The position numbers and the translations under genes are program-made. 64,000 nucleotides of DNA, from positions 1-64,000 of the forward strand of contig JAQBUH010000008.1 in NCBI GenBank assembly GCA_027624075.1, read 5' to 3'. This DNA comes from Chloroflexota bacterium (GTDB lineage: Bacteria > Chloroflexota > Dehalococcoidia > Lucifugimonadales > Lucifugimonadaceae). Shown here in pieces: positions 1 to 64,000 of this stretch; position 1 is the stretch's first letter, and each line of letters begins with the position of its first letter. The notes beneath the pieces were generated by a model. The model made no database searches. It saw only the letters and a list, made by a program, of their open reading frames with translations, and had not been told where the DNA came from.

Positions 1-203
1 TGAAATGCTCTCCTTAACCACGGGCGGTGTACTCCTTCACTTGTTCTTAGTCGAACTGGAAGGCTACACCCCCTGCCTATTTACACACTTTCTGAGGCTA
101 CCTCCGACAGAGCACAGGGAGCCTGCTAGCATCACCGGCAGGACCGGGTTTCTGACTCGATCGCAAGCAGCAACCCGCCTGAGAAAGCTCCTCCCCACCT
201 CCG

Positions 204-1130
204 GTGACCCCAATGACTCCTGGCAAGAATGGCCATAGCGTTAAGAGCGCGACTCCGTACGACCGCCGTCCGACCCGCACCAGCGCGTTCGGCGCTGGCG
301 GACGCATCAGCCACGACGCCTCGGCCTACTACGCCCGCGCGCTGCAGCCAGACGCCGCCGCGCTGAACGTGGCAGCGCAGCCCGAAAACCTGGCGCCTGA
401 GGAGTCGCTCGACCGCATCTTTGTCCACTCCAGTGTCCACATGCCAGAGTTGCCTGACCGCAGCGTCCACCTCATGGTCACGTCGCCGCCATACAACGTC
501 GGTAAGGACTACGACGAGGACCTCACCCTCGAGGATTACACGGCGCTGCTGCGAGATGTGCTCACCGAGACGTTCCGCGTGCTTGTCGACGGCGGCCGCG
601 CCTGCGTCAACGTGGCGAACCTGGGCCGCAAGCCGTACATACCGCTGCACGCCATCGTGATCGAACAGGCCACGCAGGCCGGCTTCTTCATGCGCGGCGA
701 GATCATCTGGGACAAGGGCGCCGGGGCCGGGACATCGACCGCCTGGGGAAGCTGGATGTCTGCGTCGAACCCCACGCTGCGGGACACGCACGAGTACATC
801 CTGGTGTTCCAGAAGCCGCCGTTTGGCCGGAAGAGGCCGGATGGACGGGCGCCGACTATCGGGCGGGACGAGTTCCTGCAGTTCACTAAGAGCGTGTGGG
901 AGTTTCCGCCTCAGTCCGCGAAGCGAGCGAGGCACCCCGCGCCGTTCCCCGTGGAACTGCCACGGAGGCTCGTGCAGCTTTACACCTTCTCTGGAGAGGT
1001 GGTGCTGGACCCGTTCATGGGCTCCGGCGCGACGGCGGTCGCAGCGGCGGGCGCTGGCAGGCGATATGTTGGCTACGAGCTGTCGCCTGAGTACGCGGAT
1101 ATCGCCAGGGAGCGGATAGCGGGCGGTTGA
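204..1130 (+). CDS. site-specific DNA-methyltransferase (N4-cytosine/N6-adenine type)
   Basis: Motifs 'MVTSPPYNVGKDYDED' (catalytic TSPPY) and 'DPFMGSGATAVAA' (SAM-binding FxG region); full-length ORF. Confidence 0.88.
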   Translation: MTPMTPGKNGHSVKSATPYDRRPTRTSAFGAGGRISHDASAYYARALQPDAAALNVAAQPENLAPEESLDRIFVHSSVHMPELPDRSVHLMVTSPPYNVGKDYDEDLTLEDYTALLRDVLTETFRVLVDGGRACVNVANLGRKPYIPLHAIVIEQATQAGFFMRGEIIWDKGAGAGTSTAWGSWMSASNPTLRDTHEYILVFQKPPFGRKRPDGRAPTIGRDEFLQFTKSVWEFPPQSAKRARHPAPFPVELPRRLVQLYTFSGEVVLDPFMGSGATAVAAAGAGRRYVGYELSPEYADIARERIAGG

Positions 1131-1231
1131 GCCGTCGAGTACGCCCCGGAGCGGTGGGCATCGCCGGTGAATGTGCCCGCGGCGACACATAGCCGCTGTG
1201 CCCCCGCCAGGCCTCATCCCGTGTAACCCGG

Positions 1232-2284
1232 CTAGTTGCGGTCGTCGTTTGCGCCAGAGTGCGGCGTGTAGTGGTCAGCCGGGATCGCGCCCATCTTGCC
1301 CGCCTGGTAGTCGGCGAACGCCTGGCGTAACTCATCCTGTGTGTTCATGACGAACGGGCCGTACCAGGCGACAGGCTCCCTGATCGGCTGCCCGCCGAGC
1401 AGCACAACCTCAAGCTCAGGCGTCTTCGAGTCCTGCTCCGCGTCTGCGCTCACCACGACGTGATCGCCATCGCCGAAGAGGATCGCCTGCCCTGTGTGGA
1501 CCGTGTGACCAACCGAACCCGCCTTCCCGCGGCCCGCCAGCACATATCCGAGTGCATTGAAGTGCGGATTCCAAGGCACCTCAAGGCGTGCGCCGGGGCT
1601 GACGGTGGCGTGGACCATCGTGATCGGCGAGTACGTGATTCCGGGGCCGTCGTGACCGCTCAGGCTGCCTGCGATCACCCGCAGCAGCGCGCCGCCGTCA
1701 TGCGACGAGATGAGCGAGAGGTTCTTTCGAGAGATGTCCTGGTAGCGGGGCGGCGCCCACTTCTTGTCCTTCGGCAGGTTCACCCACAGCTGCAGGCCGT
1801 GGACGACTCCGCCTTCGAGGACGATCTCCTCTGTCGGCGCCTCGATGTGCAGGATCCCCGCGCCCGCGGTCATCCACTGCGTGTCGCCGTCCGAGATTAT
1901 GCCGCCGCCACCCTGCGAGTCACGGTGCTTGAACACGCCGTCGAACATGTAGGTGACGGTCTCGAAGCCGCGGTGCGGGTGCCACGGAGTCCCCTTGGCC
2001 TCGCCTGCGCGGTACTCCACCTCGCCCATCTGGTCCATCATGATGAACGGGTCGAGGTGTTCGAGCGGGATGCCGGAGAACCCTCGCCTGACAGGAAAGC
2101 CTTCGCCTTCGAAGCCGCTTGGCGCTGTCGTGACGGCGCGTACGGGCCTCTCAACTGAGTCGAGCGCTGGCCTGTCTACACGAGGGAGCGCGAGGATGTT
2201 GTCTACTGTGACGGCGGGCATGTTCTCTGTTCCAGTCTCCGGCAGGCGCGCCGGTGTTATGTCTGCAGATAATTGTAGCAGCAA
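1232..2284 (-). CDS. pirin family protein
   Basis: 'HPHRGFETVTYMFDGVFKHRDSQGGGGIISDGDTQWMTAGAGILHIE' is the classic pirin cupin signature. The true start may be the internal Met (MPAVTVDN...). Confidence 0.92.
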   Translation of the reverse strand: MLLQLSADITPARLPETGTENMPAVTVDNILALPRVDRPALDSVERPVRAVTTAPSGFEGEGFPVRRGFSGIPLEHLDPFIMMDQMGEVEYRAGEAKGTPWHPHRGFETVTYMFDGVFKHRDSQGGGGIISDGDTQWMTAGAGILHIEAPTEEIVLEGGVVHGLQLWVNLPKDKKWAPPRYQDISRKNLSLISSHDGGALLRVIAGSLSGHDGPGITYSPITMVHATVSPGARLEVPWNPHFNALGYVLAGRGKAGSVGHTVHTGQAILFGDGDHVVVSADAEQDSKTPELEVVLLGGQPIREPVAWYGPFVMNTQDELRQAFADYQAGKMGAIPADHYTPHSGANDDRN

Positions 2285-2407
2285 CTACATTAGATATACA
2301 TAGCCGCCTGACAGATGCGGGCGCGAAGTTGGCCGGAGGCGCGCCAGCCAGCCCGCCCGCCCTGTCGTCTGGGCCATGTGGAGCGAAACGCCAGGCCAGC
2401 GGCAGGG

Positions 2408-2890
2408 CTAGGTGTCTATCACGTAGACCTTGAGCGGCGCCGGAGTGAAGCCGCTGCGAATTATGAAGTCTGCGTCGCGTTCGTCGCGGTCCTGCAGGAT
2501 GGAGTAGATGTGCTTCATGGCCTGACGCTTCGCATCTGCTCTCAGCGCGTCGACCAGCTGTTTGCCGACGCCCAGCCTGCGGAAGTCAGGGTGGACGGCA
2601 ATGGCGACCATGCGCACGCCCGGCGGGAGGCCGTAGCCGGAGCTCTGCCGCTCCGCCAGGAGGAAGCCGACGACACGGCCGTCGATCTCTGCCACCTGGG
2701 AGCCTGACCATGGCAGGGCCTGCGTGCCAAGCCGTGAGAAGGCAAGGAAGCGGTCGACATATTCGGCCCAGGTCGAGGAGCGGTCCTGTCCGAGGATGGC
2801 GGCGTCGAGCTCTCTGACGGCGTCTGCGTCATCTCGCTGGAGCCGCCTGACGGTTACCGCGCCTGTGTTCAATGCGGTTGATTCTGGCAT
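2408..2890 (-). CDS. GNAT family N-acetyltransferase
   Basis: 'VRMVAIAVHPDFRRLGVGKQLVDAL' acetyl-CoA binding motif; start chosen at MPESTALN. Confidence 0.85.
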   Translation of the reverse strand: MPESTALNTGAVTVRRLQRDDADAVRELDAAILGQDRSSTWAEYVDRFLAFSRLGTQALPWSGSQVAEIDGRVVGFLLAERQSSGYGLPPGVRMVAIAVHPDFRRLGVGKQLVDALRADAKRQAMKHIYSILQDRDERDADFIIRSGFTPAPLKVYVIDT

Positions 2891-3091
2891 GATGAGCCTC
2901 CTCTGTGCCGCTGCGGGTCCGCTCGCGCACCTTGCGGGCGTTAACCGGATCTTATCGGTCTTCGGCACTGCTCAGACCGCCGCATTATCGCATACGAGCG
3001 TGGAGGGCAAGTTTTCAAAGGAGACGGGCGGCGGTTTGCTCTTGGCGAGAGAGCCGGTTGCCATCACCGCGCCATATGGGGCTAACCGGCG

Positions 3092-3625
3092 CTAAGCCGG
3101 GCCGGCCTCGCGCTCCTCAACGGCCGCATCGAGCATTTCACGCAGTCTGGCCTCGTCCACGCCGAGTGCGATTGCCCGCCCAGCGTCAGCCCTCGACGCC
3201 TCGTCTTCACCGGTCTCTGCGTAGATGACCGCCCTGTTCGCATACGCCTCGGCCCAGTCCGGCCTGAGCCTGATCGTCTCTGAGTAGTCCTTGATCGCCT
3301 TGTCAGGCTCACCCATCGCGTGGCGGGCATTGCCGCGGTCGAGATAGGTGTCCGGATAGGCAGGCGTCAACCGCACCGCAGTGTCGTAGTCGAAGACCGC
3401 GGCGTCGAAGCCTCCGATCTCGGCGAAGGACGCGCCCCTGTGGTGGAACAGCTTTCCGGTGTTCGGTGAAAGCCTGATCGCCTCGGAGAACCGCTCGACG
3501 GCCCGCTTGTGGCTGCCTGACTCCGCCAGCCGGACGCCGTCCTGGTAGAGAGCGAGGGCGCGTTCGGGTGCGGTCAGGCGGGTGAGGCCGAGACGAAGTT
3601 TCAGGGTCTGCAGGAGGCGCGGCAT
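3092..3625 (-). CDS. tetratricopeptide repeat protein
   Basis: Repeated 34-aa TPR units (AVERFSEAIRLSPNTGKLFHHRGASFAEIG..., AIKDYSETIRLRPDWAEAYANRAVIYAETG). Confidence 0.85.
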   Translation of the reverse strand: MPRLLQTLKLRLGLTRLTAPERALALYQDGVRLAESGSHKRAVERFSEAIRLSPNTGKLFHHRGASFAEIGGFDAAVFDYDTAVRLTPAYPDTYLDRGNARHAMGEPDKAIKDYSETIRLRPDWAEAYANRAVIYAETGEDEASRADAGRAIALGVDEARLREMLDAAVEEREAGPA

Positions 3626-3827
3626 CTCATCAGGCTAATACGCCGGCAGTGCAAACAGGGAGCAGTAGAGGCGCGTATCCGTGTGCTGCGGGTCTGAAAT
3701 CGTATTTCTATTTGCCGCCGCGAGGTCGAGAATTAAGTTTTGCCGCGTCGCCAGCAGGTCCCGTGTCGTGGGGCGGCGGGCCGTCCCGGTCCTGCTGGCG
3801 CCTTCAATCACGTCCGGGCCGGAGTTC

Positions 3828-5216
3828 ATGGAGATTCACCAGATGGCGGACCCGCAGCCCGGTCCGGGGGCGCTGGCGCGGGCGGTGTCTGGAGTGCGCC
3901 CTAAAATGCGAAGCAGAAACAGCCGGCCAATGGACCGGCTCCTCAAGCAGGGGCCACGGTCTCTTCGCCACCCTGTGTTTCAGCGCATCTGGCTGACCGG
4001 CACGGCGGCGTACATGGCCCGGTTCACCGACTTCACGGTGATCGCATGGCTGGTGGTCCAGCGCTCTGACGACGCGGCCGCCGTTGGCGCGCTGATATTC
4101 CTGCGGTTCATCTCGTTCTTTCTGTTTGGCCCTTTCGTCGGGCTCATCGCAGACCGCTTCCCGCGCATCCGCACCCTGCGAGTGACGCAGGCAGGACTTG
4201 CAATCACTGCCGCCTCACTCGGCCTGCTGCTGCTGCTCGGCGACGTCCAGTTGTGGCACATCTACCTGTACACATTCGCCAACGGCACCCTCTTCATGTT
4301 CGAGATCGCGGTGCGCAGGCCGTACATGAGCGCCGTCGTCGGGCCGCGGAACATCACCGCTGCGCTGGCGCTGGACATGATCTCGCTGAACGTGGCCTGG
4401 TTCGCGGGTGCGAACGCGGGCGGCGCCATCGTTGCCGTGCTTCCAGCCCAGTACCTCTACTTCGGCATCGCAGCGGTCTTTGCGATGAACTTTGTGCTCC
4501 TTCGTGACCTGCCGGTCCTGTTCAGGAGGGAGATGGCCGAGGGCAAAGAGTCTGCGCTGAAGTCTCTGCTCTCAGGCTTCAACTACGCCAGGAAGAACCG
4601 CCTGATACTCGGCGGTCTGATCGTTGTCGGCGTCCACAACTTCACCGGCTACACGTTCGAGTCGATGGCCGCAGTATTCGCGGCGGACATATTCGGCGCA
4701 GGGCCGTTGATGTTCGGGCTGCTGATGTCTGCGCAGGGACTTGGCTCGCTGGCAGTCTCGGTCTTCTTTGTGAAGTACGGCAGGCGGGTCAGGCGGCCAG
4801 CGCTCTTCATGATCGTCGGCGCTGTGGCCCAGCAAGCGGGCGCGTTCGCTTTCTCGTTCGCCGGTTTCGCCATGCTCGGCTTCGTGATGCTGCTGTTCCT
4901 GGGAATGCTCAGCATGGTGTTCGGCATCATGCACAATACGCTGGTGCTGACGGCCACGCCGGACCGTGTGAGAGGGAGGGTCGTGGGCCTGCAGATCCTC
5001 GCGATGGGCATGTTCCCGCTCGGCTCGCTCGCTGTTGGGCAACTTGGTGACCTGATCGGACTGCAGGAGGCGGTGCGGATCTTCTCCGGCGCGGGGATCG
5101 CGGCGCTGCTGGTGATCTTCCTGCTGTTTCCAGAGATGCGGAGACGGAGCAACTCGCCCAGCCAACTGCCATCATCGGCCGCTCACGCAGAATCCAGTGC
5201 GACGCAGGCGGCGTGA
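3828..5216 (+). CDS. MFS transporter
   Basis: About 12 hydrophobic segments; 'GLIADRFPRIRTLRVTQAGLAI' loop motif; terminal 'GDLIGLQEAVRIFSGAGIAALLVIFLLFPEMRR'. Start uncertain (3828 or 3906). Confidence 0.85.
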   Translation: MEIHQMADPQPGPGALARAVSGVRPKMRSRNSRPMDRLLKQGPRSLRHPVFQRIWLTGTAAYMARFTDFTVIAWLVVQRSDDAAAVGALIFLRFISFFLFGPFVGLIADRFPRIRTLRVTQAGLAITAASLGLLLLLGDVQLWHIYLYTFANGTLFMFEIAVRRPYMSAVVGPRNITAALALDMISLNVAWFAGANAGGAIVAVLPAQYLYFGIAAVFAMNFVLLRDLPVLFRREMAEGKESALKSLLSGFNYARKNRLILGGLIVVGVHNFTGYTFESMAAVFAADIFGAGPLMFGLLMSAQGLGSLAVSVFFVKYGRRVRRPALFMIVGAVAQQAGAFAFSFAGFAMLGFVMLLFLGMLSMVFGIMHNTLVLTATPDRVRGRVVGLQILAMGMFPLGSLAVGQLGDLIGLQEAVRIFSGAGIAALLVIFLLFPEMRRRSNSPSQLPSSAAHAESSATQAA

Positions 5217-5231
5217 GAGGCCTGACCGGGG

Positions 5232-5708
5232 CTAATTCTCCAGGGAGCCTTCGGGCTTAGGCCCGCGCTCCACCATCTCGAGCCAGTTGCCGTCAGGGTC
5301 CTGGAAATAGATGGCAAGGCGCGCCCACGGGAACTCCATCTCCCGCACCTGGCGCGGCCCGAAGACGATTATCCGCTGAGCCTCCAGCCTCTCCCGCCAC
5401 ACTCGCACATCGTCCACCACCATCGCGGCGTGAGCGGAGCCGGGCCGGTTGCGGTCGTAGAGCCCCGGCTGCGGCTCGCCTGATGGCTCGATGTACTCGA
5501 TCAGCTCTATCGAGTGGCCGTCGCCGACCCCGACGTATGCCATCCTCATGCGCACAGACGGATAGCCGACCACCTCTGCGAGCCACGGGCTGTCTGACTC
5601 GGCGGGGCCGCGCTCAACGCGCATTCCCAGCAGGCCGGTGTAGAACTCGAGCGAGCGCTGGAGGTCGCGCACCACGAACCCTGTGTGGTATATCGATTCA
5701 ATGTGCAT
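5232..5708 (-). CDS. VOC family protein (glyoxalase/bleomycin resistance-like)
   Basis: 'IYHTGFVVRDLQRSLEFYTGLLGMRVERG' and 'YFQDPDGNWLEMVE' VOC signatures; start chosen at MHIESIYH. Confidence 0.88.
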   Translation of the reverse strand: MHIESIYHTGFVVRDLQRSLEFYTGLLGMRVERGPAESDSPWLAEVVGYPSVRMRMAYVGVGDGHSIELIEYIEPSGEPQPGLYDRNRPGSAHAAMVVDDVRVWRERLEAQRIIVFGPRQVREMEFPWARLAIYFQDPDGNWLEMVERGPKPEGSLEN

Positions 5709-5893
5709 GGTCTTTTCCGTTGTTGTCCGCGGCTCGAAAGTGGCGATCTGGCTACCCGGCGCATCAGAGATGAGGCGTGCATGATAGACCGCGCAGACCG
5801 GCGCCAGACCTGCGCCGCACCTGAGCGGCACTCTCTTGCAAGTGCATTGCAGGCGGCGAGCATGCGCTCCGATGACGGGTAGAGAGGTACTGG

Positions 5894-6655
5894 ATGGCGA
5901 CTGAAACCGTGCGGTTCAAGAACGATGATGACGTGACTCTGGCCGCTGTGCTGGACACTCCAGACGGTGTACAGACCCGTGCCTGCGCTCTCTTCGCCCA
6001 CTGCTTCACATGCTCCAAGGACCTGCGGGCCGCGAAGGCGATATCGAAGGCGCTGGCAGACGGTGGAATTGCGGTGCTGCGCTTCGACTTCACAGGACTC
6101 GGTGAGAGCGAGGGAGAGTTCGCAGACAGCAACTTCTCATCGAACGTCAGCGACATCGTGGCCGCAGCGCGCTATCTCTCTGCCGAACAGGGCGGTCCAG
6201 GCATACTGATCGGCCACTCGCTCGGCGGCGCCGCGGTGCTGCGGGCGGCAGAGCAGATCGGCTCGGTGAAGGCGGTTGCCACGATTGGCGCGCCGGCAGA
6301 CCCTGAGCACGTGACGCGTCTGCTGTCCTCTTCTGAGAAGGAGATCGAGGAGAGCGGCGAGGCGGAGGTGACGCTGGACGGCCGCAGCTTCCGCTTCAAG
6401 AGGCAGTTCCTGGACGACCTGCGGGACGGGTCGATAGATGCGTGTGTCCGGCGACTGGGACGGGCGCTGATGATCTTCCACTCGCCCGCCGACGAGATCG
6501 TGCCGATTGAGAACGCCGCGACGCTGTTCGGACTGGCCCGCCACCCGAAGAGCTTCGTGTCGCTCGACGACGCAGATCACCTGCTGACGAAGACGCGTGA
6601 CGCCGAGTACGTGGCGCGGGTGCTTGCGGCGTGGGCAGACAGATACGTCTCGTAG
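5894..6655 (+). CDS. alpha/beta hydrolase
   Basis: 'GILIGHSLGGAAVLRAA' nucleophile elbow, 'HSPADEIVPIENA' and 'DDADHLL' acid/His motifs. Confidence 0.88.
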   Translation: MATETVRFKNDDDVTLAAVLDTPDGVQTRACALFAHCFTCSKDLRAAKAISKALADGGIAVLRFDFTGLGESEGEFADSNFSSNVSDIVAAARYLSAEQGGPGILIGHSLGGAAVLRAAEQIGSVKAVATIGAPADPEHVTRLLSSSEKEIEESGEAEVTLDGRSFRFKRQFLDDLRDGSIDACVRRLGRALMIFHSPADEIVPIENAATLFGLARHPKSFVSLDDADHLLTKTRDAEYVARVLAAWADRYVS

Positions 6656-6785
6656 CGGGGCGCGTCCGAGTTGCGACGCAACTTGCGATGATTGAGCGGT
6701 GACGGCTGCGTCGCACATGCTCGATGCCTGGCTCAGGCCCCGTCTCGGTCACCGCGGCCTGATGCCCACGTCCGATGCCCGTTGC

Positions 6786-8003
6786 CTACGCCCGATCTGG
6801 CGCCCGTTCCGGCAGCCAGCCCCACGGGCGGGGGCCAAAGTCGATCGGCATCACCTCACCGGCGCGCACGGTGCTGACCGGCCTGAACGCCTGCGATCCC
6901 CTGTGCGAGCCGCCGGTCGCGTCCCTGAACACGAAATCGCCGTCTACAAGCTCAAGCAGAGTAATGTCTGCGTCGTAGCCAACTTCGATCGTCCCCGTCT
7001 CGTCGTCGATCCCGAGAACCTCGGCAGGCCGTGACGTGCTCATGCGGATAACGTCAGACAGCGGGATTCCGAGCGCCAGCATCTTCGACATGCACTCGAC
7101 CATCGAGTGAGTCGGCCCCGCGAATCGGCTCATCTGGGTGAAGTCGGAAGAGATGGTGTCCGGCACGAACCCCTGGTCGAGCACCTGCTTTGCAGACTCG
7201 AAGCTGAAGTTGGACCTGCCGACGCCGACATCGAAGATCACGCCCCGCTCCCGTGCGGCGCGGGCCTCCTCCAGGAGCTTCCCGCCGCTCAGGAGCGCGC
7301 CAACCTGGAAGCTGAGCGAGTGCGTGACAACGTCGCCTTTGGTGAGGACCTCTGAGAGGAGCTGCGGGGCGAGCTTTGCCGCGACAGGGTCCTGGCCCAG
7401 GATGTCTCCGACGTGGACCATGACGAACGCTCCGCTGTCTGCGCCATCTGCGATCTTCTTCGCGGCGCGGGGAAGCTCAATGCCAAGGGTGCTGATGGCT
7501 GGCGAGACCATGCGGACCTTGACGCCAACGATCACGTCCGGCCGGTAGTTGAGCGCGTCTATGCCGGCGTCGATGTTGATGTCGGCTGCGTCACGGACCT
7601 CAGGCGCACGGGTGACGCCGAGCGTGCCGACGTTCAGCAGCGCCAGCGTGCGGGTGCGGGCGTATGGGACGATGAAGTTGACGAAGCCGCCGATGTTGAA
7701 GGCGCCGGTTGACCCGGCGTCGAGGACGGTGGTGACGCCAGAGTGGACGCCTGCGGTGTCTGCGTCGCCCATCATGTCTTCAGCGCCAGCCCTGCGGAGG
7801 CCTGCCGCGACGTGGGTGTGGAGGTCAATGAGGCCGGGCGTGACGAGGAGGCCTGTGGCGTCGATGACGCGCCCCGCCGACGCAGGGTCGATGCCGGGCG
7901 CGACCTCGGTGATCTCACCCTCTGTGATGGCGATGTCCATGACGCCGTCGAGGTTGCGTGAAGGGTCGAGGACGCGGCCGTTCTTGATAAGCAGGTCTGT
8001 CAT
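6786..8003 (-). CDS. amidohydrolase/deacetylase family metallohydrolase (dihydroorotase-like)
   Basis: 'MTDLLIKNGRVLDPSRNLDG...VTPGLIDLHTHV' amidohydrolase start and metal-binding HxH. Start set at MTDLLIK (RBS-like ggagaag upstream). Confidence 0.85.
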   Translation of the reverse strand: MTDLLIKNGRVLDPSRNLDGVMDIAITEGEITEVAPGIDPASAGRVIDATGLLVTPGLIDLHTHVAAGLRRAGAEDMMGDADTAGVHSGVTTVLDAGSTGAFNIGGFVNFIVPYARTRTLALLNVGTLGVTRAPEVRDAADINIDAGIDALNYRPDVIVGVKVRMVSPAISTLGIELPRAAKKIADGADSGAFVMVHVGDILGQDPVAAKLAPQLLSEVLTKGDVVTHSLSFQVGALLSGGKLLEEARAARERGVIFDVGVGRSNFSFESAKQVLDQGFVPDTISSDFTQMSRFAGPTHSMVECMSKMLALGIPLSDVIRMSTSRPAEVLGIDDETGTIEVGYDADITLLELVDGDFVFRDATGGSHRGSQAFRPVSTVRAGEVMPIDFGPRPWGWLPERAPDRA

Positions 8004-8027
8004 TTTCTCTTCTCCCGTTTTCATTTG

Positions 8028-8079
8028 CCGTGGCTGCCCTGGCTGCCCTGGCTGCCGTGGCCGCCGTGGCCGCCGTGAC
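8028..8079. repeat. short GC-rich tandem repeat (ctg/cgt-gcc 9-mer units) just upstream of the amidohydrolase start
   Basis: 'gccgtggctgccctggctgccctggctgccgtggccgccgtggccgccgtg' read directly. Confidence 0.6.
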
Positions 8080-8444
8080 CGTTGGAGTGTTGAGCGTGTC
8101 GCGGCGGGCTTTGCGAGCCTGTTATTTCGATGAGTGGTTTGCGGCCGGCTTGCGCCGTATCGTGCGAGCGGGCGCAGGCCCATGCGAGGCTAAAAGATTC
8201 TGTCATGGCGCCGGCGCAGACGCACCCAACGCACAATCTTCACGATCAACAATGCCTCCCCATCTCGCTCCCCGGCTGGCCCGGCCGGGTGCATGCCTGC
8301 GGGCGAGAGTTAGAGGGCGGGTTGCTGACCGGTATAGTGCGTCCGGGCGCCGCAGGTGGAGGGACGTTCGAGATCTGCCGGTCTGAGCTTCGGCGGGAGT
8401 TGGCCGGTGGGTGGATTCTCGATCACCATTTCACGATTCCCGGA

Positions 8445-9407
8445 TCACGAGTTCAGGACTAACACCAGTGCGCCCGTCCCCAGCCAGAGGATGATGTTCA
8501 GTCTCAGCGGACGGTCCGCCAGCAGCGTCTCTTCAGGCGCCTCGCCCCTTCCCTTCACATGCATCAGGTACAGATAGCGAAACAGCCCGTAAGCCACGAA
8601 CGGAATCGTCAGCATCATCGTGTTGTTCTCCGGCACATTCGATGACTCCGTGATGCCCGAAGAAAATGTGTACAGCGTATAGGACATGAGAGTGGCCGCA
8701 GCGACAATGACGATCAACTGATCCAGCAGGGCCTCTGAGTACTCCCGCAGAATCGACCTCTGGCTCTCAGCCCCTTCACCTGCGCCCGTCAGCTCAGACC
8801 TCCGCTTCACCAGCGCGATGAACAGCGCGCCCAGCGCGGTCACGACGTAAAGCCATGGCGAGATGTTCAGCGGAAGTCGTGCCGGCTCAAGCCCGGCAAG
8901 CCCGAACTCTGTGCCATTGATCGCCAGAGTCCCCGCAACCGCACGCAGGACGAAACCTGCCGCGATGGCCATCACGTCCAGGATCACCTGGTGCTTTAGC
9001 ACGATCGTGTAAGCGATATTGAGCACAACATAGCCCGCGCTAACCGCCAGCAGCGGGATGTTGATGATTGCAACAGCGCCGAGACCGGCCGCCGTGAGCA
9101 GTGTCGCAGCCGTCCACGCAAAGCGCGGTGAGACCAGTCCGGCGGCTATCGGCCGGTTCCGCTTGACCGGATGCGCCCGGTCCTGTTCGACGTCGCGCAG
9201 GTCGTTGAACAGGTAGACCGCGCCGGAGAGGGCAGAGAATGACAGGAAGGTGATGATCGCCTTCGACACGATGATGAGCATCTGGTCCAGCTGATCGCCG
9301 TCCCACCAGATGTTGACCGTGAAGAAGAGCGGCACCAGCACGAGCCCGTTCTTCACAGACTGCTTCGGACGGCAGGAAAGGATAAGGTTCTGGATAGTGC
9401 TGATCAA
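8445..9407 (-). CDS. UbiA-family prenyltransferase, decaprenyl-phosphate phosphoribosyltransferase-like
   Basis: 'RPKQSVKNGLVLVPLFF' and 'NDLRDVEQDRAHPVKRNRPIAAG' (NDxxDxxxD motif) plus multiple TM segments. Confidence 0.85.
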   Translation of the reverse strand: MISTIQNLILSCRPKQSVKNGLVLVPLFFTVNIWWDGDQLDQMLIIVSKAIITFLSFSALSGAVYLFNDLRDVEQDRAHPVKRNRPIAAGLVSPRFAWTAATLLTAAGLGAVAIINIPLLAVSAGYVVLNIAYTIVLKHQVILDVMAIAAGFVLRAVAGTLAINGTEFGLAGLEPARLPLNISPWLYVVTALGALFIALVKRRSELTGAGEGAESQRSILREYSEALLDQLIVIVAAATLMSYTLYTFSSGITESSNVPENNTMMLTIPFVAYGLFRYLYLMHVKGRGEAPEETLLADRPLRLNIILWLGTGALVLVLNS

Positions 9408-9518
9408 TTTGGGTCCGGTCCCGGTTGCGGGCCATGCGCGGCAGGTCTGGTTTCTGGCACAGCCCGATCATATGAACTGGACGGCAATCAGGTCAACGAG
9501 CGAGGTTGCGAGATTCGG

Positions 9519-10352
9519 ATGAGTGGTGACTCCAGTACGCATCCCGGCCGGTCACAGCGTTCTCCCGGCAGGTCAAGGCTGGACCAGTTGCTCGTCGAGC
9601 TTGGCCATGCGCCAGACGCGGACGCTGCGGCGCGACTCATCATGGCCGGGAGCGTGAGGCTGGGCGGGAAAGACGCCGCCGCGGTTCTGACACCCGGCAT
9701 GCAGGTCAGCCGCAACGTCGAGCTATCGGTCACTGAGCCGCCGAAGTACGTGTCGCGGGCGGGCCTGAAGCTCGAGCACGGCCTCAACGAGTTCGGCATC
9801 GACGTGACAGGCCTGGCCGCACTCGACATCGGCGCCTCGACCGGAGGGTTCACGGACTGCCTGCTCCAGCGCTGCGTAAAACGCGTCTATGCGGTCGACT
9901 CCGGCCGCGGCCAGCTGCACTCCCGTCTCATCGCTGACGAGCGGGTGGTCAGCATGGAGCGGACGAACGCCAGGAACCGGTTCACGCTGCCAGAGAAGGT
10001 GGGGATAATCGTTGCCGATGTCTCCTTCATATCCCTGCTGACCGTCTTGCCGCCGTGCATGGAGCACCTTGCGCCGGGCGGCCACTGCGTTGCGCTGCTC
10101 AAGCCACAGTTCGAGGCGAGACGTGGCGAGGTGCCCCGCGGCGGCGTGATCCCGGATGACGCGGCGGGTAACGCCGTGCTGGAGGCGGTTGTCGAAAGGT
10201 TCCGGAAAGCGGCGCCGTCGAAGGGGCTGCTGGTGACCGGGATCACCGGCTCGCCAGTACGCGGCGACCGCGGAAACCGCGAGTTCCTTGTGCGGATCGC
10301 GCAGGCGGGCCACCGCGCAGTCCGCGTTGACCAGCAATACTCCACGGCATAG
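9519..10352 (+). CDS. tlyA: TlyA family rRNA methyltransferase/hemolysin A-like
   Basis: 'RLDQLLVELGHAPDADAAARLIMAGSVRLGG' S4 domain followed by 'ALDIGASTGGFTDCLLQRCVKRVYAVDSGRGQL'. Confidence 0.9.
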   Translation: MSGDSSTHPGRSQRSPGRSRLDQLLVELGHAPDADAAARLIMAGSVRLGGKDAAAVLTPGMQVSRNVELSVTEPPKYVSRAGLKLEHGLNEFGIDVTGLAALDIGASTGGFTDCLLQRCVKRVYAVDSGRGQLHSRLIADERVVSMERTNARNRFTLPEKVGIIVADVSFISLLTVLPPCMEHLAPGGHCVALLKPQFEARRGEVPRGGVIPDDAAGNAVLEAVVERFRKAAPSKGLLVTGITGSPVRGDRGNREFLVRIAQAGHRAVRVDQQYSTA

Positions 10353-10458
10353 AATTCAAGTTAAGCGGAGATCACACCCGGCGCGTCAGGCATGCATCTA
10401 ACCTAACGTCGGTTCCTCTTGCCGCCACAAGCGTCAAAATCCCGGGAAAGAACACCTC

Positions 10459-11982
10459 TTGCCATCTGAAACCGGATCTAAGTCGGCGCTCGGGCCGGCG
10501 TCGGGCCTGCCTGGTCCGCTCGAGATGCCCCCTTTGACACAATCCGGGCCGCATGGGCCATCGTTCGAGGATGACGACGACCGGCCGCGGGAGGCCTGTG
10601 GCGTCATAGGCGTCTACATACCCGGCCAGGACGTTGCGAGAATCACATTCTTCGGCCTCTTCGCCCTCCAGCACCGCGGCCAGGAGAGCGCCGGGATCGC
10701 AACATCAACAGGCGAGAGGGTCCGGCTGCACGCCCGGATGGGGCTCATCAGCCAGGTCTTCAGAGAAGAGGACCTCGCAGATATGCGGGGCCACCTTGCC
10801 GTCGGCCACACCCGCTACTCCACCATGGGCGGGAGCAAACAGCACAACGCGCAGCCGCTGATCGTGGACGGACCGCGCGGCCGTATCGCTGTCGGGCACA
10901 ACGGCAACGTGATCAATGCCAGGGAGTTGCGCACTGAGCTCAGTGAGCAGTGGGGCGTCACGTTCGACAGGTCGTCCGACACCGAAGTTGTCGCCGAGAT
11001 GTTTTCGAGAGCGCCCGGCAGGGACTGGTTCGAGGTCTCGTGGTACGCCATGCGCCGGCTCAAAGGCGCCTACTCGCTCGTAATCATGTCCAAAGACGAG
11101 CTAATCGCCGTCAGGGACCCTCTCGGCATCAGGCCGCTCTGCCTCGGCGAGCTGAACGGTGGCTACGTGGTGGCGTCCGAAACGGCGGCGCTGGACAACA
11201 TCGGCGCAACACTCATACGCGAGCTTAAGAACGGCGAGACGGTCGTCATCAACAAGAACGGGATTGAGGCCAGGGTCTGGCCTGCCGCTCGCAAGACGCA
11301 CTCCATGTGCCTGTTCGAGCAGATCTACTTCGCCCGCCCTGACAGCATCCTGAACGGGCGGCTGGCATACGACTCTCGACGGAAGATGGGCAAAGAGCTG
11401 TTCCTTGAGAGCGCGGTGGACGCGGACCTTGTGATCGGCATCCCGGACTCGTCCATCCCGCACGCCATCGGCTACGCCAACGCCTCCGGCATCCCTTACG
11501 GCGAGGGCATCATCCGCAACCGCTACGTTGGCCGCACCTTCATTGCCCCGGACCAGCGCATGCGGGACGTCGGCGTGCAGATGAAGTTCAATGTCATGCG
11601 CGGCATCATCGAGGGCAAGAGGATCATCGTTGTCGACGACTCGATCGTCCGCAGCACGACGACTGTGCGTGTCATCGGCATGCTCCGGAAGGCGGGGGCA
11701 AAGGAGATCCACGTCCGGGTCGCCGCGCCCGCCATCATCTCAACCTGCCACTTCGGCGTCGACATGGCGACTATGGCCGAACTGATAGCGGCCAACAAGA
11801 CCGTCGATGAGATCCGTGACCATATCGGCGCAGACTCGCTGGCATACCTCAGCGTCGAAGGCCTCAAGCGGGCGGTAGATGTGACAGACGATAGCTACTG
11901 CAAGGGCTGCTTCACCGGCCACTACCCGATTCCGGTCCAGCTTGAGATGGATAAGCTGGCGCTGGAGCCTGCCACGGTCTGA
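10459..11982 (+). CDS. purF: amidophosphoribosyltransferase
   Basis: 'ACGVIGVY...FFGLFALQHRGQESAGIA' glutaminase domain and 'IIVVDDSIVRSTTTVRVIGMLRKAGAKEIHVRVAAP' PRTase motif. Confidence 0.96.
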   Translation: MPSETGSKSALGPASGLPGPLEMPPLTQSGPHGPSFEDDDDRPREACGVIGVYIPGQDVARITFFGLFALQHRGQESAGIATSTGERVRLHARMGLISQVFREEDLADMRGHLAVGHTRYSTMGGSKQHNAQPLIVDGPRGRIAVGHNGNVINARELRTELSEQWGVTFDRSSDTEVVAEMFSRAPGRDWFEVSWYAMRRLKGAYSLVIMSKDELIAVRDPLGIRPLCLGELNGGYVVASETAALDNIGATLIRELKNGETVVINKNGIEARVWPAARKTHSMCLFEQIYFARPDSILNGRLAYDSRRKMGKELFLESAVDADLVIGIPDSSIPHAIGYANASGIPYGEGIIRNRYVGRTFIAPDQRMRDVGVQMKFNVMRGIIEGKRIIVVDDSIVRSTTTVRVIGMLRKAGAKEIHVRVAAPAIISTCHFGVDMATMAELIAANKTVDEIRDHIGADSLAYLSVEGLKRAVDVTDDSYCKGCFTGHYPIPVQLEMDKLALEPATV

Positions 11983-12026
11983 CCGGCAGAGGTGTGATGA
12001 GCCGTCCGCTGGCGGCCGCTGCGGCA

Positions 12027-13862
12027 TCAGGCGGCCAGCGAATGCTCAAGCGGCAGCGTCAGGGTGAAGACAGAGCCTTCACCCTTCACGCTCGATACTG
12101 CGATATCACCGCCGAGCGCACGCGCCAGCTTCCTGGAGATCGCCAGCCCCAGCCCCGATCCCCGGTTCGACCGCGTCGCCCGGTTGTCGAGCCTGCTGAA
12201 CTCATCGAACAGCAGCGGCATCTCCTTCGCATCGATGCCAGCGCCGGAGTCTGTCACCGAAACCTGCACGCCGTCTGCTGCGACCGAAGCCTGCACCCTG
12301 ATCTCCCTGTACTCGCCTGAATACTTGCTTGCGTTCGAGACCAGGTTGGAGAGGATCTGCTTGACACGGTCGCGGTCCGACACAAGCCGCATGTCTGGCT
12401 CCGAGTAAGTTGCGACGAGCCTCTGGCCCTTTGCGTTCAGTATCGGCTCCATGGACGCCGCCACCTCCGTGACCGCCTCCTTCAATTCGAAGCCAGCCAG
12501 GATGACGTGCAGGTTGTTGGCCTCGATACTCGAAAAGTCCAGCAGGTCGTCGATCAATGCCTTCAGGCGCTGGCCGTTTCGCTGGATGATCTCGAAGTGC
12601 TGCTCGTCTCGCTCACTCAGTGAGCGGAACTTGTCTCGCCTGATACTGTCTGTGAACGCGATGATGCTGGTCAACGGCGTCCGCAGCTCGTGCGATATCG
12701 TTGAGATGAAGCGAGACTTGGTCTCGTTGGTGTCTGCCAGCTTCCTGTTCTCCAACTCAAGCTCTGCCCGCGCCTCCTTCTCCTCAGCCAGGCGCATCGT
12801 GCGGGAGAAAAGCTCGGCGGCGGCGACGGGTCCGCCGATCTGTAGTGCCAGCCGCTCAAACAGTGCCAGGTCACGCGGCGTGTAGGCGTCCGGTTGCAAC
12901 GCCCTTACGCTCAATGTGCCGATATGCCGGTCCCCTGCGATCAGTGGCACGAACATGGTTGAGCGGAGTCCGGTCTTCTCACTCATCCTGTAGCCCATCA
13001 GGTCAAGGTGCAGGGCGTCGTTCTCCTCCTGCGGCACGATCACGGCTTGCCTCGAACTCATGATCTGACTCGCGGGCACCTTTCCCAGCAGCCGCCGCGG
13101 ATGTTCGTCCCAGCCAGGCATAGGAATGCCGTAGACATGGCGATCGGTGATCGAGGTCGAGTCTTCATCCAGGACGGCCATCACCAGCCGATCGCACGGA
13201 ATGAGGCTCTTCACAGTGCTCACGAACTGGTCCCAGACAAGCCCGAAGTCGATCGTTGCGCTGGCAGTCCGGCCGATCTCCGCAAGCACAGTGCGCTCCC
13301 GCACATCCCGCTGGAGTTGATCCAGTTGGATAGCATTTATCACGGTTGGAGTGATGTGGCTGGCTGCTAGCTGGACCGCTTCTGATTGGCGCGCTGTGAA
13401 CGCTCCTTTTTTATGGGAGCGGAGCTGAATCGATCCGATCGGCTTTCCCCTGTACATCAACGGCGCCGCCAGGAGAGAAGGCAACCGTGCGGCACTATCT
13501 CGCAGGGCAGTAAACTCTGCAAGCACAGACGAGTCGAGACAGTCTGCGATGATGATCGGCTCTCCGGCGACCATCACCGATTCGGTTGCGGTCCCGGCCA
13601 GCGGGTGGGTGGCGTCCTGGTTCCAGTTCTCGATGCTCTCGCCGCGGACAAACGTGTCTGTGACGGTGCCGGAGTCAAAGTCGGCGAGCCGGATCGTGAT
13701 CCTGTCGTACTCCAGCAACCGCGAGAGCAGACTGTCCATTGCGGCGTAGACATCAGACGGGGATTCGCAATCGGCGGCAACCTGGGAGAACTCAGCCAAC
13801 AGTCCGTTCAACCTGTTCCTGCGGGACAGGTCTCGAAGATGGAATATCGAATCTAATCTCAT
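12027..13862 (-). CDS. sensor histidine kinase with GAF-like domains
   Basis: 'FISTISHELRTPLTSIIAFTDSIRRDK' H-box, 'LSNLVSNASKYSG' N-box, 'GSGLGLAISRKLARALGG' G-box; two GAF-like regions upstream. Start chosen at MRLDSIFHL; the ORF is open further upstream. Confidence 0.9.
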   Translation of the reverse strand: MRLDSIFHLRDLSRRNRLNGLLAEFSQVAADCESPSDVYAAMDSLLSRLLEYDRITIRLADFDSGTVTDTFVRGESIENWNQDATHPLAGTATESVMVAGEPIIIADCLDSSVLAEFTALRDSAARLPSLLAAPLMYRGKPIGSIQLRSHKKGAFTARQSEAVQLAASHITPTVINAIQLDQLQRDVRERTVLAEIGRTASATIDFGLVWDQFVSTVKSLIPCDRLVMAVLDEDSTSITDRHVYGIPMPGWDEHPRRLLGKVPASQIMSSRQAVIVPQEENDALHLDLMGYRMSEKTGLRSTMFVPLIAGDRHIGTLSVRALQPDAYTPRDLALFERLALQIGGPVAAAELFSRTMRLAEEKEARAELELENRKLADTNETKSRFISTISHELRTPLTSIIAFTDSIRRDKFRSLSERDEQHFEIIQRNGQRLKALIDDLLDFSSIEANNLHVILAGFELKEAVTEVAASMEPILNAKGQRLVATYSEPDMRLVSDRDRVKQILSNLVSNASKYSGEYREIRVQASVAADGVQVSVTDSGAGIDAKEMPLLFDEFSRLDNRATRSNRGSGLGLAISRKLARALGGDIAVSSVKGEGSVFTLTLPLEHSLAA

Positions 13863-14196
13863 CTCGGGGTGAAACTCACTCCGGGCCTGCTGTCCATTCC
13901 GGTGCGAACAGTTCAGTTGGCCGGGATAGATAGCGGCTCTCTGACTGGCTTGTCCCGGTGACGCGGCAGAAATGGCATGAATATTTCCTGTCTCTCTCAA
14001 TGATGTTCTTGTTGAACTGGCAGCGGTTGACGTTCTGCACCTAACCGGGGATGGGGTCGAACGCCACCGTGTCCCGCCAGACTGGCTGGCCCTGTTACAG
14101 TTGCCCAATTGTTCCCGCCCGTTCCCGGCCAGTCCACCGAAGCCCCGTGTGACGCCAGTTCCAGCGTCGATAGCCGAATTGCCTTTCAACCACCCC

Positions 14197-14466
14197 ATGC
14201 GCCCTTACACCAGGGCAGACGTCATCTCAGTCGACCCCGGTCAGATAGGGGTCTACGGCATATTCCGTGGCAGCGCCGCCGTTTACATCGGCTCAGGCGA
14301 CATCTTTGCCCGCATGATCGGCCACCTGACAGGCGACAACACATGTGTCGCCCGTCAGGTGCCTGATCAATGGACCGCCTCGATCACCGGCGGAGACCCT
14401 TCTGAGCGAGAGGCGGAGCTGATCAGGGAATACTCGCCGGCCTGCAACAGGCGGATGAAGCCTTAG
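14197..14466 (+). CDS. small GIY-YIG nuclease-like protein
   Basis: 'GVYGIFRGSAAVYIGSGDIFARMIGHLTGDN...EREAELIREYSPACNRR' resembles a GIY-YIG core, with YIG, a downstream Arg, an acidic E in 'EAELI', and a C-terminal 'P.CN'. Confidence 0.6.
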   Translation: MRPYTRADVISVDPGQIGVYGIFRGSAAVYIGSGDIFARMIGHLTGDNTCVARQVPDQWTASITGGDPSEREAELIREYSPACNRRMKP

Positions 14467-14663
14467 CCCGGGTTTTTCCAGGGGCATGTGGGCGTCTGCC
14501 ACACGCCCGCCGAACGCGCTGGCGAGGACCCTCGCAACCACTTCCCGTGCCTGCGCGGCATATACTTGCCACTTCGTAATCGCACCCGCTCCCGCCGGCG
14601 CACCGGTCCCGCCGACAGCCAGCCGGTGCCAGCCAGCGCCGTTAACTGAAAGCAACGCCCGCC

Positions 14664-15743
14664 ATGAACCCCGGAATTAAAGGCTCACCGAAAATGGGCG
14701 GCGCCAACCCCGGCCTCACCTATCGCGACGCCGGGGTCGACCTGGACGCCGCGGCCGCGGCCAAGGTTCGCATCATGGAGCTGGCAGGGCGGACCCTTGG
14801 GCCGAGCGTCCTGTCCGAGCAGGGCAGCTTTGGCGGCGTGATAGACCCCGGCGCAAACGCGGACACATTGCTTGTCTCAAGCACGGACAGCGTCGGCACC
14901 AAACTGCGGATCGCCCAGGCGATGGGCCGCCACGACACCATCGGCATCGACATCGTCAACCACTGCATAAACGACATCCTCCCGGCTGGCGCAACGCCGC
15001 TCTTCTTCCTGGACTACATCGGCCTCAGCAACTTCGACCAGGCCCTACTTTCGGAGATTCTCGAAGGTCTGAGCAAGGCCTGCGGCGACGCCGGGTGCGC
15101 GCTGCTCGGCGGCGAGACCGCAACGCTTCCCGGCATCTACCACGGCGATGACTACGACCTGGTTGGCTTCATTGTTGGCACGGTGCAGCGAGACAGGCTG
15201 ATCAGCCCTGAGAACACATCTGAGGGCGACGTGCTGATCGGGCTCCCATCGAGCGGCCTCCACACAAACGGATACTCGCTGGTCCGCAAGGTGTTCGGAA
15301 CTGACGATGACGCGTCTGTGTTGAGGGAGATGCTGCCGGGCGATGACACCAGGACGCTGGGTGAGGCGCTGCTTGAGCCTCATCGCTCCTATCTGCCGCT
15401 CCTGCGGGACGACTCAGGCAATGTTCGAAAAGAGGTCAGGGGACTGGCCCACATCACAGGCGGCGGGATATTCAAGAACATTCCGCGCGTTATCGCCAAA
15501 GGACTGGCGGCGGAGGTCGATGTCCGCAGCTGGGAGACGCCGCCCCTCTTCGCACACATACAGCGTACAGGCGGCATCGATGACCGCGAGATGTACCGGG
15601 TTTTCAACATGGGCATGGGCATGGTAGTCGTTGTTGCCGATGCCGACGCGGAGGCGCTTCTGACGTCGATAGACGGCGCATGGCGCGTTGGCCGGCTTGT
15701 GGCACGGACTGGCGATGAGCGAGTTATCGCAAAGGGGCTTTGA
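14664..15743 (+). CDS. purM: phosphoribosylformylglycinamidine cyclo-ligase (AIR synthetase)
   Basis: 'LTYRDAGVDLDAAAAAK', 'SSTDSVGTKLRIA', 'LAHITGGGIFKNIPRV' signatures. Confidence 0.96.
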   Translation: MNPGIKGSPKMGGANPGLTYRDAGVDLDAAAAAKVRIMELAGRTLGPSVLSEQGSFGGVIDPGANADTLLVSSTDSVGTKLRIAQAMGRHDTIGIDIVNHCINDILPAGATPLFFLDYIGLSNFDQALLSEILEGLSKACGDAGCALLGGETATLPGIYHGDDYDLVGFIVGTVQRDRLISPENTSEGDVLIGLPSSGLHTNGYSLVRKVFGTDDDASVLREMLPGDDTRTLGEALLEPHRSYLPLLRDDSGNVRKEVRGLAHITGGGIFKNIPRVIAKGLAAEVDVRSWETPPLFAHIQRTGGIDDREMYRVFNMGMGMVVVVADADAEALLTSIDGAWRVGRLVARTGDERVIAKGL

Positions 15744-16025
15744 GCGCCCGGTTCCAGGAGATGATCCGGACAATTCGATACCCACCTCTCCGCATGCTCC
15801 CAAAATGCTCCCAGGCAGGAGAGAGGAGTGCGGAGAGGGTGAGAACATGGTCGGGGGGCGCCGATTGAGTCTTCGGCAACTGGCGGCGGTTGCGTCCCCT
15901 TTCTCGCAAGCGGCGGCCATACAAGTCAATATTGATCGTGACCGGCACTCACACTCTGCCTCTCTACTCCGGTTCCAGGACAATGGAGCGAGAGGGATAC
16001 AACACCAGCGAACTTCAGGACGAAC

Positions 16026-17564
16026 ATGAGGGCACTTCTCAGCGCATATGACAGGACAGGGCTCGCGGAGTTTGCAACGGCTCTGGCCGGGCTGGGCTGC
16101 GAGCTGGTGAGCACAGGTGGGACACTGAGCCACCTGCGCTCCGCGGGGCTTGCCGTAACCCAGGTCGCAGACGTCACAGGCTCTCCTGAGATACTCGACG
16201 GCCGGGTAAAGACCTTGCACCCGGCGATTCACGGCGGTCTCCTGGCTCGCCGGGATGTTCCAGGGCACGTCGCGGAGCTCAAACAGCACGGCATCACGGG
16301 CATCGACGTCGTGGTGAACAACCTGTACCCGTTCGTGGAGACCGTCGCAAAGCCCGGTGTGACGCTGATCGACGCCCTGGAGAACATCGACATCGGCGGC
16401 CCCGCGATGACGCGCGCCGCGGCGAAAAACTTTCCGTCAGTGGTCATCGTGGTTGACCCGGCCGACTACACCGAGATTGCCGGCCTGCTGAAGGCGGGCG
16501 AGGTCCCGCTTGAGAGGCGTCGCCGGCTTGCCGCAAAGGCGTTCCAGCACGTCGCGCTGTACGACACTGCGATCTCTACCTATCTGCGCTCCGGCCTGCA
16601 AACCGGCGATACCTCGCCGGAGGCGGCTTTCCCTGCGGAGTGGACGGCAGGATGGAACCGCGTCGCCGTGCCTCGTTACGGCGAGAACCCGCACCAGATA
16701 GCGGCGGTCTTCGCCAACCCCGGCGAGACCGGCGGCATCGTGAATGCGAGGCGGCTACACGGCATCGACCTCTCGTACCTGAACTACTTCGACGGCGACG
16801 CAGCGTGGAACGCCGCAAACGCCTTCCCTGCGAACGCCGTCTCCATAGTCAAGCACGCAAACCCGTGCGGCCTTGCGGTGGACGGCGACCAGGCTGTCGC
16901 GTACCGCAAGGCTTTCGAGGGCGACCCGGTCTCGGCCTTCGGTGGCATTGTCGGCTTCAACACGGTTGTCACGACAGAGACCGCAACCGCCATGAAGGGC
17001 GTGCTCTTCGACGTGATAGTTGCGCCGGGTTACGAGCCGGAGGCGCTGGAGATATTCAAGAGGCGTAAACGGACGCGAGTCCTCGAGGTGAAACGGGCAA
17101 AGCCGCACTCGTTCGAGTTGCGCTCGGTCTCAGGCGGCGTGCTGGCCCAGCAGCCTGACGACCTCGTAGAAGACCCGCGCACATGGAAGGTCGCAACGAA
17201 GCGTGCGCCTTCTGCGCGGGAGCTGGCTGACCTCGCGTTCGCGTGGCAGGCGTGCCGCCTCATCCACTCGAACGCAATCGTCTTCGCGAAGGACAACGCA
17301 CTTATCGGCATGGGCGCCGGCCAACCTAACCGCGTCAACAGCGTTATGCTCGCAGGTCGGGCCGGTGGCGACGCCTCGAAGGGCAGCGTCATGGCCTCTG
17401 ACGCCTTCTTCCCGTTCCCTGACGGCATCGAGAGCGCGGCGGAGTACGGCATCACAGCGATCGCCCAGCCCGGAGGCTCCGTAAAGGACGACGAGGTCAC
17501 CGCGGCGGCGGACAGGCTCGGCCTGGCAATGGTCATGACCGGCACGAGGCATTTCCTGCACTGA
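16026..17564 (+). CDS. purH: bifunctional AICAR transformylase/IMP cyclohydrolase
   Basis: 'SAYDRTGLAEFATALAGLGCELVSTGGT...DGRVKTLHPAIHGGLLARR', 'RYGENPHQIAAVF', 'IVKHANPCGLA'. Confidence 0.97.
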   Translation: MRALLSAYDRTGLAEFATALAGLGCELVSTGGTLSHLRSAGLAVTQVADVTGSPEILDGRVKTLHPAIHGGLLARRDVPGHVAELKQHGITGIDVVVNNLYPFVETVAKPGVTLIDALENIDIGGPAMTRAAAKNFPSVVIVVDPADYTEIAGLLKAGEVPLERRRRLAAKAFQHVALYDTAISTYLRSGLQTGDTSPEAAFPAEWTAGWNRVAVPRYGENPHQIAAVFANPGETGGIVNARRLHGIDLSYLNYFDGDAAWNAANAFPANAVSIVKHANPCGLAVDGDQAVAYRKAFEGDPVSAFGGIVGFNTVVTTETATAMKGVLFDVIVAPGYEPEALEIFKRRKRTRVLEVKRAKPHSFELRSVSGGVLAQQPDDLVEDPRTWKVATKRAPSARELADLAFAWQACRLIHSNAIVFAKDNALIGMGAGQPNRVNSVMLAGRAGGDASKGSVMASDAFFPFPDGIESAAEYGITAIAQPGGSVKDDEVTAAADRLGLAMVMTGTRHFLH

Positions 17565-17617
17565 CCAGGGCGCGCGCTCCGGCACAGGAAGACCTGAACG
17601 CAGACGGACATACGAGA

Positions 17618-18382
17618 TTGGCAACATCTGTCGAGATAGTGATTCCGGTGCTCAATGAGGAGCAGGGTCTGCCGCGCTGCGTCGAGACGCTCGTCGAGTT
17701 CACGTCCGGCTTGCCTGAGTACGACTGGAAGATAACCGTTGCGGATAACGGCTCAACTGACAGAACGCCAGAGGTCATCGCGCAGCTTGCGGAAAAATAT
17801 CCGAACGTCAGCACTGTCCGGCTTGAGGAACGCGGCCGCGGTCGCGCGCTAAAGCGGGCCTGGCTCGCAAGCGACGCGGACGTCCGCTGCTACATGGACG
17901 TGGACCTCTCGACCGACATCAAGGCGGTCCCTCAGCTTGTCTCGGCGATCGCCAGGGAAGGCTATGACGTTGCGACCGGCTCCAGGCTCAGCAAAGGCTC
18001 GGAGGTTATCGGCCGTAAGCTCACCCGAGAGATTACGTCACGCGGCTACAACGGACTCATCAAGCTCATGTTCTGGCCGCCGTTCAGGGACGCCCAGTGC
18101 GGCTTCAAAGCCGTCTCCCGCCGCGCCGCGGAAAGCCTCATGCCGCTCATCAAAAACAACGCCTGGTTCATGGACACCGAGATGCTCCTGCTAGCTGCCG
18201 CAGCCGGCTACCGGATCAAGGAGATCCCGGTTCGCTGGGTCGACGACCCGGACAGCAGAGTCAAGGTCGTGTCGACGGCGTGGGAGGACGTGAAGGGCCT
18301 CCTCCGCCTGCGTTTTGGTGGCAGACCGCGCCCTCCTGAGCCATACGGTGGGCCATCCGGCCCCGCCGGACAGGCTGGCTGA
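17618..18382 (+). CDS. glycosyltransferase family 2 (dolichol-phosphate-mannosyl-transferase-like)
   Basis: 'VEIVIPVLNEEQGLPRCVETL...VADNGSTDRTPEVI' and 'DVDLSTD'; TTG start. Confidence 0.9.
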   Translation: MATSVEIVIPVLNEEQGLPRCVETLVEFTSGLPEYDWKITVADNGSTDRTPEVIAQLAEKYPNVSTVRLEERGRGRALKRAWLASDADVRCYMDVDLSTDIKAVPQLVSAIAREGYDVATGSRLSKGSEVIGRKLTREITSRGYNGLIKLMFWPPFRDAQCGFKAVSRRAAESLMPLIKNNAWFMDTEMLLLAAAAGYRIKEIPVRWVDDPDSRVKVVSTAWEDVKGLLRLRFGGRPRPPEPYGGPSGPAGQAG

Positions 18383-18496
18383 ATCGTCGTAGAATGTCAC
18401 GGCTCTGCAGACTCACGCCTCCATGCGTGACCAGACAAGGGGACTGTTCCAGCGACGTCCGGCACAAGCCGGCCCCTGGGGCGCGGGGACAGAAAT

Positions 18497-19495
18497 ATGA
18501 CCACCCGAGACTTTGATATTCCACGAGCGGTGCTGGTTGGCGACACCGCTGACAACGAGCTTGTCCGCGCCCAGACCATTCTCCGCAACGAAGGCATCAA
18601 CCCGGATGTCGTGATGGAGTTCACCGTTGGCGGCAAAGGTATCTTCTGCGGCATCACCGAAGCCCGCTCACTGCTGTCGAAGATACTTCCTGAGACCGGG
18701 CGAGAGGTCTGGGCGCTGGATGAGGGCGCTGCGGTGACCGAAGGCGAGGTCGCGCTCAGGATTCGTGCGCCTTATGCCTCCTTTGGCCTCTACGAAACCG
18801 CCGTCTGCGGAACGCTTGCGTCTTCTACAGGCTGGGCGACGGCGGCGCGTGAGTGCGTCGACGCCGCACAGGGCATTCCCGTCGTCTCATACGGCGCACG
18901 GCACGTCCACCCGTCAGTCGTCGGCGTCATGGACTACTCGGCGGTCGTAGGCAAGTGCGTCGCCAACTCATCGCTCATCGGCGCCCGCCTCACCGGCCTC
19001 ACCCCCTCCGGCACCATGCCCCACGCCTTAGTCCTGCTCATCGGCGACACAGTCCGCACTGTGCTAGCTTTCGACCGGCATATGCCGGTCGAGGTGCCGC
19101 GCGTCGCGCTCGTTGACACCTTCAAGGATGAGGCGGAGGAGGCGATGGCGGTTGCGAAGGCGCTGCGTGAGCGCTTGCGGGGCATCAGGCTGGACACGCC
19201 GGCCCAGCGCGGCGGCGTTACGCCCGCTCTTGTCCACGAGGTGAGAGCGCGCCTCGACCAGGCCGGCTATAACCACGTCGATATCTATGTCAGCGGCGGC
19301 GTGACGCCAGAGCGCATCAGGGGTTTCGTCGATAGTGAGGCGCCGGTCAGTGTGTTCGCAGTCGGCTTCTACATAGCCAGCGCCCGGCCGGTCGCATTCA
19401 CCGCCGACATCAAGGAGATCGACGGACGGCCAATCGCCAAGCGTGGCCGGATCCCGGGCATCACCGTGAACCCGAGGCTTGCCCGGATCCTGTAG
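18497..19495 (+). CDS. nicotinate phosphoribosyltransferase family protein
   Basis: 'VVSYGARHVHPSVVGVMDYSAVVG', 'GTMPHALVLLIGDT', 'VALVDTFKDEAEEA', 'IYVSGGVTPERIRGFVD'. Confidence 0.88.
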   Translation: MTTRDFDIPRAVLVGDTADNELVRAQTILRNEGINPDVVMEFTVGGKGIFCGITEARSLLSKILPETGREVWALDEGAAVTEGEVALRIRAPYASFGLYETAVCGTLASSTGWATAARECVDAAQGIPVVSYGARHVHPSVVGVMDYSAVVGKCVANSSLIGARLTGLTPSGTMPHALVLLIGDTVRTVLAFDRHMPVEVPRVALVDTFKDEAEEAMAVAKALRERLRGIRLDTPAQRGGVTPALVHEVRARLDQAGYNHVDIYVSGGVTPERIRGFVDSEAPVSVFAVGFYIASARPVAFTADIKEIDGRPIAKRGRIPGITVNPRLARIL

Positions 19496-19559
19496 CGCGG
19501 GGAAGTGCGGTCTGCGAGTTGTTCGCACGCGGCGGGACGCAAGTTCCCTGGCGCGCCAG

Positions 19560-21059
19560 CTAATCCTCCGGCGAAAAGTGCTCGAACAGCAACGCCTCTT
19601 TCGCGCCCTCCGGCACCCTCGCCCATTCCGCCACCCGCTCGCCCGCCACCCAGCAGATACCGCGCTCGCCCACAACGAGCGGCACCCTGTCCCGCCACCT
19701 TGCAGGCAGGTGCTGGTTCACCAGGAAGTCCTGCAGCTTCATCTCGACCTGCATGCCGAGCGGCTGAAAGCGATCGCCGTCTGCACGCCCCCTCACCAGC
19801 AGCGTTTCGCCGACCGCGGCGGGGTCAACAGCGGCCTGCCACCGGGTCAGCGACCCGAGATCAGGCGCTGGCGACACACGCCTCGCGGTCAAGCTGCCGC
19901 CGCCTCTGAACGCCACTGACCCCGGCGACGCCAACCGCGATTCCCCAACCGATTCAGGGTACGGGCAGCCGTGCTCACCCTCTTCGCCAACGAACATCAC
20001 CGAGTCATGGTCCACCACCAGCCTCGCCCCGTTCGGCAGGTCGATTCCGCCCGTCGGAAGCTTGAGCACAGCGCCGGCAGCCGCCTCAAGCGACCTCATA
20101 TCCAGGTCCACTGTCGTCCCTGTGGCCCGTCCGTATGCCTCACGCAAAACATGGGCCAGCAACGCCGGCGGCAGAGCAGAGAGCGTCTCCCTCGACAGGG
20201 CGCCGTGCTCATCGAGAGTCGCGTCCTCAAGCGCTCGCGTAGCCAGGGCGTCGATAAGCTCGACATCCGCGCCGGCCGTGCTTGCCAGTCTTGCGAGAGC
20301 CTCCACGACGCCCGGATTGATCCGCTCCAGCTCAGGCAGCACGTTATGCCGGATGCGGTTGCGGGCGAAAGCAACGTCCCGGTTCGACTGGTCCTCACGC
20401 GGCGTAACCCCTTTCGACGCGCAGTAGGCGGCCGTGTGTGACCGGTTGTGCAGGAGCATTGGCCTCAGCACCTTGAGCGGCCTGGAACCCGGATAGGCAG
20501 GCAGGTCAGCGCGCTCCGTCACGTTCGCCATGCCGGAAACGCCGCGCAGGCCGGCGCCACGCGTCATAGCCAGCAGCACGGTCTCCGCCTGATCATCCAT
20601 TGTGTGCGCAGTCACGACCGCGTCGAGGTTTTGCGAGTGGACCGTACGGTGTACATACCGGTAGCGGAGGTCGCGTGCGGCGGCCTCGACAGAGATGCCG
20701 TTTTGGGACGCGTGGGCCCGGACATCGCCGCGGCCGACGTGAAGAGGAACCGATAAGCGTTTGCAGAGCTCGCGGCAGAAGCGCTCGTCTGCGTCTGATT
20801 CGCGGCCGCGCAGAGCGTGGTTGAAGTGTGCCGCCTCAAGTCGCGCCGCCCGCACGGGCACTGGCCCAGTTCCCGGCCCGGCCACACACTCCGCGAAGAC
20901 TTCGTGAAGGCCAAGCAGCAGGGAGGTCGAGTCAGTACCGCCAGAAAGAGCTACAAGGAGCCGCGCTGAGCCGGCGGCCTCGCACCGTTCTAAACCTTCC
21001 AGCAGTAACTCCAGGAACTGCTTCTGCGGCCCCCCGCCGGCGGGCTTCGGAGACCCCAC
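19560..21059 (-). CDS. tilS: tRNA(Ile)-lysidine synthetase
   Basis: 'LLVALSGGTDSTSLLLGLHE' PP-loop, 'AAHFNHALRGRESDADERF', 'VTAHTMDDQAETVLL'. Confidence 0.93.
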   Translation of the reverse strand: MGSPKPAGGGPQKQFLELLLEGLERCEAAGSARLLVALSGGTDSTSLLLGLHEVFAECVAGPGTGPVPVRAARLEAAHFNHALRGRESDADERFCRELCKRLSVPLHVGRGDVRAHASQNGISVEAAARDLRYRYVHRTVHSQNLDAVVTAHTMDDQAETVLLAMTRGAGLRGVSGMANVTERADLPAYPGSRPLKVLRPMLLHNRSHTAAYCASKGVTPREDQSNRDVAFARNRIRHNVLPELERINPGVVEALARLASTAGADVELIDALATRALEDATLDEHGALSRETLSALPPALLAHVLREAYGRATGTTVDLDMRSLEAAAGAVLKLPTGGIDLPNGARLVVDHDSVMFVGEEGEHGCPYPESVGESRLASPGSVAFRGGGSLTARRVSPAPDLGSLTRWQAAVDPAAVGETLLVRGRADGDRFQPLGMQVEMKLQDFLVNQHLPARWRDRVPLVVGERGICWVAGERVAEWARVPEGAKEALLFEHFSPED

Positions 21060-21061
21060 AG

Positions 21062-22411
21062 TTAGGCCGTCCCTGTCCCGGTGGCGATCTGCTCTACGAT
21101 GGGCGGCTTGCGGCGCACCCGGATCGAAACGATGCGGTTTTCTTGCATTTCAGACACCTGCAAGCGAAGCGGGCCGAAGCGAATCCGGCTGCCCGTCACA
21201 GGGATGCTCTGCAGTTGCGCCAGGAAGAACCCGGCAACTGTCTCGTAGTCACCCTCGGGAATGCCGAGGTTAAGCTCGGTGTTCGCGTCTTCGATTGTCA
21301 TGCCGCCGTCTACCACGAACGTGTTCTCGCTGACCTCGATGAACCGGCGCTGCGGCCGGAGTCCCTCCTCACCTGTGCTGCCGACGATCTGCTCAACAAC
21401 CTTTATCAGCGTTACCAGGCCCGATATGCTGCCGAACTCGTCAACCGCCAGCGCAATCTTGTCTCCAGACTCCTGCATCCACTCGAACAGGTCGTCGAGC
21501 CGCTTCGTCTCCGGCACGAACATGACCGGACGCATGAGCTCTGTCACCGGCTGCGCCGGGTCAAACCGGTGTTTTGACTGGGAGACCATCACGTCCTTGA
21601 CAGAGAGAATTCCAACAACATCGTCATGCTCGTGGTCGTAGACCGGGAAGCGTGTGTGCGGGCGGTCCTGGTATGTCTCGAAGAACTCACCGAACGTTGT
21701 TCCGGCGTTGATCCAGACGATCTCCGGCCGCGGCGTCATGACGTCTCGCACCTCAAGCTCGTCGAACTTGAAGACGTTGTCCAGCATCGTGCCCTGGCTG
21801 GCATCAACCGTGCCCGCCGCCTCACCCTGGTCGATGAGTAGCCGAAGCTCACCCGCAGAGACCGCCGGGGCCCGCAGCGCCTCTCGTCCGCCAGCCAGCT
21901 TGACTATCCCGCGCGGAGGAAGCGTGAAGGCCCAGACTAGTGGGCTTGTCGCGCGCATCAGGAACAGGATCAGGCGCGCCGTGCTGAGCGCCCAGCGTTC
22001 AGCTATGAGCGTGGCGACCGACTTCGGTGTAAGTTCGCCGACAATTACGATGAGGATGGTGGCGGCGACGGTTGCGACGATGGTGGAGGCTGCGCTGGGC
22101 TCGCCTCCTCCGACGATTGTGATGGCGAGGCTTGCGCCGACCGTTGCGACAATGATGTTGAATATGTTGCCGAGGAGGAGGACGGTGCCGAAGAACCTCT
22201 CGTTATCTCCGAGAACCTTGAGGACCGCTTCGGCACGCTTGTCGCCCTCTTCCGCGAGATGGCTGATGCGGAAATGGCGCGACCCCAGGAGGGCCACCTC
22301 GGTCGCGCTGATGAACGCGCTTCCGATGAGGCCGATGACGATGATGGTGATTGAGACAAGCATTGCGACTGACGGTATCCGGATCGGTATGGAGCCGGAG
22401 CCGTTAATCAC
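21062..22411 (-). CDS. hemolysin family protein (CNNM transmembrane plus CBS pair plus CorC/HlyC domain)
   Basis: 'GSAFISATEVALLGSRHFRISHLAEEGDKRAEAVLKVL', 'VRDVMTPRPEIVWI', 'LALAVDEFGSISGLVTL', 'ETVAGFFLAQLQSIPVTGSRIRF'. Confidence 0.92.
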   Translation of the reverse strand: MINGSGSIPIRIPSVAMLVSITIIVIGLIGSAFISATEVALLGSRHFRISHLAEEGDKRAEAVLKVLGDNERFFGTVLLLGNIFNIIVATVGASLAITIVGGGEPSAASTIVATVAATILIVIVGELTPKSVATLIAERWALSTARLILFLMRATSPLVWAFTLPPRGIVKLAGGREALRAPAVSAGELRLLIDQGEAAGTVDASQGTMLDNVFKFDELEVRDVMTPRPEIVWINAGTTFGEFFETYQDRPHTRFPVYDHEHDDVVGILSVKDVMVSQSKHRFDPAQPVTELMRPVMFVPETKRLDDLFEWMQESGDKIALAVDEFGSISGLVTLIKVVEQIVGSTGEEGLRPQRRFIEVSENTFVVDGGMTIEDANTELNLGIPEGDYETVAGFFLAQLQSIPVTGSRIRFGPLRLQVSEMQENRIVSIRVRRKPPIVEQIATGTGTA

Positions 22412-22650
22412 ATTCTAGCGTGCCGTAGGACGGGAGAATGCACGCGGCGGCGCCACAATGCCGTGAGGGAGCAGGATATGCCGCGGCTCAGGTCGGCAGA
22501 CTGCCTGCGTGAACAGGACGGCGGGCCGCTGGCACAACCGGTCAGTAATGACCGGCTCAAGCGGAACAAGCGCAAGACTCAGACGCTATTCCGGCGCGCC
22601 GCTTAGCCCCGGGTGGCACTGGAGGTGGCAGTGGCTAACCCGCCCGATCA

Positions 22651-22697
22651 AACGCCACTCAAGGCCGTTCAAGGCCTCCTCAACGCCACTCAAGGCC
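22651..22697. repeat. short direct repeat (aacgccactcaaggcc, two copies) just downstream of recA
   Basis: Identical 16-mers at 22651-22666 and 22682-22697, with a partial 'ttcaaggcc' between them. Confidence 0.6.
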
Positions 22698-22705
22698 AAG
22701 AGACC

Positions 22706-23791
22706 CTAGTCGTCTTCGGCGTCCTCCGCGACGGAGACCTCTTGCAGGGCCGTCGCCGGTATCTGCCCGTCCGACCCGCGGATCTCCTGCTCGAGCCTGT
22801 CCCGGAAATCGTGGTTCTCTTTAAGAAACACCCTCGCCGACTCACGCCCCTGGCCAAGACGAGTCTCGCCATACGAGAAGAACGACCCGCTCTTCTTCAC
22901 GATGCCCATCTCGACGCCGAGGTCAATCAGCCCGCCCTCTTTGCTGATCCCCTCCTTGAAAAGGATGTCAAACTCCGTCTTGCGGAATGGCGGAGCAACC
23001 TTGTTCTTGACAACGCGGGCGCGGATACGGTTGCCGATGATGTCCTGGCCGACCTTGATCGACTCGGCCCTGCGCAGGTCTACCCGCACAGAGCTGTAGA
23101 ACTTCAACGCGCGGCCGCCGGGCGTCACCTCAGGGCTGCCGAAGATCACGCCGACCTTCTCACGGAGCTGGTTGATGAACAACGCAACCGTCTGCGTCTT
23201 GTGGATCGTCCCCGTCAGCTTGCGCAGCGCCTGTGACATTAGCCTCGCCTGCAGGCCAATGTGCGTGTCGCCCATCTCACCTTCAAGCTCAGACAGCGGG
23301 ACAAGCGCGGCAACACTGTCCAGCACAACAATATCCAGCGCTCCGCTGCGGACCAGGTAGTCGGTAATCTCAAGCGCCTGCTCGGCAGAGTCCGGCTGTG
23401 AGATCAACAGCTTCTCAACATCAACGCCTATCACCCGCGCATACGTCGGATCCATCGCGTGCTCAACATCGATGTACGCGGCACTCCCGCCAAGGCGCTG
23501 CGCCTCGGCGATTACCGAAAGAGCAAGCGTCGACTTTCCGGCCGACTCTGCGCCGAAGATCTCCACGATGCGGCCTCTCGGCAGCCCGCCGATCCCAAGC
23601 GCCATATCAAGCGAGATCGAACCGGTCGGTATTGCGCCGATGTTCCTGTCGATCGTGCTCTCGCTCATCCGCATGATGGCGCCGCGACCGAACGCCTTCT
23701 CTATCTGCGCCAGCGCGAGCTCAAGCGATTTATCCTTTTCGCTGGCCGCGCCGTTCGCCTTAACTGCGACAGATCCGTTTCGAGATGCCAA
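22706..23791 (-). CDS. recA: recombinase RecA
   Basis: '[25 protein letters not shown]' Walker A, '[37 protein letters not shown]', '[32 protein letters not shown]'. Confidence 0.98.
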
Positions 23792-23971
23792 GACCGCTAC
23801 TCTCCAGTCTGGTCTTTCGCCCGTGAGTGGGCAGCCGGGAATATGAGCCGCCAGCGACAGAGCGCCGGACGGGCAAAGATTAGCACAGACGTTCTAATAT
23901 CACAACAGCCCTGTCACAGTGGGAAACTTGCCTGACTCAGTCAACGAATCTATCCCGTTCCCGAGCGCGTG

Positions 23972-24898
23972 TCACTGTTTCTGGCCATGGCCAGTGCCCC
24001 TCGCAGACCGCCGCTCGACGAACTCGATAAACGCCCGAGCACTCGCCGGCATCCGCCTGTTTGCGTCGTACACCATGAAAAGGTCTCGCACAACAGGAGC
24101 GCCCGCGATCCGCACCGCTATCACCCGCGATGGCGCGTGCTGTTCAATAGCCCGCGTCGTAACGAACCCGATGCCAAGTCCGGCGTCAACGGCAGACACC
24201 ACAGCCTGCGTGCTGCCGAGAGTCAGCTCAGACCGCTCCCGCGGCAGCGACTGCCCGTGCCGCGCCAGCACCTCTGCAACGACTTCGTACGTGCCCGATC
24301 CGCGTTCTCTCCGCAGCATCCGCTCGCCCTCCAGCTCCGATGAGACGATCTCGCCCATCTTTGCGAACCGGTGCGACACAGGCACGGCAAGCACGATCTC
24401 GTCGCGCGCCACCGGAACGTAGATAAGGCCTTTGACGGCTGCGTTGGCGCCGGTGAAGCCTGCGTGGCACTCACCCGAAAGGACGTGCCCCGCGACCGCC
24501 GCAGAATCGGTGATCAGCGACTCGACGGAGACAGCGGGATGGACCTTCCTGAACTCGCTGGCAATCTCCGGCAGCAGATACTCGCCGGGCGTTGTGCTCG
24601 CCACAATCCTCAGAGTCTCCGCCATGCCGCCTGCGCCAGACTCCCCGCCGATGGCAGCCCGCAGAGCGTCGTACGCAGTCAGCGTGTCGAGCGCGTAGTC
24701 CAGCGCCAGGCGGCCCTCCGCAGTTGGCTCTGCGCCGGAGCGTCCCCGCACAAACAGGGTCGCGCCGAGTTCCTCCTCTACCCGCTCAACCAGCCTGCTC
24801 AACCCGGGCTGGCTCATACCGAGCCGCCTGGCAGCGGCCGTTATCGACCCTGTTTCGGCAACCGCACGAATTGCCCGCAACTGTGACACATCTACCAT
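23972..24898 (-). CDS. LysR family transcriptional regulator
   Basis: 'LRAIRAVAETGSITAAARRLGMSQPGLSRLVERVEEELGATLFVR' wHTH. Confidence 0.93.
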   Translation of the reverse strand: MVDVSQLRAIRAVAETGSITAAARRLGMSQPGLSRLVERVEEELGATLFVRGRSGAEPTAEGRLALDYALDTLTAYDALRAAIGGESGAGGMAETLRIVASTTPGEYLLPEIASEFRKVHPAVSVESLITDSAAVAGHVLSGECHAGFTGANAAVKGLIYVPVARDEIVLAVPVSHRFAKMGEIVSSELEGERMLRRERGSGTYEVVAEVLARHGQSLPRERSELTLGSTQAVVSAVDAGLGIGFVTTRAIEQHAPSRVIAVRIAGAPVVRDLFMVYDANRRMPASARAFIEFVERRSARGTGHGQKQ

Positions 24899-24997
24899 AA
24901 CTACCCCGCATCAATAACCGTTTCCGCAAGACCTGCGTAAGCTCAGGCCGCTGCATATAGTTGCGATCTCATACTGTGCCGTAGAGATACATAACTA

Positions 24998-25909
24998 ATG
25001 CGCATATTACTGGTCGCCGCCGCCCTGCTTCTGTCCGTCATCATCGCATGCTCGAACTCAGACGCCACCGGGTCCGGGGATGCTGGCGCAACTCGCCGCC
25101 CTGCCAACGTTCCGGCCCTGGTGATCGGTGGAATACCCGATCAGGATATATCGTTGCTCGAAGAGCGGTTTGGCGGAGTGGCACGATACCTGGAGGAGAA
25201 TACCGGCATCGAAGTAGAATACTGGCCTGCCATTTCGTACCCTGCGCTGGTCACCGCGTTCGAAAACGGTGATGTGCAGTTTAGCTGGTTCGGCGGCCTC
25301 ACAGGCGTCCAGGCACGCCGCGCTACACCCGGGGCGGTTGCCCTGCTGCAGCGCCCGCGTGACACCGAGTTCCACTCCGTCTTCATCGTGCGCTCAGGCC
25401 TCGAAGTCTCCTCCCTGGCCGGTCTTGCCGGACGCTCATTCACATTCGGGTCGGAGAGTTCGACATCCGGCCACCTGATGCCGCGCTTCTACCTGGCACA
25501 GGCAGGCATCGACCCTGAGTCCGACTTCCTCGGCAATCCGTCTTACTCAGGGTCCCATGACACGACATGGAAGCTGGTCGAGGCCGGGAGTTTCGACGCG
25601 GGCGCGCTCAACGCGGCGGTGTGGGAGAGGGCGGTTGCGGAGGGGCAGGTGGATATGTCGAAGGTGCGCGTGCTGGAGAATGTGGGCCCGTACTTCGACT
25701 ATCACTGGGTTGCCCACCCGGATATCGACGCGACTTACGGCGAGGGCACCGTTGAGCGGATCCGCACGGCGCTGCTGGAGCTCGACCCTTCGGTCCCGGA
25801 TGAGAAGCGGCTGCTGGACCTGTTCGAGTCTGACCGTTTCATAGACACCGGGAACGGTAACTACCTGGCTATCGAGGAGACTGCGAGGACGCTGGGGCTG
25901 ATCCGGTGA
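24998..25909 (+). CDS. PhnD-like phosphate/phosphite/phosphonate-type ABC transporter substrate-binding lipoprotein
   Basis: Lipobox 'SVIIACSNS'; 'VEYWPAISYPALVTAFENGDVQFSWFGGLTGVQAR', 'FTFGSESSTSGHLMPRFYL', 'DAGALNAAVWERAV'. Divergent from the LysR gene. Substrate not assignable. Confidence 0.8.
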   Translation: MRILLVAAALLLSVIIACSNSDATGSGDAGATRRPANVPALVIGGIPDQDISLLEERFGGVARYLEENTGIEVEYWPAISYPALVTAFENGDVQFSWFGGLTGVQARRATPGAVALLQRPRDTEFHSVFIVRSGLEVSSLAGLAGRSFTFGSESSTSGHLMPRFYLAQAGIDPESDFLGNPSYSGSHDTTWKLVEAGSFDAGALNAAVWERAVAEGQVDMSKVRVLENVGPYFDYHWVAHPDIDATYGEGTVERIRTALLELDPSVPDEKRLLDLFESDRFIDTGNGNYLAIEETARTLGLIR

Positions 25910-25910
25910 G

Positions 25911-25929
25911 CCCGCGTGCGGGGGTTTTC
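25911..25929 (+). terminator. possible weak rho-independent terminator after the PhnD-like gene
   Basis: 'cccgcgtgcgggggttttc': short GC stem followed by a T run. Confidence 0.4.
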
Positions 25930-25947
25930 TTATCGCCGATCAGCCGC

Positions 25948-26913
25948 CTACTCCAGCACGCGCCTGACCGCTTCCTTGATCTTCTCCGGGTTCGGGTACA
26001 CCAGCGACTCAAGCGCCGGGCTGAACGGGATGTGCACCTGCTCGGACGCCACCTTCTGAATTGGCGCCTGCAGCGACCAGAAGCCCTCCTGCGCAACGAT
26101 CGAGGCGATCTCGCTTGCCGCGCTGCAGACCTTGTGCGCGGGGTCGACGATCACGAGCCTGCCCGTCTTCTCAACCGAGGTGAGGATCGCCTGCTTGTCG
26201 AGCGGGACCAGGGTCCGCGGGTCGATTATCTCCGCTGAGACGCCTTCGTTCGCAAGGTCGTCCGCCGCTCGTTCGGCCATTCCGACGGCGCCTGCGATGG
26301 CGACAATCGTCACGTCAGTGCCTTCGCGAGCGATCCTCGCCTTGCCGAACGGGATGGCGTCCTGCCCTTCCGGCACCTCTCCGCGAGAGCCGAACAGCGT
26401 CCCGTCTTCAAAGACGATGCACGGGTCGTTGTCCCTGATCGCCTGCTTGAGCAGACCCTTCATGTCGGCGGGGTTCGACGGAACGATGATCTTAAGGCCG
26501 GGCATGTTCATGAACATCGGGTAGCTGCGGTCCGAGTGGTGCGCCGCTGAGCCTCCGCCGTAGAACATGGTGGCGCGGAAGACGACCGGGAGCGTTGCCT
26601 GGCCGCCGAACATGTAGCGCATCTTGGCGGCCTGGCTGATGAGCTGGTCCATTGCAACCCACATGAAGCTTGTCAGCGTTTCGACGACCGGCCGCATGCC
26701 GACCAGCGACGAGCCGATCGCGGCGCCAAAGAAGCCGTTCTCAGACAGTGGCGTGTCCAGCACCCGCTTCGCGCCGAACTTCGTGTACAGGTTCGCCGTT
26801 GCGCCGTACACCGCACGCCGGATGTCCTCGCCCAGGATATAGACGGTCTCGTCCCGCTCCATCTCTTCCATGAGCGCCTGGTTGATCGCCTCCACAAATA
26901 CCGTCTGTGCCAT
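25948..26913 (-). CDS. alpha-ketoacid (pyruvate) dehydrogenase E1 component, beta subunit
   Basis: 'FVEAINQALMEEMERDETVYILGEDI', 'PLSENGFFGAAIGSSLVGMRPVVE', 'EIIDPRTLVPLD'. Confidence 0.93.
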   Translation of the reverse strand: MAQTVFVEAINQALMEEMERDETVYILGEDIRRAVYGATANLYTKFGAKRVLDTPLSENGFFGAAIGSSLVGMRPVVETLTSFMWVAMDQLISQAAKMRYMFGGQATLPVVFRATMFYGGGSAAHHSDRSYPMFMNMPGLKIIVPSNPADMKGLLKQAIRDNDPCIVFEDGTLFGSRGEVPEGQDAIPFGKARIAREGTDVTIVAIAGAVGMAERAADDLANEGVSAEIIDPRTLVPLDKQAILTSVEKTGRLVIVDPAHKVCSAASEIASIVAQEGFWSLQAPIQKVASEQVHIPFSPALESLVYPNPEKIKEAVRRVLE

Positions 26914-27018
26914 TGTCTTGTCTCGTTTTCTTCTCGGGTTATTGCTGGTCGGTGACGCCCGGGGCCGTCATTGCCCGGTTGCCTCGCCGCACTGAAAATC
27001 CGGCACGCCGGCGGCCGC

Positions 27019-28131
27019 CTAGGGTTGCGGTATCGGGTCGGCCCACATGTCCTCGAACAGCGCCTCGGGGCCGGGGAACGGACTGTTGCGTGCGAACTCC
27101 GTCGCCTCCTCGACCTCTTGCTTGATCTGTGCGCTGATCGCCTCGCACTCATCCGCAGACGCAATGCCCTGGGCAACCAGCCGGTCCGTGTGGATCACGA
27201 GCGGGTCACGCTTTCGCCATTCGTTTATCGCCTTCTCGGTCCGGTACTCGCCCCTGCGGACGCGGCCGAGCCCGAGTGAGTGCTCCTCGTAGCGGTACGT
27301 GAGCCCCTCGATCAGCGTCGGGCCCTCTCCCGCCCTTGCCCTGCGCACCGCCTCGGTCGTCGCCTCGTACATGGCGATCACGTCCTGGCCGTCCACGAGA
27401 ACTCCCGGCATGTTGTAAGCCGAGGCGCGGTCGGAGATGTGCTCGACCGAGACGGAGTCGTGGTATGAAGTTGTGACTGCGAACTGGTTGTTCTCGCAGA
27501 CGAAGATGACGGGCAGGGACCAGAGTGACGCCAGGTTCATCGACTCATGGCATGCGCCCTGGTTTGAGGCGCCGTCTCCGAAGAAGACCATCGAGACGAA
27601 GTCGTCGCCCCTGAGGTGGGCGGCGAGCGCCGCGCCGGTTGCGACTGGGACCGATGACGCGACGATGCCGGACTCGCCGAGGATTCCGATGGAGAAGTCT
27701 GCAAGGTGCATTGAGCCGCCTTTGCCCTTGCAGTAGCCGTCGACCCTGCCGTACAGCTCGGCCATTGCGCCTTTGACGCTGCCGCCCTTGGCGAGCGGGT
27801 GGCCGTGTGACCTGTGGTTCCCGGCGATGTAGTCGGTGGGTTTGAGCGCCGCACAGGCGCCGACTGCGACGGCCTCTTCACCGATGTACGGGTGTGCCGC
27901 GCCCGTGAATTCGCCGGCGCTGTGCACCTCAATCACCTTTTCTTCGAAGTGACGGATGGTCCACATGCGGCGGAGCATCAGCATCAGCGTTTCTTTTGAG
28001 ACATCCAAGCGTGTCGCTCCCTGTATCTTCTGGGCGTAGCCGTGCCAGCATATTCGAACTGGCGTCAGTTCGTCTGCCAGTTCGTCTGAGCGTGGCTTGA
28101 GGCCTCTCTTGATGCGTGAGGCGCCGGACAC
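27019..28131 (-). CDS. pyruvate dehydrogenase E1 component, alpha subunit (thiamine-dependent)
   Basis: 'GGSMHLADFSIGILGESGIVASSVPVATGAALAAHLRGDDFVSMVFFGDGASNQGACHESMNLASLW' TPP-binding motif; 'YRYEEHSLG'. The true start may be downstream (MLMLRRMWTIRHFEEK). Confidence 0.93.
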   Translation of the reverse strand: MSGASRIKRGLKPRSDELADELTPVRICWHGYAQKIQGATRLDVSKETLMLMLRRMWTIRHFEEKVIEVHSAGEFTGAAHPYIGEEAVAVGACAALKPTDYIAGNHRSHGHPLAKGGSVKGAMAELYGRVDGYCKGKGGSMHLADFSIGILGESGIVASSVPVATGAALAAHLRGDDFVSMVFFGDGASNQGACHESMNLASLWSLPVIFVCENNQFAVTTSYHDSVSVEHISDRASAYNMPGVLVDGQDVIAMYEATTEAVRRARAGEGPTLIEGLTYRYEEHSLGLGRVRRGEYRTEKAINEWRKRDPLVIHTDRLVAQGIASADECEAISAQIKQEVEEATEFARNSPFPGPEALFEDMWADPIPQP

Positions 28132-28362
28132 TGGCGCTGCGGATTATAGACCCGTGGGGACAGATTGCACGCGCCGGGGCTCAAGTGGCCTGCTTGCCGG
28201 ACCGAAGGCAGGCGCCGGGCCGGCGCCGGGAAGGCGCCGGGAAGGCGCCGGATTCGCCGCGGTTACTTTTTAGCGGGCGGGCGTCAAAATACCCGCTCAC
28301 CACGCACCCTGCTTGCAGGTCAAGGGTGTCATCGCGGCCTTCCAGGAGCGGCCTTACCGCTA

Positions 28363-28760
28363 AATCACGGTTAGCCGGGAGATGCGGAGTCAAGTTGGCT
28401 CTGTTGACATCACCTCTCCCTGCCAGGAGATGGTGACGGAGGGCGGGCTGTTATTGTCATTCTGAGCTTGACTCAGAATCTCTCGGCTGACCGATTTCCT
28501 GAGAGATGCTGAATCGAGTTGGCTCTGCTGACATCATTCTTTCCTCATTCGAGGAACAGGGGCGAGGATTAGTGAGAGCAGCTTCCGGGATTTGTCATGC
28601 CGACCTCGAGGCGCCAGCTGCCGGGTCGAGGTATCTTGCCGCTCAATCACGGTTAGCCGAGAGATGCTGAATCGAGTTCAGAATGACAAAAACACCTTCC
28701 CCGTTAACTCCCTCTTTTCGCAGGTCGGGATGATGTCAACAGAGCCAATCAAGTTCAGGT
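28363..28760. repeat. cluster of related intergenic repeats with inverted arms (MITE/REP-like)
   Basis: 28454-28488 'ttgtcattctgagcttgactcagaatctctcggct' is complementary (31/35) to 28655-28689 'agccgagagatgctgaatcgagttcagaatgacaa'. Further copies of 'gagatgcNgaNtcNagttggctctgNtgacatca' at 28379-28412 and 28503-28536, and an inverted copy near 28732 ('gatgtcaacagagccaa'). Confidence 0.7.
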
Positions 28761-28824
28761 TGACAGAACTGCGGTCGGGATGACAGATCCCTGAAGCCCC
28801 TCTCACAATCCATCACCCCTCTTT

Positions 28825-28872
28825 CTCGAACGTGGGCTCGAACGTGGGCTCGAACGTGGGCTCGAACGTGGG
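28825..28872. repeat. perfect 12-bp tandem repeat x4 (ctcgaacgtggg)
   Basis: Four consecutive identical 12-mers read directly. Confidence 0.9.
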
Positions 28873-29076
28873 TAGGAGGATGTCATCAGAGCCATACAGA
28901 TTCGATGTGTACGGTCCTCCGGACATTCCAATTGGGCCGGAGAACGTCCCGCAGGGAACTTGCTCCACACGGTGACAAAGTGGTCGCCGGGTCCGGCACA
29001 GGCGTCGTTGCCGAAGTGCTGCGCGTATTGCGCGGAGCAAGCGTATGACTCACAGCCTGGCGCTGGTTTGGCCGGG

Positions 29077-30177
29077 CTAACTCCTGGTGACGGAGAGTTG
29101 CAGGGTCAGGCTGCCGCTCACGGCGTTTCCATCGTCTTCATATAGCGAAGATGTATAGACGCCGGGCTGTGACGCCAGCGTCCCGAGGTCAGCAACTATC
29201 TCGATATCCCCGCCCGACACAATCCATGTGCGGGCCACGATCACGTTGTCTGGCAGGTTCAGATAGCGGGTGCCTGGCTGCGGTGGCGGCACAATCCGTG
29301 CAATCGGAACACCACACTCTGCAGAGAAACCTCCGCCTACGCAGTAGGAGGTGAACTGTTCGATCTCCTCCGCTGTGCGAGCGACCGGCAATGGCTCATA
29401 GTGGACCTCAACGGTTGGGAACATTCGGAGACCGTCACGGTTGATGTCCGCCCGGATCCGCAATATCGTGCCATCGAACGTCGGCAGTACCGGAGCCGTC
29501 ACATCTCCGCCTTCGAAGTGTTGCACCAGTGCCAGGAAGCGGTCGCTGTATGCGATTCCGATGTTCACCTTGCGGTGAGCAGGGTCAAGGATGTTGTCCC
29601 TGTGGCCCCAGTCAGACCCGGCGTCTTCATAGACCATTGCGTACTGAAGGCGCTGAATGTCCTCGGAAGGGTCCACCTTCTCACAGGTGACATTGGACTG
29701 ACGGCATAGCTCGTTGAATTCCGCCTCGGAGAAACCTGTGCGGGCGGCGTTTTCGGAAATGTAGCTGGTGCCGCCGGTCTGGCTGTAGACCATGTAGGGC
29801 TTCCGTCCGTCCAGCCACCAGTGCCCCAGGTAACGGCTCTCGAGCATGTCATCCGCGTGCTGCTGCGCGGCAGGGTTGGTCCCCATCGAGACCGGAGGCA
29901 GGCCGTAAAGTTTGCGGTCCCCGTTGATGTATTCCAGGGCAAGCAGCTTGAGGTCTTCGACTGTCAGGTCTGACTTGGCGACCGACCGTGTCGGCGTCTC
30001 CTCCGGTTCACCCTGGGAAGATGCCGATGTGCCGGGCGCAGCTATAACCGGATTGGGCACTGCAACGGTCTTCTCGGTGGCAGACAGGTCCCTGGCGAAC
30101 TCCGCAACACGCGGATACTGGATCACGCTCACAAGGGCGAAGAATGACAGAACTGCTATTCCGGTTCTCCAGGACAT
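29077..30177 (-). CDS. secreted CAP (SCP/PR1-like) domain protein
   Basis: N-terminal signal/TM 'GIAVLSFFALVSVIQY'; 'YINGDRKLYGLPPVSMGTNPAAQQHADDM' and 'GHRDNILDPAHRKVNIGIAYSD' CAP motifs. Confidence 0.82.
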   Translation of the reverse strand: MSWRTGIAVLSFFALVSVIQYPRVAEFARDLSATEKTVAVPNPVIAAPGTSASSQGEPEETPTRSVAKSDLTVEDLKLLALEYINGDRKLYGLPPVSMGTNPAAQQHADDMLESRYLGHWWLDGRKPYMVYSQTGGTSYISENAARTGFSEAEFNELCRQSNVTCEKVDPSEDIQRLQYAMVYEDAGSDWGHRDNILDPAHRKVNIGIAYSDRFLALVQHFEGGDVTAPVLPTFDGTILRIRADINRDGLRMFPTVEVHYEPLPVARTAEEIEQFTSYCVGGGFSAECGVPIARIVPPPQPGTRYLNLPDNVIVARTWIVSGGDIEIVADLGTLASQPGVYTSSLYEDDGNAVSGSLTLQLSVTRS

Positions 30178-30749
30178 ATCAGTGGGCCTATCGACTGTGG
30201 ATGGAACCTGATCGGGGCTCAGGGGCTGGCGTGCCGGAAATTACGCGGACGCTTACGATTCAACCAGCCTCTAGCCTGTGTGGAAGTCTCGCGCTCGAAC
30301 CGGAATTTCCAGGGTTGTGAGGGAGTGGATTGAGATTGAGAATGGATACCGGTCACCTGCGGGAGGGGCGCGATGAGGCGGGTTCCGTCACCACCTTGTT
30401 GGCATCAGCAGTGAGATTTCGACAGGACGCGTTGCGTTTCGAGGTCCGCGTTGCGGTGGCGGACATCTGTCGAGAAGAGCTGGCCGTGTGTGAGGCGATC
30501 GGACACCTGCCGGTTGCGCCAGTTTCGGACACGATGCGCAGTGCCATGGCACGAACGCTTCGCCATGTCTGATGCCGGCGCGTGCACGCCACCCGCTTTC
30601 CCGGCTCATCCATCGAGCCAGTGGCGAGCTGGCATCAAGAGCGCGTGCGCATCAAACTCTGATCACACCCCTTTGCATCGGCGCTCCAATCTGCACTCCG
30701 CAGAATATGAAAACCCGCAAACCTTTCAGACGCTCCGGAGACACACCGA

Positions 30750-30976
30750 TGACCTTGCACAAGCCGCACAACCCGGTAAAACTTACCCCGTACGCGTCCT
30801 ACGATGAGCGAGGTATCGCTCTGGAACGCTGCCCAAATTGCCAGAATGAGAAGATCTCGAAGACGCCGCGCCGCAAAGGCGGTCCAACGATGTATCACTG
30901 CCGAAGGTGCGGCTACTTGACGAACATCGACCTGGTGTTCGACACGCACCGTCTTCTATGCCACCGTGCCGCCTGA
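30750..30976 (+). CDS. small zinc-ribbon-like protein
   Basis: Paired 'CPNC...CRRC' cysteines in MTLHKPHNPVKLTPYASYDERGIALERCPNCQNEKISKTPRRKGGPTMYHCRRCGYL. Could be spurious. Confidence 0.35.
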
Positions 30977-31057
30977 ACGTAAGGCAGCGGCCGGGCCAGT
31001 GATTGGACACTCACGAAAACATAGTTCAGCAAATGCGCTCGGAGATATGCAGCCGAG

Positions 31058-31414
31058 TTAGCTCTGCTCGAACTCCATCAGCGGCCTGACCTCCACCGAT
31101 CCGCCCTCGACGATTGGCATCTTCTTCGCTGACTCCGCCGCTTACTCCCATGAGTTTGCCTCGACAATGTAGAAGCCGCCGAACTGCTCCTTCGTCTCAG
31201 CGAACGGTCCATCTGTGACTGTTGCCTGTCCGGCCTGAATTCGCACGGTATGTGCGGTGCTTACCGGCATCAGAGCGTCTCCGGCCAGCATCTTCCCGGA
31301 CTTCTGAAGGTCCTCGGTATACGCAAACCACTCTCCAAGGTTCTGCCGCACGTCTTGCTCGCTGAGATTGGACCGGTCTGCTTCGGTTGAGTAGATCAGT
31401 AGAGCGAATCGCAT
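31058..31414 (-). pseudogene. YCII/DGPF-domain protein interrupted by an in-frame TAA at 31142-31144
   Basis: Upstream part 'MRFALLIYSTEADRSNLS...TVTDGPFAETKEQFGGFYIVEANSWE' then stop, then the same frame continues 'AAESAKKMPIVEGGSVEVRPLMEFEQS', the expected C-terminus of the family. Confidence 0.75.
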
Positions 31415-31581
31415 TTTGTTCTCCTGTCGCTGAAAGATGTCAGAACCACGACGAATCCGGACAGCTGGTTTCGACACGGCGTAACCGGGGATCTGCCGGC
31501 ACGAAGCGGGATTTTACGCTGAGCGTTCGAGTTTGCCGGGTGCGGTGACAGTCCTGGACCGTCGCTGGCTCAGATAACGAA

Positions 31582-31614
31582 GCGGGCCGCCCGGTTGCGA
31601 CCGGGGCGGCCCGC
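31582..31614 (-). terminator. strong GC hairpin downstream of the spondin-domain gene
   Basis: 'gcgggccgcccggt-tgcg-accggggcggcccgc' near-perfect inverted repeat between two minus-strand genes. Confidence 0.65.
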
Positions 31615-31645
31615 ATTCTGTTCAGGCGATTGGTGACTGGTGAAG

Positions 31646-32392
31646 CTAGTCGTCGTTACCGCCGCTGACGCGTGTGATCGTGATCACGACCGCCGGGTTG
31701 TGCCAGTCGTGCTCCGCAGGGACGAGATCGGCAATACCGTGAACACCGTTGCCAACGTAGACGTAGCCTTCTGCGCCTGCGGTGTCCCTCACGCCGCCGT
31801 TGCCACAGGGTGGCCCCGGAATGAACACGCAGTCTTCGTTGTTGGCCTCAGTCCCAGCGTCGTAGCCGGCTGAGACGTAACGCACACTCCCGCGCCGTGG
31901 CAGGTCAACTCCGCTCAGCCCGACGAACGTGTCGTTGGTTGTGACAAGCATCCCGGCGAGCGAGATCTGATCGGCGTCGCCTCTCGTTGTGATCATCGCA
32001 GACGCTGTCTCCCCTGGCAGAATCGGTCCACCGGCCCCTGTGAGAGTGATGACCTGTGCGACGCTAGAGCTGTCTTCGAGCATCTGTGCGAACGGCGCAA
32101 GAGTGGCGTCTTCTGCCAGTCCGGCGAATTCCGGACTGGCCGGCGCGCCTAACTGGAAGATCGGGTCCAGGGTCGATTTGTGAGTAGCCACCACCGCGGG
32201 TGAAAGGATCTGACCCCTGGTGATGTTAGTGATCGTTACTTTGTACCGTGCGCCACCGCGATCACCATCGTCACCTGAGGCTATCGAGGTGAGCGCGAAT
32301 ACTGCCGCGGCGGCAAGTGCCACTAGCACCGCCAGCGGAACGAGACTGCGACGTCTGGTTAGTTGGGCGACCATAGCTGGATTCCTTTGCAT
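31646..32392 (-). CDS. secreted spondin-domain-like protein
   Basis: Signal/TM 'SLVPLAVLVALAAAAVFALTS'; 'YKVTITNITRGQILSPAVVATHKSTLDPIFQLGAPASPEFAGLAEDATLAPFAQML' resembles Spondin_N. Confidence 0.75.
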   Translation of the reverse strand: MQRNPAMVAQLTRRRSLVPLAVLVALAAAAVFALTSIASGDDGDRGGARYKVTITNITRGQILSPAVVATHKSTLDPIFQLGAPASPEFAGLAEDATLAPFAQMLEDSSSVAQVITLTGAGGPILPGETASAMITTRGDADQISLAGMLVTTNDTFVGLSGVDLPRRGSVRYVSAGYDAGTEANNEDCVFIPGPPCGNGGVRDTAGAEGYVYVGNGVHGIADLVPAEHDWHNPAVVITITRVSGGNDD

Positions 32393-32679
32393 ACTGTTGA
32401 GCGCCGGCCGGCGTGTGACCTGCCGGCTCAGGCCGGATTGCGCTTCATTAACCGGCGGCGGAATCAGCTTAGGAACGGATGTGAGAACAGATCTTACGAA
32501 AGCATTACAATTCTCTTAACAGAGTCCCGGTAAACGATGACTACCGGCTCGTCAGGCGGCGCACCATACTGATCCGCCTGCGGTATCATTCCTGTTTTCG
32601 ATAGGGACGTCTGACCATCCAGAGGGTGAAGGTCCCGGTCGCGGCGGTCCGCGGGTTTCATTCAATTAAGGGGAGGTCG

Positions 32680-33312
32680 ATGGCGCTATTACTTGGTGAC
32701 AGGGTCCCGAATTTCCAACAGGATTCGACCGACGGCACGATCGATCTCTACGAGTATTTCGGCGATAGCTGGGGTGTTCTGTTCTCGCATCCGGCTGACT
32801 ACACCCCCGTCTGCACGACTGAGCTGGGCGCCGTTGCTGGAATGATGGGCGAGTTCGACAGGCGCAACGTTAAGGTGATTGCCCTGAGCGTGGACAAGAT
32901 CGGGAATCACGCAGGCTGGGTCAAAGATATCGAAGAGACCCAGAAGGTGAAGATGAACTTTCCGATCCTTGCAGACGGAGACAGATCCGTGTCAGAGCAG
33001 TACGGAATGATCCAGGCTGACGGCACGAACATGACTGTCAGGTCTGTGTTCATCATCGACCCGAAGAAGACCCTGCGGCTGACCTTGACCTATCCGGCAT
33101 CGACGGGACGAAACTTCGCCGAGATACTTCGTGTGATCGATTCGTTACAGCTCACAGACGGCTACAAGGTCGCAACGCCTGCGAACTGGCGGGACGGTGG
33201 CGATGTAGTGGTGCTCCCCGCGGTCTCAGACGAAGACGCAGACAGGATGTTCACCAAGGGAATCGACCGGCAGCGGCCGTACCTCAGGGTGACGCCTCAG
33301 CCGAACAAGTAG
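32680..33312 (+). CDS. peroxiredoxin (1-Cys/Prx6-like)
   Basis: 'LFSHPADYTPVCTTELGAVAGM' catalytic motif and C-terminal Prx6-type extension 'DGYKVATPANWRDGGDVVVLPAVSDEDA'. Confidence 0.93.
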   Translation: MALLLGDRVPNFQQDSTDGTIDLYEYFGDSWGVLFSHPADYTPVCTTELGAVAGMMGEFDRRNVKVIALSVDKIGNHAGWVKDIEETQKVKMNFPILADGDRSVSEQYGMIQADGTNMTVRSVFIIDPKKTLRLTLTYPASTGRNFAEILRVIDSLQLTDGYKVATPANWRDGGDVVVLPAVSDEDADRMFTKGIDRQRPYLRVTPQPNK

Positions 33313-33348
33313 GTCCGCAAAGGCAAATCGGCGCCGGCGTTGCCGGTC

Positions 33349-34248
33349 TCACCAGCCGCCGCTGCCGGAGATCCTGCCTGCAATCACTGAAAGGCGCCTC
33401 GCCATCTCAGGAGAGCGCTGCTGCGGCTCGGTCGCCACCGCATGTTCGAGCGAGCGGTGGCATCCCGAGCTGCAGGGGGCAGGCAGTCCGGCGATCAACG
33501 GCACTGCCGCCGAGACGAGGTCGCGCGCGTGGCCCGCGTTCTTGCGCAGGACCTCAAGCACCGAGGCGGTCGAGACGGCTGCGTGCTCGTCGTGCCAGCA
33601 GTCATAATCGGTCACCATCGCCACGGTTGAGTAGCAGATCTCTGCCTCCCGGGCGAGTTTCGCCTCTGGCATGTTCGTCATGCCGATCAGGTCGGCGCCC
33701 CAGGAGCGGTGCAGTTCGGACTCTGCGCGCGAAGAGAACTGCGGGCCTTCCATGACGACGTATGTGCCGCCTCGGGCAGCTTCGATTCCAAAAGAGTGGG
33801 CTGCGCTTGCCAGGCATTCGGCTGTTGCGGCACATACGGGATCAGCCATGCTGACGTGGGCTACAAAGCCGGTCCCAAAGAATGAGTTGTCACGGGCGAA
33901 CGTGCGGTCAATGTACTGGTCGACCAGCACGAACGTGCCCGGCGCAAGGTCCTCCCGCAGCGAGCCGACTGCGCTGAACGAGATGATCCTTGTCACCCCG
34001 GCGCGTTTCATCGCCTCTATGTTCGCACGGTAGTTGATTTCGCCCGGAGGGATCCTGTGACCGCGACCGTGCCGAGGCAAGAAAACCAGCCTGTGACCTT
34101 TGAAATCGCCGATCAACAGTTGGTCGGACGGCTCGCCAAACGCGCTCTCTATCGTGACCCACTGAGCGTCGCCGAACCCTGGCAGGTCATAGAGCCCTGT
34201 GCCACCGATGATTCCGATCGCGGGCGGAGAAGTTGGTTCAGTTGTCAT
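33349..34248 (-). CDS. mtnP: S-methyl-5'-thioadenosine phosphorylase family protein
   Basis: 'IGIIGGTGLYDLPGF', 'LPRHGRGHRIPPGEINYRANIEAMKRAGV', 'GADLIGMTNMPEAKLAREAEICYSTVAMVTDYDCWH'. Confidence 0.92.
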   Translation of the reverse strand: MTTEPTSPPAIGIIGGTGLYDLPGFGDAQWVTIESAFGEPSDQLLIGDFKGHRLVFLPRHGRGHRIPPGEINYRANIEAMKRAGVTRIISFSAVGSLREDLAPGTFVLVDQYIDRTFARDNSFFGTGFVAHVSMADPVCAATAECLASAAHSFGIEAARGGTYVVMEGPQFSSRAESELHRSWGADLIGMTNMPEAKLAREAEICYSTVAMVTDYDCWHDEHAAVSTASVLEVLRKNAGHARDLVSAAVPLIAGLPAPCSSGCHRSLEHAVATEPQQRSPEMARRLSVIAGRISGSGGW

Positions 34249-34400
34249 GGATGCCAAGTCTAACGGCACGCGGCGTCAACGAAGAAGGCGAACGGACGCG
34301 CAGAGCCGGACTGGCGGCGGGAAGTGGTCTCTCCCCATCTGCCAGTCAGGCTCTCCGTTGGGCGGACTAATGAGTCAGTTACCGCCTCGCGCCGTTTGTC

Positions 34401-35137
34401 TTACCTGGACTTCTGACTACCGGCATTTGCAGTGGCCGGGGTCTGAAGGCCCGGGGCGAAATCGATACCCTTGCCCGGATTCTCACGCTGCTGCAGCATT
34501 TCCCATTTCGTCATCCCGGCAGCGACGTCAACGATCACGTCATCTATGTACTGCGTAGGTGTATTCATGCTGGCGCCCCGCGGGCGGGTGACCTGGATGG
34601 CGACATCGTATGTGCCTTCCAGCAAGAACATCTCGGTGCATAGCGTTCCCCGGACAGTCTCGGCGGGTGCCATGCGCCCGACGAGAATCGAGTCGGCCAC
34701 GGCGCCATTGACCAGCAACTCGAAGAGTCCGCCGGTGTGGTTAGGGACCCACGGGTTCATTGTGGCTACGTTTGCAGAGATGGAGACGGTGGCGCCGCCG
34801 CGGCCGATCTCGAACTGCGCTGGCGCAGGCCGCCGCCTTCAAACAGGTCAGGATTCGAGTTGCGGCAGACAGGGTCGGGACCGCACCCGCCGTCGTCCAT
34901 GACCGCCTGGCCCGCCTTCAACTTGACGGCGAGGCTCGGCGTTGAGTCACCGTCAACATCGAACAGTTCCACGGCCGGCACGCCAATGGTGCCGGTCGAC
35001 GTTGTGTAGAGCTCCCAGCCGGACAGGTCGCCGGTCTCGAAATCGCCGTTCGTGCTCACTATCGCTGCCGAAGCTGCAACGGTCAGCGAGCCCATGAGCG
35101 CGAACGCTACGACCGGTACTATCATTCGTCTGAGCAA
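34401..35137 (-). pseudogene. secreted protein gene with a probable frameshift (near 34815-34830)
   Basis: First part starts 'MLRRMIVPVVAFALMGSLTVAASAAIVSTNGDFETGDLSGWELY...' and ends in a low-complexity tail. The adjacent minus frame reads 'QFEIGRGGATVSISANVATMNPWVPNHTGGLFELLVNGAVADSILVGRMAP...' with protein-like composition. Confidence 0.6.
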
Positions 35138-35445
35138 GATTCACCTCCTGGCAGGCTGCGCAATGGCGAATGTGTGGGTCACCGCTGTCTGCGCAGTCGG
35201 ATCCAAAAGCTCAAGTGAGCAAGGACTCCCGATCCGGTTATATCGAGTGTTGGCGACCCGCTAACGGGACGCACCGGGTCCTGTGGTCGGAAAGAGTTGG
35301 GAGGAGGTGTTCGTTACGGGTGGCCGGAGGGTGAAAAGGGGCGGCCGGCTGAGATTGAGTTGAGTTTGGCCGCAGCCGCGTCTGCCAGTCCGGGCACAGG
35401 GTTGGCGCGGCGTGTCAATATGGATTGGATTACGTGTGGTCTCAT

Positions 35446-35533
35446 GCCGGGGTGGCGGAATGGCAGACGCAGCGGGCTTAAACCCCGCGGCCTGTTAAAG
35501 GGCGTGTGGGTTCGAATCCCACCCTCGGCACCA
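35446..35533 (+). tRNA. tRNA-Leu (anticodon TAA)
   Basis: 'gccgggg tggcggaatggcagacgcagcggg cttaaac cccgc...gtgggttcgaatcccac cctcggc acca': paired acceptor, anticodon stem gcggg/cccgc with loop cttaaac, T-arm ggttcgaatcc, encoded CCA. Confidence 0.95.
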
Positions 35534-35537
35534 TAGA

Positions 35538-35570
35538 CCTGGTCCTCCCTGGTCTTCGCGGGAGGCCAGG
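35538..35570. terminator. hairpin directly downstream of tRNA-Leu
   Basis: 'cctggtcctccc...gggaggccagg' inverted repeat with one bulge; no clear T tract. Confidence 0.4.
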
Positions 35571-35612
35571 CATGACCGGGTTGCGGCCGCTGGCTCCGAA
35601 TGCCACGGGCCG

Positions 35613-35780
35613 CTAGCCGCGCTGTTCCCAGTTATCAGCGAGCCGGTCGTATCGCTCATGCAGGGCGGTCACGGTCTCCGCCGCAATGGGCAGCCGTGAA
35701 TTCACCAGCTGAACATTGGATTCCAGGTGGTGACGGCGCTGCATCCCGACTATCGCCACATCGAATGAGAGGGGGTGCAG
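35613..35780 (-). pseudogene. C-terminal remnant of an aldo/keto reductase
   Basis: 'FDVAIVGMQRRHHLESNVQLVNSRLPIAAETVTALHERYDRLADNWEQRG' resembles only the AKR C-terminus (xVAIxGxxxxEHxxENxxxx). Upstream residues do not look like AKR. Confidence 0.45.
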
Positions 35781-35974
35781 TGATGTGGGGTCGCCTTTGC
35801 GGCCGGGATGCTTTTTCCGTTTGTTACTCATTACTCAGCTTCAGATGCCAATAGAACTTCGCTCAGTTGATCCTGATGACTCCACGAGATCAAATCGGTG
35901 ACCACGCCTTCAAAGGGGCGACGAGCATATTCAGTCCAAACATCTTGGCGGTTTGACCGATCATCGAGAACTAC

Positions 35975-36634
35975 TTAAGGATGCCATACAGTCGTCTTTT
36001 CTAAGATGTTGTTGAAGCGATAACTCCAACGCTCCGCTATAGCGCGAGCGGCTGATTCGTTCGTCTGAGTTAATGGCTGGATCAACAGATTCCGACCTGA
36101 ATTCACATGGAACTTGATTTGCGTAGGCTCCCTTGCCCCCTGCACCTGATAGTCAGTGTCGTATTGCACTCCAGATCGAATTATCAACGTCTCAACTTCG
36201 GCATCGAAGTCCAGCCGCGTATGTGGCCGACGTTTCTCAACTAGCCTGCCCACATTGATCATCGCCTGTACCAAACCATGCACAGCAGTGGGGCCGCTGC
36301 TCACATCAGCCAGATCAACGCTAAGTTCATTGACCTGAAGGTCTGAGTGATATTGAGTTGCTATGCGCCGAATATCAGATAGAGTTTTCCGACTCAAAGC
36401 GAGACCGTTCTGATATAGGTACTCGATGGTTTCGCCGGAGTCTGTAAGCCTAGGTGTTCCTGAGATACCCTTCTCCAGAAATATCTCAAAGTAGTCACCG
36501 TCAGCTCTCATGAAAGGAGTAACGATCACACAAAAATGTGCGTTAGAAACCGTCTCAAACCGATCACCAAGGGAACGCACGTAGGCATTTGCGAGTTCTG
36601 AGCATGATTGATCAGCCATGTCTACGTCCCTCAC
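35975..36634 (-). CDS. DUF1828-like domain protein
   Basis: 'TPFMRADGDYFEIFLEKGISGTPRLTDSGETIEYLYQNGLALSRKTLSDIRRIATQYHSDLQVNELSVDLADVSSG' resembles DUF1828; lower GC than surroundings. Confidence 0.65.
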   Translation of the reverse strand: MRDVDMADQSCSELANAYVRSLGDRFETVSNAHFCVIVTPFMRADGDYFEIFLEKGISGTPRLTDSGETIEYLYQNGLALSRKTLSDIRRIATQYHSDLQVNELSVDLADVSSGPTAVHGLVQAMINVGRLVEKRRPHTRLDFDAEVETLIIRSGVQYDTDYQVQGAREPTQIKFHVNSGRNLLIQPLTQTNESAARAIAERWSYRFNNILEKTTVWHP

Positions 36635-37014
36635 ATTACTCTCTGATAAGTACCTTCAAGGGTTACGTTGCATTCAGCCAGGAATGCCATCAGTTCGTCG
36701 TTTGAGTCTCCGTACGTCATGTCATCTGGTACGTAAACCACACGGTCTTGATATTCGTCGGTGAGTCTGTGTTTGTGGGGGCCCTGAATGGTTTGTCCAT
36801 CCTCAGGATTGGTATGCCGAGCCCAATCCGATGCGCACAGACGCCGTACCGTAACGTTGTTGCAAAGGAGCGAATAGCTGTGACTTCTACCAGCAACAGC
36901 GCGCAACGAAAGCAGTGTTTCTGAGTTCAATGCAAACACTGTCGCTTCTATCTTCAGGCGTCCGCCATCATGACGCCAGCGTAGATTTTCACGAATTACT
37001 TTAGGTTCCTCCAT
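36631..37014 (-). CDS. hypothetical protein, partner gene of the DUF1828-like gene (overlapping operon)
   Basis: 132-aa ORF overlapping the start of the DUF1828-like gene by 4 nt; start set at MEEPKVIREN (alternative 37029). Confidence 0.6.
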   Translation of the reverse strand: MEEPKVIRENLRWRHDGGRLKIEATVFALNSETLLSLRAVAGRSHSYSLLCNNVTVRRLCASDWARHTNPEDGQTIQGPHKHRLTDEYQDRVVYVPDDMTYGDSNDELMAFLAECNVTLEGTYQRVM

Positions 37015-37023
37015 TAAGAGTTC

Positions 37024-38277
37024 ATGCATCCGGAAGGCTCACTGGCGCTCGACCTGCAGCGGCTGTGGCCGGGAGTCAACTTCAGTTCCCGCATCGACCC
37101 CGGCGAGATCCGCGTCCCGGTTCCGTCTGCTGATGGGCGGAGCGTGGCGGGTCACTTCACAATCCGCACCAAGTCTGCTTTCGACCCGACCAGTCTCGGA
37201 ATGGAGTCGCCGGTCTGGATCATTCTGTGTGAGGCGGCGCGAGTTTCTCAGGACGTCTATCACCGTCTCCGGTCACGCTGTTCGGAGGCGAGACGCCGGT
37301 TCCCAGAGTTTGGCTGGCTACACATGGAAGGTACGTTTGAAGGGTCTCTCGGATGGTACCCGACGCTATGGACGCGCTGGCAGTCTGCGGCCATCCAGGA
37401 GCGAGAGGACGCCCGCTCCTTCTCGCTCCCTTCGCACTCCAACACGGCGCTGTTCCCTGGCGGTTTCGATGATCCGCAGATTTCCGCGCTCCGACGCGTG
37501 CTGCCAGAGGCAAAGTTCATGGAGCGTCACATGGGTGTTCCGGTCCCTCCATCCGGCCGCGTGCACAGCTCATTCGGCGCTGGTCTGCACGTGCGTGAGG
37601 TGAGGTACGACCCCGGGCAGCCTGTTTTCATCGGGATCGACCCCGGTTACTCCGGCCAGCCATCCACCTACGCCGTTGAGGTATGCCAGCTCAGGAAGTT
37701 CGAAAACGGTCACCGGCAGTGGCAGGTGATCGATGAGATCGCTATCAACCGGCACGCAATGCCGGGGTTCACGGTGGCCGACGTCTGCGACATTGCGATG
37801 AGCAGGCCGTGGTGGCAGAACCCTCACAAGACGGGCGTGATCGATGTCGCCGGCACCGCGCACGCCGGGGCGCAGGAGAGCAACGCTGAGGTGTGGCGCA
37901 GGCGGACCGGTCTCGTTCTCATGCACGAGAAGGTGAGCATCCTGCCGGGGATAGACCGGTTCGACACCTGCCTGAAAGTGGACGAGGAGACTGCCGAGCC
38001 CGGACTTGTCATCGACCCTGCGTGCGAGCTTCTGATCTCAGAGCTTGGCGGTGGGCCAAACCCTTTCGACGGCCAGTCGCATATGTATCGATGGAATACA
38101 GATAGAGCGGGCGACGTGATCGGCCGGGTGCCGCGTGACGAATACTGCGACGGGATCAAGGCGCTGACATACCTGTTCATCAACGTCATGGGATACGCCG
38201 GGCGCGGGCGACTCGGCGTAGCTGAGCCGGCGAGGATCAAGGTCAGGAGCCGAAGGCAGCGAGCGGGTCAGCGGTGA
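37024..38277 (+). CDS. phage terminase large subunit, N-terminally truncated (no Walker A)
   Basis: 'FTIRTKSAFDPTSLGMESPVWIILCEAARVS' (Walker B-like region), nuclease motif 'VFIGIDPGYSGQPSTYAV', 'VIDVAGTAHAGAQESNAEVW', 'YCDGIKALTYLFINVMGY'. An in-frame stop lies just upstream at 37015-37017. Confidence 0.75.
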   Translation: MHPEGSLALDLQRLWPGVNFSSRIDPGEIRVPVPSADGRSVAGHFTIRTKSAFDPTSLGMESPVWIILCEAARVSQDVYHRLRSRCSEARRRFPEFGWLHMEGTFEGSLGWYPTLWTRWQSAAIQEREDARSFSLPSHSNTALFPGGFDDPQISALRRVLPEAKFMERHMGVPVPPSGRVHSSFGAGLHVREVRYDPGQPVFIGIDPGYSGQPSTYAVEVCQLRKFENGHRQWQVIDEIAINRHAMPGFTVADVCDIAMSRPWWQNPHKTGVIDVAGTAHAGAQESNAEVWRRRTGLVLMHEKVSILPGIDRFDTCLKVDEETAEPGLVIDPACELLISELGGGPNPFDGQSHMYRWNTDRAGDVIGRVPRDEYCDGIKALTYLFINVMGYAGRGRLGVAEPARIKVRSRRQRAGQR

Positions 38278-38293
38278 GAACGTCGCCTCGAAT

Positions 38294-38863
38294 TTAGCCG
38301 CCCGCCTGCCGCAGCGCCTTCTCCAGTAGCTCAAGCGCCCTCAACGCGAACAGCTCCATGTTTTCGGCGCGGTCTGCCATCCCGGTCTCCAGCGTCTCGC
38401 TCAGCTCGACTGGCCCTGAGACCGCTACGCAGGTGTGACCCGCATCGTCGCCGTAGCGGTTGCCCGCCGGGCCGGCCGCTCCGGTCTCACTCAGTCCCCA
38501 GGTCGTGTTCAGTCGCTCTCGCGCCGCCGACGCACAGAGCAGCGCGTATGGCTCGGACGCCGACCGCATCCCAGGGTGCGCTTCCAGGTCAACCGCAAGA
38601 AACGCGTCACGGGCAGGGCCGGTGTATATCACCGCTCCACCCATGAAGTACGCCGAGGCGCCGGGTACCGAGAGCAGCGCGGCAGAGACGAGTCCGCCGC
38701 TTGAGGACTCCGAAACCGCAACGGTCTCCCGGCGGTCCTTCAGCAGTCCGCCAACTTTACCGGCCAGTTCATTCAGACGGCTCATTGGATTCTCCCGCCG
38801 ACAGTAGAGCAGATCGCGTGAGTCCGGGCAACCGGCTTTCTGCGCCTGACACGTGGTCTTCAA
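38294..38863 (-). CDS. CinA family protein (nicotinamide-nucleotide amidohydrolase domain)
   Basis: 'ETVAVSESSSGGLVSAALLSVPGASAYFMGGAVIYT...GLSETGAAGPAGNRYG' CinA C-terminal domain signatures; start may be MSRLNELAG. Confidence 0.85.
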   Translation of the reverse strand: MKTTCQAQKAGCPDSRDLLYCRRENPMSRLNELAGKVGGLLKDRRETVAVSESSSGGLVSAALLSVPGASAYFMGGAVIYTGPARDAFLAVDLEAHPGMRSASEPYALLCASAARERLNTTWGLSETGAAGPAGNRYGDDAGHTCVAVSGPVELSETLETGMADRAENMELFALRALELLEKALRQAGG

Positions 38864-38979
38864 TTCGAGCCAGGAGCGACCCTATTCTGGACTTCAGGCG
38901 GCCAGTGTGACCAATCGGTCCAGAGCCGTTGGGTAGGCGGTTCGTAAAGCGCGGCTCTCTGTTTCAGCGGGGGATCCTT

Positions 38980-39984
38980 ATGCCTGACAACTTCACGAGT
39001 GAGCTTGTTGACTCGGCCGGCGAGGTCTTCGCTACAGACGCAATCGGAGGCTCGTCCGTTCACTATCCTATCGGCAAGCTGGCGTGGGGTCCGCTGAACA
39101 CGGCGAACCTGACGGACACCGCCAACCCTCTGCCGGTGCAGATCAACGGCAACGGGACATCGTCGAGCGCTCCGTTCTTTGTCCGCGGCGCCAATGACGA
39201 TTCCACAGTTCCCATCTCCGGTACGGTGAGCCCGGCCGCGGGCGCCTCTTTCGCCGTTGCAGTCGACTCCGCAGACATCATCCGCGCAAAGCTGGTCGAG
39301 TCTGACTCGAACGGCCCTGTCTTCTCAGAAGGCGACTCAGCGGTGGCGGCGAGGTTCTTCGCCGTTGGGTTTGAGAGCGACTCCGTCGCCAACGTGTTCA
39401 GCGTCATCTCATCTGGCAGGCCGCTACCCGTCCAGGGCGACACCGTCGTCTCTATCACCGGATACGTTGCGCCATCGACCGCTGTGACCGTGACGAACAT
39501 GTCTGACTCCACGGTGACCGTGAGTGGGACAGTTACGGTGCAGGGCAACGCGTCCGTGGCAATCGTCGCAGGGTCGTCTGTTTCGATTTCCAACGACTCC
39601 GCCGGTCAGATCGGGGTCGGTCTGAACGCCATCGGCGGCAACTCGGCGGGAGCGCTCCAGACATTTACAACAGTGCTCAGCTCCGCACTCGAGACCGTCA
39701 CGTCGAGCGCCGGCCGGCTCTACGGATACATGCTGACCAACCCTGACACGGCGGCGATCGTGTACGCAAAGATATTTTCAGACGACTCGACCGGGGTGAC
39801 CAAGGGTACGACGTCTCCTGTGCTCAACCTGGGAATACCTCCTGTTGGCGGCGCCAACGTGACCTTCGCCCAGGGAGTCTTGATGTCCAGCGGGATGTCT
39901 GTCATGGCGGCAGGCGGCGCCGGACTGACCGATACGTCAGCGCCCGGCAGCAACCTTGTGGTCAATCTGTTCTACAAGGGCTGA
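38980..39984 (+). CDS. phage-like structural protein, beta-rich, repetitive Ser/Thr/Val
   Basis: 'DTANPLPVQINGNG' and C-terminal 'GRLYGYMLTNPDTAAIVYAKIFSDDSTGVTKGTTSPVLNLGIPPVGGANVTFAQGVLMSSGMSVMA', a pattern common in tailed-phage virion proteins; RBS-like gggggatcc upstream. Confidence 0.65.
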   Translation: MPDNFTSELVDSAGEVFATDAIGGSSVHYPIGKLAWGPLNTANLTDTANPLPVQINGNGTSSSAPFFVRGANDDSTVPISGTVSPAAGASFAVAVDSADIIRAKLVESDSNGPVFSEGDSAVAARFFAVGFESDSVANVFSVISSGRPLPVQGDTVVSITGYVAPSTAVTVTNMSDSTVTVSGTVTVQGNASVAIVAGSSVSISNDSAGQIGVGLNAIGGNSAGALQTFTTVLSSALETVTSSAGRLYGYMLTNPDTAAIVYAKIFSDDSTGVTKGTTSPVLNLGIPPVGGANVTFAQGVLMSSGMSVMAAGGAGLTDTSAPGSNLVVNLFYKG

Positions 39985-40070
39985 GCGGGCTGTCTCTATG
40001 TGGCTGTCCGGCTGGCCGCGCCCGGCGGCGAACGGTCCCGTTTCAAGGTGTGAAGGATTGAGGTGGTCCG

Positions 40071-40265
40071 ATGGGTTTCTGGTCGACGGTCCTGACGGCG
40101 CTTCGGTTCAGGTCGGGACGGCTGCCCGTGATTACGGAACCTCTGAGCGTGCGCCGGCTCCGCCTCGACGCGTCAGTTCCACGGTTACGGCGGGACACGG
40201 TGACGGTGCGCAGGGTGTTGAGTAACAGCAACGTGACCCACAGGGTTCGAGTGGAGGTGAAGTGA
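40071..40265 (+). CDS. small hypothetical protein in phage structural cluster
   Basis: 64-aa ORF (MGFWSTVLTALRFRSGRLPVITEPLSVRRL...) whose TGA overlaps the ATG of the next ORF; RBS ggaggtgaag precedes that next ATG. Confidence 0.5.
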   Translation: MGFWSTVLTALRFRSGRLPVITEPLSVRRLRLDASVPRLRRDTVTVRRVLSNSNVTHRVRVEVK

Positions 40266-40612
40266 TGGCCAGGCAGTCATGGGGTGAGCCGGACGGTATT
40301 CCTGAAGGGTCAGATTTTTCATTGGAGGCGGTCCTGACCGTTAACGGCGCGATAGCTCCGTCCCAGGTGACCTCCAGCGGTGCGATCACGCTGTCGGTCG
40401 AGAACACGGTCGAGCCGATCATTCCTCTACTGATCGACGAGGTACGCGACGCGGTGGACGCGCCCTCGGGACTCGTGCGTTGGAATATCACCGATGCGCA
40501 GTCTTCCGCGTGGCCTGCGGGGACGTTCAACGGCGACATCAAGCTGATCGATTCGGGCGGGATGATCACGTACTGGCCGGTGAGTCTCAAGATCAGGAGC
40601 GTGATCGACTGA
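40265..40612 (+). CDS. phage-like structural/tail-associated protein
   Basis: 'FSLEAVLTVNGAIAPSQVTSSGAITLSVENT...VRWNITDAQSSAWPAGTFNGDIKLIDSGGMITYWPVSLKIRSVID'; position in cluster. Confidence 0.55.
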   Translation: MARQSWGEPDGIPEGSDFSLEAVLTVNGAIAPSQVTSSGAITLSVENTVEPIIPLLIDEVRDAVDAPSGLVRWNITDAQSSAWPAGTFNGDIKLIDSGGMITYWPVSLKIRSVID

Positions 40613-40673
40613 GTCTCCCCTGATCGATTTTCCGGCGAGGTTTAGAGAGCAGCGGATGTGAGGTGAAGGTGAG

Positions 40674-41942
40674 ATGCCGGCAACACAACGGCGGAACAGG
40701 AAGCAGCTTCGGCATTCGATAGGCCTGCTGCTGGGCGCGGTGCGGCACGAAGGTGGCGTTGTCGAATCTAGTCCGTCTGAGGCGTCACAGAACGCGGCGA
40801 AGATCACAGACACCACCCTCGCTTACGGCACAGACAACGAGCACCGCGGCAGGTGGGTCTATGCGACAGACGCAGGCGGCGCAACCCACGTCAGGCGCGT
40901 GTTTGCCTCTTCGCGGGACGAGCGCTCTATAACGGTGTCGAAAGCGTTCCCGGCCGTGCCAGACAGCACGTGGATATACGAGCTCTGGGATATCGATGTG
41001 CCGCCGGGCGTTGTGCATGAGTTCATCAACCAGGCGATCAGCGGCGTCACCCGCAAGGGCTCCGTCGAGGATGTTGACGACACCTTTCACACCGGCGGCC
41101 GTATCAACTCATTTGCTCTGTCTTCCAACTGGACAGGGGTAAGGGATCTTAACTGGCGGTCCGGGTTTGCCGGTCAGCAGATCGCATCGCTGGACCAGCC
41201 GTTGACCGAGCTTACCGCGAACGTGAGCGCCGTTGCCGACTCAGCGGATTTCCGCCAGGGGAGCGCGGCGGCACGGCTAGATGTGGGGGCTGCCGCCGCG
41301 GCCAATGAGGCGCTTGCGGAGGCGGGTTTTACCGCTGTGGACGGTCGAGGCTATGACCGCGTTGAGTTCTGGCACAAGTCGAACGGCGCCATCACCTCGT
41401 CGAACCTCGTCGTGCAACTCAGGCAGGGGTCGTCGACCCATGAGTCGATCCCCGTGCCGGCCACACTGGCCACGCAGAGCGGCCAGTGGCGATACGCCTC
41501 GATGGCACTCACCGCGCCAGAGCGTAACAACGCTATCAACGCGGTCCGCGTGGCGGCGGGGAGTAGCGACGGCGGCGCGATAACCGCATGGCTCGACGAC
41601 GTGAAGCTGGTCAGGTCTAACTCCGAAGTGTGGCATCGGGTGCCGCGCGAGTTCTGGCGAGTTGGCGCAGCCAGCAGGCAATTCACGCTCACAGATGACG
41701 CCCGGCTGCGGGTCACCGGTGTCCGGGCGCCAACGCTACTCGACTCAGACTCGCAAATCTGTGAGGTGGATACGCAGTATGTGATCAATTCGACAGCCGC
41801 AGGCGTGATGCGCTCCAGGAGCGACCGGCGAGGCGCAATCAGAGACGCCGCCATGCAGCAGGCGGACCTGTACGAGCAGATTGCGCAGACCCAGCGCCTC
41901 AGAATGAACACTCCAGCAAACATCAGGTGGGTGGACGACTAA
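40674..41942 (+). CDS. phage-like virion protein
   Basis: 422 aa with jelly-roll-like central region ('GYDRVEFWHKSNGAITSSNLVVQLRQGSSTHESIPVP...WRYASMALTAPE'), RBS upstream, TAATG overlap with next gene. Confidence 0.6.
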   Translation: MPATQRRNRKQLRHSIGLLLGAVRHEGGVVESSPSEASQNAAKITDTTLAYGTDNEHRGRWVYATDAGGATHVRRVFASSRDERSITVSKAFPAVPDSTWIYELWDIDVPPGVVHEFINQAISGVTRKGSVEDVDDTFHTGGRINSFALSSNWTGVRDLNWRSGFAGQQIASLDQPLTELTANVSAVADSADFRQGSAAARLDVGAAAAANEALAEAGFTAVDGRGYDRVEFWHKSNGAITSSNLVVQLRQGSSTHESIPVPATLATQSGQWRYASMALTAPERNNAINAVRVAAGSSDGGAITAWLDDVKLVRSNSEVWHRVPREFWRVGAASRQFTLTDDARLRVTGVRAPTLLDSDSQICEVDTQYVINSTAAGVMRSRSDRRGAIRDAAMQQADLYEQIAQTQRLRMNTPANIRWVDD

Positions 41943-43777
41943 TGGCAAATCCAGCTGTGACCGGAAAAGGGCAGATCTGGCTGGACGGCCGGACCTACTC
42001 AATCGACGGCCCCGTCCAGAGAGAACTGGCGACGCGCTTTGCTCCCAAGACCGTAATCTGGGACTACACAGATGAGTCGAATCCGCTGGTTTCGACTGCC
42101 ACGTGGCGGTCATGGAACGGTGGGTTCGGGCTCGAAACTGTTCGCAGCGCAGACGACTTCAACCGTCACCGGTGGAGTTCCCTCTACACCCGGTTGCCGA
42201 ACCACCTGATGCTGGGGCCGAGCATACGTGAGTTCGGGGGTGGGCTCGGCACCTTCCTCAGCCGTTACTTTGACTTCAACGACGATCTGTATGTGATCGA
42301 CGGGAACAAGGTTCACTTCTACGACGACGCAAACGACAGCTTCGTGCTGGCGCCGGTCCGGATACTCTCTACCGACGTGACAGACGCCACGACCGGAGTG
42401 CTCAACGGCGAGCCGGTGACCGTGATAGCGCAGGGTATCGCGACTGACTGGTCGTCCAACGCAAGTGACTCAGCCGCGTGGAACCGTGATCTGACTGACA
42501 TGACCAGGGTCACTTTCTGGAGAGACCTCCTGTGGGGCACAGACTCTTCGGACCAGCTGTTTTTCACGAACGATCTCAACGATGGTTGGACCCAGGTCGC
42601 GACGCTTCCTGAGCCTTCAGCAGATGTCGTAAACCTGTTTGCCGGGCCGTCAGGAGATCGCGGCGACCCTGAGGCCCTGTACCTCGCCACTCGCCGGGGC
42701 CTGTGGGTGTACGACAACCTCAGCGAACGGTTCCGCAGCACCGGTCTCACGATGCCGCGCTCAAACGCGTCAGCGGCCGCGTGGAACGGATCGGTGTACT
42801 ACACCAACGAGCAACGTGTTTTCCGGTTCACGCCAGGGCCAACGAATGTTGTGGATGATCTAACGCCGGTCGTCGTCTCAGACAGCGTTACTCCCGGAGA
42901 GTTGCTGGGTCACTACCAGGAGGCGCACCCGGGTATTGACGGCGTGTTCTTCCTCACCAGCGGCAAGCCGCACATTCACCAGTGGGACGGCAAGGCGTGG
43001 AGCAGCCTGCCGGGCGATGGGAACGGCGGCTTCCAGGCCAGCGAAGACATGGGTGGCATGTTCCTGTCGACGGCCAAGGGCAAGCACCGCCTTGTGTACG
43101 GTCATCTCAAGTTGTTCGCCTTCAACGGGAGCGTGCGAATAAATCTGCCTGTGCTGAGCACGGACCTCATCGGTCAGAGCGGCCAGGGCTTCATGCACAT
43201 CGGACAGCTCGTCACGCCCTGGTTCGACGGATTCGTCTCGGGGCGAGACAAGCTAGCGGTGAGCATCGGCCTTGAGGTCTCGATTCCAGACTCCGCGGAA
43301 ACTCTCCGGATCACCTATTCGAAGGATGACGGTGCCGTGGCCGGGCAGATTCTCGAACTGAACGATCCGGGTTATCACGCGATCACTGTGCCGATACGAG
43401 ACAAGGATGGTAAGGCCACCGGTGTGCTGTTCGACAGAATCTCACTCGGAGTTGAGATGGAGATCGACCTCGCTGACGCGTCACATCTCCTGCACAGCCC
43501 TGACTTGAAGCGCCTATCGCTGAACTACATCAAGGCCCAGCCCATCCGGTGGGCGTACAGTTTCCTCATCCAGCCGGAAAGTGGTGAGAGCGGCGCTGAG
43601 ATCAGGCGGTCCCTGGAAAAAACGTTCGAGAAGCAGTCCCTGGTCGGGTTCGCATTCCATGATCCGGCTTCGGACTTCGAGGAGGAAAAGCTCGTGACGC
43701 CGATAAGCCTCAGGAGTGAGGAGATTACGGGCCTGGAGGAGCGGGGCAAGTTTCGGATTGTGGTCACGGAGGTCTAG
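41942..43777 (+). CDS. phage-like tail/virion protein, probable beta-propeller-like repeats
   Basis: ~612 aa; repeated 'FYDDANDSFV', 'LYLATRRGLWVYDN', 'VYYTNEQRVFRFT' type blades; coupled to neighbours. Confidence 0.6.
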   Translation: MANPAVTGKGQIWLDGRTYSIDGPVQRELATRFAPKTVIWDYTDESNPLVSTATWRSWNGGFGLETVRSADDFNRHRWSSLYTRLPNHLMLGPSIREFGGGLGTFLSRYFDFNDDLYVIDGNKVHFYDDANDSFVLAPVRILSTDVTDATTGVLNGEPVTVIAQGIATDWSSNASDSAAWNRDLTDMTRVTFWRDLLWGTDSSDQLFFTNDLNDGWTQVATLPEPSADVVNLFAGPSGDRGDPEALYLATRRGLWVYDNLSERFRSTGLTMPRSNASAAAWNGSVYYTNEQRVFRFTPGPTNVVDDLTPVVVSDSVTPGELLGHYQEAHPGIDGVFFLTSGKPHIHQWDGKAWSSLPGDGNGGFQASEDMGGMFLSTAKGKHRLVYGHLKLFAFNGSVRINLPVLSTDLIGQSGQGFMHIGQLVTPWFDGFVSGRDKLAVSIGLEVSIPDSAETLRITYSKDDGAVAGQILELNDPGYHAITVPIRDKDGKATGVLFDRISLGVEMEIDLADASHLLHSPDLKRLSLNYIKAQPIRWAYSFLIQPESGESGAEIRRSLEKTFEKQSLVGFAFHDPASDFEEEKLVTPISLRSEEITGLEERGKFRIVVTEV

Positions 43778-44071
43778 ATGGCAAGGGTAATCATTGCGTC
43801 GCTCAGTGTTGCGGACTCTGTGAGCGCGGTCCAACTGCAGTCTGCGCCAAGGCCCAGGGTGCGGTCTGTAGTGTTCAAGGCACGCGTTGGAAACATCGCC
43901 TCGATCTATCTCGCATCAGACTCCGCCGCGAAGTCGGCCGGGTTCGAGCTTGCGCCGGGAGATCGCGAAGAGTGGTGCGCGCTGCCGGCCACCCTGAAAG
44001 GGTCCACGTACTGGATCTGGGGCGCCTCATCCGGGGACAGGCTCGACTACGCGCTGCTGCTCGAAGAGTGA
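43778..44071 (+). CDS. small hypothetical protein, last gene of structural block A
   Basis: ATG immediately follows the TAG of the preceding gene; 97 aa with plausible composition. Confidence 0.6.
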   Translation: MARVIIASLSVADSVSAVQLQSAPRPRVRSVVFKARVGNIASIYLASDSAAKSAGFELAPGDREEWCALPATLKGSTYWIWGASSGDRLDYALLLEE

Positions 44072-44307
44072 TCGGGAGGCGGGCCTGTGCCGGTCTCTGT
44101 GCCGGTCCGCCGCCGGACTCCCGCCTGGGTTTAGCGCTCACCTGATGTAGAGTATCGCCGCACCCCTGGCGAAACCGGGTCCATCTGTGAATGTCGAGGT
44201 TGGCCGTGCGGAGCCGACGGGTTAGCAGGCGGCCCCTCGCCGTTCACAGAAGGCGTCGGCCGGTATCGCCTGTGAGTGAGTCCGGGGCTGCAGAAAGACG
44301 CTGACCA

Positions 44308-45438
44308 TTGGCCACCTCATATGACGTAATCGTTGCCGGCGTCGGCGGGATGGGCAGCGCCACGGTCTACGAGCTTGCAAAGCGCGGCAGGCGTGTGCTT
44401 GGTCTCGAGAAGTTCGACATCCCGAACGACCAGGGCTCCTCACACGGTGTCAACCGCATCATCCGCCTCGCCTACTACGAGCATCCCTCCTATGTGCCGC
44501 TCCTTCGCCGGTCTTATGAGCTTTGGCGTGAGATAGAGGAACGCGTACAGGAAAAGCTGTTATTCACAACTGGCTCAGTCGACACAGACACCGAAAGCGG
44601 CGAGGTCTTTCGCGGCTCACTGAACTCATGCCAGCTACACGATATTCCGCACGAGGTCCTGACTGCGGCAGAGACGAACCAACGCTTCCCCGGCTACCGG
44701 CTGCCAGGCGGTCACTACTCGTTATTACAGCCGGACGGCGGATTCCTGCTCTCTGAGCGGTGCATCGTCGCATATGCCAACGCCGCGATGGGCCTCGGCG
44801 CCGAGGTCCATGCCCGTGAGGCGGTGCTCGGATGGGACGCGACAGGCTCAGGGACTGTCAGGGTTACCACAGACCGGGGCGACTATGAAGCCGGATCGCT
44901 CGTCATCACGGCAGGCGCATGGAGCGAGAAGCTCATCCCGCAACTTGCAGGTCGCGCCGTCCCCGAGCGGCAGGTGCTCGCGTGGCTGCAGCCGGAAGAC
45001 CCGCATCTATTCTCACCGGACCGTTTTCCAGTATTCAACGCCATGTTTGAGGAAGGCCGCTACTACGGCTTCCCGGTCTTCGGAATCCCCGGGTTCAAGA
45101 TCGGCCGGTACCACCACCTGGACGAGCAGGTCGACGCAGACAACGTGCAGCGTGAAGTGACACGGGAGGATGAGGCGGTCCTGCGTTCAGCCGTGGCCCG
45201 CTACTTCCCTGCGGCGAACGGCAACGTGATGAGCATGAAGACCTGCATGTTCACAAACTCGCCGGACGAGCACTTCATCATTGGCGCGTTGCCGGAGCTC
45301 CCGCAGGTCTCCTTCGCAGCAGGTTTCTCCGGCCATGGGTTCAAGTTCTGCAGCGTGGTCGGTGAGATCATGGCTGACCTCGCGACGCGGCGGCAGACCG
45401 TTCACGACATCGCAATGTTCCGGCCAGGCCGCTTCTAG
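44308..45438 (+). CDS. N-methyl-L-tryptophan oxidase/sarcosine oxidase-like FAD oxidoreductase
   Basis: 'YDVIVAGVGGMGSATVYELAKRGRRVLGLEKFD' FAD-binding motif; 'GSSHGVNRIIRLAYYEHPSYVPLLRRSYELWREIE', 'AAGFSGHGFKFCSVVGEIMADLA'. Start likely non-ATG (ttggccacctcatatgac). Confidence 0.9.
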   Translation: MATSYDVIVAGVGGMGSATVYELAKRGRRVLGLEKFDIPNDQGSSHGVNRIIRLAYYEHPSYVPLLRRSYELWREIEERVQEKLLFTTGSVDTDTESGEVFRGSLNSCQLHDIPHEVLTAAETNQRFPGYRLPGGHYSLLQPDGGFLLSERCIVAYANAAMGLGAEVHAREAVLGWDATGSGTVRVTTDRGDYEAGSLVITAGAWSEKLIPQLAGRAVPERQVLAWLQPEDPHLFSPDRFPVFNAMFEEGRYYGFPVFGIPGFKIGRYHHLDEQVDADNVQREVTREDEAVLRSAVARYFPAANGNVMSMKTCMFTNSPDEHFIIGALPELPQVSFAAGFSGHGFKFCSVVGEIMADLATRRQTVHDIAMFRPGRF

Positions 45439-45484
45439 GTGCGGGGTCGGAGCCGGAGCCGTTGCTGGCGAGACCAATTCCGCG

Positions 45485-46062
45485 TCAGCCACCGAGCGGA
45501 GAAGACTCCAGGACGTGATACTCGCCACCGCGAGCCGGCCCGACTCGTCCGATAAGTTCTATTGTCTCGAACCGCATGAGTCCACTCACGTCGATCTTCT
45601 CGAGGCTCGGCCGCATCAGCGGCACCTCTTCCGGCTTCGCACTCAGCAACGCCGTTGTGTGCGGCCAGTAGTTAGAGTCCACCGAGAATATTCGTTTCGT
45701 TAGCGGGTGTAACGCGGCGACCAACGCGTCGTGAAGCGCGGTGTGAGCAATTACCGGCTTCAACGTGAACGCACATCCCCAGTCTCCGACGCGCGTATCG
45801 CTGAGATCGACCTCGGTCTCGAACGGCGGGTGCTGCGCGGCAACCTGACCGATCGCGGCCTTCACCGCGTCAAGATCGTCCGGCCCCCAGAAATTGTCCA
45901 GTGAACAGTGCGGCCTGGTAGCCAGATCATCGGCGCCGACCAGTTTGTGGAACTTCCTGATCTCGCTCGCCTGTGGCTCCGGCAGGTGAGCCATCACGCC
46001 GTAGATCCGGTATCCGAACTTGTCGTTAGGGAGCGTTGTGTCATCGATAATGCGGACCATTG
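45485..46062 (-). CDS. 2'-5' RNA ligase/cyclic phosphodiesterase superfamily-like protein
   Basis: 'RPHCSLDNFWG' and 'YWPHTTALLSAKPEE' two HxT/S-type motifs; start chosen at MVRIIDDTTLPND. Confidence 0.55.
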
Positions 46063-46145
46063 GAAACCTCCACTCTATGGCTATGCTTTGCCTTATCCAT
46101 AGTCCGGGATGCGGCAAAGTTCCCGGAAATTATGCACATGGCTGC

Positions 46146-46178
46146 GAACATACGCTGTACATGTGCTTGCGTATGTTC
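46146..46178. promoter_or_regulatory. 10-bp perfect inverted repeat, 13-nt spacer (possible operator)
   Basis: 'gaacatacgc tgtacatgtgctt gcgtatgttc' upstream of the minus-strand 2'-5' ligase-like gene. Confidence 0.4.
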
Positions 46179-46210
46179 AATCGACCGGCATAGGCCACGG
46201 TCAGCGCGTC

Positions 46211-46741
46211 TCACCGCGGAAACCAGTGCCGCTTCTCCACAAGACCTCGGACGTACATGAGTTGGCCCACGTGCGCCAGCCCGCCGTGGACCGCTCGAAA
46301 GATCAACGCGGCAACCGTCGCGTCGCCAGAGTCGCCGGCCAGAGCAGTTGTCGACTCGAGGTCGGCCAGTGCTGCGACATGCCGGCGCAGGTACGCGTGT
46401 GCCGCCGCCGCATATTCGCTTAGCGCACCCGCCGAGTCCGGGCGGACCGCGTTCACCTGTTCGTCCGTGTGGCCCCTGCCGTGGTTCGCTGGGTCCGGCG
46501 GCAGCCCGAACCTTGTGTGCCAGCCGTCTGATATCCAGAGTTGATCATGTCCAGAAAGAGCCGCCGCCCTGGCGTCCTGAAGCCGCGCCATGTGCCACGC
46601 GAGCCATCCCATGGAGTTCGCCTCAGGCGATGGCCGCCACATCAATTGCTCAAGCTCCATTCCATCGAGTGAGAGTTGAAGCTCCGTCTGGATGTCGTCC
46701 AGCACCTTGAGCACAAATTCGTTAAGACCCATATCTGTCAC
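46211..46741 (-). CDS. DinB family protein
   Basis: 'LDGMELEQLMWRPSPEANSMGWLAWHMARLQD' and 'IFRAVHGGLAHVGQLMYVRGLV' DinB metal-site His pattern. Confidence 0.85.
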   Translation of the reverse strand: MTDMGLNEFVLKVLDDIQTELQLSLDGMELEQLMWRPSPEANSMGWLAWHMARLQDARAAALSGHDQLWISDGWHTRFGLPPDPANHGRGHTDEQVNAVRPDSAGALSEYAAAAHAYLRRHVAALADLESTTALAGDSGDATVAALIFRAVHGGLAHVGQLMYVRGLVEKRHWFPR

Positions 46742-46754
46742 CTGCTGCCACAGC

Positions 46755-47534
46755 CTATGTCAAACTGGCGGAAATCTTCCTGAGAAACTCTGCGTGAACC
46801 GGGTCGCCAGACACGCTCAAGTCGCTGAGCGGCCCGCGTCCCCACAGCCAGAGATCGAACGCGGCCGGCTCTCCGCTGATCTCGCAATCCCACTCGGCCA
46901 GGTCCTGCTCCAGCATCACCGCAGGGACCTGTGACAACTCCCGGCCGCGCCTGGTGACGCCGGAGAACTTCGCCTCACGAAGCGACCAGTGGCGGTTCTG
47001 CGTGCTCAGTCTAATGATGGCCGAACCCGGTTCCGGCTTCGCCCCTGGCGGAGAACTCGAGATGAAAAGAGTCAGCGCCTCATCGATGCCGTCTTCCGCC
47101 AGGAGAGGGTCGATCGGCGTGACTGCGCCATGTGCAAGCTCAGCGTCGACGCGGTGAATGAGGGTTTCGTGCGCCATACGCCGGAGCCAGAACCCCGCAG
47201 TCTGGTCCGCCTCATGCCAGCTCCACACAGCGGTCGCTGGATCGACAGCGCTGAGCGCCTTGACCAGCAGGGAAGAGCCCTCACTGAACCAGTCGACAAG
47301 ATCGCCTGTCTGTGGCTCCATCGTGAAGTCCCTGTCCGTGAGGCGTTCTCTTACGACAAACGCCTTCTGGCGGTGTAACCGGCCGGTGTGAGCTATCAGG
47401 TCGCGCACCGTCCAGCCGGGGCACGACGGAACAGGCGCGTCCAGCCCGCGTCGGGCCGCCGCACAGAGCGCATCCGAGTCGTGCTTAATCGCGTGCAGGA
47501 ACTGTTCGGCGGTTGGAGCCATGTAGTCGCTCAC
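46755..47534 (-). CDS. maleylpyruvate isomerase family mycothiol-dependent enzyme
   Basis: 'VPSCPGWTVRDLIAHTGRLHRQKAFVV', 'RRMAHETLIHRVDAELAHG' signatures. Confidence 0.88.
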   Translation of the reverse strand: MSDYMAPTAEQFLHAIKHDSDALCAAARRGLDAPVPSCPGWTVRDLIAHTGRLHRQKAFVVRERLTDRDFTMEPQTGDLVDWFSEGSSLLVKALSAVDPATAVWSWHEADQTAGFWLRRMAHETLIHRVDAELAHGAVTPIDPLLAEDGIDEALTLFISSSPPGAKPEPGSAIIRLSTQNRHWSLREAKFSGVTRRGRELSQVPAVMLEQDLAEWDCEISGEPAAFDLWLWGRGPLSDLSVSGDPVHAEFLRKISASLT

Positions 47535-47821
47535 TGAATGGGCTTCGATAGGCCTGCTGGACTGGAAGCATGTTGGTAAAGGCGCCGATTGTACTCCAGG
47601 TCACGGACGAGTCCGGGCACCGCTAAAACCCTCGGCATCACACCCTGATCCAACCTTATTCCAATCCAGTGCCAACGGTTGCCAACACCTGACGCACACC
47701 GTCCGCACGCGTGCCTCAGGCAGTCTCAGTAACTGATACGCGCTCACGAGCCGTTCGCATGGCCAGGCCGGTTGGACTGATCAGTTGGACAAGTCGGGCA
47801 GATGAACTGAGGTAATCGGCT

Positions 47822-48937
47822 GTGACTCGTTGGGTAAGTCTGATTGCTTCGGTCACCGTACTGTTCGCAGCCACAGGCTGTGCCCCCGGTGTTGGCGCAG
47901 AGTCACCGCCTGTGAGTGAAACCCCCGCGATCCCCGGTCCTGCAGGACGTGCGGTGGCTGCGTTCCCGACCTCCACGCCTTGGCCAAGGTTCGGGCCTCC
48001 TCCCGTTACGTCTGCGTCTATCACGGTCACCGCCATTGCTGTAACGCCAGCTCCAGTCGGATCCTCGACGGCAGGGGGTTTGCCTGGCTCGGCGGGGTCG
48101 TCTGCGCCAAATCCAGAGCCGGACATGGCCGTGGACCCCGTCGACCCATCAGACATGCAAGCTTCACCGACGCCCACCGCTGGTCCGGCGCCAACTCCTA
48201 CGGCGATGCCGCCTCTGACTCCGCCGGACAGCTCAGGGACCTTCGTGCCTGCCGTTGCGAAGAACTACGTTGTTCCTGATGAGTGGCACGCAGTTGTCGG
48301 TGACGATGAGATAGTTATTGCACACTCGTCCGGCGCCGCCCGGATCACCCTGCGAGAGCATCGCGTCGACCGGTCAGAGATTCTGTCCCTGCGCGAAATA
48401 ATCTCGCTCGGCGAACCGGATCGCTTCATCGACTGGAGTGAGCGGTCACTCTTGGCTTCGAGGGCGCTGAGCGATCTTGCCCATGAGTTCTCGTACTCCG
48501 GGACGAAACGTGGCGAGCCGTATGTGGCGACTGTGCAGTGGCGTTTGCGCGGAGAGCTGCTCATCGAGGTGGTAACCGAGATGGCTGCGGCACGCTGGTC
48601 CGGCGATTCAAAACTGCGCAACACTGCCGCCCTGGCAGCCGCTTCGTTTAATCCTCTCCCGGACGCGGCTCTTGCATCGGCCGTCGAGATCGAGGGCCAG
48701 CTACTGGTGAGGTTCAACCAGCGGCGCAGCGGGATCTTCCTGTCTTCGGATAGCAGAGCGGGACGGACAGAGTTGACATGCCGTGAAGTGCTCTACGACT
48801 TGCTTTCGCCGCCAGTCTACGTCGGTTCCGGCGTCTGGCTGGTGTTTGCAGTCGGCGACCAGGGCGCGCAGGTATGGCAGATCTTCGAGCCTTCGCTGTC
48901 CATCGTGCCGTCCGCTCACAACACCAGCGGCTGCTGA
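47822..48937 (+). CDS. lipoprotein with Pro/Thr-rich linker, unknown function
   Basis: Signal peptide and lipobox 'VTVLFAATGCAPG', long P/T/S linker, then globular domain; GTG start. Confidence 0.6.
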   Translation: MTRWVSLIASVTVLFAATGCAPGVGAESPPVSETPAIPGPAGRAVAAFPTSTPWPRFGPPPVTSASITVTAIAVTPAPVGSSTAGGLPGSAGSSAPNPEPDMAVDPVDPSDMQASPTPTAGPAPTPTAMPPLTPPDSSGTFVPAVAKNYVVPDEWHAVVGDDEIVIAHSSGAARITLREHRVDRSEILSLREIISLGEPDRFIDWSERSLLASRALSDLAHEFSYSGTKRGEPYVATVQWRLRGELLIEVVTEMAAARWSGDSKLRNTAALAAASFNPLPDAALASAVEIEGQLLVRFNQRRSGIFLSSDSRAGRTELTCREVLYDLLSPPVYVGSGVWLVFAVGDQGAQVWQIFEPSLSIVPSAHNTSGC

Positions 48938-49422
48938 AGATCGAGCATCGCCAGGCTCGCGTCGAATAACCGGCTCACAAGCTCGTCTGCCGATCTGTGC
49001 GTAGTCATCCAAAAAACCTCCTGGCGTGAGACTGCTCGATATTTCTTACTGCGTCATTTCGGGCGGCTATTTCAGGAAGGTGGAATTGCGTCGGCAATCG
49101 TACATCGAAGATGTGCGGCGGTTGAACCGGACGCGATTCGAACCTGCAAAATATTTTTGGGAGGTCTGTCAGCAAGATTTTCGCCGATGCCAGTTACCGT
49201 TGCCACCGGACGCGTGCCGCACGGTTGCCGGCCTGGTAACCGTCGAGTCTCACGGTCCTGTTACGCGGCTACTCTCGGTGTTGCCTGCGAGGCCTGCTCG
49301 CAGACGCGTTTTAGCGTGCAAGCCGATTTCGTACTACCATTCCGCGCCAGGGCAGCGTTCGAGCCAACAACTAGCCATGGGCTCGGTCAATAAGTGATTC
49401 CGGCACATCTGGAGCAGTAAAA

Positions 49423-50439
49423 GTGAAAGCCGCCGTCTACCAGGGTAAACAGCGTTTCGAAGTGACCGACATTGCCGCGCCGGAGCCGGGTCCGGGCCAG
49501 GTCCAGATTAAGGTGCGGCGTTCCGCGATCTGCGGCACAGACGTCCACGCATTCATGTACGGCCTTGCGCCAGCGGGCTCGGTCCTTGGTCATGAGTTCG
49601 CGGGCACGATCTCAAAGCTGGGCAAGGGCGTGACACGGTGGAAGGCGGGCGACCGCGTCATCGGCGGTGGCGGCGAGTGGCCGGAAGGGAAGGCGCCACC
49701 GACCCGGTCCCACCCGCGCTATAACTACCGCACCATGGGTTTTGCGGACACTCGAACGCGAGGCTATGCCGAATACACGGTGCTGGACGAGTGGGCGCCG
49801 TTGCCAATACCCGCAGGTGTGACAGATGAGGCCGCTTCAATTACGGAGCCTTGCTCCGTTGCCGTACACGCCGTCCGGCGATCAGCCCTGCGGCTAGGAG
49901 ACACCGTCGGCGTAATTGGAGCGGGCCCGATCGGCCTGCTGGTGACTCAGGCGGCGCTCGCCGCGGGCGCAAGCCGGGTGATCGTTTCGGAGCCGGCGCC
50001 TGCCCGTGCCGCTGCGGCGCGCCAGTCAGGCGCGGCCGAAGTGGTTGACCCGTTTGAGGTTGACGCGGTCGAACGCATCGTTGAGTTGACCGGCGGAGTG
50101 GGCCCGGACGTGGTGTTTGATTGCGCGGGTCTCAAGAACACATTGGACCAGGCATTTCTCTCTGTCCGGCGCTCTGGCCAGGTGATTCTTGTCGCGGTGC
50201 CGTGGGAGCCGCTGCCGATCTTGCCGTCTGACTGGATGGCGCGCGAGATCGATTTCCGGGCAAGCTGGGGCGGATTGCCCGAGGACTGGCGCATCTCACT
50301 CGACCTGATGCGGCTCGGTAAGGTGAACGCCGGAGTGTTGATCTCCGAAAATAGCTTGATCGACCTCGAGCAGATCCAGGAGACGTTCGAGGCATTGATG
50401 AATCCGTCTGTACAGGTCCAGACGGTTTTCCGGCTGTAG
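49423..50439 (+). CDS. zinc-dependent medium-chain alcohol dehydrogenase family protein
   Basis: 'SAICGTDVHAFMYGLAPAGSVLGHEFAGTISKLGKGV' zinc site and 'VGVIGAGPIGLLVTQAALAAGASRVIVSEP' Rossmann motif. Confidence 0.92.
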   Translation: MKAAVYQGKQRFEVTDIAAPEPGPGQVQIKVRRSAICGTDVHAFMYGLAPAGSVLGHEFAGTISKLGKGVTRWKAGDRVIGGGGEWPEGKAPPTRSHPRYNYRTMGFADTRTRGYAEYTVLDEWAPLPIPAGVTDEAASITEPCSVAVHAVRRSALRLGDTVGVIGAGPIGLLVTQAALAAGASRVIVSEPAPARAAAARQSGAAEVVDPFEVDAVERIVELTGGVGPDVVFDCAGLKNTLDQAFLSVRRSGQVILVAVPWEPLPILPSDWMAREIDFRASWGGLPEDWRISLDLMRLGKVNAGVLISENSLIDLEQIQETFEALMNPSVQVQTVFRL

Positions 50440-50564
50440 ATCGCTCGGTCATGTCACGAGACGCATAAGATGACGCCTGACTGGAGCCGGGCAGACCAAT
50501 TTCCGGCCGTTGACCGTTTCGCTTTTCCATTCAAACCCATCACCTCCAGACAGGAATCCTCTCC

Positions 50565-51281
50565 ATGACTAAAGCCACGGCGCCACTCACTGCTGAGCAG
50601 CTTGCGGCCATCACGAGGCTCGACACTCCGACCATTGCCAACGCGCTTGAAGAGCTCAACATCCGGCCTCGCACAGAAGGCTTCATGCGGCCAGAGATTC
50701 GCTGCGTTTCGCCGGTAAATGGCACGGTCGTCGGATACGCCGTGACAGGCCTCATCTCCGCCAGGCACCGGTCGCCAAAGGCACTCGGCCGAGCAGACTA
50801 CTGGAACGCGATAGTCGCTATCCCCGCGCCGCGCATGGTCGTCCTTCACGACATCGACTACCCGGACTGCATCGGCTCCTACTGGGGTGAAGTGCAGGGC
50901 AACACCGCGCTTGGCCTGGACTGCGTGGGAGCGGTTACCGATGGTGGTGTGCGAGACCTCAAGGAGGCCCAGGAGATGGGCTTCCCGTTCTGGGCGAAGG
51001 ACGTGATGGTATCCCACGGCTATATTCACGCACTTGAGTTCAATGTGCCGATCGGAATCGGTGGAGTTCTCGTGCGTCCGGGTGACCTGATCGCCGCCGA
51101 CATCCACGGCGTGATCGAGATTCCGCTGAGCGCCGCGCCGAAACTTCCCGAAGTCGCCCGCATGCTGACGGAGCGAGAGTCCATCGTCATCAAGGCCGCC
51201 AGGGCAGCTGGCGCATCACCGGAAACGCTGGGCGCGGCCTGGAATGCGGCGTCAAAGATCGGGGCTGAGCAGACCTACTAG
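50565..51281 (+). CDS. RraA family protein (aldolase/regulator of RNase E-like fold)
   Basis: 'LDTPTIANALEEL', 'YWGEVQGNTALGLDCVGAVTDGGVRDLKEAQEMGFPFWAKDVMVSHGYIHALEFNVPIGIGGVLVRPGDLIAADIHGVIEIP'. Confidence 0.9.
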   Translation: MTKATAPLTAEQLAAITRLDTPTIANALEELNIRPRTEGFMRPEIRCVSPVNGTVVGYAVTGLISARHRSPKALGRADYWNAIVAIPAPRMVVLHDIDYPDCIGSYWGEVQGNTALGLDCVGAVTDGGVRDLKEAQEMGFPFWAKDVMVSHGYIHALEFNVPIGIGGVLVRPGDLIAADIHGVIEIPLSAAPKLPEVARMLTERESIVIKAARAAGASPETLGAAWNAASKIGAEQTY

Positions 51282-51411
51282 CTCCGGCGCCAGACACGCC
51301 GGCCAGACACGCCGGGAAGGAGATAGGGACTGCCTGGCGCTACCATCAGAACCACAGGCAGACTCACAAGTGGTCTGTGTTGTGTGTTTGATGCTCGCCG
51401 GGAGGTGCAGG

Positions 51412-51864
51412 GTGGCTCAGCCGGATATCTATGTCCCAAGAGGTGCGGTGATTGACGAACGCGCAGGGTTCGTTACCGCAGGCGGCGTTCAGTATGTGCA
51501 GTCATGGCTTGTGGGGCGTGCGCCTGAGAGCGGCGAGCGGGTCTTCAAGCACGAGTTCAAGCTGGTCTACAGAGGCGAGTCCGAGATGTTCGGGGTGCTT
51601 GCCGAGGAGAGCGCCTCGGAGTCGCAGGTAGAGGACCTGGCCGCGTGGGTCAGCGAGCGGACCGCCGCCAGGATCGTTGAGCGACTGCGCCGCCGCGGGT
51701 CGCGCCTCACTCCTGAGCAACTCGCCGATCCGAGTCACTGGGACGCCAGGAGAGAACTCGCCACAATCTGGCGTGACTACAGGAATTGGTCGAAACGTGT
51801 TCGTTCAGGCGGGACGGCAAGAGTCTATGTGCCCGGCTTTTCTGCGCCGGGTCAGGCCCCTTGA
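51412..51864 (+). CDS. hypothetical protein, possibly phage-module associated
   Basis: GTG start with 'ggaggtg' RBS-like upstream; 'AQPDIYVPRGAVIDERAGFVTAGGVQYVQSWLVGRAPESG...' protein-like composition. Confidence 0.5.
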   Translation: MAQPDIYVPRGAVIDERAGFVTAGGVQYVQSWLVGRAPESGERVFKHEFKLVYRGESEMFGVLAEESASESQVEDLAAWVSERTAARIVERLRRRGSRLTPEQLADPSHWDARRELATIWRDYRNWSKRVRSGGTARVYVPGFSAPGQAP

Positions 51865-51996
51865 CACCGGAACAACCCCGGAGCAACTTCGGAGCAAGGT
51901 CTGTCTGATCAGCGCGTCATGGCGCCTGCGCGAGTGTCTGCCGTAATCGTTCAATGAGCAGGCAATTGCGCACGCGCTCGGGGACCAATCGGGACG

Positions 51997-52215
51997 CTAC
52001 CAGGTCTCGACGTTCCAGTCATCCGGTCTGGAGATGCCGGCCCTGCGCGCCGTTTGCAGCCGGTGGGTCAACTGTGCCTGCTGAAGTGCCCGGGCGGCTC
52101 GCTTAAGCTCTCGAACAGCCTGATCTCGATCGACCGTTGAGGCAGAAAGCTTCGCGTCTGCAATCCGCAGCAAATACTGCGAGCGTGCCCGGGTTACTGA
52201 CAGGTTTCGGTCCAT
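51997..52215 (-). CDS. small helical hypothetical protein
   Basis: 72 aa 'MDRNLSVTRARSQYLLRIADAKLSASTVDRDQAVRELKRAARALQQAQLTHRLQTARRAGISRPDDWNVETW'; no homolog recognised. Confidence 0.3.
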   Translation of the reverse strand: MDRNLSVTRARSQYLLRIADAKLSASTVDRDQAVRELKRAARALQQAQLTHRLQTARRAGISRPDDWNVETW

Positions 52216-52691
52216 TGCGGTTTGTGCCCTTCATCATCGGGTGTCTTGCCGGATTCGCTGCCGGATTCGCCGAGTGTGTGCCATGGGCCAATCGGCCAAT
52301 CGGCCAATCAGCCGGGTCACCACATGCCTGCCACAACCTGATTGTCTCCACAATGCACGGCGGTGAGATGAGAGGCGACACCTGCCGCGGTTGCTGCCTG
52401 ACGCTGGAGATCTCACATGAGCCCATCACGTGCCCGGCACGGAGCAGGCCGCCGGGCCGGATCGCGGTTTGCGCAACCGGTTGGTCCCCATTCTGTCCTC
52501 GCACTGGCAGCGCTATGCGACGGTTCGCCGGGACACAACTCTCGATGTCCGGATCTGTGCTGCATGCACTCCTCCAGCCCTCATGTGCCGCTGTGCCGGC
52601 GGTACCGGACACGGCGGTCTCTGTGCCTGCTCAGCCAGCCCGCAAAATGGTGGACTGAGGCTGCGCTCGAACCGTGAAGTCAGGAGGCTGT

Positions 52692-53780
52692 GTGGTGCAA
52701 GAATCGATGGCACGTGACGAGAGTGATGAGCCGGTGGATGCAACTGCCCTGAAATCAGGCAGCGGCCCGGTGGACTCACCGCCGGAGTCAAGGTCCGCCG
52801 GACCGCGCGACGTCTGTCTCCTTGGATATGCGGAGGAGACGCGCGACCTTGTGTTCGGACTTCCGGAGACTACTGAGATCTGGGCCATCAATATGGCGCA
52901 CGTCTTTATTTTTGGCCCGCAAGGACCAAAGACCCGGGCAGCCGCTACTTACTGGTTCCAGATTCACCCTCGAGACTGGGCGGCGGCAGGGAAGGCTCCG
53001 ACCGGTTTCTTCGGCAGGCCAAAAGAGCATCTCGATTTTCTTGCCAGGTTCCAGGGCACGGTCTGGATGCAGGCTGCCGACCCCGACATACCGAACTCCA
53101 GGCGATATCCACTCGAGGACGTGATTGCGGCGTCGGGCCGTCGTTACTTCACCTCTACGTTCGCCTACCAGCTGGCCCTTGCCTGGTACGAACACGCCGT
53201 GCTGGGCCGGAGCATCGGGAAGCTGCGTGTGTACGGCGTAAACCTGACCAGCATGGACGAGTACATCCACCAGAAGTCATGCGTCGAGTACTGGCTCGGC
53301 AGGCTGGAGCAGCTGGGAGTCGATATCGAGATTCCGGGTGCGTCCGCGTTGCTCCAGGGCAGGCTGTACGCCATCGGTGAGTCAGACCTGTCGAACCACG
53401 CCTTCGAGCGCCTGCAGTTCTGGAAGAGCAAGTACACCGAGGCGTGGGCGAACATCAACACGTCGAACAGCATGAAGGCGGAACTGAAGTTCTGGGCCGC
53501 CCAACTGTCCGCCATCGCGGAGGCTCATCCGGACGAGATCAACGCGGAGATCAGGGCCAGGATTCAGAGTGTATTCGACCGGCGCTCGGCGAACCTCAAC
53601 GCGCTCCAGGAGCGGTCCGGCGCCGAGTTGAACGGGGCGCTTGGCATGGTGAAGGACAACCAGCACTGGCTTGCGATCACCGGCGGGATTGACCACAGGG
53701 CGCCGCAGCTCCCTGACCTGAGACTGCCCGCCGAGTACCTGAGCGGTGACTGGACGGTCCCTGAGCCGAAGGCAATTTAG
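52692..53780 (+). CDS. hypothetical protein found in phage contexts (MptE/DUF115-like fold suspected)
   Basis: 'RDVCLLGYAEETRDLVFGLPETTEIWAINMAHVFIFG...YWFQIHPRDW...GQ..FTSTFAYQLALAWYEHAVLGRSIGKLRVYGVNLTSMDEYIHQKSCVEYWLGRLEQLGVDIEIPGASALLQGRLY'; immediately upstream of the portal. Confidence 0.6.
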   Translation: MVQESMARDESDEPVDATALKSGSGPVDSPPESRSAGPRDVCLLGYAEETRDLVFGLPETTEIWAINMAHVFIFGPQGPKTRAAATYWFQIHPRDWAAAGKAPTGFFGRPKEHLDFLARFQGTVWMQAADPDIPNSRRYPLEDVIAASGRRYFTSTFAYQLALAWYEHAVLGRSIGKLRVYGVNLTSMDEYIHQKSCVEYWLGRLEQLGVDIEIPGASALLQGRLYAIGESDLSNHAFERLQFWKSKYTEAWANINTSNSMKAELKFWAAQLSAIAEAHPDEINAEIRARIQSVFDRRSANLNALQERSGAELNGALGMVKDNQHWLAITGGIDHRAPQLPDLRLPAEYLSGDWTVPEPKAI

Positions 53781-53809
53781 CCGCCAGTCTGCTACCCGTT
53801 CACTGGCGC

Positions 53810-53980
53810 ATGACACCTCGCTTTGAACGCCCTTACCGCCGAAATAGTCTGAAAACAGAGGCGCCAGAAGCGCCAAACCACTCATCTGTAGAGCCGGCGG
53901 AAAGCCTCTCTGCACAGATCAATGGAACCAGGGAGTGTGCGGATTGGCTATCGACAACGGGCGATTTGCAGGAAGAGTGA
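53810..53980 (+). CDS. short ORF overlapping the portal upstream region
   Basis: ATG ORF of 56 aa (MTPRFERPYRRNSLKTEAPEAPNHSSVEPAESLSAQINGTRECADWLSTTGDLQEE) not in the ORF track; weak. Confidence 0.25.
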   Translation: MTPRFERPYRRNSLKTEAPEAPNHSSVEPAESLSAQINGTRECADWLSTTGDLQEE

Positions 53981-56166
53981 CCGGGTCGACCGGCGTGATT
54001 GACGCCCGTCCGGCCGCAGCTGGCGAGCATTCGCCTCCCGATGCGGCTGGCGGGCGGGCGGAAAGATCTGCTGGAGTCCGCCCAGGCGTGGCGTCTCCCG
54101 TGGAGATGCACCTGGGACGACTCGCCGAACTCGCGCCCGACATCGGCGCGCGGATAGAGCAGAAGTTCAGAAACCTGTCGAGCGTGCATGACCGCATGGA
54201 CGCTGACTACTCGCTCTACGCACTGGACCACTGGCAGCCAGACGTCGCCGAGGCGCTGTCGCCGGAAGATATCTACACCACGAACGAGCCACGCGTGCTG
54301 GCCGAAAAGGTGATCTCATTCATCACGGCCACCGAGCTCGTGGTGAGGGCGCCCAACGATGACGCGCGTGAGCGGCAGGAGTCTGCCAATGACCTCGCCG
54401 AACAGCTCGCCATCGGCATGCTCAACAACATCGACCGCCGGCACCGCCGGTTGGGCCATCCGCCTGTCGTAGACGCGCTGGCATTCTTCAGCGTAGTCCG
54501 AGGCCGGTACGCAGCGGCGCGCGCCGTGCTCCGCAAGCGGCCAAACGGCGAGACGTTTGAGGACATTCTTCCCCTGGACCCACGGCACCTGTGCGTTCAG
54601 CCAGGCGTCGAGGAGCCACTGTGGGCTGCCTATCGGCTCCGTCGCTCAGTGCTGGAGGTCCGCGAGGAGTTTCCTCACTTCGCATTCGAAAACGGCCACT
54701 GGTCCGATGACGGCGAAGGCGTGGATGTGTTCGAGTACTTTGCTCGTGAGGAGAACCCTGAGTTCGACGTTACTTCACGCGACCCGTTCCGGCGCCATCC
54801 GTTCATCTACGTGGCTGGCACGATTGTTGACGGCCAGTGGGCGCGGCTCCCGCACAACCTCCACATGCTGACGTTCCCGGTGGTCGTGGCCCCTGTCGGG
54901 CCTCAACCGATGCTTGCGCCAACGGAAAAAGAAGACTCTCCTGATGTGCACTTCGGAGAGAGTATTTTCGCCGAGAACCGCGGTGTCTGGGACAGGTTGA
55001 ACCGGGCGACATCGTACGTTCTAGACCTGACCGGCAAAGCCTCCGACCCGCGCAAGAAGGTGTTCTCGCTGGACGGCACGAAGTCCCTTGATGACGGCGC
55101 CAATGACAAAGGCGCCGAGATCAACCTTTCGACAGCTAACCAGGAAGACGTGCAGAGCTTTCCTGAGGCAGACATCAATAGCGCCGTCGCCCTGTTGATC
55201 CAACAGTTGCAGAAAGACGCCGTTGCCGGAGGTCTGCCGCCACAGGCGTTCGGCCTGCTGGATAAGCCGCTTTCATCTGTCGCACTGAGGCAACTTGGCA
55301 ACAACCTGGAGCACCGCGTCCTGCCGCGAATGAGAGCGGTTGCCCGCTGTATCGAGGGCTGCCTGGAGAACCTGATCGCGCAGTATGAGACTGGCGCCTT
55401 CAACCCCATCAGTGTGTCTGGAAGACGGTTCGACAACCACCGTTTCGCCAACCGGCTGATCGAGCCTGAGGACCTGGCCGGGCACGACCCGCTTGAGGTC
55501 TCGATGGCCCTTGCGCTGCCGGAGGATGAGGTGACCCGATGGACCGTGGCGCAGATGGCCATGCAGCCCACTCTGAACGGTGAGCCGCTGGCTTCGCTGG
55601 AGTGGGTGCGTGAGCGTGTCTTGAAGATGCAGTCGCACCGGCACATCCAGAGTCAGAACCGGGAGGCCCAGGCTGTTTCGCAGGACCCTCTTGCCCAGGC
55701 GATGGGCATGTTCACGGCGGCGCTCAAGGATGGAGACAACGCACTCGCCGCGATCTGGTTCGACAGGCTTCAAGTTCTGCACTTGCAGAGGCAGGTAGAG
55801 GGACAGACAGCGGTGAGGCGGCTCCTGGCGGAACGTCCTTCCGGCGCTGGCCCTTCAGGTGTTGGCAAAGAGGCGGAAAGCGCAGGGTTGCCGGATCTCG
55901 CGTCCCTGCTGGGCGAGTCTGCCGCCGGGAGTTCGCCTCTTAACGGTGGGAGCACGCTATTTAGTCCGAATCCGCTCGACGCTGTGCCGCGGCTCAACCA
56001 TGCGCTGAATCCGGCGAACGGGGCCATACCGTTCGCGCAGGCGGCCGGCGTCGGGAGCGCGCCGTCTGCGCCGGACATCAGGATGGCGGGAGCTGCAAGC
56101 CAGGGCGTTACGAGACCAGGTCTGGTTGGCGCAGACGGTGAGCCGTTGACCAGCACAGTGTCCTGA
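53935..56166 (+). CDS. phage portal (head-tail connector) protein
   Basis: ~743 aa with 'HRRLGHPPVVDALAFFSVVRGRYAAARAVLRKR...', 'HFGESIFAENRGVWDRLNRATSYVLDL', 'LPPQAFGLLDKPLSSVALRQLGNNLEHRVLPRMRAVARCIEGCLENLIAQYETGAF', typical of podovirus-like portal proteins. True start may be ATG 54106. Confidence 0.7.
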   Translation: MCGLAIDNGRFAGRVTGSTGVIDARPAAAGEHSPPDAAGGRAERSAGVRPGVASPVEMHLGRLAELAPDIGARIEQKFRNLSSVHDRMDADYSLYALDHWQPDVAEALSPEDIYTTNEPRVLAEKVISFITATELVVRAPNDDARERQESANDLAEQLAIGMLNNIDRRHRRLGHPPVVDALAFFSVVRGRYAAARAVLRKRPNGETFEDILPLDPRHLCVQPGVEEPLWAAYRLRRSVLEVREEFPHFAFENGHWSDDGEGVDVFEYFAREENPEFDVTSRDPFRRHPFIYVAGTIVDGQWARLPHNLHMLTFPVVVAPVGPQPMLAPTEKEDSPDVHFGESIFAENRGVWDRLNRATSYVLDLTGKASDPRKKVFSLDGTKSLDDGANDKGAEINLSTANQEDVQSFPEADINSAVALLIQQLQKDAVAGGLPPQAFGLLDKPLSSVALRQLGNNLEHRVLPRMRAVARCIEGCLENLIAQYETGAFNPISVSGRRFDNHRFANRLIEPEDLAGHDPLEVSMALALPEDEVTRWTVAQMAMQPTLNGEPLASLEWVRERVLKMQSHRHIQSQNREAQAVSQDPLAQAMGMFTAALKDGDNALAAIWFDRLQVLHLQRQVEGQTAVRRLLAERPSGAGPSGVGKEAESAGLPDLASLLGESAAGSSPLNGGSTLFSPNPLDAVPRLNHALNPANGAIPFAQAAGVGSAPSAPDIRMAGAASQGVTRPGLVGADGEPLTSTVS

Positions 56167-56248
56167 GTGAGTGGCGTCTGAGAGCGGTCATCGCAGGCAA
56201 TCAGTCACGCCGCCGGTTGCCTAACTGGTTGGAATAAGGGGTAAGGCC

Positions 56249-57817
56249 ATGTTCTTCAGTGTTTTTGTCCCAGGGTTTGGGAGCGTGTTCGTGGACGCCG
56301 GCAGCCCAGCGCTGGCGAATGCGGCGGTGCGTCAGTACCTGAGCCGCAACCGGGTCCGGCTCGAAGAGGGCGCAGACATTGGGGTTGCAGTCCTGGTCGG
56401 TGCCGGCCAGATCGGAAACAACCTGTTGCTGAACAGCGGTGGTGTTCCGGTCCTTCCTCCTGTTCAAACACCTCCGGTGACGCCAGTGACGCCAGTGACG
56501 GCGCCGGAGCCGGTTGTGGATGATGCTGAGCCGCAGGACAGTGAGCCGGGGATGCCGGCATCGCCCGGTCCGGGTTCTGGCGCGGGAGATGGCCCGGCGA
56601 CAGAGGACGGCACTGGCTCAGAGCCGTCTCCGCCTGCACAGCCCCCCGCTCAGCCAGTTGTCGAGCGGCTGTTCAGGTTCGACGTGCCGGTCATCGGCGA
56701 CCTGTATGTGCTCGCAACCACGGCAGGTGATGCAGTTTCCGCTGGCCAGGCCCACGTCGAGCTGTTCCGGGAAAGCAGCGGACTTCCCGCCGGATTCCGC
56801 CTCGGCCTGCCAGAAACGCTCGCAGTCGGCGACTTGCCTGCGGGCGCCGACCCGAACTTCGTGATCGATTCGACAGGTCTGATACGTGACGATCTCCTGA
56901 CAGGCGCCTCTTCTGCGCCCGATCAGGGCGAACCTCCAACGGTTCCGGTTTCCGCGCAGTCCGGGCAGGCGTTTTTTGTTGGCAAGGTTATCGGGGCAAA
57001 CGGCGTTCCCGGATTCTTCCGCTTAGACGCCAGAGACACAAGAGACACGTCAGAGGCTCGTGCCATTCTCGAGTCCCGGTTCGGGCCAGCCTTCCGGGTG
57101 GAGATCGTAAGTTCTCCGGAATTCCTGTTCGACACAGACACTGACTTCGTCGCTTCTCTCCAGCGCAGCCAGCTTGGAGACGTGGACGCGTTCGTCCAGA
57201 CACTTGCGCTGGTGACGGCTCCGGAGGCCACTGAGACGGCCGGCGAAAACTCAGGAGGGCCACTGTTCGGCGATGGCAGCCTTCCGGTGGACGTTCAGCA
57301 GTTCCCATTCGCCAGTTTCCAGAACGCGGTTGCGGCGCTTGGGCTCGACCCCGAGGGCGCGCTTGGCAGCACGATAAGCCGGCAGTTCGACACTCTGGCC
57401 CCTGTGGCGCAGATCGGCTCATTGACAGGCACCGTCGGGCCGATCGGTCAGTCGCCGGGCGCGCTAGAGGGATTCTTCCGGGACCAGTTCGGAAATATTG
57501 GCATCGCAGCGCAGACTTTTCGAGACCTGCTGGCCGGGCAAACGAGCGGGGACCTGAGCGCAGACCAGCTGCTGGCGTTCCGGGCACTGGCGAATCCGGA
57601 TGTGTCCACCAGCCGAGGGCGAGGCGCAGCTGGAGACGTCTTCGGGCTTGCCAGGGCCGCTGCGGAAGACCGGTTCGGATCATTCGTGGCGTCGCGGCTC
57701 CTGCCAACAAATCAGCGACTGTTTCGGGAACTGGAGCGGCAGCTCGCTGACGGTCTGCCAGACACCAGCTTTCTGGAGTTTGCACGGAGCCAGAACCTGT
57801 TGCCTGTGCCTGTATGA
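56249..57817 (+). CDS. phage-module protein with Pro-rich linker (possible virion/internal protein)
   Basis: 522 aa, coupled downstream of the portal; low-complexity linker 'PPVQTPPVTPVTPVTAPEPVVDDAEPQDSEPG'; no homology recognised. Confidence 0.55.
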   Translation: MFFSVFVPGFGSVFVDAGSPALANAAVRQYLSRNRVRLEEGADIGVAVLVGAGQIGNNLLLNSGGVPVLPPVQTPPVTPVTPVTAPEPVVDDAEPQDSEPGMPASPGPGSGAGDGPATEDGTGSEPSPPAQPPAQPVVERLFRFDVPVIGDLYVLATTAGDAVSAGQAHVELFRESSGLPAGFRLGLPETLAVGDLPAGADPNFVIDSTGLIRDDLLTGASSAPDQGEPPTVPVSAQSGQAFFVGKVIGANGVPGFFRLDARDTRDTSEARAILESRFGPAFRVEIVSSPEFLFDTDTDFVASLQRSQLGDVDAFVQTLALVTAPEATETAGENSGGPLFGDGSLPVDVQQFPFASFQNAVAALGLDPEGALGSTISRQFDTLAPVAQIGSLTGTVGPIGQSPGALEGFFRDQFGNIGIAAQTFRDLLAGQTSGDLSADQLLAFRALANPDVSTSRGRGAAGDVFGLARAAAEDRFGSFVASRLLPTNQRLFRELERQLADGLPDTSFLEFARSQNLLPVPV

Positions 57818-57924
57818 GCCGGGATTGATCTGGAGACCGCCAGTTCGAGACAGGCGAATATCGTGGAGTAGCGCGGAAGCCCCGGCAAAATCCCGGCCAA
57901 CCCGCAAACCAGAGAGGGAGATCG

Positions 57925-58308
57925 ATGGTCAATCAGCAGATCGAGACGCAGCAGAGCGGTGGCTTGAACGCAGCCGGGTTCGACACTTCATTGATCGATC
58001 CGGGTGTCCAGGAGGCGTTTCTCAGGCTGCTCGAAGGCACGGACCTTGGCGAGCGGACTCTGTTTCAGTCGATCTCGCCGTTCGACTCGTCTCCAGGCCA
58101 GGGGCTCCAGTTCCAGGGGCTGTTCACTCCGACGTTCAACAGGTTCCTGGGCGAGCTTGGCGCCCAGATCCGGTCCGGCCAGGAGCCGTCGCTTACCTTC
58201 AACCAGTTCCTGACAGAAGAGTTCGACCCGCGGCGCGCCCTTCTTCAACTGCCGGACAGGCGGACAGACGTCGCCGCTGGCGGCACAGTCTTCAGGTTTA
58301 ACCAGTGA
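57925..58308 (+). CDS. small phage-module hypothetical protein
   Basis: 127 aa with 'gagagggag' RBS upstream; 'FNRFLGELGAQIRSGQEPSLTFNQFLTEEFDPR'. Confidence 0.55.
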   Translation: MVNQQIETQQSGGLNAAGFDTSLIDPGVQEAFLRLLEGTDLGERTLFQSISPFDSSPGQGLQFQGLFTPTFNRFLGELGAQIRSGQEPSLTFNQFLTEEFDPRRALLQLPDRRTDVAAGGTVFRFNQ

Positions 58309-58385
58309 TGCCCTGGACAGGACGTCTTACGGGGCAGGCCGGAGACACTCTTGGGAGGTAAGAGACATCCTGGAGTGGTCCGCTG

Positions 58386-58523
58386 ATGTTCAGAAGTTTC
58401 CTGACCAGTGTGGAACGTGAGACAGCAGCATTTCAGGACTTTCTGAACAGCAGTCCTGGGATTGAGACCCTGCCAGCGCCGGAGCTGGATAACGTGCCGG
58501 TCCTGTCTGCAAAGGCCAGGTAA
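58386..58523 (+). CDS. very small phage-module ORF
   Basis: MFRSFLTSVERETAAFQDFLNSSPGIETLPAPELDNVPVLSAKAR*; shares the co-directional spacing of block B. Confidence 0.35.
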   Translation: MFRSFLTSVERETAAFQDFLNSSPGIETLPAPELDNVPVLSAKAR

Positions 58524-58678
58524 TCCGCGGGGACCACGGGCGTCGGAGCTATTTCGGCCGTTGGCTTCGAGGCCGTTGGCGTCGGGGCTGCGTTCGCCGT
58601 GGGCGATCTGGCACGCGCGAATACCGCAACTCCGAGAGCAGCGAGCAGTACCCAAAGCGTTAAAGGCCACATGCGCGT

Positions 58679-60157
58679 TTAGTACCGCTCGACCACCGGG
58701 TTGAATTTCGCGTCTTCATCCAGCGGGTACATCGGCCGCGCGCAGACGGTGTGGCCGAGAGACCGCAGGTTCGCCGATGTCGCTCCCGGGGCGTCAACGT
58801 TGATGTTCTCCTCTACCCAGTCATTGAAGAACTGCGGCTCGCAGTGCGGTGACTTAACCACCGTCGAGTGAAAATCCTTCGGGTCGAGGCCGTTCGCGAA
58901 GAAGAGCGCCCGGTCCACGTGCATGACCGGTTTTGTCGTGGCGACCAGCGTGACCTTGCCGCCCCTGAGAACCGCTGTCCTTCCCGGAAACTGCCTGAAC
59001 ACCCATGTTTCGAGATCAAACGAAGCCTCCGATAGCGATACCACTTCAAGCTCCATGTCGAGCGGCTTGTAGCGCGGGTCCAAAGACCCGCCAACCCTGG
59101 CGTTGATCCTTGACCCAACACCTGCGGCATATGCCATCGCCACAAGCGGCGGGTCGGCAATCGGGGCAAGCACGGTGTGTGGATAGCTCTGCCGGACCAT
59201 CTCGGAGACAATGGCGTTCGAGTTACCCGATGCGCCAGAGCTTGTGGCGTCGGCGGCGTCTGTGAACGCGACCGGGCCTCTCATCCCTGCAGCGCGTGAG
59301 ACTGCCTCTTCGAGCCCAACAAGCGCAGCTTGCATCCGGGCCCGGTTGGGCCAGAATGCGGCGGTCATCTCCAGTGCGCCACGTTCGGCCGCATCCGCGT
59401 CTCCATCCGTGTATACAAAAGCCTGTGAGCACAACTCCGGAACATCTGTGAACGGGTTGCAGATCAGGAATCCAGCAGACAGAACGCCCGGCGCCCTTTC
59501 AAGAGCCTTTGCCTGGCGGATCTGAGAGCCGAACAGACCTGTCTCCGTAATCAGTTCGTTGCCGCGGACCAGCGCAGGCACGCGGACGCGCACCCCAACC
59601 GGGGAGGCGCCGTCATTGACGATGCGGAGCAGCAGCTTTGCAGCCCGTCTGCCCGTGTCTGCAAAATCGACGTGCGGGTAGGTGTGGTAAGAGGTCACGG
59701 CGTTGGCGTGCCTCATCATGCGCGCCGTCAGCACGCCATGCAGATCGAGCGAAATCACTATCGGCACAGATTCGCCGAGGATCTTACGTGCCTCTTGCAA
59801 CAGGTATCCCTCCGGGTCGAGCTCTTCGGTGGTACCCATTGACCCGTGCAACGAGAAGTACGCGCCGTCGATTTTGCCGGCGTGTGGCTTCAGCGCGTCC
59901 AGGAATTCCGTGGCCATGCGGACGAAGCTGGCGTGCTCAAGCGGCCCCGCCGCGTCGCCCTGCGCATGCCAGGTCGGCACGATCTCACAACCTGCCGACT
60001 CGAACTCGGCTATCGCGCCCCCGGCAGTGCTGTTCTTGCCTCGATTTCCGGTGATCAGCTCTTCGCCACGCAGAATCGTGAAAAAGTCATACAGACACAG
60101 GACAGGGTTGAACGTGGAGATCTCCTGCTCACAGCCGGTTACCAGGATTCGTGGCAT
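58679..60157 (-). CDS. M81 family metallopeptidase (MlrC-like)
   Basis: 'ILVTGCEQEISTFNP', 'GAYFSLHGSMGTTEELDPEGYLLQEARKILG', 'VISLDLHGVLTARMM...YHTYPHVDFADTGRRAA'. Confidence 0.9.
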   Translation of the reverse strand: MPRILVTGCEQEISTFNPVLCLYDFFTILRGEELITGNRGKNSTAGGAIAEFESAGCEIVPTWHAQGDAAGPLEHASFVRMATEFLDALKPHAGKIDGAYFSLHGSMGTTEELDPEGYLLQEARKILGESVPIVISLDLHGVLTARMMRHANAVTSYHTYPHVDFADTGRRAAKLLLRIVNDGASPVGVRVRVPALVRGNELITETGLFGSQIRQAKALERAPGVLSAGFLICNPFTDVPELCSQAFVYTDGDADAAERGALEMTAAFWPNRARMQAALVGLEEAVSRAAGMRGPVAFTDAADATSSGASGNSNAIVSEMVRQSYPHTVLAPIADPPLVAMAYAAGVGSRINARVGGSLDPRYKPLDMELEVVSLSEASFDLETWVFRQFPGRTAVLRGGKVTLVATTKPVMHVDRALFFANGLDPKDFHSTVVKSPHCEPQFFNDWVEENINVDAPGATSANLRSLGHTVCARPMYPLDEDAKFNPVVERY

Positions 60158-60455
60158 TAATCATCCTCACAATCAGTGTTTTGCCGATACTCAGGCAGAT
60201 TGTACCGTTGGCAGTTGCTGTGCCGGACGAGGCACACGGTCCAGGCCGGACATCGCTGCGCCTTATTGGAGACCTGTTAACCACGCGTCATCGGCTGAGC
60301 GTGCGAGAGTGCCTCGTACCAGTAACCGCGCCCGGCCGGGGTGAGGTCAGGCACGTTCGCTACGAAGTTGGCTCATGTGTGGCGCCTGACATGACCGTTT
60401 GTGTTCCGGAGCGCTCTCACTGAACATCTACAGGGAACGTCAGGTCAGTTCAGCG

Positions 60456-60932
60456 ATGAGGCAGGTTGGCGCCGTGCCCGGGAAATCCATCAGTCGAGAA
60501 GAAATGGCAACCACGCAATCAGCCGGGGACTCGTGCGCGCCGGCGCCCGCAAACGGCAGAGGCAACCTTGCCAAGCACAAGCGCTCGACGCCGAAAAAAG
60601 GTGGAGTAAGCGACGCGCCGCAAGAGCAGGGCAGCGATGCGGTCCATTCGCTTCAACCAGCGCTGATTGGCCAGCCTTGCCCGGACGAGAGAGCTGACGC
60701 CGAACTACTCTCGGTCACTCCGGAAGACTACGTCCCGACGGATTCAGAGATAAAGAGCGAGCTATGGCGAATTGCGACGGGAGAAGGTTCCGAGGCGTCC
60801 CGTGTGTCGGCTCTACGGGCGCTCGCTGACATCATGGGACTGATGCGCACCGCTCCCCCGGAGCTTCCGGAGGCCATGTCGGCCATCATGGACGCGCTGT
60901 CTCAAGGGCTCTCGAGGCCACCTGTGTCCTGA
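60456..60932 (+). CDS. terminase small subunit-like protein
   Basis: C-terminal 'DSEIKSELWRIATGEGSEASRVSALRALADIMGLMRTAPPELPEAM' resembles the small-terminase helical core; basic low-complexity N-terminus; start uncertain. Confidence 0.5.
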   Translation: MRQVGAVPGKSISREEMATTQSAGDSCAPAPANGRGNLAKHKRSTPKKGGVSDAPQEQGSDAVHSLQPALIGQPCPDERADAELLSVTPEDYVPTDSEIKSELWRIATGEGSEASRVSALRALADIMGLMRTAPPELPEAMSAIMDALSQGLSRPPVS

Positions 60933-61004
60933 TCCGGGCGGGCGGTCTGTCCATCCAAACGGCCCACTCAGAGAGCCCGACGGGCAAAGTCCGGACGACC
61001 TGTT

Positions 61005-61904
61005 TCATGAGAGCTCCGACTTTAACCGCTCCAACGCCCAACGACCGAATTCAGCGAACCCAATGTCGCCATGCTCCGTTGCCCACGAAACGGCTCCCAG
61101 GGCGTTGACGAGGCAGATCAACTTCAGCTGCCCCTCTTCCTCATCGGTCGGCTTGCGCCCGTAGCCGTCGAAGAAAGCGTCGCGCAGCATGGGCTCCGGT
61201 AGCCAGTGATCGTTGACCATGCGCTGGACATCCTCCAGCCAGAAACCCGGCCTCGCACGTTCCCAGTCGATGAGTCCCAGTGAGACCCGGCTGTTTGACC
61301 GATGAATCAGCCAGTTGCGCGGCGAGAAGTCTGAATGCGTCGGCACGACTGGAAGGCCATCGAACTGGCCGTCTCTTGTCGCAACGCGCTCGGCCCACCT
61401 GAGAGTCTCTGCGTCGACATATGGCGAGGCGCTCTCAAGCAGCGCCTCGATCATCGCACGGTCGTATAGACGTGGGTTGCCGGCAAGGCGTGGATCGACG
61501 TCCAGCCGATGTATTTTCGACGCGATCCACCCGGCGGTCCTGTGCATCTCGATTTGATCTTCAATGCCTGCATCTGCGTCTGGCAGGATCTCACCGTGCA
61601 GTTCGGTGATTATCAAGGCGCCAAGCTCCGGCGAGTCGGCGACAACTTCGGGACAGGTCCAGCGAACGGAGCCTTCCAACAGTGGCGCCCACTGCGTTAG
61701 CGCCACGGTTTCAGCGTGATAGTGGCTGCGGAATTCGTGCCGCTTCAAGTAGTATCCGGCGCCGTCTGCGGCCTCAATCCTCCACGTGATCGACTTGCGT
61801 CCGAATTCACGCGATCTGTCTGTAATGGCAATGTTGTTGCCCAGTATTCCGGCGACGAAGTCATGTAATAGTTCGTTGCCGTGCCGGGATGAAAATTGTT
61901 CCAT
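61005..61904 (-). CDS. aminoglycoside phosphotransferase (APH)-family protein
   Basis: 'VVPTHSDFSPRNWLIHRSNSRVSLGLIDWERARPGFWLEDVQRM' matches the HxDxxxxN/D..D kinase motifs. Confidence 0.82.
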   Translation of the reverse strand: MEQFSSRHGNELLHDFVAGILGNNIAITDRSREFGRKSITWRIEAADGAGYYLKRHEFRSHYHAETVALTQWAPLLEGSVRWTCPEVVADSPELGALIITELHGEILPDADAGIEDQIEMHRTAGWIASKIHRLDVDPRLAGNPRLYDRAMIEALLESASPYVDAETLRWAERVATRDGQFDGLPVVPTHSDFSPRNWLIHRSNSRVSLGLIDWERARPGFWLEDVQRMVNDHWLPEPMLRDAFFDGYGRKPTDEEEGQLKLICLVNALGAVSWATEHGDIGFAEFGRWALERLKSELS

Positions 61905-62299
61905 AGAGATTGATCTGCTCAAGTATTGCGGCCGCTCTGCCGCTCTGCGGCGGCGTCAGGCGTTCAAAGGATATCGGGCTGTCGCAAGACCCGGAAACCT
62001 CGGCTTGTTGCGGCGAGAACGCGGTCTGCTGCCAGCCATATGTCTGTATGTACTGAGAGCGAACATACATATATATGCGGAACATTCGCCGCCACAGCCG
62101 GCGCCGGATGTGTTCTGGTTGACGCCGGGCGTCCCGGATAATAACGAGGAAGCCGCTGCTCGCTCCACCGGCGCCAAAATGAGAGTTTAGGAAACTACGC
62201 TCAATGTTCAAAATGCCGAGTTCTTGTAGACTGCCTGAATAGAGAAAGAATACAGAACAAAACTTGCACACATCGTCCGGAACTGTTCGTGAGTAAATG

Positions 62300-62311
62300 C
62301 CTTATATAAGG
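62300..62311. repeat. 12-bp perfect palindrome ccttatataagg in AT-rich intergenic segment
   Basis: Read directly. Confidence 0.5.
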
Positions 62312-62398
62312 TCAACTATAATAACGAGTATTTCCGCAATGGCCAGACTGGCGTCTATCGAAGACCTGGCCGGACGACCGCGCTGTTACGCGTAATAA

Positions 62399-62479
62399 AA
62401 GTGCCTCTTGAAAAAGGGCACCGGGCACGTTCAACTCCAGAAGCGTCTCGCTCGCATCGAAAACTACCGTTCGTGGCAT
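62399..62479 (-). pseudogene. N-terminal fragment of a haloacid dehalogenase type II-like (HAD) gene
   Basis: 'MPRTVVFDASETLLELNVPGALFQEAL' resembles the HAD type II N-terminus (PRTVVFDxxxTLLxLxxLdpLFxxxF), then similarity ends. Confidence 0.35.
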
Positions 62480-62664
62480 GTAAGCTCCGCCTCCGTGCCT
62501 CCTGTTGAGCAGGCCCGGAGTGTAGGCCGCCATGCAGCTGCGTCACGCCCGCATGTAAAACGGCAGCGCAACAACCGCTAACCGGAAACTGCACAGAGCT
62601 GACCCGAGTTCGGATACTCTGTGCCAGCAGGCGGGCCGGGCTTACGCGAACCAGGGAGCGAGAC

Positions 62665-63414
62665 ATGAAAGTTGGAATCACCGGGGCTGAGGGGCGAATT
62701 GGCGGCTACCTGCGTGCCGGACTTGACGCCGGCCATGAGATCACCTCGCTCACCCTGACGCCGCAGCAGTTCGAGTCGACGGTTGTCGATATCTCCGACG
62801 CTGAGGCGATGAGCGGCGTGTTCTACGGCCTCGACGCTGTTATCCACCTTGCAGGCGATCCCAGCCCGGCAGGCAGTTGGGAGAGCATGCTCAAGAACAA
62901 CATCGTCGGCACGTTCAACGTTCTCGAAGAGGCGCGCCGCGCCGGGGTCAAGAAGGTTGTCTTTGCGAGCACCAACCACACGCAGCACGGTGAGACGATG
63001 GGCGATTCGCCAAACGTGCTCGGCACATCGCAGCGCGTGATGCTGCGTCTCGGAGACTACTTCAACCCGAGCTCGATATACGGCGCCTCAAAGGCGACCG
63101 GCGAGATCTATGGCCGATTGTTCGCCAGACATCACGGCGTGCAGTTCGTGGCGATGCGTATCGGCGCGATTGGCGATGATGACTCGCCGGTCAGGGCGGT
63201 CGGCAGACCTTCCGAGGACTATGTCCGCGCCATGTACCTGAGCAGGCGTGACCTTGTGACAGCCTTCCAGAAGGCGCTGGAGATCGACCGGGAGTTCACG
63301 CTGGCATACGTCATCAGTAACAACGGCCGGCGCATCTTCGACTTGCGGGAGACCAATGAGGTGCTCGGCTTCTACCCGCAGGATGACGCGGAGACGTTTT
63401 TTCGAGCTGAGTGA
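62665..63414 (+). CDS. NAD-dependent epimerase/dehydratase (uronate dehydrogenase-like SDR)
   Basis: 'VGITGAEGRIGGYLRAGL', 'DAVIHLAGDPSP', 'VFASTNHTQHG', 'SIYGASKATGEIYGRLFARHHGVQFVAMRIG'. Confidence 0.9.
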   Translation: MKVGITGAEGRIGGYLRAGLDAGHEITSLTLTPQQFESTVVDISDAEAMSGVFYGLDAVIHLAGDPSPAGSWESMLKNNIVGTFNVLEEARRAGVKKVVFASTNHTQHGETMGDSPNVLGTSQRVMLRLGDYFNPSSIYGASKATGEIYGRLFARHHGVQFVAMRIGAIGDDDSPVRAVGRPSEDYVRAMYLSRRDLVTAFQKALEIDREFTLAYVISNNGRRIFDLRETNEVLGFYPQDDAETFFRAE

Positions 63415-63562
63415 GCCTGTCGTCCTCACTCTGGCGACTCTGGCGCTCCGGCAATCATGCGCCCAACCCTCAGCAGGTTTGTGGCCCTCCACCGGCGTAC
63501 CGGACCTGAAATGCCTGCAAACTCGAATCGACGCCATCGATAAGTTGTGCGCCCATCGCCGT

Positions 63563-64000
63563 GTGGAGCAAGCCGTGTTCCTCGATATATTCCTCGTGAT
63601 GCTCACAATCGCAGCCACCGCCGCCGCGTTCTGGCAGTTCACCGCGCGAAACAGGCCGCTCTTTGCCATCTTCTCGCTCGAAGGCCCGGCCATCATTGAG
63701 CAGACCGTCTACTCTCGCATGAAGATTGTGCTGCGGAACTGGGGCGGGACTCCGGCGCAGAACACCATCATCACGCTGGACGTCTCCGCCTACAGCCAAA
63801 AAGGCCCGCGCAAGGCCATGCGCTGGACCGGCCGTATCAACGGGCCTGTCTACCCCGGCCAGGAGTATTCGATAGTGCCTGACCTCGATTTTCGTGAGCC
63901 GCTCAAATCTGGCTACAAGTTCACGCTCACATCAAACATCCAGTGCTCCTCGACCGTGCCGGTCGGCCTGAGGCAGATGAAAATAGTCCGGCTGCTCAGT
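63563..64000 (+). CDS. hypothetical protein with N-terminal TM segment, incomplete at window end
   Basis: Open frame from GTG at 63563 to the end: 'MEQAVFLDIFLVMLTIAATAAAFWQFTARNRPLFAIFSLEGPAIIEQTVYSRMKIVLRNWGGTPAQNTIITLDVSAYSQKGPRKAM...'; missing from the ORF track because no stop is in the window. Confidence 0.65.
   Translation, partial: MEQAVFLDIFLVMLTIAATAAAFWQFTARNRPLFAIFSLEGPAIIEQTVYSRMKIVLRNWGGTPAQNTIITLDVSAYSQKGPRKAMRWTGRINGPVYPGQEYSIVPDLDFREPLKSGYKFTLTSNIQCSSTVPVGLRQMKIVRLLS

Follow-up and report, generated by a model that had tools for sequence, protein, structure and literature searches.

A probable gene-transfer-agent-like element dispersed among host genes in a genus of SAR202-type Dehalococcoidia

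Phage morphogenesis genes that lie in separate blocks among intact metabolic genes raise the question of whether they are the remains of a broken prophage or the parts of a system that the host has kept. Such genes were found in a 64,000-nucleotide stretch of a Chloroflexota genome (GCA_027624075.1, contig JAQBUH010000008.1, positions 1 to 64,000; referred to as the window). The original prediction had offered either a domesticated element resembling a gene transfer agent (GTA) or a fragmented prophage. The first is favoured here for the genus, which belongs to marine Chloroflexota, because its members share the dispersed layout and because the virion genes are under purifying selection, with the GTA function itself being inferred only.

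Virion genes and the host genes between them

The terminase large subunit (TerL) and the portal protein were confirmed by library search, whereas the remaining virion ORFs, searched singly against the libraries, gave no match. The identities shown for these other genes come from comparative profiles built from orthologues, which find homologues on marine phage contigs for the genes at 40.7, 41.9, 43.8, 51.2, and 57.9 kb (Table 1). The portal is ∼30% identical to phage portals and to those of f37, a second family of the order. A search of INPHARED returned no relatives of the portal and only distant TerLs, the nearest named phage TerLs being those of actinophages with ∼26% identity.

Table 1. 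Positions of the phage-derived genes, neighbouring host genes, and promoter-like motif in the window
Feature	Position	Strand	Basis
tRNA-Leu(taa), host gene, left edge of replaced segment	35446–35533	+	ARAGORN; syntenic in L030, L031, L172
Window-specific insert: DUF1828 gene (35975–36634) and DUF6978 gene (36631–37029)	35975–37029	-	Pfam
5'-truncated TerL	37024–38277	+	phrog_2, E=3e-9; aligned to full-length orthologues (497–522 aa) and phage TerL
CinA, host gene between TerL and tail block genus-wide	38294–38863	-	Pfam PF02464
Beta-repeat protein	38929–39984	+	Genus-conserved; pN/pS 0.09–0.15
Small conserved ORF, tail block	40262–40612	+	Orthologues in G147/L029, G149/L031, G195, G198
Virion protein, partner 5' of nozzle gene in phages	40674–41942	+	Matched to phage genes by profile
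Tail nozzle-like beta-propeller protein (P22 gp10/Sf6 gp8 type)	41927–43777	+	Phage profile match; fold search
97-aa gene, also follows nozzle gene in phages	43778–44071	+	Profile comparison
Virion gene	51244–51864	+	Homologous to 118–122-aa gene upstream of adaptor in phages
Portal-block gene, conserved, function unknown	52674–53780	+	Orthologues in G147, G195
Motif TGACAC-N2-CGCTT-N21-TAGNCT, upstream of portal gene	53811–53850	+	Exact match; 0.30 expected at ≤3 mismatches
Portal protein	53935–56166	+	phrog_104, E=8.5e-4
Fast-evolving gene	56249–57817	+	Position of ∼750-aa phage gene downstream of portal; homology not shown
Small gene	57925–58308	+	Homologous to 114–210-aa phage gene in same position
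M81 peptidase (host), conserved 3' of portal block	58679–60157	-	Pfam PF07364
Possible small-terminase-like protein, conserved C-terminal segment, without helix-turn-helix	60399–60932	+	Orthologues in G147, G148

The genes at 38929–44071, originally described as a virion-type cluster, look more like tail or adaptor genes than head genes. The nozzle-like product has P22 gp10, Sf6 gp8, and the Pa223 tail as its best PDB fold matches (E 5e-9 to 6e-8), with the T7 fiberless tail (gp12) ranking lower. Sequence identity to the P22, Sf6, and T7 nozzles is only ∼10%, the TM-scores are low (0.24–0.30 for the best matches), and the structure model has a mean pLDDT of 60. Its upstream partner is inferred from position to be a head-to-tail adaptor and is predicted to carry a jelly-roll insertion (pLDDT 79); a fold search with this protein returned mostly jelly rolls of carbohydrate-binding type and further beta-rich domains, which did not inform its role. 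No phage homologue of the beta-repeat protein was found when orthologue profiles were compared with the phage contigs, and its role as a fibre or decoration protein is an inference that remains no more than possible. A Pfam scan of the conserved portal-block gene product gave no match. The last gene of the series, previously considered small-terminase-like, is conserved in the genus, with its identity as a small terminase (TerS) unproven: the best TerS match is weak (E=0.12, with the G148 copy), and the phage TerS profile gave no match.

The claim that TerL, portal, and other virion genes sit in separate blocks amid intact host genes held. All of the intervening genes that were checked (CinA, FAD oxidoreductase, 2'-5' RNA ligase, mycothiol isomerase, and M81 peptidase) are host genes, and CinA orthologues in other genera occur without phage genes. 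Within the locus, no integration or replication module was found beside the virion genes, the scanned neighbours being host genes that separate the blocks. An integrated prophage, with a contiguous phage genome, integrase, and regulators, was rejected, as several species have host genes interleaved at matching positions.

The motif upstream of the portal gene is also found upstream of the scaffold and major capsid protein (MCP) genes in relatives and, in a degenerate form, upstream of TerL. With no more than one mismatch it gave 5 hits in 227 kb versus none in five Markov resamplings and, when trained on the scaffold promoters only, it placed the sites of portal and TerL high in the ranking. 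A word-sharing test between the block promoters gave no signal, whereas the fixed-spacing motif did. The sharing of the motif is thus shown; that it is a promoter common to the separate blocks is inferred from sequence alone, as there are no expression data and the regulator is unknown.

Shared layout, selection, and base composition in the genus

The original prediction had proposed synteny as a check, and the relatives, which like all genomes compared here are MAGs, show the same dispersed layout, neither a contiguous prophage nor an absence of these genes. The order of virion and host genes is the same in G147 and G148 and, where contigs cover the region, in G149, G195, and G198, with CinA, FAD oxidase, RraA, and M81 peptidase separating the same virion genes in these five congeners as far as their contigs reach. 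TerL was found in six of the seven genomes of the genus versus none of 69 other genomes of the family, and MCP in five of the seven. In one member (G136) none of TerL, MCP, and portal could be detected; its CinA neighbour is missing too, so that loss cannot be distinguished from an assembly gap.

Across the genus, the virion genes have pN values of 0.04–0.3 against pS values of ∼0.54–0.85, giving ratios of 0.07–0.42 (0.07–0.09 for MCP), which is within the range of the neighbouring host genes. Synonymous sites are near saturation and the virion genes are nonetheless open and under purifying selection. This answers the dN/dS check suggested earlier, with pN/pS as the measure, as an IQ-TREE codon analysis yielded no omega. 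The intact TerLs of the relatives also keep the Walker A motif and the three nuclease aspartates. Amelioration of base composition is likewise shown, with virion GC tracking that of each host (0.627/0.617, 0.579/0.575, and 0.599/0.598), whereas the homologous phage contigs have a GC of 0.35–0.45. Protein identity is 71–81% for virion and 77–87% for host proteins, a similar degree of divergence. The interleaved synteny, comparable divergence, and host-like GC establish vertical inheritance with the host chromosome. Consequently, the scattering of the virion genes is not decay, and the set has long been inherited in the genus.

The probably broken copy in the window genome

Comparison with the relatives reveals that a single replacement adjacent to a tRNA gene took out MCP and its scaffold together with the 5' end of TerL in the window genome. 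An insert of ∼1.5 kb (Pfam matches PF08861, E=5e-11, and PF22398, E=7e-9) stands where the relatives carry the 148-type gene, MCP, the scaffold, and the start of TerL, and homology to the relatives restarts at 37018. The remaining TerL lacks its first ∼100–125 residues, including Walker A, and retains the ATPase glutamate and all three nuclease aspartates. In the relatives MCP lies directly upstream of TerL; a search for MCP in the window genome found none. Thus, the earlier statement that no major capsid gene was recognised is right for the window genome, yet the lineage has one; the damage to TerL also held, but is specific to this genome. As the insert replaced MCP, the scaffold, and the Walker A region, the virion set is incomplete and the window copy is probably dead through a recent loss, and it cannot function as assembled. 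It is a broken relative of the intact element, which sits in the congeners.

A fragmented, decaying prophage, left by a phage that inserted at this site and was later disrupted by insertions and rearrangements, would account for the truncated TerL, the lost MCP, and the host genes separating the blocks. It is very unlikely, and for the genus the common synteny together with purifying selection refutes it, given five congeners with the dispersed layout, full-length genes, and near-saturated synonymous divergence. Even in the window genome the other virion genes are intact and, relative to G148, not clearly faster-evolving than host genes.

Phage relatives and a putative gene-transfer-agent-like element

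The core blocks correspond to one contiguous module of an uncharacterised group of marine phages in IMG/VR (for example, UViG_3300030207_001559, _3300025277_001374, and _3300030109_002494). These phages carry homologues of TerL, portal, MCP, and the 148-type gene, as well as of the genes at 51.2, 40.7, 41.9, 43.8, and 57.9 kb, all in a single run and order, although not every gene was found on each contig. Homology of TerL, portal, MCP, nozzle, and other genes to marine phage genes establishes an origin from tailed phages for the structural and packaging genes. Unlike the host element, the phages have their own small-gene region, a TerS, a giant protein of 1500–1700 aa, a fibre, and a GC of 35–45%. 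The giant protein was not found in the host genomes, with an insensitive query that missed one of two phage records.

Homologous dispersed sets are also present in family f37, whose TerL groups with the phages and not with the window genus. Another Chloroflexota class carries such sets too, with 18 of 41 genomes positive; pN/pS there is 0.08–0.61 in one lineage (G151-class). A first portal profile (A5) gave no match in that class, without a positive control; the portal was recovered there by a local profile (E 7e-5 to 4e-8). The existence of phage relatives and the placement of the f37 TerL could suggest a still-spreading virus with a dispersed genome, or phage genes that were recently acquired several times over at one place. 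Both are very unlikely, as virion and host proteins of the genus are similarly diverged, GC is host-like, the insertion points are common to the genomes, and no replication gene was seen in the locus.

The best explanation, with a probability of roughly 0.7, is a domesticated, podovirus-derived, vertically inherited virion set forming a GTA-like element of this genus. In intact relatives MCP with its scaffold, TerL, portal, and the nozzle of a short tail occupy separate blocks, with one promoter-like motif preceding at least three, and would be turned on together. Their proteins would build a small short-tailed particle, whose head TerL, in the absence of a phage genome, would load with host DNA, and the particles would exit by lysis and hand that DNA to other cells. 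From the window genome DNA-filled particles would no longer be expected. That particles form, package host DNA, are released, and deliver their load is inferred at every step, without particle, packaged-DNA, or expression data, and neither a lysis gene nor a receptor-binding gene was identified.

A domesticated particle of another purpose, either a killing particle (PBSX-like) or a container for protein or nucleic acid, appears unlikely. In its favour, selection on virion genes is silent on the role of the particle, no partner for DNA delivery or competence was identified, and PBSX packages host DNA without injecting it (PMC12946183). Against it, TerL with all catalytic positions, the portal, and the nozzle are all kept, which a container or tail-only weapon would not need.

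Among known systems, the set is close to FpGTA of Faecalibacterium prausnitzii (PMC12946183), the first podovirus-like GTA, reported in 2026 and likewise outside Proteobacteria. Both have split genes, a TerL-portal-scaffold-MCP set, and a near genus-wide distribution. FpGTA differs in forming two compact operons at two loci, as opposed to at least four host-interleaved blocks, and in having a holin/endolysin as well as particles shown to contain ∼9 kb DNA. RcGTA and its relatives (Rhodogtaviriformidae, PMC9662315) similarly have vertically inherited, conserved phage-derived structural genes over several host loci; RcGTA is alphaproteobacterial with proven gene transfer, whereas the Chloroflexota set is podovirus-like, with unnamed marine phages as nearest relatives. 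RcGTA is siphovirus-like.

The literature searched on GTAs in SAR202, Chloroflexota, and Dehalococcoidia held no relevant report, and within the papers searched a GTA-like element is new to Chloroflexota. Outside Alphaproteobacteria, very few GTAs have been described. Such elements, occurring both in uncultivated SAR202-type Chloroflexota and in another class of the phylum, would bring GTAs into a major marine phylum, supply a gene-exchange mechanism for uncultured bacteria, and offer a natural comparison of independent domestications from one phage group. A bolder reading, somewhat less likely than not, is that Chloroflexota domesticated one short-tailed marine phage group at least two to three times into chromosomally dispersed GTAs, co-regulated in the window's genus by a dedicated promoter. 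If true, the exchange of host DNA through capsids would be a permanent feature of SAR202-type and probably also of sponge-associated Chloroflexota. Lone phage genes dispersed in MAGs are readily written off as decay, yet can make up a system that is inherited.

Layout of the virion genes and the capsid segment

The window belongs to a 2.3-Mb MAG, probably of the SAR202-type Dehalococcoidia, and lies in its 82.5-kb contig G000:C49. TerL and the portal were recognized by PHROGs, and ordinary host genes separate the virion blocks (named below by window start in kb), so the dispersed arrangement of the original prediction held. A GTDB genome scan returned L029, L030, and L031, all of them members of the window genus. 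TerL is present in 6 of 7 genus members vs 0 of 69 others in the family, and the major capsid protein (MCP) in 5 of 7. Identical sizes and match coordinates indicate that G147/G199, G148/G197, and G149/G196 are each apparently one genome under two handles. Contigs compared side by side yield a single order: scaffold-MCP (minus strand), TerL, CinA (minus), 39.0-40.3-40.7-41.9-43.8, and FAD oxidase, followed after further genes by RraA, 51.2, 52.7, portal, 56.2, 57.9, M81 peptidase (minus), and 60.4. In this comparison G148 yielded neither 51.2 nor 52.7, and G195 and G198 showed identical order wherever their contigs extend. The CinA orthologue of other genera has no phage genes beside it. Neither G147 nor G148 has a counterpart of the alcohol dehydrogenase gene in its syntenic region, hence the interruptions between virion blocks vary among species.

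Features of the window and of related loci
Feature	Location	Strand	Remark
tRNA-Leu	35446-35533		conserved
DUF1828 + DUF6978	35975-37029		at this site only in the window genome
TerL	37024-38277		PHROGs
Alcohol dehydrogenase	49423-50439		
Portal	53935-56166		PHROGs
60.4 segment	60699-60929		ELW.IATG.GSE.SRVSALR..ADIMGL, conserved, no helix-turn-helix
MCP	L011:8193-9065		phrog_267 E=2e-6; PF25209 E=2e-11
Sigma-factor gene, likely membrane partner	L011:537-2058	-	family f37, directly after virion genes
Weak capsid match	L191 (G140:C18:10801-11121)		another genus of the family, E=1.2e-4

The absence of a major capsid gene and the damage to TerL, both noted at the outset, held for the window genome, where no MCP orthologue was found and the TerL 5' end is gone; in G147, G148, G149, and G195 the orthologue of the L011 MCP adjoins TerL directly upstream and divergent. 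In the window, the tRNA-Leu is followed by the DUF1828/DUF6978 pair, and homology to relatives picks up again at 37018, inside TerL, indicating that ~5.5 kb was replaced by ~1.5 kb. In the lost segment lay the 148-type gene (present here in relatives, with homologues in marine phages), the MCP and scaffold genes, and the 5' end of TerL; without reads, an assembly error at the junction is not excluded. The remaining virion genes are open and, compared with G148, show no clearly faster evolution than host genes, so the loss was probably recent. The inserted pair resembles a small mobile or defence-type insert. The 60.4 segment could be a small terminase in reduced form, of the kind described for FpGTA, one podovirus-like case of a gene transfer agent (GTA; PMC12946183).

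A promoter-like motif and possible co-regulation of virion blocks

Alignment of block upstream regions revealed TGACAC-N2-CGCTT-N21-TAGNCT. With ≤1 mismatch, 227 kb contained five sites, all of them at the portal and scaffold-MCP blocks, vs 0 in five Markov resamplings; in ~370 kb from G000 and ~450 kb from G148 the sole other above-threshold site lies upstream of TerL. As the motif was discovered by inspecting these same promoters, a cross-trained scan is a fairer test than the initial count. A model trained on scaffold promoters alone recovered TerL sites and placed the portal site 2nd (G147, G195) or 4th (G000); in G148 the portal site fell outside the top five. The 39.0 block has, by eye, only a degenerate motif with different spacing. 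Only 2 exact matches occur in the whole of IMG/VR, thus the motif is no general feature of the phages.

Phage relatives and other Chloroflexota lineages

TerL relatives are encoded on 384 IMG/VR contigs, of which 80 were retained. The IMG/VR loci L035-L114 represent a large marine phage group with a giant gene of 1500-1700 aa. Five longer contigs carry, all on one strand, a run of a TerS-like gene, TerL, portal, a ~750-aa gene, a 57.9 homologue, the giant gene, scaffold, and MCP, continuing further on with 51.2, 40.7, 41.9, and 43.8 homologues; the giant gene and 43.8 homologue were not seen in all five. The window portal had no match among 50,697 named phage records. The best fold matches of the 41.9 protein (a low-confidence model) are the nozzles P22 gp10 and Sf6 gp8, and a short-tailed particle is inferred.

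Within the order, portal and TerL searches found three genomes from a different family (f37) with the two genes on separate contigs, TerL being a single phage gene among host genes with flanks common to G063 and G078. G039, also of the order, has a TerL match on a 6043-bp contig. The f37 sigma-factor gene is a possible regulator of the element. TerL is also present in 18 of 41 genomes belonging to a second class. There, portal, TerL, MCP, 40.7, and 41.9 homologues are spread over ~12-23-kb regions broken by host genes; the layouts of G151 and G154 are syntenic, that of G155 mostly agrees, and G275 and G277 retain portal, MCP, and 41.9 in this order. Several genomes of this class (L192-L215) have two full-length TerL paralogues, ~61-64% identical, the second on a different contig, and also short TerL C-terminal fragments. 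In the TerL tree every host lineage forms one group, and f37 clusters with the phages (97/95) rather than with the window genus, which favors separate domestications, the deep branching order being unsure because branches are long.

Selection and the gene transfer agent reading

Between congeners, synonymous differences are near saturation (pS ~0.54-0.85), and pN/pS of the virion genes (0.07-0.42) overlaps that of host neighbors (0.05-0.54). GC of virion and host genes matches to 0.01 per genome, with a spread of up to 0.05 between genomes; protein identities between congeners are 71-81% and 77-87%, respectively. In intact TerLs, Walker A is retained together with the acidic residues of the ATPase and the nuclease. 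The genes might instead encode a container or a tail weapon, a less fitting reading given that motor, portal, capsid, and nozzle are kept together under selection with no replication genes nearby. The retained set fits a GTA better, supporting the GTA-like part of the original prediction. Published GTAs such as RcGTA (five loci; PMC9662315) resemble the element of the window genus in being vertically inherited and dispersed across several loci. By inference only, the element would move host DNA between cells.
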